From NCBI GenBank assembly GCA_026874595.1, contig CM049311.1, positions 22,064,676 to 22,128,675 of the forward strand: a stretch of DNA of 64,000 nucleotides. Direction: 5' to 3'. The DNA is from Sipunculus nudus (Eukaryota > Annelida > Sipuncula > Golfingiida > Sipunculidae). Shown here piece by piece: positions 1 to 64,000 of the stretch; position 1 is the first letter of the stretch; every line of letters begins with the position of its first letter. A program made the position numbers and the translations under genes. The notes beneath the pieces are model-generated. The model saw only the letters and a list, made by a program, of their open reading frames with translations, was not told the origin of the DNA and did no database searches.

Positions 1-841
1 TTCCTTAAGTTTTATGCACCATTAAGGGAACCAACTTATAGAAATCTATTGTAAGGATATATCCGCTGAGTATTTTTTTTACGATGAGATGAATATATAC
101 TGCATTTTAGTAGGTTAATGAAAGGAGATTTGAGCCGAAGGCAAAGGGTTTTGTGTCCGAATACCTTAAGACACAGAAATTGAATACGAGTATGATGGAT
201 ACGACAGGAATAATGATTTCGATTTGTATAGATGTATAACTGACATAGGTGATAACATAGTATAAATGTAGCGTATTGGGAAGTGTATTAAACAAGCTGC
301 GACTACAATAGCATATAAACTGAGAGCCATATAAACATCTCTATTCAAACCTGGCTCATAGTTATGGGTTAGGTGTCAGTTTTAACCGACTGCCTACATC
401 GCTAGGCAGTTACCTCATTCCAAAGCGGTCAGTCAATCTCAGCAAAGAGTATTATATGTTGGCTCATGATGTTGGCTGGAAACTCAGTATAATCCTGTAT
501 GATTCTGTACATGAAATGCACTTGTGTATATTATAATTGATATGTTATCATTATTCTTATTTCAGGTGTTTTTGTAACTTCAAACTCTTATCCTTAAGGT
601 GCTTCTTTACTATGTTTATATACTTTAGTTTAATTGCAATCAGTTTGCAATAACCTGGTGCTTGACCTAATGTAACTAATTGTAACTATTCCGCAGATCA
701 AAAAAATGTATATGCACATTTTAACGCAAGCGATAATGGCAATTTCACCGTGTGACTCTTATTGCACATCCGTCTATGACGGGACGTTTTATGGTTTACC
801 CACCGTCCGTCGGGCCGTATGTCCATCCGTTAAAGTTTAGT
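1..841. other. AT-rich stretch, nothing supported
   Basis: No coding exon, RNA gene or clear repeat is visible here. Open frames are short, have no domain character and fit chance in AT-rich DNA. Confidence 0.5.
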
Positions 842-1267
842 GTCGCCTCGATAACTTACAAGGGCTGTGGTGGATTTTCACGAAACTCACCTACCTACTT
901 ACCAACAGATTATCTCACCCGAGTTAGATTATAGGCAAAATCAACACCTATTTAATGAGGTCAGAGGTCACGAGGCTTCTTTATTGTGTCGCTGCGATAA
1001 CTTATCAGGAATATGATGGATTTTGATGAAACTCAACAGAAATATTAACCAATATAATATCTCGCTTTATTTGGATTCACGGCAAAATCCATGCAAATTT
1101 AATGAGGTCTAAGGTCGCCAGACTTTGGTGACGCCGCGATAACTTAACTAAAATCTGTCGGATATATTCATGAAACTCAGTATAAATATTGGTCAACACA
1201 GTTTCTCACCTGAATTTCATTCTCAACAAAATTCACACATATTAAATTAGTCAGAGGTCAAAAGACA
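842..1267 (+). repeat. Diverged tandem repeat, three ~140-bp units
   Basis: Three consecutive units start at 842, 988 and 1128. Each begins GTCGC..GATAACTTA, has a middle GATGAAACTCA-like block, and ends near TTTAATGAGGTCAGAGGTCA. The first unit is about 146 bp and the others about 140 bp. Divergence between units is high, so the array is old. Dispersed repeats of this general style are common in marine invertebrates. The exact family is not identified. Confidence 0.75.
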
Positions 1268-1470
1268 TATGAAGGGTGTTTTTGCACGTTTGTGGTGCTC
1301 TTTTTTATATTGTTACGGAACCTAATATAAACAGATCACGTATGCGTGATGAAAACAAATTTTGTAATGGAGATAAAAAAAAATCAGATTCTGTAACACT
1401 AGGCAGCGTAAAAATGTCTAAGGGAATGAATAAAGAAGTCAGTGGTTTTTTTGTTAACAAATAACCATAA

Positions 1471-1476
1471 TTTATT
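1471..1476 (-). promoter_or_regulatory. AATAAA poly(A) signal in LTR-like copy 1
   Basis: AATAAA on the minus strand, about 360 bases downstream of the TATA box. The hexamer is conserved at 2834-2839 in copy 2. It supports a transcript initiating and ending inside the repeat, as in retrotransposon LTRs. Confidence 0.4.
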
Positions 1477-1836
1477 CTTAAAACAACCCTAACATTACAA
1501 TACACTAAATCAATACAATTATACAGTGAAACAGCGGTAAAACAACAAATCAATAAAATCACACAGTAAAATACACTAAGTGCACAGTTCCGAGATACCA
1601 CCTCCGTCACAACGATAAGTTCTTTAAATGTATACTCTCGGAGAATGACAGTCCAGTGTAAAGCTCTTGTAACAATCCAGAAAGTAAACTGAAGTCCAAA
1701 TGCACAAAATCCAGGAGAAATCAAAAATCTATAATTTCCGCACTCGTCAGATAAGGTCCCAGAGACTGACACACACGCTTCTGCGTCCGCTGGAAATCTT
1801 CTCTGCTGCTCTCCCTCGGCTCTAAAACACAGCCCC

Positions 1837-1844
1837 TTTATATA
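1837..1844 (-). promoter_or_regulatory. TATA box in LTR-like copy 1
   Basis: The minus strand reads GAGTATATAAAGGGGCTGTG, a strong TATA box in a GC-richer setting. It sits about 290 bases from the 5' end of the LTR-like unit, as expected at a U3/R boundary. The homologous site in copy 2 is degraded to GAGTATATTATGGGGCTGTG. Confidence 0.5.
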
Positions 1845-2128
1845 CTCTTTACCCCAAGCCGAGGATTTACCACTTCTCGAACAGTCTAATGCTCTTACAC
1901 AACACAGTAAACACGCATTACAGGAATCATATAGAAGAACATCGCTGTGTATGTCTCTACATACCAGGGTCCACACGTGACTCACGACCAGGCGAGAAAG
2001 CCCAAGGCTAGCATGAAAACGAGAGTTCAACCAGTACGGATTAAACTGTGAATGTAACAAACGGCCCGGCGAGGGTGTCACAACACGAGTTACGCCCGTG
2101 TCACACAATAAAAAGAGCACCTGTAACA

Positions 2129-2677
2129 ATATATCTGATGATGTGGCCACTGATATGGCAGCGGAATATGAATTTTTACTTACTACGATGCTGTTGGTTT
2201 CATGGGCTTGTGAATTGTTAAGGGGTCTATTATTGGCTTTTTATGCTGCTTGATTTTATTAGGTGTCTGAGTATCTACGTGGAGAAGTTATTTTTAAATC
2301 TTCTCGTCAGTTACTGTTTAACACAAGGCGATGTTTGGTTAAATAACAGGTGTTACTTCATCATGCATAATATTTAAGCGGGCAGAGGTATCATCTAAAA
2401 ATGACAAAGGTACGAAAATGACAGTAAATGCAATAATCGAAATTAATTGATTAATGCGTATTCGATCCAATTATTGAATAATGCGCAGCTATTAAATGCG
2501 TCAAGTATTCAAATCTTTCAATTTTTTACCGCCTTAATAATATTTCCTTTATCATGTATAGTGCACTCATGAATATGAATATTGACTGATTCTCATATTT
2601 TCCCCATATACAAAGGTGCCCATCTGCTTGTCTTTTGACCACTCTAATTACAAACTCCACATCAAACATGTGTAAAT
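2129..2677. other. Spacer between the two LTR-like copies
   Basis: About 550 bases with no long open frame. If the two copies are the terminal repeats of one element, this would be a reduced internal region, but no primer-binding site or polypurine tract is evident. The part at about 2440-2510 is rich in ATTAAT/AATTAT motifs. Otherwise nothing is recognised. Confidence 0.4.
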
Positions 2678-3437
2678 TTTTACGGAACCTAATATAAAAA
2701 GATTACGTATGTGTGATGAACACAAATTCTGTAACGTAGATAAAAAAATCAGATTCTGTAACACTAGGCAGCGTGAAATGTCTAGGGGAATGAATAAAGA
2801 AGTCAGTGTTTTTTTGTTAACAAATAACTATAATTTATTCTCAAAACAACCCTTACATTACAATACACTAAATCAATACAATTATACAGTAAAACAGCGG
2901 TATAACAACAAATCAATACAATCACACAGAAAATTAATGTGCGCAGTACCTGGATACCAACACCGTCACAACGATAAGTTCTTTAAATGTATACTCTCAG
3001 AGAATGACAGTCCAGTGTAAAGCTCTTGTAACAATCCAGAAAGTAAACTGAAGTCCAAAAAAAGCTTTAATTGCCGCACACGTTGGATAAGGTCCCAGAA
3101 ACTGACACACGCTTCTGCGTCCGCTGGAAATCTTCTCTGCTCTCTGCCCTCGGTTCTAAAACACAGCCCCATAATATACTCTTCAGCCGAGAATTTTCCA
3201 CTTCTTGAACATTCGAAGAATAATACATTATACATGGTAAGCACGCGTCACAGGAATTCTCTAGAAAAACATCACTGTGTGTATCTCTACATACCAGGGT
3301 CATCACGTGACCTCGGCCAGGCGTGTAAACCCCCAGCCAGCATGACAACGAGAGTTCAATCAGTACGGATTAAACATAAAGTGCAACAACAACACGAGTT
3401 ACGCCCGTGTCACACAATAAAAGGAGCACCTATAACA
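2678..3437 (-). mobile_element. LTR-like repeat, copy 2
   Basis: A diverged copy of 1311-2128 in the same orientation. It ends TGTTATAGGTGCTC on one side and matches GGTTCCGTAA on the other. It is about 60 bases shorter than copy 1 because of several internal deletions, and its TATA box is mutated. The two copies may be the LTRs of one 2.1-kb miniature element or two independent solo LTRs. The level of divergence implies an old event. Confidence 0.6.
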
Positions 3438-4415
3438 AAATGTATTTATGCAGTAAAACAATCAGTGAACAAAACTCATGCCATCCTTGTTTACAACCAT
3501 CACGTGTCAGAACAAGAATTGGGTGCATTGACGGCTCGTTTTCATCATGCATAATGCATAATTAATTGTAAAGATGTAACCTGCGGTCATAGAACTTTTG
3601 CCCATGAACACACTGACCCGGCGGACATCGATAGGGTCAATAAACCACTACCCATGGGCCGGACCATTGTTCGCTGACATGACGTGGTGTAAAATAGGAA
3701 ACCTCCCGGCAACGCTGATTTCCATAATAAGTGGTTTGGACATTAAGATATGCAAAGCTCGGCCTTGACGCACGCATGTTTTCTTAATCCAGGGGGGATC
3801 CAGCCCCCCCCCCCCCCCCTTATTACTGGGAAAACCTTCTTGCAGTGTTTTTCCTACGGAAATTTGAAGTTAATTTCTCCTTGGCTTTCCGGTTGCATAG
3901 GCAGTTTTATTCCAAACGGTAATCCCCTCCCTGATCAAAGTCCTGGACCCACCAAGGTAATTAAGTGAACAGTTGGTAAGGTGAGTGATCTGACAAACCA
4001 GATTTCCAAAAATACACTGATAATGAAGTCTGCTTATATTTTATCTCTATGAGCTTATGACCATTATGAATCACAGCTTGAAGTATCGAGAAACAAAATC
4101 AGTCAAACTATGTTTTATTATAGCCCCGCCAGGAGGTTTAATGTCTTTATCGTCGCTGGTTGATTACGTGGGTGACTGTTTTACTGTTAGTAAAAAACTC
4201 AAAAGGTTGTGAACATATTTAAATAGAATTTGCGGAGGATTAGGGTTACACCCAAGGAGCATTCTGATTCATATGTATATGCTTTTTTTCAAATTATTCA
4301 TTAACATCACAAGTTCTGTTTATTTTTCTATAATTTACGTACAGTGGAAAATGATTGATTTAGTGGAGAAAATATACAATTTGAGAACAGTGTGTATGTA
4401 TGGATATTTATTTAT
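3438..4415. other. Mostly unannotated; G6/C16 block inside
   Basis: No gene is supported. At 3792-3819 there is a G6-GATCCAG-C16 arrangement, resembling the GGATCC-type repeat ends seen elsewhere in the window (14.7, 61.2 kb). The rest is ordinary AT-rich sequence. Confidence 0.4.
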
Positions 4416-4505
4416 TCTATATGCATGTATGTACGTATGCATGTATATATGTATATATATGTATATTTGTAAGTGTGCGTGCATGTATCTGTATGTGTAT
4501 TTTCT
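4416..4505 (+). repeat. ATGT-rich imperfect microsatellite
   Basis: Runs of ATGT, GTAT and ATAT tetranucleotides interrupted by single changes. The apparent ORFs on both strands here are products of this simple sequence. Confidence 0.7.
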
Positions 4506-6194
4506 CATGCATTTTTCCATGAAAACATATATGCAGTCACATACACAAAACTATTTAAAATAATAACATTTTACGTTAATATAGGGGCTAAAACGCGTTC
4601 CGTCCCTCTGTCCGTCCATAATACTTAAACCATGTTAGTTATAATGTCATCACATAGACGTTTAGTAGGTAGACGCCCCTCATAGTGATGACATATCGAC
4701 ATGATAGATGGCCTATGTGGTATGGCTGTGACACATTAAACAATCCCATAGTAAACACTCCATCTGTCACCCACAACTACCTCGATTCAGATTTCAGATG
4801 GATGGGGGGCCCTAGGCACACAACTGGCCCGGTAATGGAAGAGATTTATCTATAGGAAATCTGGCAAAATAATTATAACACGCTTACTTTACAATATTTA
4901 TCTTTCTTCATGTAAGCGTAATTAAGTCTTTGTCTGTTTGCTAATGGCCCTTTTTTTACTTGCAGCTTAACTGCATCGGTAATTGCACTCGACATGATAA
5001 AACATAATCTCTATTTTACTGAGTCTTTTGTATATAGTTTATGGGTTATGGTTGTCTGGGCATGGGCTGCAGGATTCATCTGGCATGCCAATGCATAGGT
5101 CAAATACATTTCAGCCAGGGACTCTGAATGCCAAATCATGTCAATTTCATTGTGACACGTGCATATTCTATGTCAGTTACATCATGTTGATTTCACTTTT
5201 TCTAACAGCCTATGCACACAAACACAACACGTAATTTATAACTACGAACTCATATGGACCTTAATTAATTTTTATTTCATTGACATGAATTCAACCGACC
5301 AGGCTTTTCGTGTTATTTGTCAACGTATGTAAAACTAAGTATGTTTAATTTCGGCTACAAACGTGCACGAAAAAACAAATTCATGTTTAGAGTAAATTAA
5401 ATGAGTCAGATAGACAGAATTTTATTGTATAAACAGTATGAAAAAAAGGATTAAGCTGTTTTAGAATGTCATATTTCTTTGCCATGTGTTACATTAAATG
5501 CTAATAGTTATCAATAACCAATGCTGTGACGTGAGGATATTTTCGATCAATTTCCAGGTCTTGTAAATTTAGCTATTTAGACAAAATAAAAAAAAAAAAC
5601 TATTAAATAAACCATGTAAAAGCATATCCCTCAGTTCAGCAAATTGCATAAATCTATCCATGAAGATTTTTCTTTTCAAAACCATATGGTGATTAAGGAA
5701 GAATCAAGTGTTAGAGTTCTATTATAATATTATCCTTTATAAAACCAGAAAGTGGTGCCATTGTATTTTGCATAGGCAGCTTGTATTTGCGACCAAAATT
5801 AGGAACTGCAGCTTATTTATGTGGCACTGGTTGACTAAGATAAATTAATATCGGAAACTGGGGTTGCGAATGGGCCTAACCTTGATGACTGTTGTTATAA
5901 AAAAACAAGGCCTACAGGCCTAATGCGAATCTGTGCAAAGTTTAATAGTATGAATGGAGGTTTATTTTTAAAATTTAATATTGATCCTCCTAAGTCCTGC
6001 ATATCTACCTTAGTCATTATGGTTTCAGCAAAATGGACGTTTCTGACCTGCAAGTTTCGGACTAGGACATTTTAAAACCAGAATATGGGTAGTCGACAAG
6101 CCACTATGTGTATCCGCAGAAATCAAAGTGGGACGGGTGAAGTGAGGCATGGATTAAGTTGCAAGGGGAATAGAGCGTGGTGTGTTGCATATTA
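4506..6194. other. AT-rich stretch, nothing supported
   Basis: No exon, RNA gene or repeat could be supported. A short TTCCGTCCCTCTGTCCGTCC tract near 4600 may be a remnant of the GACGGA-type dispersed repeat. Confidence 0.4.
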
Positions 6195-6740
6195 GCATGG
6201 ATGTCTGCAGCTTAAACGTGAATGTAGGTGGTGCCACCTGTCATAAAATCGAGAACATTGTCCAGGATGTATAAACCTGCAAAATTTCAGGTGGATAAGT
6301 CAAACCACTGCTGAGATATGAGTGATTTTATCCAAAGGCAGATGAACAGATGGACGCTGTGCATAAGTGATTGCAGGTGGCACCACCAGTTTTGCCTATG
6401 ATGAAGAGGTATGTAAGATCTATACACATGCAAAATTTTGGCCCAATCGGTCAAACGGTTCCCGAGATATGAGCTTGGATGTCTACAGAGTAAATGTGAA
6501 TGTAGGTGGCGCCACCTGTCATAAAATGGAGAAAGCTGTCCAGGATGTATAAACCTGCAAAATTTCAGGTGGATAAGTCAAACCACTGCTGAGATATGAG
6601 TAATATTATCCCAAGGCAGATGAACAGATGTGTATGTTATAAAACTATCAAAGGGCTACATTTGTGCAAAATTTTTAGCCTGATCGGTCAAACGGTTCCT
6701 GAGATATGTGGGTTTATGTGTGGAAACAGACGCACAAATG
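6195..6740 (+). repeat. Higher-order tandem repeat, 278-bp period
   Basis: Two consecutive units start at 6199 and 6477, aligned on GGATGTCT. Each begins with a block carrying AATGTAGGTGG.GCCACCTGTC. Within each unit there are two related half-units of roughly 110-150 bp sharing GCAAAATTT...GTCAAAC...GAGATATG, so the array looks like duplicated dimers. The half-unit markers are at 6279, 6430, 6557 and 6666. No coding capacity. Confidence 0.75.
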
Positions 6741-7570
6741 GAACCTGGGCAGCAAGGAAAGGTCAGAGGTCAACCAAAAATGAAGGCGCTGCAGTTCACA
6801 TGTGACCTGTTTGTACTGAGTGACCTCTTGACTTGGCTGCATGAAGTCAAATATGTTTTCAAATACAGAAAGCCTTTTTCAATTGGCTGCAATGCTTTTT
6901 GTTAAAACTGTATTTACCCAATCTATTCTATAAAACATGCAGAACCCTACCATAGAATCATTCTTGTAAAGTTTAAACCAATCAGCTGAACAGTTTCATC
7001 ATAAATCAGTGTATAAGCTAGAAGAGTTTAAAATTACATTTTCGCTTGTAAAAAAACACATCAATGTAGATGGCGCCACCAATACCTCAAAATCAGATAT
7101 GACATATGTGACGAACATTGGTATAAAATTTGGTTATTATAGCTCAAGCCGTTTCTGATATTTTAATTTTAGTGTGCTTTTTTGGACAGATGACTAAGTT
7201 CAACCTCCTGTAACTCGGCCAAAAATCTCCGAACTGGAACCATTCGAACAAACTTGAGAGAGATTGTTCCAGGGATCATTTCTGTGAAATATTGGACAAT
7301 TTGGCTGGACAGTTTCAGAGAAGAAGATTTTTAAAGGTTTTTAAGCTTTTTCTCTATAAAATCTAAATTAATGCAGATACCCAATAATAAGCTCCAGGGC
7401 ACCAAGTTTCACATGTGACGAATTCTTACATGTAATTTGGAGCTGCTAGCTCCGACAGTTTCTGACTTACAGCCATGGACGGCGGAAAGCCAGCCCTGGA
7501 CGGCGGACGGCTGACGGCTGACGACGGACGGACGACGCTTCGCCATCGCATAAGCTCACAGGTTCGCTAA
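6741..7570 (+). repeat. Dispersed repeat of GACGGA / CGCCATCGCATAAGC type
   Basis: The stretch contains GTAGATGGCGCCACC near 7060 and ends with a run of GGACGGCGGACGG-like units followed by CGCCATCGCATAAGCTCAC at 7542-7560. This combination is a common repeat end in molluscan genomes (recognition from general knowledge). A related end is found inverted at about 39424-39480. The left boundary is uncertain. No reverse transcriptase or transposase remnant is visible. Confidence 0.6.
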
Positions 7571-7837
7571 AAATCTTGGAATTTTAGCTGGAAACTTTCA
7601 CTCAAATATCCTGGGTCTATCTACACCTACCGAGCTTCTTTATTGCTTGATCCTGGTGGTTGATTGGTGACATATCACACGCTTCTTTAAATCACATTAT
7701 GTACAAACAGGAGAACTGCTGTTGTGTGCACTGTAACGTGAGGGTAATCAGGCAACGAAAAGCCAACATTTAAACATTAAATTAAACATAAGACGGTTGT
7801 ATGTAAGACCCTCAGTTGTCCATCAAGAAAGGTACTC

Positions 7838-8166
7838 CTAAGGCCAAAGTAGTTAGTTTCTTAGTCACCGCGTGTCCCCCCCCCCTTAAAAAATGATTTT
7901 GATTTTCAGTTGAAACTTTTTTTATATAAGCACCAGTTGCTCGGAGATTTCTTTCAATAAAACATAAAAAATTAAATTTCGATATAATTTCGTTTTGTTG
8001 TGATACGATTTCATCTGTTTAAAATGGCAATTCTGTTCTTATCATGCCGTCCCCTGATCCTATGAAATTATTACGGAAACTGTTTAATGAATTTGGTAAT
8101 AAAATACCCCCCATGCCCCTCTGATTTCTAAAAAAAAGTCAGAACCAAACCTGTTCTTGGCCTTAT
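7838..8166 (+). mobile_element. Small inverted-repeat element (MITE-like), copy A, diverged
   Basis: The ends are CCTAAGGCCAA at the left and TTGGCCTTA at the right, an inverted pair. The interior shares the blocks ATTTTGATTTTCA, CTCGGA.ATTTCTTTCAA, TTCTGTT.TTATCATGC and CCCTGATC with the better copies at 23657-23992 and 55972-56268. The inner TIR motif GGTTCT..AC is degraded. No coding capacity is present, so it would be non-autonomous. Confidence 0.6.
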
Positions 8167-9735
8167 TTGTATGTGATTTAAATGTGTTTTAAGTGTTCCC
8201 TCATGTATTAATTTTTACTACCAAGAAATATCTATAACAAATGACCCAGTGGTTGATGGATGTAATATTTACACAGAGAGGCACCTTTATTTCACAAGCG
8301 AATGCACTGTTTGATGATGAGACGCTCTCTGTCAGGGAGTGCAGGAACACAGTTTGACTTATTACTTGTCCCAGTTTTGCGACACATTAATTCTTACCCA
8401 AAATGCACTGCGGCCTGGCCCGCCATAATGCCATTGTAAACATATCACTCTTTACTTAATTTCCTCGTGCAATTATCAAAACAACTATATTTTCCACGGC
8501 ACTTTTATTAGCATCAGATGTTGACTTATAGATAGGAACCCCAACCGGGTCTTGGGGGGAGACCGCTATATAAGAGAACAAGTTCTTGGTTAAACATGTT
8601 AAGCACGCATTGTAAAGCAATTATTTGACGATACGCATTATTATTTAGTTCGTGGCATAAAACATTGAAGTTTGATTCGACCAATTACTCTTTCAAATAT
8701 ATTTCGCAGACTTATCTAAGGGATTGTGTTATAGGTGATATGTAAGTAACATTCACGTATGTAAACGATCTGTGTACGGTTGTCACGACAGGTGGCGCTG
8801 CTGTATCGATCAGTTGGTTGACTCCCTAGAGATAGTTTCAGATACGAAAATGAAAACATGAAGTTTTCTAAATAAATACGCATCGTTGATTTACTTAACA
8901 CAATCTATGTGTAATCTAGATTCATTTATGTTAAGAGTATATATTGGTCTCTTCTTCACGCAGCTAAAATACATGTCGGTTATAAATTGGAAACACCTGT
9001 TAAAATTGTTAGTTGAAGCAACAGCTGCATATGTTAATTGCTCCATATTATGTTTTGTGAGAGCGTCTGATTAATTTCTTCTTCTTTCCACGGGGCGAAC
9101 ATTCTGAAACCGAAATTCATGTATACCTGGCGTCACTGAATATGTCATTGGAAGAAATAAAAGCAGGTTGAAAAGTCAGGGATTGATTTAGGTAGTCATA
9201 TCTACAATTAGAATATCAATCTTGCCTTTAGGGTATTTTTAACCTACAGAACAACCCAATCACCCAACTGACCTTTATAAACTAAAGGTAATCCCTTGAA
9301 GCTTCTATAAAAAAAATAGGCCAGAAAACGTGGATATCAACACACACGGGCTGCTTGTTTTGTTTATATCAACGTGTTTATAACATGTTAGGGCCCGACA
9401 AATAATAAACAAATCCATCAAGGGCATGCATCTGGCAACAAGTCGGATAAGCCAGAGCTTTGCAAAGGGCGTTTTGCAACAATTGACATTTCTACCTCCC
9501 CATATATGCAACCTGTCGCCTTAGGTTACATGTTTTTCCCATTTGTCGACATTGCTGTGTTTACAAACATGTTTTTGATAACAAATTCTTACATCTTTCA
9601 CAAAAGCCTTACAAGAACTTTTCACAACCAAAATTACCCTTAGATCATTAATATATACACACAGGAAGCGAGATCTAATATTTATAAAAGGAATTCTGTC
9701 CACTTCTGTTCGCAATATTCTCTGAAACCGTTAAA
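8167..9735. other. No gene supported
   Basis: Short chance open frames only. The part at about 8280-8520 is less repetitive and of more even composition than its surroundings, but no specific feature can be named. Confidence 0.4.
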
Positions 9736-9755
9736 GGGTTGGGGTGGGGTGGGGG
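9736..9755 (+). other. G-quadruplex motif
   Basis: Four G runs of 3, 4, 4 and 5 separated by loops of 2, 1 and 1 bases (GGGTTGGGGTGGGGTGGGGG). It meets the standard G4 pattern with very short loops, which predicts a stable structure. Confidence 0.75.
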
Positions 9756-10631
9756 CGAACGTCCCAGGCCTCAAAATTTGCCTGATACGATTAAAAAAGG
9801 TTGCAGCTGAAAAGAGGGACTCCTCTTGGGTAAGCTTCTGCTACTAACGAGGTATGCATATTTCCGTTTCTCTCTTCAAGAACAGTTTCCTTGCCTTAAA
9901 ACATACAGAAATTTGGTATTCTATGTTTACTTATCATTTTACTATTGCACACCAATTACAAAAATGGCATGGTCGCTAAGGCCATGTTGCTGTTCAATGG
10001 GCGATACAACCTTTGGTCGAACAACAATATACTATGGCATGTCGCTTAAGCTCCATGCTTGTGAGAGGAGAGGCCTTTAGCTGAAAGCCAGAAAAAAATT
10101 GTTATATAATATTCAGCAATTGTTTTCATGTTTACGTTAGGTCTGAAGTAACACGTCGGGGAATGTTTGTAAACGGATACACTAAACACTACCGATGACG
10201 TATTTCCGGCTGATACAGGGTAGGTTCACCTGTTCAAGCTATTATTCGTGTGGGTTTCTGATTGCGTGTATATATACACAAAATGTATGAGGTTCATTGG
10301 GTACAATTTTAGTGTTAAAACACGTATGCAGCCTTTTGCTTTGTATCTAATCATATTAAATTTAAATTTAATTATAGCCTGGTTGACTCTGTGGTTTCTG
10401 CATAGTAATCAGCCCCCGTGTGCTCTAAGGTCAACAAGTGCAGCTTCCCAACAAACATAAAAAATCCTTGAGATTCCTTCAAAATGTTTTATAAATCTTT
10501 ATAAGGCCTTGAAAGTGTTTGAACTGAGCTAATTCTAGTCGGAAAATCCTTAAAATAGACCTTGAATTTCACTCTAATGTCTGACCTGAGCGGACCAAGA
10601 AGAGCGAGACATTATTTTGATCTGTTAACAC

Positions 10632-10633
<2 letters not shown>

Positions 10634-10677
<44 letters not shown>
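10634..10677. repeat. (AT)n microsatellite
   Basis: An uninterrupted AT dinucleotide run of about 44 bases, followed by further short AT blocks. Confidence 0.95.
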
Positions 10678-10688
<11 letters not shown>

Positions 10689-12113
10689 CGATCATGTATA
10701 AAATGGCTGTACTGTTCATTTTTTAATTATTAATTTAATTTGTTTTAAAATCTTAAGTACGTCAGCATTATATTGGCGTATTCTGTGACACTATGAGACA
10801 AACGTCAACTGAAAACAATGGATTTGATGGAAAAGAAACTAAGAATGGAAATACAGCAGACTGTTTCATTTTCTGTAAATAATTAAAAAAAAACAATAAA
10901 AAATCGGATAACTATCCAGACAGTCATGGAAATGTAATCGAAGTAACATTTTGTGTAGAGGCACAATTTTAGATGTTCATGAGACAAGATTTCTTTCAAT
11001 ACGAAATATTTTATTCGCAAAATTTAAACTGTTATACAAAAACGACAAATAGTAGAAGACTTGTGAAAAGTAAAATACTTGCAGGTGGCATCACTGACCT
11101 TATGCATTGACTGAATTCGTGCAAGGTAAAACCCATAGCAAGGTTAAAAGCATCCCATACAACTGCGCATAGTGAGCTAATGAGAAATCAGACCCTTCCC
11201 TTTGTTAGACCTTTTTAAAACTCCCTTGTTGACAATGATATATGTTTAGAAGAGGAACATTATTTCATTAATATGATTAATTGCATAATTATGTTTTAAT
11301 AACCAAGAACACTAAGTACACACTGTCTTCCAAGGTTCTCAGACTCATGTTTTCGCTCACGGGATATCGGTTACCTTGACTAAAATTCGAGTTTCCCAGG
11401 AGAAATAACTGGGATCTGTTTAGGCGTTCACTTCAAACTATCTAAATGTAATGGTTAGGACTTGTAGCTTGCCAACGGTGGGTCAGCTGGAAGGACAAGC
11501 AAAATCCAGTGTTCCACATCACTAATAAAAAGAATCAGCTGAGCTTAAATGTAAGCAATAGGGAACACGGTTTTATCTGTGGACTGTGAGACTGCCATGG
11601 GCGTGCAGAATGTAGACGTAACACGTGACTAAAAACTTCGTCCTATACAAAACCAAAGAATAAATGTGATACAAATGTAAAGTACATTTATAATATTGTT
11701 TCACAATGGAGATTTTCGTTCACCATGCTATGCACCTAAACACCTTAGATCAAGCCTATTGACTGGAAAGTTCTCTCTTCCATATTGATCAGTAAAAGTT
11801 TTGTTCTTTGTTTTCGGATCTGTAAAATGGCCTTGCAATATATTATTTAATTCGATTTTTAAAGCAACGTTCATTATTTGCAGAGCAAACTCTAACATAT
11901 TACACTGAATCGCTTTGAAAAATAATTAGATACGTACACAAGTTTGTTCATGTGAACTTTTAAACCGTCAATTTCGCAATGGGCAGTCGCTCCTCTGCAA
12001 TCTTTGATGATATTGGTTGAGACTAGGGTAAGTTTGTGTTCAGCCATGATCTGTTTAAATCATAAATCATTTAAGAGATTATCAGCGTGACAGACCTCAT
12101 TATCACCTAGCAC
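10678..12113. other. No gene supported
   Basis: AT-rich sequence without a recognisable exon, RNA gene or repeat. Confidence 0.4.
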
Positions 12114-12129
12114 CTGATCACGTGATCAG
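12114..12129. promoter_or_regulatory. Perfect 16-bp palindrome centred on an E-box
   Basis: CTGATCACGTGATCAG is a perfect palindrome containing TCACGTGA, the extended E-box bound by MITF/USF/TFEB-type bHLH-ZIP factors (family knowledge). A TGTGACGTAAA CRE-like site follows about 14 bases downstream and a TGACAG TALE-type site precedes it. A binding role is inference. Confidence 0.35.
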
Positions 12130-13292
12130 CCACCCGGGCTCATGTGACGTAAATATAACTGGTGATTTCGCCCTTGGTGGTAACAAATAAAACGGTCATC
12201 AGAGTCTATGGCATGAACGTACGTTAAAGATTTAATGTAATTACACTTAAATAGAGATTTCATACCTCCAAGATCACAGCTCTCGCGGCGTGTAACCTGG
12301 GTTTCTTATACCGAGCGATTGTGGCCGGGTGGTGATAGTATTTATAAAGCTAAAACCACACTTTGTACGCACTTGTGGGCTTGACAAAGAATGCTCAGTC
12401 ACCCGATACTGAGGAGTAAACGTCTCCACTGGTCTAACCATCGATCTCACTTCACTGATTCGATTAAGCCATTTGACTCATGTGTTTGAGAATTAGTTGG
12501 TCCACAAGCTAATTTGACAAGCACCTGCATATGGCGAATAATTGAATTAAGTAAGTGTGCTCAAACAGTCGGTCGGACGAACATTGCAAAGCCATCACAA
12601 GCGACTTCCCGTTCTGAAATCGATGAGCCTCGGCACCCTTCGGACAGACAGGTCGTGGTGACATTCCGTGAACCGTCCTGCTTTGCTGTGTTCTGCGTTT
12701 CATTGCATTTTTATGTACCCCGCCGACTGTCAGCGTTTAATGTTAATGGGTATGAGCCCTTGATCGTATTTATACAAAGATAATTCCTATGTCTGAGCAA
12801 ACCAAATCATTGTAATGGTTCATCAACTGGGGTCCATAAGGGAGATACGTTAATGAAAATGATTAACTTGCAATTTGTGTTATTAACGTCCTCTAGTTGC
12901 TACTAATTGAAAACTACTTAATATACCTTAGTACCAATCAGCCTTTTGCGCATTAATTATAAATTACAATAATGTAATTTGAATTATATAGATATTTAAT
13001 CTATACCACATTGTTGGACGTTAACCTGGAGTGAGAGCTTATATGCGTGTGCTGCATGGAAATGTCGGCGATTTGTAATTATACTTATGGCTATTCTCGT
13101 ACGTCTTATCGTTGCATTATATTTAATTTATTAATTGCATGAAACGTACATAAAGCGGTCGCAAAACATTGGCAGTGGTTGCATTGAAACTTTGTTTAAC
13201 GCTAACATTTTATTTCCATTCATATTATACAGGACTATCAATTAATTTCCTGACAAGAATATTGAAGGTCCAGGAACTTTCCATTTATCAAC

Positions 13293-13294
<2 letters not shown>
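12130..13294. other. No gene supported
   Basis: Non-repetitive sequence of moderate composition (12130-12800) passing into AT-rich DNA. The open frames on both strands at 12509-12783 overlap each other and carry no domain. Confidence 0.4.

Positions 13295-13361
<67 letters not shown>
13295..13361. repeat. (AT)n microsatellite
   Basis: About 67 bases of uninterrupted AT dinucleotide. The Tyr/Ile-rich end of the ORF here is an artefact of it. Confidence 0.95.
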
Positions 13362-13365
<4 letters not shown>

Positions 13366-13961
13366 CTAATATTATTTGTTTTAAAAAGAAGGGTTGTGAT
13401 GTAGATTGGGATCACAAATTAATTTATAATCATATTTCGGGAATAACATTTAAACGGTGGGTAACTTCCACACAAGAAGTCAAAATCTATTCCCATGGCT
13501 TTTGAAAAAATGAACTGCTCCACGAGAAAAATGCATAAAATAACTATTTATATCAGCAAACCTTTTAAAACTTGATACCTTGCATATGACCATAATAAAT
13601 CTAAACATACAGACATACGCTTCGCAAAACATGGGGTTTCCTGTCGCCAAGACCTTCTATACAATATTCAGTCTTAATTAGTTCTAGCCAGGTGCATGTC
13701 AGAGGTTCTTATGTCATTGGGTGATTAATGTCTCAACTAAAACCTATTACATATGCCAGATAGTTTGTCAAGATGAAATGCGTTGCCGTGGATACCTAGG
13801 TTTAATATATGGGCTTCATGTATGAGTGCCAGAACTGTCAACTCAGGCACTCAGCTACTGTCAGATTAAATCCAGCCCCCTAACAAATAAGCTTGGCTGG
13901 GTTTATAGGTTTCACCAACATATACATCTTCCAACAGAACTTCAGTAGTAGGGTAGCCGCC

Positions 13962-14078
13962 CTGTTTATCTATAGGGTTGTGGTCAAATTGCAACTCGAT
14001 AAGTTTGTAAAGCGGGTTATCGGCCGTTTATATATAACATTGAGGTCAAATCGCAGCTCGATAAGCTTGTAAGCAAAA
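13962..14078 (+). repeat. 62-bp tandem duplication
   Basis: Two adjacent copies start at 13962 and 14024. They share C.GTTTAT.TATA, GAGGTCAAAT or TGGTCAAAT, and CTCGATAAG.TTGTAA, with scattered substitutions. Confidence 0.7.
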
Positions 14079-14361
14079 TTAAAAAAAAAAAAAAATGGGA
14101 AAACTTTCAAACCTCACTCTTTGGTCTGTATTCTTCCAACTATAAGAACATCAAATGGTTTTAAGAATGTTTGGTTGAAATGTAAAGTTTTAATACAATT
14201 AAGAAGAGGGGAAATGATATGACAAGGAAATGGGCTATGCTATTATTCTCAAATATCGTCACTCTGCTCGAAATATTGGTTCTCTAAAAAAAAAAAACTT
14301 TTTTTTTGTCTTTTGGAGGGATCATGATTTTGTCTTGGTTGGTTCGTTACTAGAGTGGCTG

Positions 14362-14394
14362 GTGATCAGTGGCTTTTTTCGAGCCACTGATCAC
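14362..14394. repeat. Perfect hairpin, 13-bp stem
   Basis: GTGATCAGTGGCT at 14362-14374 pairs exactly with AGCCACTGATCAC at 14382-14394 across a 7-base loop. No link to a gene is evident. Confidence 0.8.
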
Positions 14395-14511
14395 AAGCGC
14401 TGCAAAATAAGTGCTACTGTATTAAGCATAATTTTAAATATTGTCTAAAACATAAACGGACACATTTTGGAGCACTTTTATTTAGTGAGAGAATCTTTCC
14501 CCCGTTAGGAA

Positions 14512-14515
<4 letters not shown>

Positions 14516-14603
<88 letters not shown>
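14516..14603. repeat. (AT)n microsatellite
   Basis: About 88 bases of AT dinucleotide with one phase break near 14564. Confidence 0.95.
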
Positions 14604-14608
<5 letters not shown>

Positions 14609-14726
14609 GTTTTGTTTGTCTAACGTATTATCATATACTTCTTGATGTGCCTGTTTAATACTTAATAAAGAACATTTATATAAGCACCTCGTGTAACAAA
14701 GATGAAATCGCTAACAAGTAATCCCA

Positions 14727-14928
14727 AAGCGGATACAAGGGGGAGAGGGTCAAGGAGGTCCAGAACCCCTTTTTTCAGCCGCCGAAACCTTTTTTGAGGG
14801 GTTCAGACAAATTTTTGCGGCCTGGACCACCACCCCCCTTTTTCCGTCCATGGGACCTTTTTTAGGCTTTGTCATTAGCCCAACTGGGTAAGACAACCCC
14901 TTTTCCTAAATTCTGGATCCGCCCCTAA
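14727..14928. mobile_element. GGATCCGCCCC-type inverted-repeat element
   Basis: The left end GCGGATACAAGGGGGAG and the right end TTCTGGATCCGCCCCTA form imperfect inverted termini around a C/G-run-rich interior (CCCCTTTTTTCAG, CACCCCCCTTTTT). The type is common in molluscan genomes. It has no coding capacity. Related pieces lie at 15043-15144, 61238-61444 and 62181-62243. Confidence 0.55.
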
Positions 14929-15042
14929 ATGATTTTCCAACAGTTCACTGGGGCATTAAATACACCAATGGCATCCATGCAGTGAATGGCATTGGTATAC
15001 GCATTTCTGAAGCGAGCCAATGCAGAGCCACCAAAGTGTTAT

Positions 15043-15144
15043 AAGGCTAGACCCCCTTTTTCCGGACCTAAGGATCTATTAAGGATTTTGTCCACTGTTC
15101 TTCCTGGTTGGGCCCCTCGTTTCCTAAATCTCAGATCCGCCCCT
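15043..15144. mobile_element. Partial copy of the GGATCCGCCCC-type element
   Basis: It contains GACCCCCTTTTTCCGGACC, TTAAGGATTTTGTC, GGGCCCCTCGTTTCCTAAAT and the end AGATCCGCCCCTGC, matching the right part of 14727-14928. Its left terminus is missing. Confidence 0.55.
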
Positions 15145-15704
15145 GCTTTGAAACGTGTTTGATTACATCTGTTTCCAGCAAATAAATATGTTTGTGATAC
15201 TTAATGAAATAATTTAATATATTGTAAACATGCGTATGTTCAATGTAGAAAGATTGTTTTCCTTGGAATGTATTGGATTTTAATTTTCAGGTTCGACTCA
15301 TAAAGGCATGTAGTCCGCTTTCTTGTTTTGACGTTGATTTTAATTTTCAAATTTGACCATCGAGACAAGAATAAGTTCGGCCGTTCCGACAATCCCTTGA
15401 TGCAAGAGATTTGTAACGATTTGAAACGACCGTTGGTGAAAGGGTGCCATAAACTACTGAGGGTACATGCACCCAGTGACCCGTGATGATATGACGTCGA
15501 GCAAATGTGCAATTACACCGACAGATGTATATACTTCAACCGGTACCTGTATCGTCACACTGTTCATTAGCAGGCTGATGTTATGTAGTCAGAAATTATG
15601 TTGAGGTGTCTGCGGGTATACACGGCTTCGGGGATACATAAACAATAGTGCACTTACCCATTTTCCCTTAACAGCTGATGTTTACGATCGATGTATTAGG
15701 GAAA

Positions 15705-15768
15705 ATATCGATATCTAACATTAATATATAAAACTAATATTGATATCTAACATTAGTATATAACATAG
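15705..15768 (+). repeat. 32-bp tandem duplication
   Basis: Copies start at 15705 and 15737 and share GATATCTAACATTA.TATATAA with few differences. Confidence 0.75.
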
Positions 15769-15829
15769 ATCCACACACTTCGGCTTAGCAGCCATCTCAG
15801 GTAACTATTATGTCTCATTTTCTAATATA

Positions 15830-15965
15830 GAAAATAATGCATAATAAAGGATTGTGCAATAATAAACCAGCAGTCCCATTCCCAATGTCATCATTTAGAA
15901 AAGATTGCATAATAAAGGATTGCCCAATACGGGACCAGCAGTCCCATTCCCCATTTCACCATGAC
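15830..15965 (+). repeat. 68-bp tandem duplication
   Basis: Copies occupy 15830-15897 and 15898-15965. They share GCATAATAAAGGATTG and ACCAGCAGTCCCATTCCC. High identity suggests a fairly recent duplication. Confidence 0.8.
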
Positions 15966-16243
15966 GTAGTCCTCACAGCGATGGCGACGGATGGGTTCGA
16001 TTAACAACAGTCAATGCGCAATTTTACATGAAAATTCTCAATGTAATTATCTTAACTAGCGTATTTCTGAACCCGCATATGTACTGTTGTATACTAATGT
16101 TACGACATTAAACAACATGTGATTGTTCGATGAATTTTGGACAATGTAAAAGTAGTCAGACATTCAGCATATTTCATGTTATATTCACCAACATATTCTG
16201 AATATTGTTATATACTAAATCAAATGCCGGACTAGCATTTGTG

Positions 16244-16256
16244 ATATATATATATA

Positions 16257-16289
<33 letters not shown>
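16244..16289. repeat. (AT)n microsatellite
   Basis: AT dinucleotide run with one TT interruption near 16260, followed by looser AT-rich sequence. Confidence 0.9.
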
Positions 16290-16292
<3 letters not shown>

Positions 16293-16628
16293 ATAATTAT
16301 GTGTATATATGTGTAAATATATAAAATTTGTGTTTGTTTTGGTTTGTCTGTATTTTAATATTCCCAGTAAAAATAGATTATGGTTGTTATTATATGATCA
16401 TTGTGATGCTTAATATAATTATATTATTAATGACATATAATAAAAAAAAATAATAATCATCATCATCATCACCATCCTAGTGCCATGATTGCATCCAGTT
16501 ATATTTAGAACATTTTCAAAGAAGATGAATGGATCCCACAGGCGGTAAAAGATATTAGGGTTTGCGGAAATATTATATCGCCTATGACAGATTTGTGAAG
16601 TTAGTTAAATTTGGCAGAACAGGTACCC

Positions 16629-16644
16629 GGGGGGGGGGGGGGGG
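16629..16644 (+). repeat. Poly-G tract (G16)
   Basis: Sixteen consecutive G bases after GGTACCC. Such tracts often mark ends of G-rich dispersed repeats and are prone to assembly error. Confidence 0.85.
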
Positions 16645-17688
16645 TAGGCAGAAATTATGATACAATATCTTGCTTAGTGAAACCACACTATAAATTCATA
16701 ATGTATGGCTGCGAATATAAACCTTTAACAATGTGAGAGGTGTCCCAACTCCCATGACAAACACCTCTACAAGCTTCAGCTGGATGACACTTCCGTGTGT
16801 AATGAACACGATGAAATCCCGTGGTATCAGTACAAGGTGAATGCCAGGTTTTCATCACAAATCTGCCATTCACCGTGACGTCATCGGCTGCATCCCCCAC
16901 CAGACATCCGATTCACGGGATATTTTAAGAGCCTGGGTGAATGTCCGGTGTCGTTATAAATAGGTTTTATTACAAATATATTCTGTACCGGTGCAATATG
17001 CTACCATGCTAGAACATGTTCTCATTAAACTGACCAGGTTTATTATTTCACTATAATCAGCATAATTTGCCGTTCTATAACAGAGGCATAACTAGATACA
17101 CATTTATTTATGGCAATTTTTCATACTTTCATTCCCCATACTCGAATGTCACAGGCCTGGAACATGGTTAAGAACGTACTTACCAGCGAGGAAGCACTTT
17201 CTCAGATATTTCTATATGTGAATCTCCGATCTGCTTCACGATATTTATGAAATCGGGACTCGACAAAAATCCTCAAGTTGTTGAGTTTGTAAAGGGCACA
17301 GAAGAAAAACAAAAACATATAGTAAATGGTTGACTATTTTTATTTTATTCATGTCTCCATCAGGAATTTTTCGAATGCTAAGTACCTTGCAAAAAAATGA
17401 AAGAGAACTATGGGGCTCAAATGTGCCTACGTTTGGTTTATGAGTTCACCCCATGCAAGTAGTGTGAAAGCTGATATTGAGTGGGAGACTACTGCGCTCG
17501 GTATGAAGCTGAAATTTCGAAAAGGCAAAAATGTTGATTTCCTATAACACCATACCAGCTAAAAGCAAAAGAATCCGAACAAGCCCAAACAGTGATTTTC
17601 TAATTCTTTACGACACCCACGCTGCCAAGGGATATGTGTTCCTTTCAAACCAAGCCAGCTGTGAAGTTCAACTGATGTTAGATGTGAC
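16645..17688. other. No gene supported
   Basis: Short open frames without domain features. No repeat recognised. Confidence 0.4.
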
Positions 17689-17745
17689 GTCAGACTGGAG
17701 CGGGCTGTAAAGTCAGACTGGAGCTGACTTGAAAGTTAGACTTCC
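17689..17745 (+). repeat. 23-bp short tandem repeat, about 2.5 units
   Basis: GTCAGACTGGAGC begins units at 17689 and 17712, and a partial third unit (GTTAGACTT) starts at 17735. Confidence 0.65.
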
Positions 17746-18180
17746 GATGGCAATGTTTTTGAAGAGCGACCACATTACATTTCACGACGAATCTCACAGC
17801 ATATTGCCGAAATTGCATTTGCCGAAATGTCTCTGTTTCTTGCTGACGTGGACCGTTGTATATGGCGATATGTTCCTTTTAGTTATATTTCATGAGAATC
17901 ACGGCATCTGTGCCTTGTGTCTTACATCGGTGGCAATCTGATTAGCATTGATCGGAACCCCGTACATCTTATTGATATAATATCAATAAATAATGCAACG
18001 AAACATCTACTACAAAGGGATACCTGCCTGTGTGATATTGATTAGAAAGTATTTTAGATTTGTAAAACACTGATTAATCAAGGGAGGCCTTTTTGAACAA
18101 TCCAAACTTTGTAATTTATACGCTCTGGATCAGAAGAGTTAATGAATTACTACGAAACTTATTCGTGAATGAGAAAGCGC

Positions 18181-18480
18181 TCTGCCTCCTCCGGGGATAC
18201 ATTTTCTTCCATTTGTAACTCAAAGAGACGGATTACAAGCAATGAATGAGAGATAATTAATTTATTGAATAATTAACCAGGCAATTCTTGGCTTCAATCA
18301 GTATAAACGTTAACGCATGAGCAAATCGTTTAATTAGGCCCTGGTGAATTGTACATATTCCTCGTCAGCGTCGCCGCAATAACACAATTTGCATTTCCGG
18401 CCAACTGCTGATTGGCCATGTAATTTGTAAATGAGATATTTCATTTGTTTTTAAATCGGGACTTTATGGTAATGTTCTTG
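18181..18480. promoter_or_regulatory. Candidate regulatory segment with homeodomain and POU sites
   Basis: Repeat-free segment with an ATAATTAATTTATTGAATAATTAACC-like cluster (18252-18277), TTTAATTAGG (near 18330), the octamer-like ATTTGCAT (18387-18394), an ATTGGCC CCAAT-type box (18411) and AAATGAGATATTTCAT. Such clustering in sequence without coding potential resembles developmental enhancers. No conservation data are available here, so this is inference from motif density. Confidence 0.3.
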
Positions 18481-19389
18481 TTATTATGAGAACTAAAAGA
18501 CCAACATGAACCAGAGAACAGAGATAATACTATTCGTATTATTTTACGTTTACAGGTTCATATGTTGTTTAAATAAGTTGAAGTTTGACAGACTAAGATC
18601 ATATGTTGTAAAATGAAAGTTATAATATGAGAGAGAGCGCGGATTAATAGAAGTATAATTAAAGACACTTCGGTATAATAATCGATTCTTTCCCAGGCTG
18701 ATACAAAATATGAATATTGTATAAAAGACTAATGTTTGATAAAGTGCACTTTCCTTGGTTTAGACTGCTTTAGCAGCATATGTCTTTATTTGCCGTTTAA
18801 TACTTCTCTATGTCTAAAACGGATGCTTGGTGTATATTGCACCAGCAAGTCTGATAACTGCGGTCATTCCAGTGATTTCACCACCTCTTAACATTGTTGG
18901 AACTTTTTTATATTTGATTTTTTTGGTTCTGCTGCTTCATTATCTAGTTTTATCGTTATTTATCTTAAATAATCACCGGAATCCTAAACAGCTAAAAGGT
19001 ATGGTTGTTGTAGTCGTAATCATGTGAAAATGACCCTATAGCCCTAGTTATCTGTCAGGGAAAAGGTCAAACCTTTATCTCTCCACGATTAATTCATGAT
19101 AGATAGACGGAGCACTTGAACGTCATTTCCCCTATTATGCGGAAGCTTAGGTGTAAATACGTGTTGACGTATCTTGCATGATTAAAACATTTTGGTTCAA
19201 AGTATATAGGTCCACAAAAGGGATGCCACTAAAAGAATCTCATACTAACGAATCTTAAGAAGAACTACTGTTAATAACTTAAATGAAATCAGATGACTTT
19301 TAGGAAAATTGTCAACCGTCAGTAACCAGTCTACAACAGTTTGATAATAAAAAATACTGGCTCGCAAAAAGGTGATCAACATAGGTGGC
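18481..19389. other. No gene supported
   Basis: AT-rich, without recognisable exons or repeats. Confidence 0.4.
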
Positions 19390-19590
19390 GCCAGCAAAAG
19401 TAGTCCCACTTAAACCCTTCCTAGGGGGAAACCTTGTGCCAAGTTTATTTTTTTTAAGTTATCGTCCGGAAACCTTGCGGACAGACAGACAGGGAGACTG
19501 TCAGTATATCCGACGGACAGACAGACGGACATGAATACGTCATTTTCTCCTTTCTTCAAGAAGTGTGTGTGTGTGTGTGTGGGGGGGGGG
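19390..19590 (+). repeat. GACGGACAGA-type repeat remnant followed by (GT)n(G)n
   Basis: It contains ATAGGTGGCGCCAGC, GCGGACAGACAGACAGG and CGACGGACAGACAGACGGAC, related in style to the repeat at 6741-7570. It is followed by a GT run and a G11 tract at about 19563-19590. Confidence 0.6.
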
Positions 19591-21516
19591 TGGAATTATA
19601 AAATTTCGCAAATTCAAGTGGGTAATTTTATATTCATGTCCTCCCTATTACATCAGAAAAGCGTTGGTCGACAAAAAGCTTAATTCGGAGAATTTTTGAA
19701 CTGGTGCAAGGGAAATACGTTTGTCGTTAGAGTTTGTTCCAACCTGATGTGTCTATCTCTTCTTTGTGCTTTTTATCAAATGTTGATGTACTTGAGCAAT
19801 TTTTGAACAACAGATGATGAACATGCGAGGAAAATATAATGAAATATTAAATCTTGATAATTCATTGTTATACGTTGTGAATGTATAAACTTTTCTGTAC
19901 ATGTTGTGGCGGTACTGTATAATACTCTGGTGAAATGCATTGCTTTTCTTCAGAATATATTTAAAAGTATTAAGAGTTATGGTGTTAGTTTCCTTTTTAA
20001 TTACAGCTACATTAACTTATATATTCGGAACAAAATACCTTTTTTTGTAATATGTGAACTCCCTCGGAAAAAAGTTCAAAAACCAAAGGGCTACTCCAGG
20101 GGGAACGGTCTATAGTACTTAACATAGGTACATGGTGTTTCCAATTTCGCTAAGAGAGCAGCAAAACCCCTTCCTTATAATGCTTGAACGGATATTGATG
20201 TACTATTCCCAAGTGGCTTTTACCTCCACTCCGTAATAGCACGTGATCATAGTAATTGGCAATTCCCAAGATATGGTCCCAATACCAATCACTCTACATC
20301 ATTAAACTCACAGTGGTGGCTGGAAAAACGAACTATTCAACATGTATTTGTGTGTATAGAAGATAAATCTGACATCAACCTTTTTGGAGTATAAAATATA
20401 AAAACTCTATTGCGTGACAGATTCTGAAGCCGTTTCTTATTCCAGCCAAACGTAATCATAGAATATTCCTTTTACTTGGATTAATAATCCAATACCTTAT
20501 CTCTTAATCGGGCCATTACAACACTTTAAATGTCAGATAAAAAAAAAAAAATTAATGTTTTCTTAGAGAGTAAATAACATTGAAGAAATCATCCATTATC
20601 AGCGTTATTTTTTGTTCTTCCGTTCCATATTTACTGATGCACGTGAATTGGTGGTTTTGAATGTATTGTAATTTTAACATTAGTTAAAACGGGGTATATC
20701 CCGCCTCGAAACAGACGACTGATTTTAATATTAATCAGGCAATATGCGCAATCATACACAGAGGAATTTCACATGATTCATAAAAAAATCTACTTAGCCT
20801 TGGTCGTTTGAGCCATGAGACCAGTTAGGTTTTCACAGCAAAATTATGGCAAATTGAAATACAAAATAGGGAAGAACTCCTTAGGAAAGCTTATAGCCTT
20901 CACACAAAGTGCTCTGCCTACTAGGTTTGGTACGGACATAAAAGGAAAATAATTAAATCACAATCAATAAACAAGTTTTATTTAAGCAGGGAAATATGTT
21001 TATACTTATTTTGGAACGTTGTCATTGGGTATTATTTATAACAGCAAAAATGAGGCAAGAGGTTTCAAGGAACAATGCCTGGCGAAGCTATCATTTGTTT
21101 TAAAGCGTGAAATTGTGACGTTACAACTCATTTTTATAAAAAAAAAACATGCTTTTTTCACATTGAATCATAATAAGTACACCAGAATTAATACATGTCT
21201 TTTTAAATCGTGAAAAAAAACACCTGTTCCGTTTTGCATAGCGTAAAAGCGGTCGATTCGCATAGATTAATTAAATCTGAAAAACTGTAAAATGACGTCC
21301 ATGGGACCATATCCAATTAGATTAAAGCCACGATAGGGAAACATATTTGTTAATATAACTCGCGGCAGATTAAACCACAGCTTACCATCGGACTGTAGGA
21401 ACTTAGCACTAGCCATTCCTGTGTATTGTTTGCAGTAAATTTAGCAGGTTTAATTCCAGATTGATCACTTGGGACAATAGTACAAGCTGGCTCGCAGACG
21501 TTCATTAAGAAATCAA
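19591..21516. other. No gene supported
   Basis: AT-rich sequence. A repeat-free part at about 21290-21430 contains CCAATTAGATTAAAGCC, reminiscent of paired homeodomain sites, but too little to call. Confidence 0.35.
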
Positions 21517-21984
21517 TCAATACTTGTAGTGAACTCCGTGGAAAGTTCCCATGTTGGACCTAGTCACATCATACATCTCAGGGTAGTTTTTAAATATATA
21601 AAACAACACACATATTGTGTTTTTAGCTTGATCATTAAGCTGTATGTCATTTAATACACGCCCCCAATACATCCGTGCCGGTCCACCTACGAGACCCATC
21701 CCCGCACCTGGCCGGACGACCCGGGACGCTAGTAAAGTGAACGAAAGCGAGGCTCGGCAAACGCGCCGCGGTTTCCCCAAGGGGAACACTTGCACATCTA
21801 TAGCTGGCAACGGGCAGCCGTGCATCACTCGCTGTGGATCGTACCGTGGAATATGAAGATTTCCAATCAAAGCTGAACCAGAGTCTTTCATGCAGATATT
21901 AATGGTTACACATGTGGCACCGATTGTCGCATAAACAGACTGTTCAGAAAGTGGCATATGCAGGTATACACCGGGAGATGCCAT
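21517..21984 (-). other. 155-codon open frame over a CpG-rich patch, doubtful
   Basis: The longest minus-strand frame outside the LTR-like unit. Residues around 50-105 come from the GC- and CpG-rich block 21655-21850, where stop codons are rare for compositional reasons, and a 70-codon frame on the plus strand overlaps it. No signal peptide, domain or splice structure is recognised. A real exon cannot be excluded, but composition alone can explain it. Confidence 0.15.
21655..21850. promoter_or_regulatory. CpG-rich patch
   Basis: A roughly 200-base block with many CpG dinucleotides (for example GGCCGGACGACCCGGGACGC and ACGCGCCGCGG) inside AT-rich surroundings. It could be an unmethylated regulatory patch, an exon, or a repeat fragment. 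The sequence does not decide between these. Confidence 0.3.
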
Positions 21985-22305
21985 ACGGGCTTCCTGGCGC
22001 TATATACAGGTTGCGATAGCGAACCGAATAGTTCACCATCGGGGAGGTTGTCAGGAAATCAGTGTGCTACGTGTGTGAGGTGTTCCGAACTTTTTGTGAT
22101 TATATTTGTGATCGACTGCACCAAGTTAAGGGTGTACACTGATTTGGATCTACACTGAGTATTGTTAATTCTAAAATCACACGGTGCATATCATTACGGC
22201 AGCAAATATGAAGCTGGATAACCCTACCCCAGTGTTCAGATGACGAGACGCCCTACCATTTAAGGTAAGAAACATCACCGGCCCAGCTTAAATGTACATA
22301 CGTAC

Positions 22306-22313
<8 letters not shown>

Positions 22314-22358
<45 letters not shown>
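22314..22358. repeat. (AT)n microsatellite
   Basis: AT dinucleotide run of about 45 bases followed by related TATATGTAATATA sequence to about 22415. Confidence 0.95.
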
Positions 22359-22361
<3 letters not shown>

Positions 22362-22779
22362 GTATATTTATAATTATATATGTAATATATATGTAATATA
22401 CATATATGTGTGTGTGGTAATTGCTTATGGTTTATGCTTTATGCTTATGAAAACAAAGTTACGTACAAACACCTGTAAAACAAAATGTATACTCGCCATA
22501 TGTAAACTTCTGTAATTCCTTAACGAGAGAGAAGAGGGGAATACAGAGGGGGCCAGCATATGTATTTGGTGTGAAGTCCATTCCAATTTTTATAATATAA
22601 ATTCGACGAAAGGCTATGATTTAATTTACCCACACAGAGAAATATAAAGCGGACATATTTTCGCTACCAGTGGATGCAGGTTGACATATACCACTAACTG
22701 TAACTGGTATAGAGGTTATAATTTAGTGGAGTGCCGAGGAACTACGAGCATGAGTCTCCGTATTACTTAGTATTATCTG

Positions 22780-23170
22780 ATTCTTCAACGCTGCCTTTCT
22801 CATACCAGCTGCGGAGACAGTTATTGATGAAACGTTACAAGGCTTGTTTTACTAAATGATACATCGCACATTTGGCAGACACCACAATACCTGAAACAAA
22901 TAGCGAGGCAATCAGCTTACCTGTCACGAACAGACGCGATGGTTTCCTGTAGGGCTTTTCTATGGCTTTATTAATTTCTTATAACCGCTTAGGGGTTCTG
23001 TATTGACAGCCGCTTTTTCATTATTAAAAATGAGGATGAGTTTTACACTGCCCGACTCGGTGCACTGTTAATACAGTGTCTGCTGCTTGGAGTACGGCCT
23101 ATCGCTAATGCGGCAACCTGGAAATACAGCCTTGGCATGATGACCCCAGGAGATAATGAATCAGATTTAT
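22780..23170. promoter_or_regulatory. Repeat-free segment of even composition, possible regulatory DNA
   Basis: It contains TTTATTAATTT, TTGACAGCC (TALE-type TGACAG core), TCGCTAATGCGGC and AATGAATCAGATTTATTG in otherwise non-repetitive sequence. No coding frame. Regulatory function is a guess from composition and motif content. Confidence 0.2.
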
Positions 23171-23656
23171 TGCCTTGTAGAGACAGATATGGCATTCTTA
23201 AAGTATAAAAAGTAAAACTGAAAAATAGTACAGGTGATAGCCTCTTTACCGACCTTCTGTCAGTGTTCCTGTATTTTTTATTATTTTACATGAACAAATA
23301 CATAATAAAATGATTCCAGGTTAAGAAGAAGAGATTGTGATGTTATAATGCATGAATAATGATCTATGTACCCACTGCCAACTTGGGTTAAGTTTGTAAT
23401 TTGTGTATGTGCGTTTGCATGTTTGCATATTTGTTACAGTGTTCCCTCGCAAAATAGGATCTAGTCCACAGGGAAATTCAGTGTTCTCTCTAAGGGGCCA
23501 TGATACCTTTAATACAAATAAACATATCCATGTTTTAAAGCAGGCCACTATCTCTAACATTGTCTGGTTTCTTACATCGTGTCAACCTCGGTTTGTCCCT
23601 TTGATTGATTAGAGAAGAAACTGTAACGGCTTGTAAATAAAGCTGTCATGTATTTG

Positions 23657-23992
23657 TAAGGCAAAAAAAAGGTATGGTTCTCAGGCACCGCCCGCATCAA
23701 TTTTAAACCCCCGCATCAAAAATTTTTATTTTGATTTTCATTAGAAACTCACCAATTTTGAGCTGCAGCTTCTCGGACATTTCTTTCAAGAAGATAAAAT
23801 CATAAAATTTCCTTTGTTATGTAGTGCTTTTACTTGTTTAGCAAAATAAATCGGTTATTATCATGCTTTTCCCTTATCATTTGACATTTTTATCGAAACA
23901 TACAAACAAATTAAAAACAAAAAAACCGCCCGCCCACATTGATTTCGGAAAAAAAGTGCCTGAGAACCATAACTTTTTTTATTTTGGCCTAA
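23657..23992 (+). mobile_element. Small inverted-repeat element (MITE-like), copy B
   Basis: The left end TAAGGCAAAAAAAAGGTATGG continues into TTCTCAGGCA. The right end is TGCCTGAGAACCATAAC followed by T-rich sequence and GGCCTAA. The termini are therefore inverted repeats about 28-33 bases long, built on GGTATGGTTCTCAGGCA. Immediately inside, CCCGCATCAATTTTAAA and a rightward ...CCCGCCCACATTGATTT block form further partly paired arms. About 336 bp, no coding capacity. Copies also lie at 7838-8166 and 55972-56268. The superfamily is not identified. Confidence 0.8.
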
Positions 23993-24053
23993 GTCTTCTA
24001 CCATTACTTATATGGCGGTGGTTCATTGTGTCATTTAAGGGGCGGACCAATTT

Positions 24054-24076
24054 CCCCCCCCCCCCGGGGGGGGGGG
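24054..24076. repeat. C12G11 self-complementary block
   Basis: Twelve C followed directly by eleven G: a perfect inverted homopolymer pair with no loop. It may mark the junction of two G-rich repeat ends or an assembly-prone site. Confidence 0.8.
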
Positions 24077-24415
24077 ATCTATAGTGGTTTAGCCACATAT
24101 CTTAAATGAAGACTTTCTGGAATTTCTAAACTTCTTCAACCTTACTCAAGGCTTCAGTCAAATTCTGTTTATCTGAGATATTCAAGCCCTATATCGTTAA
24201 ATATATGTACAAATTCATATAGATCAGGCAATTAATAATAACAATTAGTTGTATTTTTACAATATTATTAGCAACGGGTTTTGGGACACAATTTCTAAGT
24301 TTATTGAATAAAATGTTTGTCGAGAAGGAGGGATTAGGTTCACGATCACAGAAAGCCCCAACTCAGGATTCGCCTGCAATTGAAGACAAAACAGAAGAAT
24401 AAATAAAATTCAGTG

Positions 24416-24416
<1 letters not shown>

Positions 24417-24478
<62 letters not shown>
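24417..24478. repeat. (AT)n followed by T16 tract
   Basis: An AT dinucleotide run to about 24463, then a T homopolymer to 24478. Confidence 0.95.
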
Positions 24479-27459
24479 AAAGAACATACATGAAAAATGT
24501 ATAGCCTCGTGTGTCAAGTAAGTCAGCTTGGGCTTATTTCACAGTCTTTCGGCATCATTGATATGTTACATTAGATTCAGTGTGCCTGTCATAGACAAGG
24601 CAGAAAGAAAGATAAAACTAAATCCAAGCGTTACTGACCGATTTTTGCATCAGAGTATATAAGCGGAATAACGTGTAATCTAATATACATCACGCAAGTC
24701 GGCCGAAGGATTCGTTTTTCCGCGTGAGAGAGGTTTTATCCAGGTTTCTGGCGCAATCTCTGGTCCAATGCGTCAAACAGTCAAAACGCAACTGCCACAA
24801 GTTGGAATTTGGGCTTTATGAAACAGTATATATACAGGTGTTTAGGCTGTATGCTAACATCCCTTGTGTACACAGCTGGACAGGTGTACAAGCAATGGTA
24901 CTAACACTGCAGGCACAACTTAACGCTTTTCTTCGAGGTTGGCGGTTGTTTCAGCTTGTTACGCTGTAGCCCCTCTGGATCCACTTGCTCTCATTAATAG
25001 CGGGGTATTCCTTGGCATGAAATAGTGTTTGTGCGACTTTGCATTTTGATTGAAGGCAGCCTGTTATTTCTTAAAATAAATATCATATCTCTGTATATTC
25101 AGGCACCGACGTTATATACTGGTGGCATATTTGCAGTGATGTAATAATAAAGAAATCATGCATGCTTAAGTTCTGTCTGAATGTTAGCTACAGGCCTGTA
25201 ACGCAAACAATTCTTATTAAATTATTCTTTCATGTTTGCGTAAAAGTTCCGGAAGTGAAGAGTTTACCCTCTAAAACTTGTTAAGATCTGAACAAAGTGG
25301 TTCAGACCACGTAAGTCGATAATTCTCCTTGGCTTGTCGTTTAAATTCCACAATTACTCAGTATTATCGTAACAATATGACATTTAGAAAAAAGGACCGA
25401 CTGCATTACGAGTACTTGCAATGAAAACAAAAGTTTCTTGTATTAACAATACGTTATTTTATTCCTCCTATATTTTCAGGTATGAATTATGGTGAACATA
25501 CTGGTCGGTGGAATTTAGCATCAAGTTCTATTTATAGTCAAACTGCATTAAAATAGAGCAAGTACTCGAAAAACAAATAGGCCTGGTCTCCTTAAATGTA
25601 TTTAATCAATTTGCCAGTAGAACAGGGACATCCTCTAGGTAATGAATACAGTAGAATAGGACACATTGTTATGGAACCGTTTATTTATAATGCTAAGATG
25701 AACATTTCATATATATCTGTGTATAGTGTGGTAAATGTGATTTTTATATGGGTTGAAATCGATTTGGATGCGACCAGTTTATTCTATTAAGAAATTATGA
25801 ATATTAACATGCATGAAGGCTCATGTGTTATGCAATATAAGGAACTGCGGAAACCAAATAAAATATTATTAGATGAATATTACAGATGACACTTATCATC
25901 TACGTTTTCAAAGGTGAAAATGTCCACGTCTCAAAGCTGCTTCCTTCTAATTTAGTAACCTTTGTACTTTTGTTTCACGTGATCAAAGTAAACCATGTTT
26001 TGATCATTACAACTAAGAAACCAATTGTCAAAACTAATTACACACTCACACCTCATCAATCCTGTCATTTTCTACCTGTCACATCAACATGCGCTAGGAA
26101 TGACTTGGTTTTATTTGTACTGGGGCTGATTAAACGGTTTCTTCCGCCTTTGAGCCAATGGGTCAAGCCAAATTAGGAAAACATAACAGAGTGGAAGAGA
26201 GCTGGTAACATTTCTCGGATAATAGGACCGTAAAGCAGTCCAAAGGAGATTTCGAATTCCGCCTCATTACATTTGTATCGGACATTTTTTTGTGAGCCAC
26301 AGAATCTCACTTCAGCCCCACCCTTATTGACCCTATCGAACTAACGACTGTGGTTTTGAGCTTTGAGCTTTTATAATGAAACATTCATTATATTTAAGTT
26401 CGCACAGTTTGACATGAGATGCATACCTTTCTTCCAATCAGGTTATTCCGCCTTTGTCTGTCGAATTCTGCGATTCCAGCCCTTCCTTATATCATAATAT
26501 TATTTACATAAACAAAGTATTGAGGGATAACGCTATCCAGAAGCTAGAGTACAGGAAGTTCAAAAGAACTGATCACGTGACCTATGGAATACCATCTCCT
26601 TTTTGTCCGCTTAGCTGCTGGTGGTCTTTTCATATTTGCAGCTTAGTGTTGAAGCTCGTGGTTCAAAAGATCTTTACACAGACCCGATTACACTTCACAG
26701 TAGTTTGCAGGAAGTTATGTTTAAAACTTCCTTGCTTTAAAACTTCCGTTAATATATCCAGCGATATAAATTTCAGTAGATCACAAGATTTTTCCTCTTT
26801 CTTCGTATTGCGTATATCTGATATATTACTGCTTTTATAAAAGGTATATTATCACTTAATTTCTCTATGACATTTGCTGAATTCACTTACAAAGACTAAT
26901 TTATACAGAATCATAGTAGGTGTTCATGAGAATTTATGTATAAATTGTTTTAATTCATATTCTACTTTTATCCTCCATTATTAGCCAGAATGTATAAAAT
27001 AATGAAGACGTCCTGGATTTTGATTTCAGGAAAACCTATAGACTTTTTGAAATTTATATATTGTTTTTATTGACATCGCTGCCTTCCTGTTTAAATATGA
27101 AGTTTATCAACACCTAGCCAAAAAAAGGCTTACACCTAACCTTGCGCCTTAGACATTTGATTAAGAACGTCCTAAATAACTCCTTATTCTTTTAATATAT
27201 ATCGTCTTATTGCATGAAAAGTTCACAAAGTGATATAATTGGCAATTCTTTACCCTGATAGTGTAAAGATTCTTATTGTTTCCATGATTGATAAGAGAAT
27301 TCCTTGAAAATCCAAACCAGCGTTCCTCAGTCTTTAAAATATGTGGACCAATGAACATTGTCCTTCTGCATATAACTCGTTCAAGAGGTTCAAGGTTCTG
27401 GTGTCATTTAGAAATTCTCGAGAAGGAAAAAAACTAAATTCCTTGTTCCTTTGACATGT
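24479..27459. other. No gene supported
   Basis: About 3 kb of AT-rich DNA. Open frames of up to 128 codons (26454-26840) have no domain, and that one begins with a non-ATG codon. No repeats recognised. Confidence 0.4.
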
Positions 27460-27670
27460 TATCTGAAGAGGCGCGAAAGTATTCCTCATTGGGTTAAGGA
27501 TTAATTACCATGTCTTGATTACAAAATGCCTTCTTAAGTGTCTCTCCAGGCATTCCCCTGGGTAATTAATCATACAAGTACCAGAAACCTAAGAGTGATT
27601 AATTAGCGCACAAAATGTCAGGTTATCATATTGGTCTGCCTAATTAAATCTGATCTCGGCCTTGACAAAG
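27460..27670. promoter_or_regulatory. Cluster of four homeodomain-type TAATTA sites
   Basis: GGATTAATTACC (27498-27509), GGGTAATTAATCAT (27560-27573), GTGATTAATTAGCG (27596-27608) and CCTAATTAAATC (27639-27650) lie within 155 bases, spaced about 60, 36 and 43 bases. The first three combine TAATTA with an overlapping ATTA, as in paired-class dimer sites. The segment is repeat-free and non-coding. An enhancer role is inferred from motif density only. Confidence 0.35.
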
Positions 27671-28860
27671 CTGTGGAATAAAAAAATAGCAAAGATGTCA
27701 TAACATTGTAACAATCAATGTAATATATTTTTCTTGCTAATTATATCGCTAAATCCGCCCCTGATCCCCATCAAACTTTCGGGTACCCTGTGTTACAAAC
27801 GCCGGAAATATATGAACGGACGCTCAGGAAATTCTATGGCACAGTTCACCTACTCAATGCTTGTATCAATGGTCAGCTCTGCCCGCTAGAACGAAAGCGA
27901 CAAGTACTAATATTTCAAGACCCTCGCCCTCTGCCGGGATAAAATATTACCATTGTTGGATTGTAAAGAAGCATTTTAATGGAAAACATATCGATCCAGA
28001 AAATCTCCAGAATGACACCAACAAAATAACCAACCAAAAAATAACCACCAACCAAATAATCACCTTAAGACGAAAAACAATAATATATCCTGGTATAGAT
28101 ACATAAAATAATATATAACATTCTGTATTATATCTTAATTGTTTATATATAAACAGTATATAATAATATATTGTTATCATATGTGATTCCTAATCCTAAC
28201 ACATTACAGAGTGCCACTGAGGAGAAATATACCTAGTTTTAATAATATATATATATATAATAAGTTCAAGAGCTCGGATTCATTGCCTATTGCAATCAGA
28301 ATCATGATCTATATTTTTGAGCGCACGCACGCTGTCGATGTGTTAAGTGTAGCATTGTATTATGAATTACATTAGCAAATGGTATTGGCGTGGAATACAA
28401 AGCAACATCGCCCGCATCTGTGATGTGTACACAGTATGACAGATTACAAAGGTCACAAGTACAAAACCGTCTGTCCACAAAGTGTCAGTGATGAAAGGTC
28501 AACGCAACAGAGCCACCGGTGTCGATAATAAATAAATCATAAATGACTTGTCTGTAAATGGGGGCAATAACACGGGCCCGCAAAATGGCGCAGAGTGGTA
28601 AATGAGAGACTCCCGCTGAGGCGTGCGACCAACAGGTGGGCAGTTGGAATTATATATATTATAAGTTTTATTACAGGTTAATTGCCGCATATGCTCCTGT
28701 TATTTAAATTGTAGAATGATTAAAAGTGGATTTTTCAAACGGCACATTTTTGGTTCGAATGCGAAGCCTCAGTCTTCAAACGTATCTCCCTTTTATGAAC
28801 GGACAAACTATTTCATACATCGCATGATAACAACTTAACCCAACGTTTGCGGTTAAGCTT

Positions 28861-28862
<2 letters not shown>
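27671..28862. other. No gene supported
   Basis: AT-rich, with AACC/AATAACC-rich simple sequence near 28015-28060 and a short AT run near 28245-28260. Confidence 0.4.

Positions 28863-28928
<66 letters not shown>
28863..28928. repeat. (AT)n microsatellite
   Basis: About 66 bases of uninterrupted AT dinucleotide. Confidence 0.95.
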
Positions 28929-28930
<2 letters not shown>

Positions 28931-29169
28931 CATTGGCGCTAATGGAGTTCTCGTAAAACATATACAAATAACGGGCTTTTAGTCATTTAATAATTCATCA
29001 GCCTGCAATTATATATGTCCCCTTATTGATTTAACAACAGGCGCCAGATATGATATATCTTAGATATAACTAATGGCATCCTAATGCATTGGCTGTACTA
29101 CCTGTAACCCAATTTCTGCTGATTGTAGTGACACATGTATTGATCTTTCATGACTGGTCTGTTTACCCG

Positions 29170-29932
29170 TTCTTGGAAACGCGTGTACTTCTTGCAGGTT
29201 ATGTAAGGAAAGTGTATCAATTACTTAAAACGCTCATTAAATGAATGGTCGATTACTCATCCGTTCATTAAACGGTTTGTCTACGAGTTGCTGGAAACAC
29301 GTGACGTCGTCCATTTACTTAACGGCATGTCTACGATTCATCCATTGACAAAACGCTATGTCTACGATTCATCCATTCACTAACGGTATGTTTACGATTC
29401 ATCCATTCATTTAACGGTTAGGGGAAACACCAGCCGTTCATCCATTCATTTAACGGTTTGTCTACGAGTTGCTGGAAACACGTGACATCTTCTATTCACT
29501 TAACGCTATGTCTTTGTTCCACCTATTCCCTAAACCTTATGTCTACGATTCATCTATTCGTTTGTGGAAACACATGTTAGGGGAGTTAGTGGAAACACGT
29601 GCCGGTCATCCATTCAATTAACGGCATGTCATGGAGTTTCTGGTAACACGTGACGTCGTCCATTCACTTGACGATATATCTGCGAATAGTTGGAAACACG
29701 TGACGGTCATCGATCAATTAACGGTATATCTGCGAATTGCTGGAAACAGGCGCCGGTTATCCATTAATTAATCAGACGGTATGTCCGGGGACTTGCTGGA
29801 AAAGAGTGACGGTTTCCTATTCACTGAACGGTATGTCTACAAGTTGTTGGTGACACGTTTTACCATACGTTCAATAATCGGTATATCTACAAGTTGCCGG
29901 AAAGATCCCAGTTATCCATTCACGGAACGGCT
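29170..29932 (+). repeat. Two-length minisatellite, 50-bp and 30-bp units
   Basis: The consensus unit is AACGGTATGTCTACGAG, then TTGCTGGAAACACGTGACG, then a TCATCCATTCA-like end. Starts aligned on AACGG-like motifs lie at about 29271, 29321, 29352, 29382, 29413, 29452, 29502, 29532, 29620, 29670, 29720, 29775, 29827, 29877 and 29926. Spacings are mainly 50, with a group of 30-31. The short form lacks about 20 bases containing the GGAAACACGTGACG part. Units are diverged and no reading frame is maintained. Confidence 0.85.
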
Positions 29933-32900
29933 AACTTCAACTCTGGGTACAGCCAAATAATCATTGTTCAAAAATATGTAGCATTCTTAAAGTGTTTGGG
30001 GCTAATTATGGAACATTACATATTTGTCAAGTTAATCTAGTACTGGAGAGCCTCGGGCACGTTCTATACATTATACATGGTCCATATTATGAATATCGCC
30101 GGGGGATGTGTTTCAGATCCTAGTATTGTGAGTCATGGCTAGTAATGATCTACCATGTTGTAATTGTCATGTATGTACTCTGGTATTTAGGCCTACCTCC
30201 AAACTTTAGTCAGAAATCTTATCCATATATTCTGAAGTACGGGTTAAATGGCACTCGAAAAATCCCGGTATGTTTGCCTGACATTTATGAATTTCCGCAA
30301 GCTCTGTTAGAGGATGTGAATGCAACTGATTTTTGACAGAACTGTATTCCAATTTGTCCGGGTTGTGTCAGCAACATGACTAGGTTTTTTTTTTATCGAC
30401 ATAAGACTCTGTCATTTGGTAGACCATACAAAGAGAAAACGTGATGACGGAAAAATATCAATCCAATGAGAAGTGGTAAATTCTTACTACAAGACATGCA
30501 CGGTAAATCTTAAACCACACAATGATAACTTAGGCTGGCGGGGTCTATCAGTCGAGTATATTCTTCACTGACCAGTCCCAGTGGTCAGTATTTCTGACTA
30601 CTAAGCTGAACACTTGAGGTGTTGGTACGTATTTGACGGCGGCACGATTCGGCCCTGCCGATTTTTAATCAGTCTTTAAATGGGGATATTGGACAACCAA
30701 GCTGGTATTGGGCGTGCTACAGCCCGGTGGGGGTTAAGGGAGCTTACGTCATTATAGGACTGCACATGACAGGCTGTGGGATATGCATTTGCGGTGTTAC
30801 CGGCAGGGTTCAGTGGCGTACCGGTGTGTTGGGTTGCCCAGGGTAAAAAAAGCTATACTATCTTAAAAGGATGCCAAACTTACATGCTGCAAAAGTGAGC
30901 TTATACAAAGAAAATCTAGGCAAGCGTGGTTAAGGATATGCATGTAAAATAGAAGCGGTTTCCTGCACCAAGAAAATAAAAACTCTTCTTGCAAACAAGA
31001 GGAACGGGAAATATTGGCGGTTTTGAGGGTAGCAAAGGATTAAGGTTTTCAAACAATGGAAAGGTTAAAGGGGCCCAATCACCTATAAAGCATGTTGAGT
31101 TAACACAAAAAATAACTTCTTCCCTTTAAAATAAATGTGTACCTGCCAAAATATTGCCCTGAAACCGTTTTCTTTCTCCTGAAAACGAATGTTAAAAACA
31201 GTGGACCGGGCGCGATGACAGGTTTCAACATAAACACAACGCTTGGGGCCGTGTGCATCGCTGAGCCAAAACACGTGTCAACCAGGAGATGCCCTGCCTG
31301 ACTTGACCCAAAAAAATGTAATACATGTTCGCGCTGGCTGAAACACCACGTGTTACCCCTCTTTATCGGACCTCCGGTCACGTTGCCTTGTATTGGTAAA
31401 CAGACTGTGTTTACCAACACGCAGAGCCGTAACATTGTGTTAAACAGCAGTATGCGAGGATATAAGACCTTGTGCTTGGATAGTTTTGCTGGGAAACATT
31501 TATATTACGTAAAACTGAACTGATAGAGTGAACGAATAGATAAAAAACTAGCCCCTGATTATGTCCCTTTACTTTGCGACAAATAACATTTTATTCCTTT
31601 TGCAATATGGTACATATTTGGCAGTAATGCTTGAAATTGACCAAATGATATATCTTAACATTAATCATACCATGCTGATATAACGATATATAAACAGGCG
31701 AATGTTCAAGAGATATAGTAAAGGAATAGAACTTTTGGACTTCAATATTTATTTGCAGTGGTGAATCTGGCAAATGAATTGGAAAGCAAAAGAAACAATA
31801 CGCGTCTTGGACAAAGTGTTTTCCTTATTTTCAATAGTGCTGCACGGAGAGCAAACCCCTTAGAGTTTTGGAAAATACTTATTTCAAAATTTGATCGCAT
31901 TTGAAACGTTAAGCCACGCTAAACCGTGCATCATAGGTACAAGATGTCCCCAGCAAATATTCTCCTGAAACTGTATAATTTCACACTCATTATTACATTC
32001 ACATGATTATTTTAAGAGCTTTTACTTTTTTCTCTTTTTATATCTCATCCACGGTTCACTGACTCAGTGGTTGCATCTCAGGTGAGCTCTGTCGACCAGA
32101 ACAAAGACGGCCCCTTACCTAAATGAACGACTATCGCGCTCGACAGGGATAGACAAGCGGTCCTCAGTCTGTCTCGCAGTAACTGCAATATTGTTATGGA
32201 CTGCCCCTCAGCCTCAAATGGTCTATTGTCTTAACCCTTAAAACTATTGTTTAATTTCGTTCATAATATTTGGCCATCCTCTGGCGCGAATCGAACTGGG
32301 GACCTGAATCTCCGAAATCCAGCTCTACATCACCTTTACAACCAGGTATATTTAAAGCAATTTTACACGGGTTAAGGCTGTGCGTTATGAGACTATCCGT
32401 AGAAGCTATATCGCTCATCCGCCGGCTGATATTCCGTAGACCGTATATCTTTTCAGCTTTCACGCTTGATGAAAGAGGGCTATATATTACGCCCACTGAC
32501 AAGATCTGAAGCGAATACCAACAAATCTGGGCATCTTTGCCAAGCGCTGGATAATCCAGAGCTTCCTGTATGGAAGGGTATCGTTTTCCAGGCCCATGCG
32601 TGGGAAGGACAGATCTAGATATATACCTATATTAAGATTATATTGATATGTAAAGGAAATAAATGGGACAAAAAACTTCACTCGGGGTATTGGTAGTTTT
32701 CACTTTGAAAGTCAGTTATACATGAGGAAGCCAAGAACAAAATATGCGGTATGCCTTTGTTTATCCTTCTTTTCATAATTTGAGATTTCAGTTATCCACG
32801 TAAGAATTTTATATTCTGTTACTGATTATTTTTATTTCTTTCATAATCTTAAACTGTTTTTGTGTAATATTACATTTGAACAGACATTTGCATATAGGGC

Positions 32901-33749
32901 GCATCCATCTTACTGCATATCCTGTCTCGCATCATTTAATTGGTTAACAAACAATAAACGCTTATTTTAACCAATCAAAAGGCACGACATAACACATGCT
33001 TTTTGGGTAAGCCATCTTGTTAAAACTTACTGCTTACAGATATTGCACCTTTTTATCTAGTACTGTGTCTTATTCTCTCCTCATCTTGTCTCATCAAGCT
33101 TTTATCTTTAGAAAATGAAAAAAAAATCGTCATGTAATAATATCTCCTTAACGAGTAAGCAAAATAAATTGTGTTCACTGCATGACCACTAAGACTTGAT
33201 AGCGCGTTTCTAACAACCGCATCGTGTTTGTGCCATATTGGTAATGAACTTTATACTTATTATCAAAAGACCTGTGTATTAAGTAATTGAGCTGTTAATA
33301 AGGTCCCATTTAATACCCAACCATGAATCTTTGACATTAATATAGCTTCATGCTTGGCGTAATATTACTTTCACCATGATTATGGTGTAGAGTATAATTT
33401 TAGATATCAGAAATTACAAGCAATGTCATAAAAAGTTTGCCTATATCCGGTTTCGGGGTCAAACCAATTGAAATACAATCAAGTTGTATTGTGCCCGTAA
33501 AATATATTTTTTTTTATCTCAGCTATACCGGTGGATGTCCCCAGGGAAATCTCGTGAAACTGGTTAGCACGGTAGCCGATCTCAGACAAGTGCACAGCGT
33601 ATGTGTGACACATTGGCTTACTGGTATAATAGGAATCTTTCATTATTAAATTTGTATGCTTTTCTTAACAGGTTTTTGATATGTTGCACGTTAAATTCAT
33701 GATTATAAACAAGTTTATAATCCTCTTTTCGAAGTTACCTATATGGCAT
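29933..33749. other. No gene supported
   Basis: Nearly 4 kb of AT-rich DNA. A stretch at 32282-32345 has a weak B-box-like GTTCGATTCG on the minus strand but no tRNA fold. No repeat or exon could be supported. Confidence 0.4.
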
Positions 33750-33799
33750 GGGTTCAGTAAGGTGACACCTCTTGTAATGATAAGCTTCAGACTTGAATG
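33750..33799 (+). repeat. 50-bp dispersed duplicate, copy 1
   Basis: GGGTTCAGT, GTGACACC and CTTGTAATGATAAGCTTCAG blocks match 34373-34421 almost exactly, with a few substitutions. It sits just before an (AT)n tract. Confidence 0.75.
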
Positions 33800-33811
33800 G
33801 TTTCCGACTGA

Positions 33812-33814
<3 letters not shown>

Positions 33815-33850
<36 letters not shown>
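33815..33850. repeat. (AT)n microsatellite
   Basis: AT dinucleotide run of about 36 bases. Confidence 0.95.
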
Positions 33851-33852
<2 letters not shown>

Positions 33853-34372
33853 GACGGAAAAGGAAACCAATAAGCACGCCAATATTAAACCAGTGAAACT
33901 TGAATTTTTTTTAGAATCGCCGTTTCATTACTTAATATTTACATATTTCAAATTCCAAGAAATTAAAAAGTCAATGTGTTTGACAAAAATCTGTGTTTCA
34001 ATTATCATAAATAATTTAAAGAAACAATCTCATCCAATTACCTTTTTATACATAGTTTCCCTCCACTCGATTAAAATAACGTTCGATGCCTGTGCTACCA
34101 TGCGGAAAATACTCGTAAAATATCAATAATGTTGTTTTATTTAAGTACAACTTACCAAACCCTTCATGAAAGAAACATCTATCGATGACACGTGGCGGGT
34201 GTGTATCTATCCCTATGTGGCAAAGGCACAATCAAGTTGATCATTATACCGTTGTTAGGCGCTCGTTGCTAAATTAAGCCACGAGACCAATACAAAGCGC
34301 TCGCAGGATCCAGGAATGAAAAACATATCCCCGGAAATGGCTTGAGGCACGGTAGATCACGTTATTTGACAA

Positions 34373-34421
34373 GGGTTCAGTGAAGTGACACCGCTTGTAA
34401 TGATAAGCTTCAGACTGAATG
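34373..34421 (+). repeat. 50-bp dispersed duplicate, copy 2
   Basis: Second copy of the 33750-33799 segment, about 620 bases downstream, same orientation. Confidence 0.75.
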
Positions 34422-35519
34422 AAATTCTGATTAACCCTGTCACTGGCTGGTTTTTTAAATGATGTATGAAGTACAGGGGCCCTTTGAGAGATAGTGGCAG
34501 TCCTCAGTCACGTGGTACACTATTGATGAACACTGAACAGTATAGTTAATAACATAATTTCACCAATAAAGCCCGCCTTCGTGTACAGCCCTTTTTATTT
34601 ACCATTAGTGGGATGGGAATTTTAAATTGTATTATTAAGACACCCATACAAACCCTTGCTTTCAAAATTAACGAATTTAATCCTGTGATTTGGGTTATTT
34701 TTGGTATGTTATCAATAAATTTTATTTTGAAACAGTTTAATCATTTGCTTCTTCGCAAGTTGGATTATTTAAGTGCTTGGTCGTTATATTGATCTCCCGT
34801 CCACTACATTGTTTCACTCTTTTTTTTTACTAAAGTAACACATTTAAATACCACTTCATGAAATTGTATATTCATAAAATAAGAGTGCTGCATTAACTTA
34901 TCCTAGGTTTAACAACACATGGTTAAGCATTATGAATTTCTTACATTCATTTCGCAAGCAGTGGTAGGGTGATATTTTGTTTTCAATGACAAAATTTTTA
35001 TCGACATATTGCAGCGTATTGTTCAGCTATCCATAATTTATATGTAGTTTAATGAAAGCAGGTTATATTAACATATATGGGACCAGGAAGAATGTAGTCA
35101 TTATATGTCATCAAGACATCGGAGACAATCTTTAAAGTTTTTTCTAGAGTTTACCATTTTGCCTTTGAGCCACAGGGAAAATTCAACGGTTCCTTTTTTT
35201 CTGGTGGCATGAGTCCTATCGCAAATATTGATAATTGTTATTAATGTTCTATTACCACATGCAAAAGGAGGGCGTTGTGTGTTAGACTGTGCATTAAGGG
35301 AATACGCACGTATGATGGGAAATATTTTCTGCTGTGTGATACAGTAAAATAAGTTACCTATCGGAAGACAAAATAGGTTTATGTTCTTTTTACGGTGAAA
35401 TAGGTGCAGCTTGTAATTTGAAGGTTGCGTCCCATTCCCTAGGGGCAAAGGGTCATCCTCTTAACTCAAAAGAGAAATGGTTGGTACTATTCAGTATGAA
35501 TGGGAATGTTGTTCAGTTG
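34422..35519. other. No gene supported
   Basis: AT-rich. A 115-codon minus-strand frame (35101-35448) begins with CATTCC..CATG-like context and has no recognisable domain, so it is left out as a gene. Confidence 0.4.
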
Positions 35520-35544
35520 AGCGCCAAAGCATAAACATCCAGTA

Positions 35545-35670
35545 ACAACCGCCCCTTGTATCTAGGTCAGCACCATCTGGGTCTTTGCGTAATCCTGCTA
35601 ACAAGCAAACAAACAAACATTATACAAACATGGGTGAAAACTTAACCTACTTAGCGAAGGCGATGTGTCA
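35545..35670 (+). mobile_element. (CAAA)n-tailed retroelement 3' end, copy 1
   Basis: It contains GTCTTTGCGTAATCCTGCTAA, then CAAGCAAACAAACAAACA, then CATGGGTGAAAACTTAACC. This order matches 3' tails of RTE-like LINE/SINE copies widespread in marine animals (recognition from general knowledge). It is 5' truncated and no reverse transcriptase remnant is seen. Confidence 0.45.
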
Positions 35671-37514
35671 GTTACAGATGGTTACTATACGAAATTCACC
35701 TGGCAACCATCGTGTTTTACATCTGTTCTTAATGAACTAATCTATAATTTAATGCCATTTAATTAACCTTTAATTTGCTCGTGCTGCAATGAAGTATGAA
35801 TATCTGATCTTAAAATTAAGAAAGTGAGGTTATGCTTATTTCCGTGCATCAGTAACATTAGGTTAACATGCATTATATGACTTTAACAGCTTTTTTTTAT
35901 AAACAGATAACAGCATTCTGAACATCTGTATATCATTTATATTCATTTTAATATGTGCCGCAACAGATATAAATTGATACTGCCTTTGCTTCAATACCGC
36001 ATTCATAAACAGGGGAAAGTAAAAACGGTCTTCTATATTATTTAATCGGTCATTATCAACAGACGGCGATCGATCAAAGTGTTATACGTAGTGAGTTATA
36101 AATAATAAAGCTTATAAGTGATATTCGGATACTATCGTCATCTCGTCCCATCCGAATTTGTCGAAAAAGTCTTTTCATTCTAATAGCCTATTTTACAACG
36201 ACCCGGGGACAAATGCTTCACCAAAATACCTCAAGTAAACCATGAGTGCCGTGATTATTCCTGGACCCGTCCACTGGTGCTGCCAGCTTTGCAATGCGAT
36301 TGTTTAATATACGGTAGTTACTTTGGACCGTATTAGAGGGAAAGGATAACATTTATGACCCAAAAGACGATTTTACCCAATACACTACTTCCAAGGGCAT
36401 GGCCAAACGTTAAACAGTGCTCTGTTCGGGTTAAATGACCCATCATCACGGGATCTTACTGTCAAGAGGAAAACGGGTTCAAATCTGAGTCAGATACAAG
36501 AGCTGTCGGTAAATAAAAGACTCGCAGTTTAAATGAATTAGTTCTTATTCAGTTCCAACTTTTTTTGTATATATAAGATTAACGGATCCCAGACATTCAG
36601 TTTCAATCGTTGCCGTTTGGTGTTGCTAGTTTGGAAAAGTATATTATATTGATAACTGCTGATACCAATGACCAGTTAATCATATTTTTTTATGTTTCAT
36701 TCTTTCTGATTATACTATAGTGAATAAGCAAACTGCAAACAATAACTGAACACAAAACAAAAACACCGGCGATTGACACAATGTATCCAACGGGAGAGCT
36801 ATATTAGTCACTGGGCCCCTCCCCCTGTCACCTATTTAAACGACCATCCTACTTATTAAACTTGGTTCCCTTACTTTGACCCCCCTATCCACCTAAATTA
36901 AGATACAATCACTTCAAAATTTAATTAGTGGGATGTTCGGTTAGATAACTGACAGGAGAGGGGCCCAGTTATGCTTGTAATATCGCTCACCCGGTGAATA
37001 CATTGTGTCAAGCGCATGTACCAAACTATTTTTCAAATTGACCTTCTTGTCCTAACTGCGTATCTACGGTCAAATCTCTGTATTTTGTAGGTTGACAAAT
37101 TATTCTTCTTCTCCAGGGCACCTCTGTTTATTTCTAATTAAGATTTTAAAAAAGAAGTTACACATCAAAGGAGCCCGGATGTCATTTTTTGTTCACCCTC
37201 ATGGAAGCCTAAAGCTGTTTCCCTGTGATAATAAAAACTAGAGGTAAACAGTGATACAGAATTTCACAATTTTATTTATTGAAATAATGAGAAAAATTTG
37301 TTTTATTACAAACAAAGAATATTCTCTTGAAAAATAATGGTCCTCTGTAAAAAAAGTGAATGACAAAATGGTGATTTTAGGGAACGTTCTCCGGCCAAGC
37401 CGGCCAGGAAATGTGGTCATGGTACGTTAATCATTCGGGTCTGCGTCATTAAAGACCTGTGTGACTTCACAAATGTTATCGAATATTAATTTTGTTTGTG
37501 TTGTTATATTGCAG
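35671..37514. other. No gene supported
   Basis: AT-rich sequence. The 3' end (about 37486-37514) is a T-rich tract ending TTATATTGCAG, which resembles a 3' splice site ahead of the ORF described at 37649. Confidence 0.35.
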
Positions 37515-37602
37515 TCATGTATTTAATCTTGTGGGCCAAAGGTTACTCAATGATTCAATCCAGACGACGCGTTTTATTATCATTAATCCGTGGTCAGTTT
37601 TC

Positions 37603-37632
37603 TATAAAAGCCGGTCGTGAGTTTTCATGCCA
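37603..37632 (+). promoter_or_regulatory. Candidate core promoter: TATA box and initiator
   Basis: TATAAAAG at 37603-37610 in a GC-richer context, followed by CCAGTATT with the A at 37632, 29 bases downstream of the first T of the TATA box. This matches the usual TATA-to-initiator spacing. The ATG of the following ORF lies 17 bases beyond. The alternative is that this DNA belongs to an exon following the acceptor-like TTATATTGCAG at 37504-37514. Confidence 0.4.
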
Positions 37633-37648
37633 GTATTATGGGTTACTA

Positions 37649-37897
37649 ATGGCATGCTGCCTTATGGCTAGCTCAGATACAGGACTGTGTAGCACCGATT
37701 CGGCGCTGGACTGCAACCCCCACAGCCGGTACAGTTCTTCATCTGATGGGGAGGCTGTTGTGATTCGGCGACCGAGGAAGCGGAAGATACGATCTTTTGA
37801 TCGAAGGTTAGATTACAGACATCTCCCTATAGATTATAGACATCTCCCTCTAGATTATAGGCATCTACCTATAAATTACAGATATATCCCTACTTAG
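37649..37897 (+). CDS. Candidate small ORF (82 aa) with basic tract and YRHLP repeats
   Basis: ATG at 37649, stop TAG at 37895-37897. The protein starts MACCLMASSDTG, has a serine-rich middle (SRYSSSSDGEA), then the basic stretch RRPRKRKIRSFDRR at about residues 41-54 that resembles a nuclear localisation signal. It ends with four 7-residue repeats of the form (L/I)DYRHLP. The frame is open further upstream to 37496 without a clear ATG at its start. An AAG|GTTAGA donor-like site lies exactly where the repeats begin (about 37806), so the repeats could instead be intronic and the ORF a first coding exon. A TATA box and initiator precede the ATG. No family is recognised. Confidence 0.35.
   Translation: MACCLMASSDTGLCSTDSALDCNPHSRYSSSSDGEAVVIRRPRKRKIRSFDRRLDYRHLPIDYRHLPLDYRHLPINYRYIPT
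37808..37891 (+). repeat. 21-bp tandem repeat, four units
   Basis: Units at 37808, 37829, 37850 and 37871, each TA.A.ATTA.AG.CATCTCCCT-like. The unit is a multiple of three and stays open in the frame of the ORF above, encoding LDYRHLP-type heptads. Confidence 0.85.
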
Positions 37898-38623
37898 CGA
37901 TTATTTCTGCAAAGCATGTAAGCTACTCTTTACTATACAGCACAACCATCAGTCGTTTTTGTTACTGTGAGAATGCAAAAAGCCCAATCTCCTTATCACG
38001 TAAATTAATAACCGTACGTTGTATTTTAGGAACTGCATTTTTTTCCCTTGCGTGTACACTGTTTTATGAAGCACTGTCTTCTTTTCCGCTGGATTATGGT
38101 TGATTATCTGTCAGACAAATCTCCACAGACTTTGAACACTTTGCCGCTACTGTTTTGGGGATATATATTAAATCACAAAAGCTGGCTTGTATTTAGGTTA
38201 ACACCGTCAACACTGTTGGGTTTCTTTTTTAACGCGAGGTGCGGGCTGTTGCATGTTTTCCGGTTTTTACGATGCCATTTATGAGCGGAGATCATAAGTG
38301 CTAATCCATTCCGATGAAAAAGTACAAGAGTCCTTCAGATGTTCTTTCATATTGTTCGCGGATTTTTTAATGTGATCGTGAAACTCGGTCCTATTAAAGG
38401 CTCTGTGTAAAATCCCATTTGTCCAAGAAATCTGTATAATCTAAGTTTCTGCTAAGTCAATTAATATTATAAATAATGGTATTTGTATAGGAAAGAAATT
38501 GTTGTGAAATACACAGAATAACCAGGAATCGTGACACTCCTTGTCATCCGATTACTTCTCATGTATAATTGAATCGTTTAATTAAAATAATGTATATATA
38601 TATATATATTTTTATATATTAAT
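37898..38623. other. No gene supported
   Basis: AT-rich, with a short AT run at 38591-38610. No poly(A) signal clearly tied to the upstream ORF. Confidence 0.4.
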
Positions 38624-38632
38624 ATATTATAT

Positions 38633-38752
38633 GAAGCGAAAGTTAAGATAAACAGTGACGCCTTTTAGATAGACTAACTAGTTTATTAACACTAGTGTTA
38701 ATAAACTAGTTAATCTATCTAAAAGACGTCACTGTTTATCTTAACTTTCGCT
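38633..38752. mobile_element. Near-perfect 118-bp palindrome with apparent 9-bp target duplication
   Basis: The arms 38635-38693 and 38694-38752 are reverse complements at 57 of 59 positions with no loop. The centre is AACACTAGTGTT. Both mismatches are C/T transitions. ATATTATAT occurs directly outside on both sides (38624-38632 and 38753-38761), which fits a 9-bp target-site duplication of a foldback element. AT-rich context weakens that point. No coding capacity. Confidence 0.7.
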
Positions 38753-38761
38753 ATATTATAT

Positions 38762-39423
38762 AACTTATGGCTTCCCGCTTTGGTACAATATATCTGACAA
38801 ATAATGCCCATAAAATATGTTTATTTGTTAGTCCAAGTAAAGGCTATCTTTAGTTTGATATGTACAAAATATATTATATATATACAAATATAAACATAAA
38901 AAGTAGATACATCCGTTTCACGAAGTAAATGGATGAATAAAGACCATTCGAATTCTTTCACGAAAACGATGTGAGACCACGGCGACTGACTAGAGAAATA
39001 CTGCCGGAACGGAATCAACGATTATATTTCATCCCGGCAATTTCTTTGAAACGGTTCCATCTGTATGGTCAAGGGACTACATTGTATGGTTTAGGGTTAA
39101 TATCCAACGTCTGGCCGTCTGGGAGGGCCTTTCTCCGGGAGAATTTACCCGACTTTAATATCGGAGATGTGCAGTGGAGATGCTATTTTTTATTAGACAT
39201 GCACTCAACTGGTGATGAAGGCAGGGAAGACCGCTTCATCCTGAGATAGCCCGACAAAGAGCCAGACGAAAACTTAAACATGAGACGGGATTGCAGCACG
39301 ACATGTCGTTCTATAGATCATAGGAAGACGGGCAGTGGTCGCAGTACTCATCCCATATGTTGTATCAAAAACGAGCAAAAATCCTGACTGCTAACATTCC
39401 GTGAAGCAGATTTCCTTTTCCGC
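38762..39423. other. No gene supported
   Basis: An open frame of 92 codons (38971-39249) has no domain and no clear start context. Nothing else is recognised. Confidence 0.35.
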
Positions 39424-39540
39424 TCTCCTGTGAGCTATTGCTATGATGCTACGTACGCCGTCGTCAGTCGTCCGCCTGTAAGATACGTTTTCTTTCAACA
39501 ATGGTTGAATGGATTCCCTTGAACTTTTGTTTACTAACGT
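39424..39540 (-). repeat. Inverted copy of the GACGGA / CATAAGCTCAC repeat end
   Basis: TCCTGTGAGCTATTGCTATGATGC followed by CGCCGTCGTCAGTCGTCCGCC matches the reverse complement of the repeat end at 7490-7566. The left border is sharp; the right border is not determined. Confidence 0.6.
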
Positions 39541-39819
39541 ATGTGGATGTTAGGTCAGACAAAGACAGACTTGGTAGCACCACATAAGCTTTTTGCCTTT
39601 TTATGTATTTTTGGTGTTTTTTGTTTTTATCTCCGGACATTTTTGCACTTTGAGTAGAAAAAGGGTCCTTGTGTTACCAATCCAAACAGAGGCAATGTGT
39701 AAGAACTGGCAGATCCACATTTTTCAAATGGGGTGAATTATGAGTCTTTTTTTTAAATCAGATGCAAAAAAGAGATCTTTACAATATTTATTTGTTTAAA
39801 TTATGAATTTACTGAAAGA

Positions 39820-39830
<11 letters not shown>

Positions 39831-39873
<43 letters not shown>
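39831..39873. repeat. (AT)n microsatellite
   Basis: AT dinucleotide run flanked by GTGTGT on the left and GTACGTATGTATATATATAT on the right. Confidence 0.95.
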
Positions 39874-39878
<5 letters not shown>

Positions 39879-40580
39879 GTATGTATATATATATTCATAT
39901 CGAACGACGAATTTGTATTTTTGTATAGTTAAAAATACAGGTCAAGTAAAAAATGGGAATCGTCCTCACACATATATCCGTTATGATATATATGATTTTT
40001 CAAGATATTTCAATTCATTTTACGTTTCATTATACTGCCTGTATATACATATATTTCGATAACTTTATTTCAACTTATACGTTTTCATGGACAAGGACAT
40101 TCGACATAAGTGTTCTCTTACACTTGCTGAAAATTCAACTAGCATTCGTCTCATGCATATTTCATACGGCTTCCGTTGTGGCTGTAGAACAATAACATTA
40201 CGTGATAACAAACTTACAGGTCACCAGTCTCGAGTTCATTGCCTTAAGTAGATTTGGGATTTCAACTGTGTGTCTTATGATGGAATATATGGATCAAATT
40301 ATATTTTGGCTACACGATTCCCGCTATAGGTTCTTGTGTCAACCAATACCATGTCAAAACCTTGATTTTTCATACATGTTTTACTTCGTTGTCACGACTG
40401 AGACCCAGTATAATAATAGTCGATTGTTTGCATGGGCAGAGTTTGACTTGGTAATTTTAGTCATATATTGAATTGTAAACAATAATTGCATTCAGGACAG
40501 CGGCAAAACAATCCTTTTCGTCTTTCATCTGAAAGCAACATGAAATAGGGTTTGACCCGGCACACTTCATACACTGAAAG
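39874..40580. other. No gene supported
   Basis: Short frames rich in Tyr, Ile and Phe typical of AT-rich DNA. No exon supported. Confidence 0.4.
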
Positions 40581-41013
40581 CAGTGATGTATTCGAATCCA
40601 GACCGAGTTCGAGTGTAAGTCCGAGTCAACTGGAAACTGAGTGCCAGTCCGTTCAACACAATTAAACCACCATTTAAATAGAAATTTAAAAATGCATATT
40701 TTTGATAATCTTGTTTATTTTTATGATAGTTTCTTTTTAATGATGGTTTACACATACGTTACATTTTAATTTTTAATTACATTAAGCCCCCGATGCAGGG
40801 CTTACTCTTGGTAAATATGGCCTTTTTATCATGTTTTATTAATATTTATTAATGGGTACTAATTTATATTGTGTAAAAGAGGGGTTTTTTTTCTACGGGA
40901 CTTGAGCGGGACTCCATATAATTTTTCGAGTCCTTACCTCGTAGTCTGAGTATAAGTGTGAGTCCAGGACCCTAAAATTGGACACGAGTCCGGACTCGAG
41001 TCTTACATCAATG
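40581..41013. mobile_element. TIR element with GAGTCC-rich ends
   Basis: The left end CAGTGATGTATTCGAATCC and the right end GGACTCGAGTCTTACATCAATG are inverted repeats of about 30 bases (CA.TGATGTA..., then TCGARTCCRGAC...). Subterminal GAGTCC/GGACTC motifs recur on both sides. The terminal CA.TG resembles hAT-type ends, but no 8-bp target duplication is found, so the superfamily is uncertain. The interior is AT-rich and non-coding, making this a MITE-like, non-autonomous copy. Confidence 0.6.
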
Positions 41014-41019
41014 TTAAGA

Positions 41020-41085
41020 ACATCACAACCGATCAGCAAACAAAACCACCAAACAAACAAACACGGGTGAGAACATACAACATAA
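41020..41085 (+). mobile_element. (CAAA)n-tailed retroelement 3' end, copy 2
   Basis: AACCGATCAGCAAACAAAACC then ACAAACAAACACGGGTGAGAACATACAACATAAC-like sequence, matching the tails at 35545 and 42279. It directly abuts the TIR element on its left. Confidence 0.45.
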
Positions 41086-42278
41086 CTATTAGATAGGGAT
41101 GAATCGTTTCTAATGGAGTGTTATGAGGAAGACTTGATAATAGTTATAAGTCTAAAAGGATTCCTAAACCAAGATATTCACCTGTTATCGACTAATGTCT
41201 TTTCCCAAATTAAATTCATTGTCCATTCATAGTATGATTTCGTTCACGGCACATATACTGACTTAAAACTGAACACTTTAAATCTTGACGATAAAACGTA
41301 GGTACTTTCCTTTCGTATCAAATATATTGGAACTCTGTTGCATCAACCAGAACGCCTTTATTTTTTTATTGAGGCTGTATGGTGTGCTTAATTGGTTTTC
41401 AAAACTGTAACCTTTTTGTCGCAAAAATATCGATTAAGTACATAGAAAACAACATAATTTCGTTCCATACCATTTGCTCCATGAAGCCCTATGTTCTTAA
41501 TTCTTCTTAATGAAAGAATGCAAAAACAACCTAGACAGTCGGCCGGCAACAACTAGTCCATAACTCCATAATTCAGGTTAAGGCGGGGATAAATATTTTC
41601 TCAACGATTCCCTCTGAATCATTCTCCCCGGTAAACTCTGAATCAATCGAGCCCAAAATATCCAGCGACAAACACATTGAAGTCATCAATTCCCCTCTTC
41701 TGAGCTTCCGACCCGTAAACATTCGGAATTACCGTTATTGTAGGATATTGGTGCTTTCTTGCATCATGCGCTTGAATTCTTCTTCCGCCTAACATTTAAA
41801 TGGCCATGAAGTTAATAAAATAAAGTAGACGATATCGTTTATGATAAAATAAATTCATCAATACTATAACTAACAATGCGTTGATTGTGCTTCGCTGGCA
41901 GTATGGTTTAACGATTACAGGTCTTTAAACTTTAATTGCGTAAAGTTAGGTAAAATGATGTTCAAGAAAATATAGTTTCAGTGTTAAACTAAATTTACAA
42001 TTTCAACATGAAATCTACATTCTGAGGAATGCAAGCCTCTGCCATGTTTGGGTCATATTGTCGAATGCTCCCAGAACCGTGTTTGCATTCACTTATTCGG
42101 CCCGTATTCCAAGGTTCCTTGGTGCATAAGTGATTTCATTTCATGAATACTCCATGATGGCGTTCCTAAATCCAATTCATGAGCCTAATCTAAACCGAAT
42201 TCAAATAAATTCTACATAGACCCATTCTTAAACTGCCTTGGAGATTCCGTTTATGATTCCGTGAGTTATGGTTTGAAA
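41086..42278. other. No gene supported
   Basis: AT-rich DNA without recognisable features. Confidence 0.4.
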
Positions 42279-42352
42279 GAAAAAAAAAAAACAAACAAAC
42301 AAACACGCACACAAACGGGGATGAAAGTATACCCTCCTGGCGGAGGCAATGA
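42279..42352 (+). mobile_element. (CAAA)n-tailed retroelement 3' end, copy 3
   Basis: An A-rich run, ACAAACAAACAAACACGC, then ACGGGGATGAAAGTATACC and CTCCTGGCGGAGGCAAT. The CTCC..GGAG inverted pair is typical of this tail type. Confidence 0.45.
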
Positions 42353-44205
42353 CCTGATGGACGTTACTGCCATGATCTTTATAACACGAGCATCATTGCT
42401 TTTTTATCATCATCATTAGAGCATGGAAAAAAGTTATGATTCGTTGTGTGTACAACATATTCATAAAGTGAACAAATAATTGGTCTACTTTTTTGTCTAT
42501 AATTCCGCTGCAGAAGAAGACTCTTTTTTACCTCTGCAATTTCTATTTGAAAGTAAATCTAATCTCATGTTGGGGTAATTATGTCTTTAAAAAATATATA
42601 AAAAATGCGTGTGCTTGGCAAACTTGTTGTCCGCGTCAGAATTTATTGAAAAAAATTAAACCATGGAGAAAACCTTTATGTAAGCTACCCACTCTGTGAG
42701 TTGTAAATTGGTAATTTAAGATTTTTTCGTGTGCAATCGTTCAGCTTAGTGAACAAACAATGCCTGCATAAAAATCAGGTTTATATTGGTAATAATATAG
42801 CCTAAACTCAGCTGAATGCCTTCAGTGTAAGATTCTTGGTACAAGTATCTGTTGATGTACTTAGGATGTGTCAATACTCTCCATTCACTGTATAGTCAGT
42901 TTTACTTAAAATATAAGATTTATTCCAAAATTAATGACAGAGGACCATTTCAGGTGAATAAGCCGGGGACCTTTTTTTTCACAATCAATAAATATAAACA
43001 TCATATTAAGCTGGCAAACGTAGTTGCTCCAGCTATTCTAGTGGCGCCAGAGAGTATACTTTAAATAGGACCCTCAGGCTGCGCTTGTTCAGAAATAACT
43101 TGAGGAGAGACGGTTCGGGCCTGTTCAGCTCAACAGGGAGTGCTTTAAAACACCAGTCGTTCAATTGGTCTGGCTAATATTAAACGTCATATGTTTGATA
43201 TTTTTGAAGGGATAGTGGGGTTAGCACTGGATGTTCATGCAAACAGTAGTAATCTTACTTCTAATTCATTCCGCCAGAAGAATATGCGTACATCCCCGTT
43301 CGTGTGTGTGTTTGAATATTTGTTCACAACATAACTCACGTGAATCATAAACGGAATATCTAACATATACAGAGCATTTCGAAAATGGGCCAAGGAAGAT
43401 TGATTAGATTTGGATGAGGAACTGATACATGATCCGGATTCAGTAACGTCATCAAGGAATATACACAGATGTACAGTCACTTATGCATGAAATAAATGGG
43501 AATATGTGCCGAAAAGGTGAATGCGAATAAGTAAAGGCAAACACATGGCACAGGCTTGCATTCCTTAGAATGCAGATTTCTAGTTAGGCTGAAGTAAAAC
43601 AAGATTTTAATATGCTGAAGTTGGATTGTTCTTTATTAACTCAAGGGAAATCGTTGTTTGAGTGTGTTCTAGATATAGAAAAAGGCATCATTTGCATTAC
43701 TACGCAGTTGGAATCATGGGGTCACAATGTGGCCATTTTTGATGAGTCAAACATTGCAATCAATCTCGTTATATCTGATCTGGGGGGGGGGGGCAAAGGT
43801 ATTACGCGATTATCTTTGTTCGTTAGTTGGTTTGTTTGTTAGCAAATATACGTAAAAAGTAATGTATTAATTTTTATTCAATTTTAAAGATGTTCAGTTA
43901 AACAGCCAAGAAAAAGTCTATTAAATCTTTTAGATAAACTTGATCACATTTTTTTTTTGCATTCAAAGGCTCTTTTTGATATGTGAAGCAGGCAATTCCT
44001 GTGTCCGTGTATTCGAATCGCCCATTGATAGGCATTCATTTCATTTGAAGAATACGTGTTACTGAAGCGTGAAACAGCTTATACACATAAGTTGTTTAAA
44101 GTAAACGACTTTTAAGAATGTAAAAACTTGAACAACTATGAATGCTTTAAAGTTTTTTTTTTATTTAGCGTGTCTTTGTTTGTATAGATTTCAAAGGGAA
44201 TTAAA
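42353..44205. other. No gene supported; G12 tract at 43782-43793
   Basis: AT-rich. A run of twelve G bases interrupts the sequence at 43782-43793. Open frames are short and without domains. Confidence 0.4.
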
Positions 44206-44409
44206 ATGGGGTTAAAGTATGCTAGGCACCAATTAATGGCCCTGGTTTTTGCGCCGTTTATCTTAAACGCTTTGACAACGCGGGCACAGCAGCACGGCCC
44301 CGTCACCTTTTTTATCGGTGCAGCTGCCTCATCTAATCAAAATTTCCCAAATGGGCTTAATATAGTATTTACCCTGAATGAAACGCTATTACCAGCGGGC
44401 AATCGATAA
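44206..44409 (+). CDS. Candidate secreted peptide or first coding exon (67 aa)
   Basis: ATG at 44206 in a good start context (AAAATGG). Residues 1-29 read as a signal peptide: a basic start (KYARH), a hydrophobic core LMALVFAPFILNAL, then TTRA|QQ as a plausible cleavage point. The remainder (about 38 residues) has one N-glycosylation sequon (NET) and no cysteine. It ends at TAA 44407-44409. It could be a tiny secreted protein or a first exon whose donor is not obvious. Length alone is compatible with chance, so confidence is low. Confidence 0.25.
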   Translation: MGLKYARHQLMALVFAPFILNALTTRAQQHGPVTFFIGAAASSNQNFPNGLNIVFTLNETLLPAGNR

Positions 44410-45692
44410 ACTCTTTATTGACGGCAAAATAGTCGGCCGGCAGTTAATCCTTCAATGTGAACTTATGCTTCCCCTCCTGGATGAAATGTTTGGTTAATTG
44501 AATTTATGTCATGGCGACAACGAGTACAGCTACACCGGCTAAAGATAACCTACATGACACAGCGGAAACAGATGCCAATATTGAAAAGAATTATTGACTC
44601 GCAGGCTTATAACAGCGTGACGTAACCGATTCGCAAGCCAAACCATATACAATGATCCTTATCTCAAAACCGGGCCTTGAACCAGAATTCCTTTGCACCA
44701 AGCCGACCCGCCAGCCTTATCTTCATCAGATATAACGTGTCTATACGTTATGACGGGAACATCCTAAAACATATTTATCAATAATAAAACAGAAGGTTTT
44801 CATGTAAAACATAATGTATACCCAAGTATCTAGATATACTTTCAGCAGTTGGTGGTGCATTCCACACTGACGGTGTTATCAAGATTTGGTTCATGTTGCC
44901 ACTTGTAAGCCACTTTTGCTCATATTTGTTTTTTTTTTATGTTATTCAGAGGTATATTTTTGTTCACACAGAATTTTAGTATTTTAGACAAGGGACAGCA
45001 GAGATATAGGCCTTTAAATGTGAAGTTTGTACTATTACCCGTCTATTTTGAGTTTGTATATATTGCGTATTTATATGATATATTATGAATGAATTAAGAA
45101 TACATATATGTAAACAAATACAGAAATATAACAGAATGTTTGCAAATTCATATCGGAGCCAATTATATGCTGCACAGCCTAGATAAGAGAAGTCAATGAA
45201 ATTCAAACAGTTAATCATAGGTTAAATAGTGTTTTTTTTAAATGACGGGACAAAATTTTAAATTTGGAAATGCACTAATCCAGAATTAAAACTGCAAATT
45301 TCCATTTACTGAATCTGGTTATTAGTTTGAAGGGGTTGTCATTCTTTGTTTTCATAAATTCGGAATTCAATTCCTCTCAATTTCAAGTCCTTTCAATTTA
45401 GATTCTGGAGTGTTTCCGGACTGCTTGTTAACAAAAAAATTGTATCTTTGGTAAATTCAGGTTTTAAAATGAAGACAAATTCCAGGTTTTAAGTGTTCAT
45501 ATGTCATTGAAAACCAACCATGGGTTGCTGAAAATTAGGTAAAAATTCAGCAAAATCACAGGAACTTTTTTTCAGGGTTGGTTGCTTGTAACCTTAGAAC
45601 GTGAGCACACTGACTTATGTATAGAGACAACATTATATTGGGCGAGTTTCGGACTAGCTCAGTGTTTCAGTATATCTATTTAGACTTTGATA
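44410..45692. other. No gene supported
   Basis: AT-rich. Several AAATTCAGG-like motifs recur at 45260-45570 but no regular repeat can be defined. Confidence 0.35.
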
Positions 45693-46079
45693 TCAGAAAC
45701 TCTTAAAACACGGTAAATAATCCGGTTCTGTTCGCTTAAAAGCCCCGCTTCTATCAGAGTAGCCTGACAGCTTCATTGCCAGATTACGTGGGTGTTTAGT
45801 TGAATTCACACTTTCTGAAACTGACCAGACGGTCTTACCTGGTGCTGTTAACAAATCTACCAGCTTACTTACCAAAACAGGCGGCAGACACTGCAGGGCT
45901 TGTTGCTTGCAGCATCTGGCGGTGCTGCGGCCAATATACGTGCCGTGGTCCGGTGAGTTAATGACTAACAGAAGGCTGTCATAACATTTAACACGAAGGA
46001 AAGAAGCAACAGCATCATCATCTGTTTCAGAAAGGATGTTCGCTCGAATTGAGCCATCAAGAATATATGTTAAACCAAG
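45693..46079 (-). CDS. 128-codon open frame without ATG, possible exon
   Basis: The frame is open from just after TGA (46082-46080) to TGA (45695-45693). It has no ATG, so it would have to be an internal or terminal exon. Recognisable stretches are LSETDDDAVASFLRV, DHGTYIGRSTARCCKQQ and LLTAPGKTVWSVSES. A perfect minus-strand donor GTAAGTAAG lies inside at about 45872-45864. On the plus strand a GTGAGT donor-like site occurs at 45952. All three minus frames are open across the GC-rich part (45875-45960), so composition may explain much of this. No family recognised. Confidence 0.2.
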   Translation of the reverse strand, partial: LGLTYILDGSIRANILSETDDDAVASFLRVKCYDSLLLVINSPDHGTYIGRSTARCCKQQALQCLPPVLVSKLVDLLTAPGKTVWSVSESVNSTKHPRNLAMKLSGYSDRSGAFKRTEPDYLPCFKSF

Positions 46080-48586
46080 TCAGTCGGTGTCCATCCGTGC
46101 TAATGTTTCAGCATCCTAACGTTCAAACCGTTCCTGTCATTGTTGGCAGGTCGTTACCATTTGATTTCCGTTATTACTGTCAAAATAAATATATATCAAG
46201 CGTTCAAATATTCCAAAGAAAATATGAAATATATTTTGTTATATTTTAGTATTCGTTATATTCTTAGGCATGTTTTCAATTCTCTAAGTTCTTAAAACAA
46301 CTTCTGTTTGTTTATTAGTTGGCTTATTTCAGGGAACCAATATACGGCAGTTTCTATCATTCTTGGATATACATACACTGCTCAAATCTGTACATGGATA
46401 TCACACACACATATCTCAAAAAAAACTTTACGTGAACAGTGCTTCGGACTGAAGCAACCATAGATAATTTGTCTGTGTCTTAAATTGTTTGGCTTGATTT
46501 GTTCTTAATGGCGACCTATAACTAATAGTCAATAATTTTTCTATTACACATGCTATGGTCTATTTAAAAACCATCGTCCCAGTCAAACAAGGATGGCCCC
46601 GGTCCGCCTTTGGCGTGTGACGGTTTTGTGATGTTTATATACTGGGTATTTAAATATACAACGGTAGAGAATTAATAAAACGATATGGTAATGTTGATTG
46701 TTCATGCTTTGTCTTTATACACAGACCTCCACCAATCGATATACAGACATAATTGCTTTTGAAACCCTGTATTTCGGCCCGGAAGGTAAACAAATTCGAA
46801 TGGAAGTTTGTTCTTTTTTTCGCTGTCAGACCTGTCACAGTGTAATCCATATTATCAAATCAACAGGGCTTTGCAAGCGGGCAATGTATTGTCGCTAAGA
46901 GGTCAGTTTTATGTCTTTACTGCCAGACGTAGAATTGAACCACATGAAATGTTCAATATTAATTACATTTAGCAGTTGTTTCTCCATGTAATGTGATAAA
47001 AATTAAATAAAATCCTCGAACGATAAATTAAGTTATGATAAAAATTATGATGCTGTTGGTGTTGTTTTATAAACTGTTAACAATGATGTTATGATTCATT
47101 GCAATCAGGATTGCAATCTGGATTGGTTATATATATATATATATATATATATAAATGTTCCATTAAGTTATTATGCATAATCGTTCACCATCGCCAAAAT
47201 CATCCGCATCATCAATAGCATAATTTTTATTTATGGTTGTGTTAGGAAGAATAAGAGCCCATTTAAGGCGATGAATGCATAAAGCACTTAACAAATAGCA
47301 ATAATGTATCATTTGTTTACACTGTTAACATTGAATGAGTGAATAATCAGTTTCAGTATCATCGTGTCACGTTTTTTTTTCACTATAATAGATGAAACAT
47401 CTCGTGCTGTCACCAAGAATAAACATGTTAACATAGTACACTTGATGTAGCTCACGTTTTTTTTTGCCTGTCAGTCCTATATGATCTTGTGTGCACAGTG
47501 TCAAGGTGTTCCAGACCACATGTCATTCCCATTGAACTAGTCTTTTAGGAGAGTAACATATCAATACATCTCATGCATTTTTCATCTCAGCGCATCAGTA
47601 GGTCAGAGAACAAATATAACCCACTAATCTGGCAATCGCCGCCGTTTTAAATATTTACATCCAAACTAAACTGAGTATAGGGGCGCCATAATTGTGGGTC
47701 ATTTGTTTTCAAAGTAATAAGGAGATAAACATAATCAGTAATCGCTTTTGTTATATCAGACCTTTAAAAAAGTATGTTTATGACGTTAACCCTTGAATTC
47801 AATATATCAATAAGAAAATCACAAAGTGCCTTAGTTTTGTGGCTCAGAATCCTGATATCTTTTATGAGCACTTAAAATTGGGATCCTTTGGATCACCATT
47901 AGCCTCTACTCCCGATATGACATTCCTACACCAACGAGAAACACATCGGGAATGATCGGAAAACTACTTCCAGAAGAAGTTTGGAGGTAAGACAAGACCG
48001 TGGAACATTCGGAGAAGTGCTAAAAATAATGAGGGATGATCGGGATATAGTATCGGGACACATCGGTAGACTTCGGTGATAATCGGTAAAGCTTAGAAGT
48101 ATATCGTGATTCCTGATGTTCCACGAAGTCTATATCGTTGATTGATGTCATACCGACGTAACCCTGGTGTTATCCCATCGTGTTCTTCTTTTAAATTATC
48201 CGTTTAACTTCAGTTGTGTGAGAACACATGATTAACGATATGATGGACTGCAGAAGCTCTCCGTCGTAAAGAAAACTTAACTCCAAAATGTACCGTTGTT
48301 TTATCATTTAGTTGTCGTATATGTGATTAAATGTGTATTAGAGAAATAGTTTGAAAGGAAACTATGCAAGTCCTTATTTAGTTTCTACCAAACTACCACT
48401 GTTTTAAAAAGATAAAACCAACTATACAGCAGATGAGGAGTATGTTTATTCTTTTATGAACCTTAAGACAAACAGAGTATTTATTTAAGGCGCAGTTTCA
48501 TGTAATATGAGGAAAGGTCATATGACCTATCTTCAGTATAGTTGCCAACACTTTACGCGAGACGATAAGACCATGCCAATTTTATA
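46080..48586. other. No gene supported; short (AT)n at 47127-47153
   Basis: AT-rich DNA with one AT dinucleotide run of 27 bases. Nothing else is recognised. Confidence 0.4.
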
Positions 48587-48587
48587 A

Positions 48588-48893
48588 ATGGAATATTGGC
48601 TATTTCTGAATTATCAACAGTACCGAGTAAACAGCAATGGTTTTAAATCACTAGGATCAGTATGCGAATATGAAAACCCTGATTCACAGACAATAGTGGG
48701 TAACAGCCTTCACACAACAACCCAGACAATAGCGAGTAAACAGCCTACACACAACCCTCAGACACTAGCGGGTAAACAGCCTACACACAACCCACACACA
48801 CTAGCGGGTAAACAGCCTACAGACAACCAACAGACAATAGCGGGTAAAAAGCCTACACACAACCAGTGCTTAAAGTTTATTAATTATTCATAA
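48588..48893 (+). CDS. 101-codon ORF built on a 12-residue repeat, doubtful
   Basis: ATG at 48588, stop at 48891-48893. The middle of the protein is five copies of a QTIAGKQPTHNP-type 12-residue unit, produced by the 36-bp DNA repeat. Because 36 is divisible by three, the frame stays open across all units. The flanking residues have no domain and no signal peptide. It may be a repeat-containing exon or only a minisatellite that happens to be open. Confidence 0.2.
   Translation: MEYWLFLNYQQYRVNSNGFKSLGSVCEYENPDSQTIVGNSLHTTTQTIASKQPTHNPQTLAGKQPTHNPHTLAGKQPTDNQQTIAGKKPTHNQCLKFINYS
48687..48866 (+). repeat. 36-bp minisatellite, five units
   Basis: Units start exactly every 36 bases at 48687, 48723, 48759, 48795 and 48831, with consensus CAGACAATAGCGGGTAAAC then AGCCTACACACAACC. 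Variation between units is small, suggesting recent expansion. Confidence 0.9.
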
Positions 48894-50110
48894 GTTTGTT
48901 AACACTCACTTTATAATGATTCTTAATTGATTAACAAAGTACAAATTCCTTTGTAATTATAATTGCATATCGAAATCTGTCAAAGCACCAGGGGTAACAT
49001 CGTGAAATCTAGTTGAAAAATCAGAAATTCCCTGTTATGTCTTCAGGTTAACGTTATATATATGTCTCCGAAATACGCATAGCAGCATGACACCTAAATC
49101 AAAATATGTAATAATATGTAATTCTTTCATTTCATTGGTTCATTGTTCAAGTAAACATTTCCAAAATGATGTAAAGGGCGTATCAGCAAACTGAAGATAT
49201 TCTTATAAGAGCATATATGTAATTGTTATAGCTTGAGTCAGGACACCCTAAAATGCCACCTTTTATGTCTAGATTAAAACCATTCTTTTTTAAACCCAGA
49301 TGTTAATGTCATAATGGTGACAGTTTATGTTTTTTATGGCTACGTCGCAGGCTTTGGGAACACCCCGGCCATTGTGAAGCTTGGTAAATGTACACGCTGG
49401 TGATTGTCTGTGTATTATACTGCCTTTCTACCTCCGAGAATTCTCCATTTACGGCGTCATCGATGAATGATGCGATGGCTGATTTACCATCATCTGTCGT
49501 CATAGGTAACCAAGATGGCGGGCTAGCTGAGAGTGCTTTATGATCCTAACCAACTTTGTGTCGTACAGTGTCTGCCCCTTATCCATAGACATTTAAAATA
49601 TGGATGGAGGGGCTATTTATCGAATCAGCTATAAGTATACAGTATGTATGGCATGTTGTTTGATATGTTGATAATCATGTCTGATAACCGTATGTTGTTA
49701 TTTGTTAGGTCTTGTGTTTAAAGTTTTACATTCCTGAGTAAAGGATAGTAAAGGAGTTAGGAGCTATAATTTATAATTAGAGAAAATTTCAATGGAGAAC
49801 CTGAACTAGGAGTTTTTAAGTAACATCTCATCATGATGGACAAAACGTCATTTCTTACGAATCAACGAAATCACATATAGGCCATTACTTAAATTTACTT
49901 AATTTTCAGCAATGACAAAAGGATTATTAAAAAATTATTTAAAATTTAATACAATAACATGGGATTTTCTTGAAGCTGTGAAATGGTTGTCGACATTCGC
50001 CCCTGATTTAATTAATAATGTACAATTAATGTTTTTTTCGGGAGACCGAGACCCCTTAAACGATGAGGCCCTAAGCCCATACGTAAATCCGGTACTTGGG
50101 CTCTGGCGGG
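48894..50110. other. No gene supported
   Basis: AT-rich, with no recognisable repeat or exon. Confidence 0.4.
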
Positions 50111-50337
50111 TTGGGAACCAGGGACCACCAGGTTAAAAAGTTAGTTTTTAAGGTTTTAGGTCCCCTTCCAAATGACTGGCTCAGAAGACTTTACAATAAA
50201 CTTCCCGGTGGTAGCTACCGGTTTTGAGGTCGCTAGGGCCCGCCATATGCAGATGGCACTAAAGTACCAACTTGTAATGCTGGGTAGACATAAGTACCTT
50301 TGTGACTGAGACCTTGCTTATGGGGCTTGGGGAAGAA

Positions 50338-50416
50338 GTGAGAGGCTATGGGATTGGAACCCATGACCGCTTGATCATATATCCGGCACCTTTGTCCCTA
50401 TACCAATACACCCCAC
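50338..50416 (-). mobile_element. tRNA-derived SINE head, minus strand
   Basis: The minus strand starts GTGGGGTGTATTGGTATAGGG. It has an A-box-like TGGTATAGGG, and a T-arm with ATGGG and CCCAT pairing around TTCCAAT (B box GGTTCCAATCCC). It ends GCCTCTCAC, which pairs with the start at six of seven positions allowing G-U. The D and anticodon arms do not fold properly, so this is a decayed tRNA-like head rather than a working tRNA gene. A SINE body may extend towards about 50110. Confidence 0.55.
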
Positions 50417-52657
50417 AGGGTTAAGTCCAGTTGGATTTTTCAGTTACTGTTGGACCTAGTCTGGCCATGCTGTGTCTGTGCACAGACAGAAGATATGTAT
50501 ACAGATGTATACTCGTGTTACTGCACAATCATATGGATAGCGTTAACTTGCAATCCGCCCCCTCCTCTTATTTATTTGAGGTAGAGACTGCCGAGTTAAG
50601 AACATGTTATGCGACAGCCTTGGTATCTCAGAAATGCCAATATACTGTAATCCGGGCTTTATAGAATTGCTAAAATATTGTGTCCTCTGTTGTGTCCTGA
50701 CAACTGACGAGAATACCCAAGGGATGATAAAATACTGGTTGCAAATTGTTTCTGACCATGCATGCATTTCAATTGGAAGGTCTTTTTTATTACAAATGAG
50801 TTAATGAAAAAGTGTTTCCTTTCCATCACACGCCATGTCCTACACATAGGTAGAAATAATACAGGTACAAGCAGTAACAGTCAATAAAACATAAAAACTG
50901 GAATCCCAGTGCATGATCAATTGGACTTGGGTTTTAGGAAAAATATATATATAGTGGCATATACAACCAACATGTTTATTAACATGTAAATTGATGTGCT
51001 CAGAGTGATTAAAATGATGCATGGACGTGTAGACTCAAATCTATGTATTATTATACAACATATTATCCCGAAATATTTTGAGATGAATTTGCTGCGTAAA
51101 ACCTCTGTATAAATGTTTTACTCTCTGTATAAATGAGTGAACTGGATTACATTTGGGAAGCTCTTCAGGTGGCTTTTAGGAAGAAATTTTAGTACATCAG
51201 AAATCACCCATAGTTCCTTGTGTTTGAGATATATTTACTGCATTTCCAAGATGAACCTTGTGCATGCTGTTTACCTTTGGTTTATTCTCCTACAAATCCA
51301 TGGTTTTCAGCACAAAAATTGTTTCGGTCCCCTCCTTTTGGCCAGAAATATACCATGCCGCGTTGACTTCTGTGGTAAAATGTTAACATATTCAGTTAAC
51401 AAATCATCATAAATAGGACAGCATTTACCACATTGTACTATAAAGAAATTATACTCCATTCAGCTCTTTTCATAGAATATGGTTCCATATCACGCTGGTT
51501 TGAAACATATGTTCGTCTTTACCATATCCCCTACCAACCTGAAACGCAGCGCTCCTCCCTTGGCAGGCGCCAGAAAGTAAAGCAATCTAATTGTTCCGGA
51601 GAATGGCATTTTTACCATCTCCTCTCACCGCTGGAGTTTCCCTCTTCGTTTTCATGGCATTTTGGTGTTTTCGGGCTCTGGAAAGATCAGTTACACGCAC
51701 TGCTCCCCAATGTGTTGGCTTTTGTTCAGTTCTTCCCCGATATCCTCATTTCCACCTTTTCCTCTGAAGAAACATAGTTGTTAATTTCACGCCTAACACT
51801 TTCTGCTTATTTTGTTTCTTTCCGTCTCTGGAATTTCCATTAGGTGTCTACAGCCATGTGCACACTAGCCACCCGCAGATCACTTTCTGCCTGATAGGGC
51901 AAATTAGAACTGTCATTGGATCCTTATCTATACTTACTATGTATATTGTTAAATATTAAAACGTCAATAATTGTTGATTCTGGCCTAGCTCTCTGTATAC
52001 CTGTCTAGGAGATCAACAAGAGCCAGTGAAGATAGCAGGATTTTTGGAATGCCTAGAATAGCCAAGGCACCTGTTAGTAATCAAAACCACTTCGTGGTCA
52101 ACACATGCAGCAAATCTAGGCATTCTGCAAGTTCAAGATTTCAAGAACCGTTTAAAATACTTTATATCAAGAAAAAGAGGATGAGAGGACGCAAAAAAAA
52201 CTTCAATGGAGACATATTAACTCTTTTTTCTACATTTCCCGCCATATACTCGGGCACGTTGTTTATTTGCGATTTTTTATAAAACAAACTTTTTTTCATG
52301 ATTTTCAATAATAATCCTTTTACCTTTTATCAATGTAAAAAAAAAATTTTTGCAAAAAATACCCTACGAATTTGAAATCACTAATTGGGGTTGACGTTGT
52401 TCTTCTCACATATTTTATGACATATAAATGACATATTATATGAAATTGTTAGTCGCTGTGTTTATGGCATGAGCATTGTATTAAAAGCTGATCATAAATA
52501 TATCTAAGTTTTTTTCAATGAAATATTGTCAATTATTTTTTGTTAATATACCTGGTTTGCTGGTTGTTGTGCAAGTAAAGTGTGTAGCTATAAAACGGAT
52601 GAAAAGGCGTTCTTATCAAAAAGCGCTTTTACCATGGCAAGTTACTTTATATATATA
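50417..52657. other. No gene supported
   Basis: Open frames up to 114 codons (51433-51777) without domains. No repeat recognised. Confidence 0.4.
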
Positions 52658-53270
52658 GCGACAAAGATGTTGAACGTGTTACGTTGTCCTTATTATCCTC
52701 AGATATGTTGTGATGTAGATGATGAACATGTTACGTTTTCTTAATACGTGTAGCGACAAAGATGACGAACACGTTACATTGTCTTGATACGTTTAGCCAC
52801 AGAAAAGACGAAAACGTTACGTTGTCATAATAGGTGAAGCGACAAAGAGGAAGATGCAGGTTACGTTGTCTTAATAGGTGAAGCGAAAAAGATGAAAAAA
52901 CAGGTTACGATCTCAATACATGTAGCGACAAAGATGACGAACACGTTACGCTGTCTCAATTAATATGTGTAGCGATAAAAATGATGACAGGCTACGTGGT
53001 CCTTATAAGTATAGCGACGGAGATGATCAACAGGTTACATAAACTTAAAACGTATAGCTACAAAGATGACTTTGTCCCGATATGTGCAGGGATAAAGAGG
53101 AATAAACAGCACTTTCACATTATACGGAATCGTTGTACCTATACCTGCTGTGGCAATGATGATCAGAATACGTTTTTGTAATAAGTGTAGCGACAAAGAG
53201 GAAGAAAAAGGGGTGTTGTCAGATTTCGTTGTCCTAAAAACGTACAGCGGTAAAGAGAACGATAAAACGA
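52658..53270 (+). repeat. Minisatellite of about 43-bp units
   Basis: GCGACAAAG-like motifs recur at 52658, 52753, 52796, 52839, 52883, 52925, 52972, 53014, 53057 and, more diverged, near 53090, 53189 and 53247. The consensus is GTAGCGACAAAGATGACGAA then CACGTTACGTTGTC and TTAATACGT. Regular spacing of 42-47 in the core and decay at the edges indicate an ageing array. Confidence 0.8.
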
Positions 53271-54144
53271 AGTCGATTTACCCTGTCTGTTTACGGGGAC
53301 AACCTTTGGCCAAGGGGATGTTTTACAAGGTTATAAAGACTTTACAATAATTTGCTTTACCAGGCTTCTGTCTTCTGCCTCTTGGGAGACTTCCTTAGAT
53401 ATAACGTATTGATTGAGGCCTAGTTTCTGCATCTATAGACAAGTCAGGGAATTCAGATTTGGTCATGTTGAATTCATTGATTATTCTACTGTGCCCTTGC
53501 CCTTGGCTACCACCTGTATTGTACTGACCTGTATAAGATGCCGTTGCCATTTAAAGAAATAAAAACCAAAAATTTCCCAATATTTTTATTTGTTTCATTT
53601 CAGATATTTTATTTATATGTTATTTTGCCCGATTTTCTTGAGGCCACAAATAAGGTATCTCAAGACAAGTTCAATGCCGCTAAGAAATGAATTATAAAGC
53701 CACACCAACAGAATGAAGACCGGCACACTCAGAATAGGGAATGTACGAGTTTTTTTTATCAAAAACTGAAACCATGGAGGTCTCCTGGTAAAGTTAGGGT
53801 CCATGTTTTGCCTCTGTAGCGAGGTCTACGAAACAATTGCTTGAGCTTAGATTTTCTTTATCTGTGATAACTCATCTCCCTGCACCTTGCTGTACGTTTC
53901 CCATAAATCCTGTTTAACTGGATATATGGACCACATACAAACAGGGATTTAGATATATGCTCAGGGATTCATCCTCTTGATAAAATGTAGTTGTTAGTTT
54001 ATAACACGGTTCCACACGTAACAGCTCCATTTAAATCAAAACGATGCACTGTTTATATTGATGTTCACTTATTCGAAAACTGTAACCCTCCTTAAGTATA
54101 TGGGCTCAAGGAAGTAATTATGGTCCTATAAATACTGGTGTTAC
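53271..54144. other. No gene supported
   Basis: AT-rich sequence, nothing recognised. Confidence 0.4.
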
Positions 54145-54480
54145 CTTTTTTCTGGCTCAGGGGTAGAGCACAGGACTCAAAGCCGGGGCATCGTGAGTTC
54201 GAATCTCAGCCGAGGCGGTGAGATATTTCGCGGTCAGCCACCACCAAAGGGGAGAGCTCTGTAGGCTTAATGGGAAGACCGTGCCCAACGCTCGTGTTTC
54301 ACTCACAAACGAGTGCGCCTTTTGGGGGCCGGTGGTTTGACCCAGCAATGGGGACGATTACGCATCCAAGGCCCGCAGGTGCAGTAGTCTTCAGGCCTGG
54401 TTGACGCCAGGATATAAAATGAGAGAAAGCATATGATACTGTCCTGTCACGAAGTCCGAGGCCGGAATGGAATTCAGTAG
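54145..54480 (+). mobile_element. tRNA-derived SINE, plus strand
   Basis: The A box TGGCTCAGGGG at 54153 is a perfect match to the Pol III consensus, and the B box AGTTCGAATCT starts at 54196. T-arm pairing TGAG/CTCA is intact. The body includes GGGGAGAGCTCTGTAGGC, GGGGGCCGGTGG and GTCACGAAGTCCGAGGCC. The 3' end and tail are not certain. The SINE family and core-domain type are not identified. Confidence 0.65.
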
Positions 54481-55971
54481 ATGTATATATACGTAGTTAA
54501 GTTAGCATTTAAAAAAAGGAGGCGGTAACCTCCAACAAAAATACACTAGTGTTACTTTTCCATCACTTGTAAGCACCAAACAAGAAACCTTTAGTGGTAT
54601 ACTTCATAATATGGAACCATAGTATCAGGATATCATGTAAAGTAGGCGGTTATTGTAATTCTAAGTTATATAGCAGTGATACAAACATTGAATTTAGACC
54701 ATATGACAAGTTCGTTGCCTTAACATGAATGGCGGGTATACCAATAATTATGGCATGTGACCTGTGACATCTGGATTTATAATGGCAGCCCCCATTAGTG
54801 TTTCCAGAAACTGGGAAAACAAACTTTTCAGGGTCAGGGTTCGAAAACGGAATAACATTTTGGAGGGCCAAGCCCAAATCAGCAAATTATCGTTGGATTC
54901 AATGGTAAAATGAGGTCTGGTGGGGCGGGGGTAGCCTTTCACGGAACTCCGCCGTATTTAAGATCTAGCACACACTCGAGCAAAAGAAAAAAAGACCAAA
55001 TTCCCAATCGTCGATGGTACCTGGGAGGACGATAACCATCCACCCCCCCCCCCCCTCCACCCCCCCCCCCCCATTCGCCCCCGGCGTAAGAAAAAAAAAG
55101 GTTCAACACGAAATAAACTCATAGAGTAATAAATGAATACCCTCAATATTTACGGGGTTGGCTCAACTAAGATAGAAATGATTCCTTAAACAAGTCAATT
55201 TCGTCTTTAACTTAATAAAATTTGACCTTCCATAACATGGGGGTAACATGGATCATTTGTGTGTCACAATTTGTCATCTAGTACATGTATGCCAACCTTG
55301 TAAATTATATTAACGATTTTGCGAAGCCATGTTCATGAAATGTTGGCAAGTTTGTGGACCTTGGGAATCTCGAGCTGTTTGGGGAACATGTTACACAACT
55401 GGCGGCCACAGTTAGTCTAACCCTAGCGGTCCTAGCGTAGTATGCCAGCAGCGGCAGAACCGTTCTCGGCCACATTATTTAGTTGGGCTTTCAGTCATTA
55501 CTCCACAGTGAATGGACGCTTCCAGGCTTTCTTTCCAACTGAATGGTTGCTCACAGTCGAATGCCCTCTACTACCGAATATCAGAGTATTTGGTCATAAA
55601 GTGTAAAATCATAAAGTACATTATCAGATACCTAATTACATGGACTGCTGCCGTCCTGGAGCTCAGTGAAAGAAAATTTGAATATATATTCGGTGTTGTT
55701 TAACGTGCCACTGTTTTTATATCATCCATTTGAAACTCTACTTTTTACAGATTACCAATCAATTATGTGTAGATTTCAACATGCAGAACTTCAAAATACC
55801 GTTAACATAAAATGCACACATTCAAACTCATCATTTCCATGGATACAAGTGCAGTGGAATTCGCAGGCTCTACTTCAAAATTTCAAGATTTAATTAGAAA
55901 ATCTTTATCGACAATTTTCACCTCAATTGAAGTTATTTGTTGAAAAAAATGATAAAAATAGAGGAAATAAA
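54481..55971. other. No gene supported; double C13 tract at 55043-55072
   Basis: Two C13 tracts separated by TCCA at 55043-55072 give a strong i-motif / minus-strand G-run potential. The rest is ordinary AT-rich DNA. Confidence 0.45.
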
Positions 55972-56268
55972 AGACCAATAAAGGTATGGTTCTCAGGCAT
56001 GGCCCGCGTCAATTTTAACCCTCGGCAATAAATATTTTGATTTTGATTTTCAACTTTCAAGAAAATAAAATACAATTTTGATAAGATTTCCTTTGTTATG
56101 TAGTGCTTTTACCTGTTTAGCAAAACAATTCTGTTATTATCATGCTATTCCCTGATCATAAGATACTTTTATCGAAACATACAAAAACAAGTAAAAAAAA
56201 AAAAAATTGCCCGCCCGCACTGATTTAAAAAAAAAAGTGCCTGAGAACCATACCTTTTTTTTGCCTAA
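55972..56268 (+). mobile_element. Small inverted-repeat element (MITE-like), copy C
   Basis: The left end is AGACCAATAAAGGTATGG then TTCTCAGGCA. The right end is TGCCTGAGAACCATACC then T8 and GCCTAA. The 17-base core GGTATGGTTCTCAGGCA is a perfect inverted pair. The interior matches copy B (TTTCCTTTGTTATGTAGTGC, TTATCATGCT.TTCCCT, TTTTATCGAAACATACAAA). About 297 bp, no coding capacity. Confidence 0.8.
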
Positions 56269-58206
56269 GCCTCTCAAGAAAAATATGCACTACAACTATA
56301 AATCCATATCTTACGCAAACCACGAAGGAAAACAAAGGCTATCCGGTCTGGAATATGATCTAAATTTGCTCTTACACGGACTATGTCGTTTAAGTGAATA
56401 AAAAAAATCTGTCGAAATACTTTCCATAAATAAACAGACAAACCTCCTCAGGGTAGGGTATCCCTTGTGTTCATTATATTGAAACCAAGGTGCCTATTAC
56501 GAAGTGTCATTGACGGTTAGCTGCCTGAAATAGCCAGGAAGGTAGTGTATATAGTTGTTTTAAATCCGGGACAAGCCAAGGTGATCTCCGAGGATTACCT
56601 CCCTCTGTGGAGGCTGATCTACGAGCGGGGGGCGTGCCATGGTCTGTGGCCCTGTCACTCAAGGCTTTGATAGTTCATTATTTGCCTTGTCTGCAGCAGC
56701 GATCCTATTATTAAACGAGTTTTCACCTAAAAGCATATAGCATAGGGGAACTCTACATGCTAGCTTGCCTAGTTATAATACTGAAACTGGTAATATGGTG
56801 ATAACGACATAAAACATTGATCAATTAAATATCGAGTAGGTTTAAGTGTCGTTGTTGTTCCTTTGATAGCTGTAATCTGAACCTGCACTTTTCGGGAACT
56901 TTTATAAAAGGGGACAAACCCGGGCACAGTATCATTTTAAAAGATGATGGGCCTGTCAATTCACATTTTCATAAACGAAATGAAAGGGAGATTGGAGATT
57001 TTGGTACATTATAAAACGATAGGTCTTACACAATTCGAAAGTATTTGAAAAATTGGCACAGGCGGTTGCCAAAGGCTCTTAGACAAAATGATAAAATCTA
57101 AACGAAACCTCAGTAATTATATAATTAACAACAATTTAATATGAAGTTAGCCGTCTGTGTTAACCAGGAAATCATATGTATTAGCCAAAATAACTACGAT
57201 TGTAACCATGTGGAAATGAACACGTAAAACCTATTAAGCTTTGTGCAATGGTTTATTCCAAGCCTCGCCAATGTAAACCTGAAATTAGTCTTTAAAGCCA
57301 TGTCTTTACAGTTACGTTCACCTTGAATATACTGAGTTGAAATTTGATAGCCTTAGGCCGTCGGAACACTTAAAAATTAAGATTTCAGGAATACAGAAAA
57401 ATGTCGATTTCAAAGGGCATGGTATAGGTCGGAATACTTCTAATATGTATAAATCAGGTTTATATTATTGTGCGATCAAACCGCAGTACTTCTGTTATAT
57501 ACAAATTAGGGTTTATATTTTTTACCAATGTAAAGAAGGGTATAGATCATCCCCAATCAAACAATCGCGTATTGTCGTCTGCTTATAAATGAGAAAGTTC
57601 TTATCTTGATCCAGATGGCGCCTAGAAAGTTCATCTGTCCAGATTGATACTTTGATCAGACTCCATTAAGAATGCCTATGACTGTATCATAATATCTCTA
57701 AACCTGACACTTGTCCGGGCCGGTGTGGGCCGCAAGTATCCCTGTTTTACTACCTGCTGTAGAAAGATCACAGGATTTACATTGGTAGGTGGGATGGACT
57801 ACATGCTATGTGACTGCTGACATCAAAGTAAACCCAACCCCCTAGCATTTTGGGTGGACGCACGGTTTTGATAAACGAAGCCTATCTTTGGTACAGCCAC
57901 TGTTACATGTTTATTATCAGTACAGCCGTATCGCTGTTAGTGTGCTCTCATGTGGCGAGTTAGATATTCACATCTTGTTGTTAGTACAACTGAGATGGCA
58001 CATTTAGATTTTACTAGATCAGCGTATTGTAAACAGTATCCAATCAGGGACCCATGAAACCATTCATGTTATGGACTCTTAAAGGAGAAAAAAAATGACA
58101 ATGTTAATCAGTTAATTGGTGATAACAGGACAATGATGAATAACTAGAGTTTCCTGCTAGAGGCACATAACCCGTTGTTGTATTGGATATACCAAGCCCG
58201 TGCAAA
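56269..58206. other. No gene supported
   Basis: AT-rich. No exon or repeat recognised. Confidence 0.4.
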
Positions 58207-58320
58207 ATGCCTCGAAGACGCCATCTCTCTGTTAAGGTTCTGAACATTCCTCGGTTTCAAGCCATCAACAAGTTGTCACCAACTTTAAACAGGGCCACCA
58301 GCAAGCACTGCCATGACAAG
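58207..58320 (+). CDS. Possible short coding exon ending at a GTAAGT donor
   Basis: ATG at 58207 (AAAATGC) opens a 38-codon frame rich in basic residues, beginning MPRRRHLSVKVLNIPRFQ and ending TSKHCHDK before TAA. A perfect donor GTAAGT at 58320-58325 overlaps the stop, so splicing would bypass it. This would make a first coding exon with the rest outside or undetected. No acceptor partner or protein family is recognised. Confidence 0.25.
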
Positions 58321-59670
58321 TAAGTTGGTTCTCTTTTGATCCTGAAATTTCCTCCAACATTCATAAATTTGATATAACACGCTTTACGGCAGGGCATCCA
58401 CCTTTGCTTGAAACCGCCGACATCTTATGCTTGTTCATTGATGAGTGTAAGACGTTCGAGAGCATTAACCTCAAGATGCCATACGGTCACCCGTGAAATC
58501 AGTCAGACGTTCAAACGTTGTTTATGACTCGGAAAGATAAATATTAACACTTTTAATGCGTATTTTACCATTTAATGTCCCTTCTTGATATTCATTGGCA
58601 TACAAAATTGGTTCCACAATTAATTTCAACATTGTATACTTTATATATGTTTTTATATAATATACTTTTAAAACAAGTATTTTTATTGTATTAATTTTTT
58701 TTTATCGTACGTTTGCTCTTGAAGATTCTTGGTGAAACACACCAAGATTTTTGCGCTAACGATCAGATGACCCAGTTTACATATCGCACATTTTGTATAT
58801 GGTATATTGGCTGGAATACAAGGATTGCAAATTAAAGGAAATAAAAGGGAAATTAAGGGGACCGATAGACCTGAACATAACCGTTTCCAAAAAGATCTGA
58901 CATGTGATTTGTTTTATTCTACGCAAACTGTGTACATGAACACCATCGCATACGTCGGAACCAAACAGGGCTCTGTAAAGCTAAAATTAGACTGAAATAG
59001 TATGAAAGATATTTTAATTTTTTTTTCAATATTTGAAGCCAATACAAGTTAACCGGGATACATAACATATGTAAAAACTGCATTTACATTAATATATCTA
59101 AGAAGTTAAATGTACAAATATTCAGAATTGTGTATATGTAACAGAGTAATAGCATTCAAGATCTTTCGAAGCTACTAAGCAAATATAACGATGCTTTGAC
59201 TTAGTAATCACATCACTTTTCATCAGCCTATATACCTGGATAAAAATTAAAAAAAACTACTCTTGATATAAATAAGTAATTATAAGGAAATTCTTGAAAG
59301 ATAAAGTTCCCGGGCTTTATATAACAGCTTATGTCGACTTATTGCTCATAAACATATCAACCTGGATCAAACTTTATTTCCACACATTATGCTCTCAGTG
59401 TTTCATTTAGCAACAACAGTGGTTTGCCAGGATAAAGTGCAGAAAGCTTCAGGGCCAGGATCGCACTACATAAAACACTCAAGTAGAGCTTGTCTTGGGA
59501 TCGACTTACCCACTTACACACTTTATCAGACCCGACAGTCATGAAGACAACCCTCTTTTTCTGTTAGTTAGTGTTTATTTTATAATACAAATCAGATGTT
59601 TAGCTCTGACTGTCCATGAAGTGTCACTTAAATCACCAGACATAAGCCTCAGCTTCCTGCGGAAGTGTTA
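58321..59670. other. No gene supported
   Basis: AT-rich, nothing recognised. Confidence 0.4.
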
Positions 59671-60045
59671 GAGCCACTTCTCCGGGATTTCTGTATATAC
59701 TCCGGGCTTTAACCTTGCCATCTCGTCGATTGGTGCGAGTATCGCTTGTTTATGGCACACATTATGTCCAGTGTTATACTGTCAGCCTCACAACTAACTA
59801 TATATTGAATGTGTAAAATTATAAATTCTATGGAGAAAAACTTTGAAAAGCCACTTCTCGAGGATTTCTGTATGTACTCCGAACTCTAACCTTGCCACGA
59901 TGTCGATAGGTGAGAGTAATGCTTGTTCATTGTATACTTTATTCTTAAGTGACATTTCGTTCCACGTTATATTATCTGCTTCACAAGTAACTATGTAGTG
60001 AAAGTGTCGAATTCGGAATTCTACCGAGGAAAGCTACGAAAGTCT
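59671..60045 (+). repeat. 177-bp tandem duplication
   Basis: Units start at 59671 and 59848. They share GCCACTTCTC, GGATTTCTGTAT.TACTCCG, TAACCTTGCCA, TGTCGAT.GGTG.GAGTA and CTTGTT.AT. The second unit is about 20 bases longer. Divergence is moderate. Confidence 0.7.
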
Positions 60046-61237
60046 GCATCCGTTACTTAATGGATTACGGTGATCACCAGAAGTCCATTGGTGCAAACGA
60101 AATGCAACCTGTTGGTACCTAATTAACAAAACAAAAGGCCCATTGAACGTATGTCTAGGTTGTCATAGTAACCAAACAGGCACTGATTTATCATATGTTT
60201 CTTGTCAAATTCATTCAACCTTATATGACACTAAAAACTATTATTTTCAATGGTAAAATATTGATTTCATTATTTGCTCCCTGGATACCGTCATTGCCGG
60301 TAGATAAAGGTGAAGGTCGCCAGGTGGAACAATTAGGGTTATTCCAGCATGTCCCCGTTCGCCAGTGGTAAATATCCCTGGGCCCACTTGTTAACTCTTA
60401 TTTTCCATATAACCGAGAAGTAAAGGAATGCAAGTGCAGCATAAGTGTTAACTAAAAACTATCAAGAGTTCAATGAATAAAGTTTAATTTGTATAATAAA
60501 ACAAATCGAACTGTTTGAAACCATTTCGGTTAACCAATGGATAAGCGACCCTCACACTGCAGCGTTTACTAAGTGTTTAGCCACGTTGTTTGACGCATGA
60601 CAACACATTTTTTCGCACATAAACGCATGAGAACATATATATATATATACGATGAAAATGAGAAAATATGAGTTGAGCCGTGGATTATATCTCTCTCCCT
60701 TGTTTAAACTCATTTTCAAGTCTTGTCATATCAAACAATCGCAGACTCAGACCTTGTAAGATCTACCGAGCCATCAGACAGTCCAAATCTCCCTAAGATA
60801 GATGTTCAAAGGGGTGGCCGCTCATATATTCTTGGGTAATATTTTATTGTGCGCCAGTGAACGAGCACGATGTCTCGGTAACGTTGCAAGTTGCTTGTCT
60901 CCTGCTTAAACCCTTTAAAATCAGTCGTGTGTGGCACTGCTGAATGGACATAACCTATGTTGTTCATATATGTATCACATATGAATAGAAGCATATGTTT
61001 ATAACCTTTCTGCAAATTGCCAAATTTCAATGTCAGAGAGTAAAATTCTAGTCATAGAGGTATATTCATGTAGTTGGTTAGACTGAAGTCGCACGAAAAT
61101 CAGCCACTTCTTAAAGACAAGTTATGATTAGCTACGACTATCGGGAACAGGCGAGTGTTAGGGAGGTGTTTGTGCAGGATCCAAGACTTCTTTGGGACTG
61201 GTTCTCCTCCTACAGTTGTTCTCGACCACCAGTGCCA
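60046..61237. other. No gene supported
   Basis: AT-rich with one short AT run (60634-60649). Confidence 0.4.
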
Positions 61238-61444
61238 AATCGGATCCAAGGAGTCCGGACCCACCCCCACTTTACCGCCGACGGAACTTTTTTAAGGATT
61301 TTTTTCAGATTTATTTTTGCGGCCTTGACCCCACTCCTCCCCCTTTTTTCCAGACTTGGTGAACTTTTTTTTTTTGGGGGGGGGGGGAGTTTGGTCACGT
61401 GTCCTCCTCAGTTAGACCCCTCCTATATCCTGGATCCTGCCCTG
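61238..61444. mobile_element. GGATCC-type inverted-repeat element, second full copy
   Basis: The left end AATCGGATCCAAGGAGTCCGG and the right end TATATCCTGGATCCTGCCCTG face each other. The interior has CCACCCCCAC, TTTTTGCGGCCTTGACCCC and an adjacent T11G12 block, matching 14727-14928. The 108-codon frame across it is an artefact. Confidence 0.55.
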
Positions 61445-62180
61445 CAGTGACTTATCATACGACCGTCTTACGATTGTCTTTGGCTTAAATTCCAACGATT
61501 GCAGGTCGAAACAAGTCGTAACTAGTTGCATCCCCTCATGTGAATGGGCCCTTAGATGACGTCATTTCCGTGATCCCTGTGTCTGAATATCTTTTGCTAT
61601 TATAGTGTATATGAAAAGTTTGTCTTGTATCATGCCTGAGACTGGCCTCTAAATGACTGAAAGGAGTATGAACACATGACAACGACAAGCGAGGTTATTG
61701 CATATAATATGTTAAGTATGTACCTGGTTTTATTTCTGTCAACTAAGGAAGCCTGTAATTATGACCTCATTTACTTGTATGGGGTTACAACAAAGATTTT
61801 TTAAACAAAAAAAAAACGGGGTTATAGGTAAAAATCATATCGATTAATAAAATCCGTAAATGAATTGCTTTGAACTGTGTCATCCCCTGAGTTTGGCGGG
61901 GTCTGTCTATATGGTAAATAGGTTTAAAGGAATTCCTATGACTCCTTGGACCGACCTGTCATCAGTGCAATTGAATTGTTTGATCATGGAAACTGAAACA
62001 TCGTGTCATCTCAGCTATCAGATATTGACGGGTGGAAGGATGGGCCAGAGTTCATAAAGCTGATTTCCAATGTTTCTTAGGTTGGTGAATTTTCCAGCAC
62101 ATTTGTCATTGATGACAGTTTTTCAGTTTATTGTCAGAGTTTATGGTAAAAGTTAAGTTTTGCTCAATTTATGTTTTTTT

Positions 62181-62243
62181 AGGGTTTGTCATTTGTCATA
62201 CTCGGTTTGACCCCCTCCTTTTCTATATCCTGGATGCGCCCCT
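62181..62243. mobile_element. Partial right end of the GGATCC-type element
   Basis: TTTGTCATTTGTCATACTCGG, GACCCCCTCC and CTATATCCTGGATGCGCCCCTG match the right part of the copy at 61238-61444. Confidence 0.5.
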
Positions 62244-62930
62244 GCAGTGACTTGTTCTACGATTGTCTGTGACTACCTACGATTGCAGGTCGTAAAGCCT
62301 AAGTCACATACATCGCACAACACATACACGACAGGTCTACGACAGACAATTTCGGAAATCCCTAGGATAGTCGTGGGTGTGTCGTACGAATTTCAGGTGT
62401 TTTGCGACGAAAAAAAAATGTGGCAGAATCTTGTCGTAGAATTTTGAACATTTTCAAAATTTGTTCAGCGTCGCAGGTTATTCTTTATGTCAGGCCTGTC
62501 TCGTAGGTCTGTTGTACGATGCCTTAAGACTGGGTTACGATATACGGCTTTCGTACAATTTTTTGTTACCTTTTGTTACCAGAAATTGAGGAAATGTTTT
62601 CTTTTGTATTACGACCATCGTAGTGACCCCATACGACCTTCGTACGAAGAGCGTAGGATTAGACTTAGACAGTCCTGACCAATTTTCTCACGTCCGCCGT
62701 ACAGCAAATATTTGTCATATGAACGCTTCCACAAAATTATTTTAAAAAAATCCCAAACCTACGACAGTTCAATGTGTCGTAGCCCTGCTGAAATCGTACG
62801 ACAGTCAAAACCGTAGGTTGTTTTTGATTAGCCTAGCGTACACGTTACAAAATTTAGATACGATACGATTTTGTAATTTCCTATCGCAACGTCGAATCGT
62901 AAATTCCCAAGATCTGTGTCGTATTTCCAC
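62244..62930. repeat. TACGA/TCGTA-dense repeat block
   Basis: More than twenty TACGA, TCGTA or TCGTACGA-like motifs occur in about 690 bases, on both strands, in a CpG-depleted AT-rich region. A 100-base piece at the left (62244-62300) is duplicated at 61445-61520. Motif orientation is mixed, suggesting nested or folded-back copies of a palindromic repeat. No coding capacity. Confidence 0.65.
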
Positions 62931-63410
62931 GTTTATTATACAGGACGGGATAATTACATCTAATACTGAACAGCAACATGGCTGCGAATGAAACAGTTGG
63001 GTCTATACATCGCAGAAAATTGGCTTTATGAATTTCCAATCCCATTGACCATCTTAGGGGTCCGAACGGCATGTGATTGAAATCGGGAGACTTACATCCC
63101 TTTATTTAAAGGGAAGGTGAAATGCCTAAATTGATATATTATACTTAAACTTTGAATCTTTCACACTTTGAATATATGTAACAGAATATATCGCCAATTT
63201 GAATATCCACGTTTAAACCAAATGTTGCGTCAATGGAAACAACAGTAGAAATATGACGTCATATCCGCCAGTTAGAATGATACAGAAATGACCGTCCATT
63301 TTGGGTCAGAAGGTGTATTCTTCAGATATTAAGAAAATTAAACAAACAGATGTGAGACATTTATATGAACAAAACTTCACTGCATCAACCTGTCAGTTCA
63401 TCTTCTAGCG

Positions 63411-63600
63411 CTGGACTCGCAGCTTAATGAGGACTATTAGTTTTCTTTATCATAATTATATTAACACATTAAATTTACTGAACCAAATAATTAGTTTATC
63501 TATGACCAATTAATCAGCCCGGCAAGGCATACCTATCTGACATAGGAAAACAGAACTCCTAGCAATTAATTAGGGATCTGTTATTGTTCCTGGACGTGGT
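63411..63600. promoter_or_regulatory. Candidate regulatory segment with homeodomain-type sites
   Basis: AAATAATTAG (63485), GACCAATTAATCAGCC (63504-63519) and GCAATTAATTAGGG (63562-63575) lie within 90 bases of repeat-free sequence, similar in style to 27460-27670. Function is inferred only. Confidence 0.3.
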
Positions 63601-63904
63601 TTCATACTTTTAATGAAAAGCAAACAAATGCATATTCCCGCTGCGGGCATCTCCATGGCTGCGTGATGTATGCCTTGAGTTTACCGCTGTGTGGATTACT
63701 AGATCTCAGCCAGGATTTTCCAGCCTTGCCCTTGAATAAAAAAATCCGCCCAGATAATTTAAAGGAAGAATGATGGGAATTTTGCTTGTATACCAAAAGT
63801 GTCAGAAAAATGATATGTGTAAAAAGTTGTCTAGCCAGAGTGTATCTGATTTTCTTTCATAGGTTTTGGATATAAGCCCCAAAACTCCCTGCCTGTACTC
63901 ACGT

Positions 63905-63906
<2 letters not shown>

Positions 63907-63972
<66 letters not shown>
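63907..63972. repeat. (AT)n microsatellite
   Basis: About 66 bases of uninterrupted AT dinucleotide. Confidence 0.95.
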
Positions 63973-63974
<2 letters not shown>

Positions 63975-64000
63975 AGTACACTAATGTATTTCTTAGAAAA

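Follow-up and report, generated by a model that had tools for sequence, protein, structure and literature searches.

MITEs are shorter than about 600 bp, rich in AT and devoid of coding capacity, carry terminal inverted repeats and occur as many dispersed copies. Inverted ends at both extremities are a feature of cut-and-paste elements, and Stowaway elements have a TA duplication. PIF/Harbinger families show TWA duplications and ends that for the most part are shorter than 60 bp and usually begin with A or G (PMC4482050), and mPing makes a 3-bp TAA duplication and requires ORF1 and TPase (PMC2836001). The genome of Sipunculus nudus is reported to measure 1,427 Mb, with repeats at 47.91%, Harbinger DNA at 0.31%, Helitrons at 16.83% and a heterozygosity of 2.03% (PMC10212961). 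Here we describe three related elements, A, B and C, in a 64-kb stretch of the S. nudus genome, which we call the window. They probably form a Tourist-like MITE family that a PIF/Harbinger transposase, encoded elsewhere, once mobilised.

Three copies of one family

The three copies all have the same orientation and were placed as follows.

7842–8162, plus strand: copy A, the most diverged member, 321 bp, from blastn to B and C and from its flanks
23660–23989, plus strand: copy B, 330 bp, from blastn, shuffle tests and flanks
55971–56265, plus strand: copy C, 295 bp, from blastn, alignment and flanks, with a degraded left boundary

Counting the flanking triplets, the copies extend over 7839–8165 (A), 23657–23992 (B) and 55968–56268 (C). 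An earlier note on this DNA had placed three copies at essentially these coordinates, and blastn recovered them with 73.6% identity over 326 columns for B and C (E 3.5e-62), 67.4% over 218 columns for A and C (E 8.7e-13) and 66.3% over 264 columns for A and B (E 3.7e-11). Local alignment scores of 258 (B/C), 79 (A/B) and 79 (A/C) lay far above the maxima of 35, 33 and 31, respectively, that were reached in 300 dinucleotide shuffles per pair. In global alignments, which took in a few flanking bases, 249 of 292 ungapped positions agreed between B and C (85%), 227 of 314 between A and B (72%) and 204 of 289 between A and C (71%). The three copies are homologous along most of their extent and share common descent. 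A profile built from the three copies themselves, which they match by construction, recovered copy A with nhmmer (7.2e-91) and detected no additional copy in the window, the next-best place being 3697–3733 (E 0.071).

All three copies have the size and AT richness of MITEs (295 to 330 bp), with a GC fraction of 0.315 to 0.341 against 0.357 to 0.389 in the 4-kb bins of the window. About 41 bases of the interior, present in both A and B, are missing from copy C. None of the 118 open frames of at least 70 aa in the window falls wholly within a copy; the plus-strand frame at 23842–24081 overlaps copy B and extends beyond it. With a mutual divergence of 15 to 29% in aligned columns, the three copies appear to be old and are probably inactive.

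Inverted ends and subterminal blocks

The termini of B and C, and short blocks just inside them, are the following.

23660–23688, plus strand: left inverted end of B, GGCAAAAAAAAGGTATGGTTCTCAGGCAC, from inverted-repeat analysis
23956–23989, minus strand: right inverted end of B, from inverted-repeat analysis and shuffles
55971–55999, plus strand: left inverted end of C, in which 55978–55999 (minus strand) equals the published primer Snssr35 left at 22 of 22 bases
56238–56265, minus strand: right inverted end of C, from inverted-repeat analysis and shuffles
23688–23695, plus strand: subterminal CCGCCCGC, left side of B
23926–23933, plus strand: subterminal CCGCCCGC, right side of B, oriented as the left block
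56211–56218, plus strand: subterminal CCGCCCGC, right side of C

The inverted ends match at 24 of 25 bases in B and at 22 of 23 in C, so that 96% of positions are paired in each, and judged by eye the resemblance reaches the GGC(C) at the border. Allowing up to three mismatches, the 17-mer GGTATGGTTCTCAGGCA occurs four times in the window, at both ends of B and both ends of C, where 0.08 occurrences are expected; the ends of A are absent from these matches. None of 500 shuffles equalled the inverted ends of B or of C. Copy A retains only TAAGGCCAA as an inverted end, which 34 of 500 shuffles equalled or exceeded and which is not significant alone. The inverted ends of a MITE are thus present in B and C, in agreement with the earlier note, which described the 17-base core as kept almost perfectly in these two copies and copy A as degraded. 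In the window, the 8-mer CCGCCCGC has three occurrences, each on the plus strand and just inside an end of a member of this family.

Target sites and superfamily

When we set the boundaries at the GGC(C) termini, each of the six triplets next to the copies conforms to TWA: TAA (7839–7841) and TTA (8163–8165) for copy A, TAA (23657–23659) and TAA (23990–23992) for copy B, and TAA (55968–55970) and TAA (56266–56268) for copy C. An exact 3-base direct repeat therefore flanks two of the three copies, B and C. In copy B, the TAA is a direct repeat lying outside the inverted repeat, as expected of a target duplication. Both ends of A and B terminate in GGC or GGCC. The right end of C is GGC read inward, and its left end is AAG, with AAGACC replacing GGCC, which makes the left boundary of this copy less sure. 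When boundaries were scanned within about 6 bases, copy B gave TAA, the four-base TAAG and three other triplets; copy C gave TAA and also AAG; and copy A gave GGCC, GCC, GGC, CCT and GTA and not its flanking triplet. A 3-base repeat per copy is weak evidence.

The TWA duplication (TAA/TAA in B and C, TAA/TTA in A) together with the GGC(C) termini points to PIF/Harbinger, and the ends, with a first base of A or G and a length under 60 bp, also have the form found in that superfamily. We therefore assign the family with moderate confidence to PIF/Harbinger (Tourist-like), where the earlier note had named no superfamily. Since no partner was found in the frames scanned, this call rests on three insertions. 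The broader identification as a MITE, made in the same note, is borne out by copies that are short, AT-rich and geneless, with inverted ends, dispersed relatives and a short duplication in two of three cases.

The same boundaries bear on two other readings. A Tc1/mariner (Stowaway-like) MITE, with a TA duplication and ends starting AGGCC, would suit copy A, which reads TA|AGGCCAA...TTGGCCT|TA and gives a perfect TA fit with symmetric ends, and a TA is also present within the TAA flanks of B and C. The right ends of B and C, however, read GGCC|TAAG or GCC|TAAG, so that a TA duplication leaves the two ends unequal by one base where TAA...TAA fits directly, and Mariner is annotated at only 0.05% in S. 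nudus (PMC10212961). We regard this reading as unlikely. It is quite improbable that the copies are a non-autonomous element of another class, such as a Helitron or Helentron derivative, without a true duplication and with the TAA as part of the element. Helitrons are indeed the largest class annotated in S. nudus (16.83%; PMC10212961), and once the TAA is counted as element, the flanks examined show no duplication beyond it; yet B and C have inverted ends at both extremities, and the triplet of copy B repeats directly, outside the inverted repeat.

Conservation of ends and interior

The earlier note had also described the ends as strongly conserved relative to the interior. Our comparisons did not support this, the lowest p of six being 0.096. 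The only region above the interior was the 17-base core in B and C (33 of 34 identical against 193 of 226, p=0.10). In every pair, the whole ends agreed marginally less well than the interior did: 51 of 66 positions were identical for B and C, slightly below the interior (p=0.13), 39 of 62 against 170 of 255 for A and B (p=0.65), and 39 of 60 against 149 of 223 for A and C (p=0.88).

When copy B was folded as single-stranded DNA, 99 of 100 shuffles were less stable (z -2.6), and the long stem of this fold is the pairing of its two inverted ends. That the copies are non-mobile, as a conserved structured RNA or regulatory element or as a chance similarity, is very improbable: interior blocks conserved about as well as the ends and the stable fold of B would suit it, but the long stem pairs the inverted ends, the window is without an Rfam match at gathering scores, chance is excluded by the shuffles and about 41 interior bases are lost in copy C.

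Partner proteins and proposed mechanism

Among the 28 of 118 window frames of at least 70 aa that were scanned against Pfam, none was a DDE transposase or a Myb-like ORF1, the products expected of an autonomous partner, and 26 matched no Pfam family with E of 0.1 or lower. The remaining two gave sub-threshold matches, which were dismissed as noise (E 0.048, 14.1 bits with a cut-off of 25; E 0.038, 12.7 with a cut-off of 27). Rfam at gathering scores and ARAGORN gave no match in the window.

For the Tourist-like family, we propose that terminal regions of 28–34 bp, inverted and starting GGC(C)AAA, would serve as the element ends. A PIF/Harbinger transposase and a Myb-like partner protein, encoded by an element at another genomic site, would have cut and pasted the copies; each copy would have inserted at TAA or TTA, with duplication of that site, and would later have decayed. 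A bolder version, which we consider highly unlikely, is that these copies belong to a very abundant (tens of thousands), undescribed sipunculan MITE lineage in which the same-strand CCGCCCGC candidate blocks inside the inverted repeats would lead transposition proteins, perhaps those of an undescribed branch of the PHIS superfamily, to bind the ends unequally.

Further copies and published primers

The SSR primer Snssr35 left, from the primer table of PMC12399082, is identical at 22 of 22 bases to the minus strand of 55978–55999, in the end of copy C. Its partner matches nowhere in the window, even when three mismatches are allowed. From this, we infer a further locus carrying the same inverted end as copy C. 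The earlier note had held that a lack of further copies would count against the element; this is answered in part by a primer that implies the same inverted end elsewhere, which brings the dispersed copies to three in 64 kb plus that one locus. Sneer72 left, from the same table, matched at 22 of 22 bases at both 1387–1408 and 2752–2773, two copies of another repeat, and its partner is absent from the window. The remaining 58 of the 60 SSR primers (Table 4, PMC12399082) had at least four mismatches in the window; these other primers are the fair test, because PMC12399082 was found through the Snssr35 match itself. By arithmetic, chance would give about 4e-7 exact hits to 60 different 22-mers over both strands of 64 kb. 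On the primer matches, the window is very probably from S. nudus or a close relative. None of the 32 S. nudus InDel primers in Table 2 of PMC12020434 matched the window (best, four mismatches). Primers for unique loci scattered over 1.4 Gb should miss in this way, which does not count against the species; both perfect primer matches fall in repeats, with none in unique sequence.

Extrapolating three copies per 64 kb gives about 67,000 genome-wide, from a tiny, biased sample in a window that was noted for its repeats, and one primer of 60 in an end gives, by arithmetic on a similarly tiny and biased sample, a copy number of the same order. Annotated Harbinger DNA totals 4.36 Mb, enough for no more than about 13,600 copies of 320 bp, which implies either an atypical density in this window or the annotation of many copies under different names.

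Matches of the element in other collections were judged to be chance. The 17-mer was found in two IMG/VR contigs, where the best shared stretch (blastn, E up to 1) was the 17–18 bases at the 17-mer; the other rows covered 15–22 bases at E of at least 0.025, except for the reverse reading of the 17-mer (E 0.002). When longer patterns were drawn from the two ends, neither viral contigs nor prokaryote genome contigs gave a match; an interior pattern gave none in viral contigs, and copy B had no match to phage or plasmid records. Because these collections hold viral, prokaryote and plasmid records, such misses say nothing about copy number in animal genomes. A 15-mer in common between an end and a feruloyl-esterase paper, and a 13-mer in common with two human cannabinoid-receptor papers, were likewise taken as chance. 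In the literature matched by end and interior pieces, present mostly as titles and the starts of abstracts, the family is undescribed; it may already be catalogued in Repbase.

Other repeats in the window

The repeat matched by Sneer72 left consists of direct copies of about 800 bp at 1306–2132 and 2673–3441, which are 82% identical and separated by about 540 bp. The first begins with TGTTAC, ends with GTAACA and has TATA-like and AATAAA stretches; the second ends in ATAACA and its start is not TGTTAC. The pair looks like the LTRs of a short or broken element. At 36769–37015 lies a MITE-like sequence with 38 bp inverted arms, 87% complementary and 171 bp apart, with no obvious target duplication in the flanks examined. 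Inverted arms of 43 bp, 1.5 kb apart, bound 42005–43585 and belong to a longer inverted similarity between 42010–42344 and 43270–43580. At 38620–38767, two directly adjacent 74 bp inverted arms, 88% complementary, make up a foldback palindrome, and a degenerate tandem array of 43–44 bp units at 52642–53206 is possibly a satellite remnant. TA/AT accounts for 11 of the 29 tandem-repeat rows of the window; according to PMC12399082, AT/AT repeats predominate among S. nudus SSRs.

Significance and comparison with known systems

The family looks like a new one of a known, common kind, ordinary for an animal genome. It is a modest addition, a probable MITE family in an animal class that has been studied little. 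Users of Snssr35 left and Sneer72 left should be aware that both primers match dispersed repeats and might therefore mislead genotyping. Should its copies still vary among individuals, the family would supply insertion markers for the population work under way in S. nudus.

Like Tourist-like MITEs such as mPing of rice (PIF/Harbinger), A, B and C are short and geneless, with inverted ends, a 3-bp TWA duplication and a presumed reliance on proteins from elsewhere. Unlike mPing, they are diverged and appear to be old, and no partner turned up in the frames scanned; the likeness is one of features rather than of compared sequence. Stowaway MITEs (Tc1/mariner) are similar in size, AT richness and inverted ends, but their TA duplication with equal ends is fitted by copy A alone, and B and C fit TAA better. 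With the Helentron elements of the oyster Crassostrea gigas (PMC7492417), the family shares a non-autonomous, dispersed character and a lophotrochozoan host. Those elements bear satellite-like tandem repeats, whereas no tandem array overlaps A, B or C, and the ends of the S. nudus family, unlike theirs, form an inverted repeat accompanied by a short duplication.
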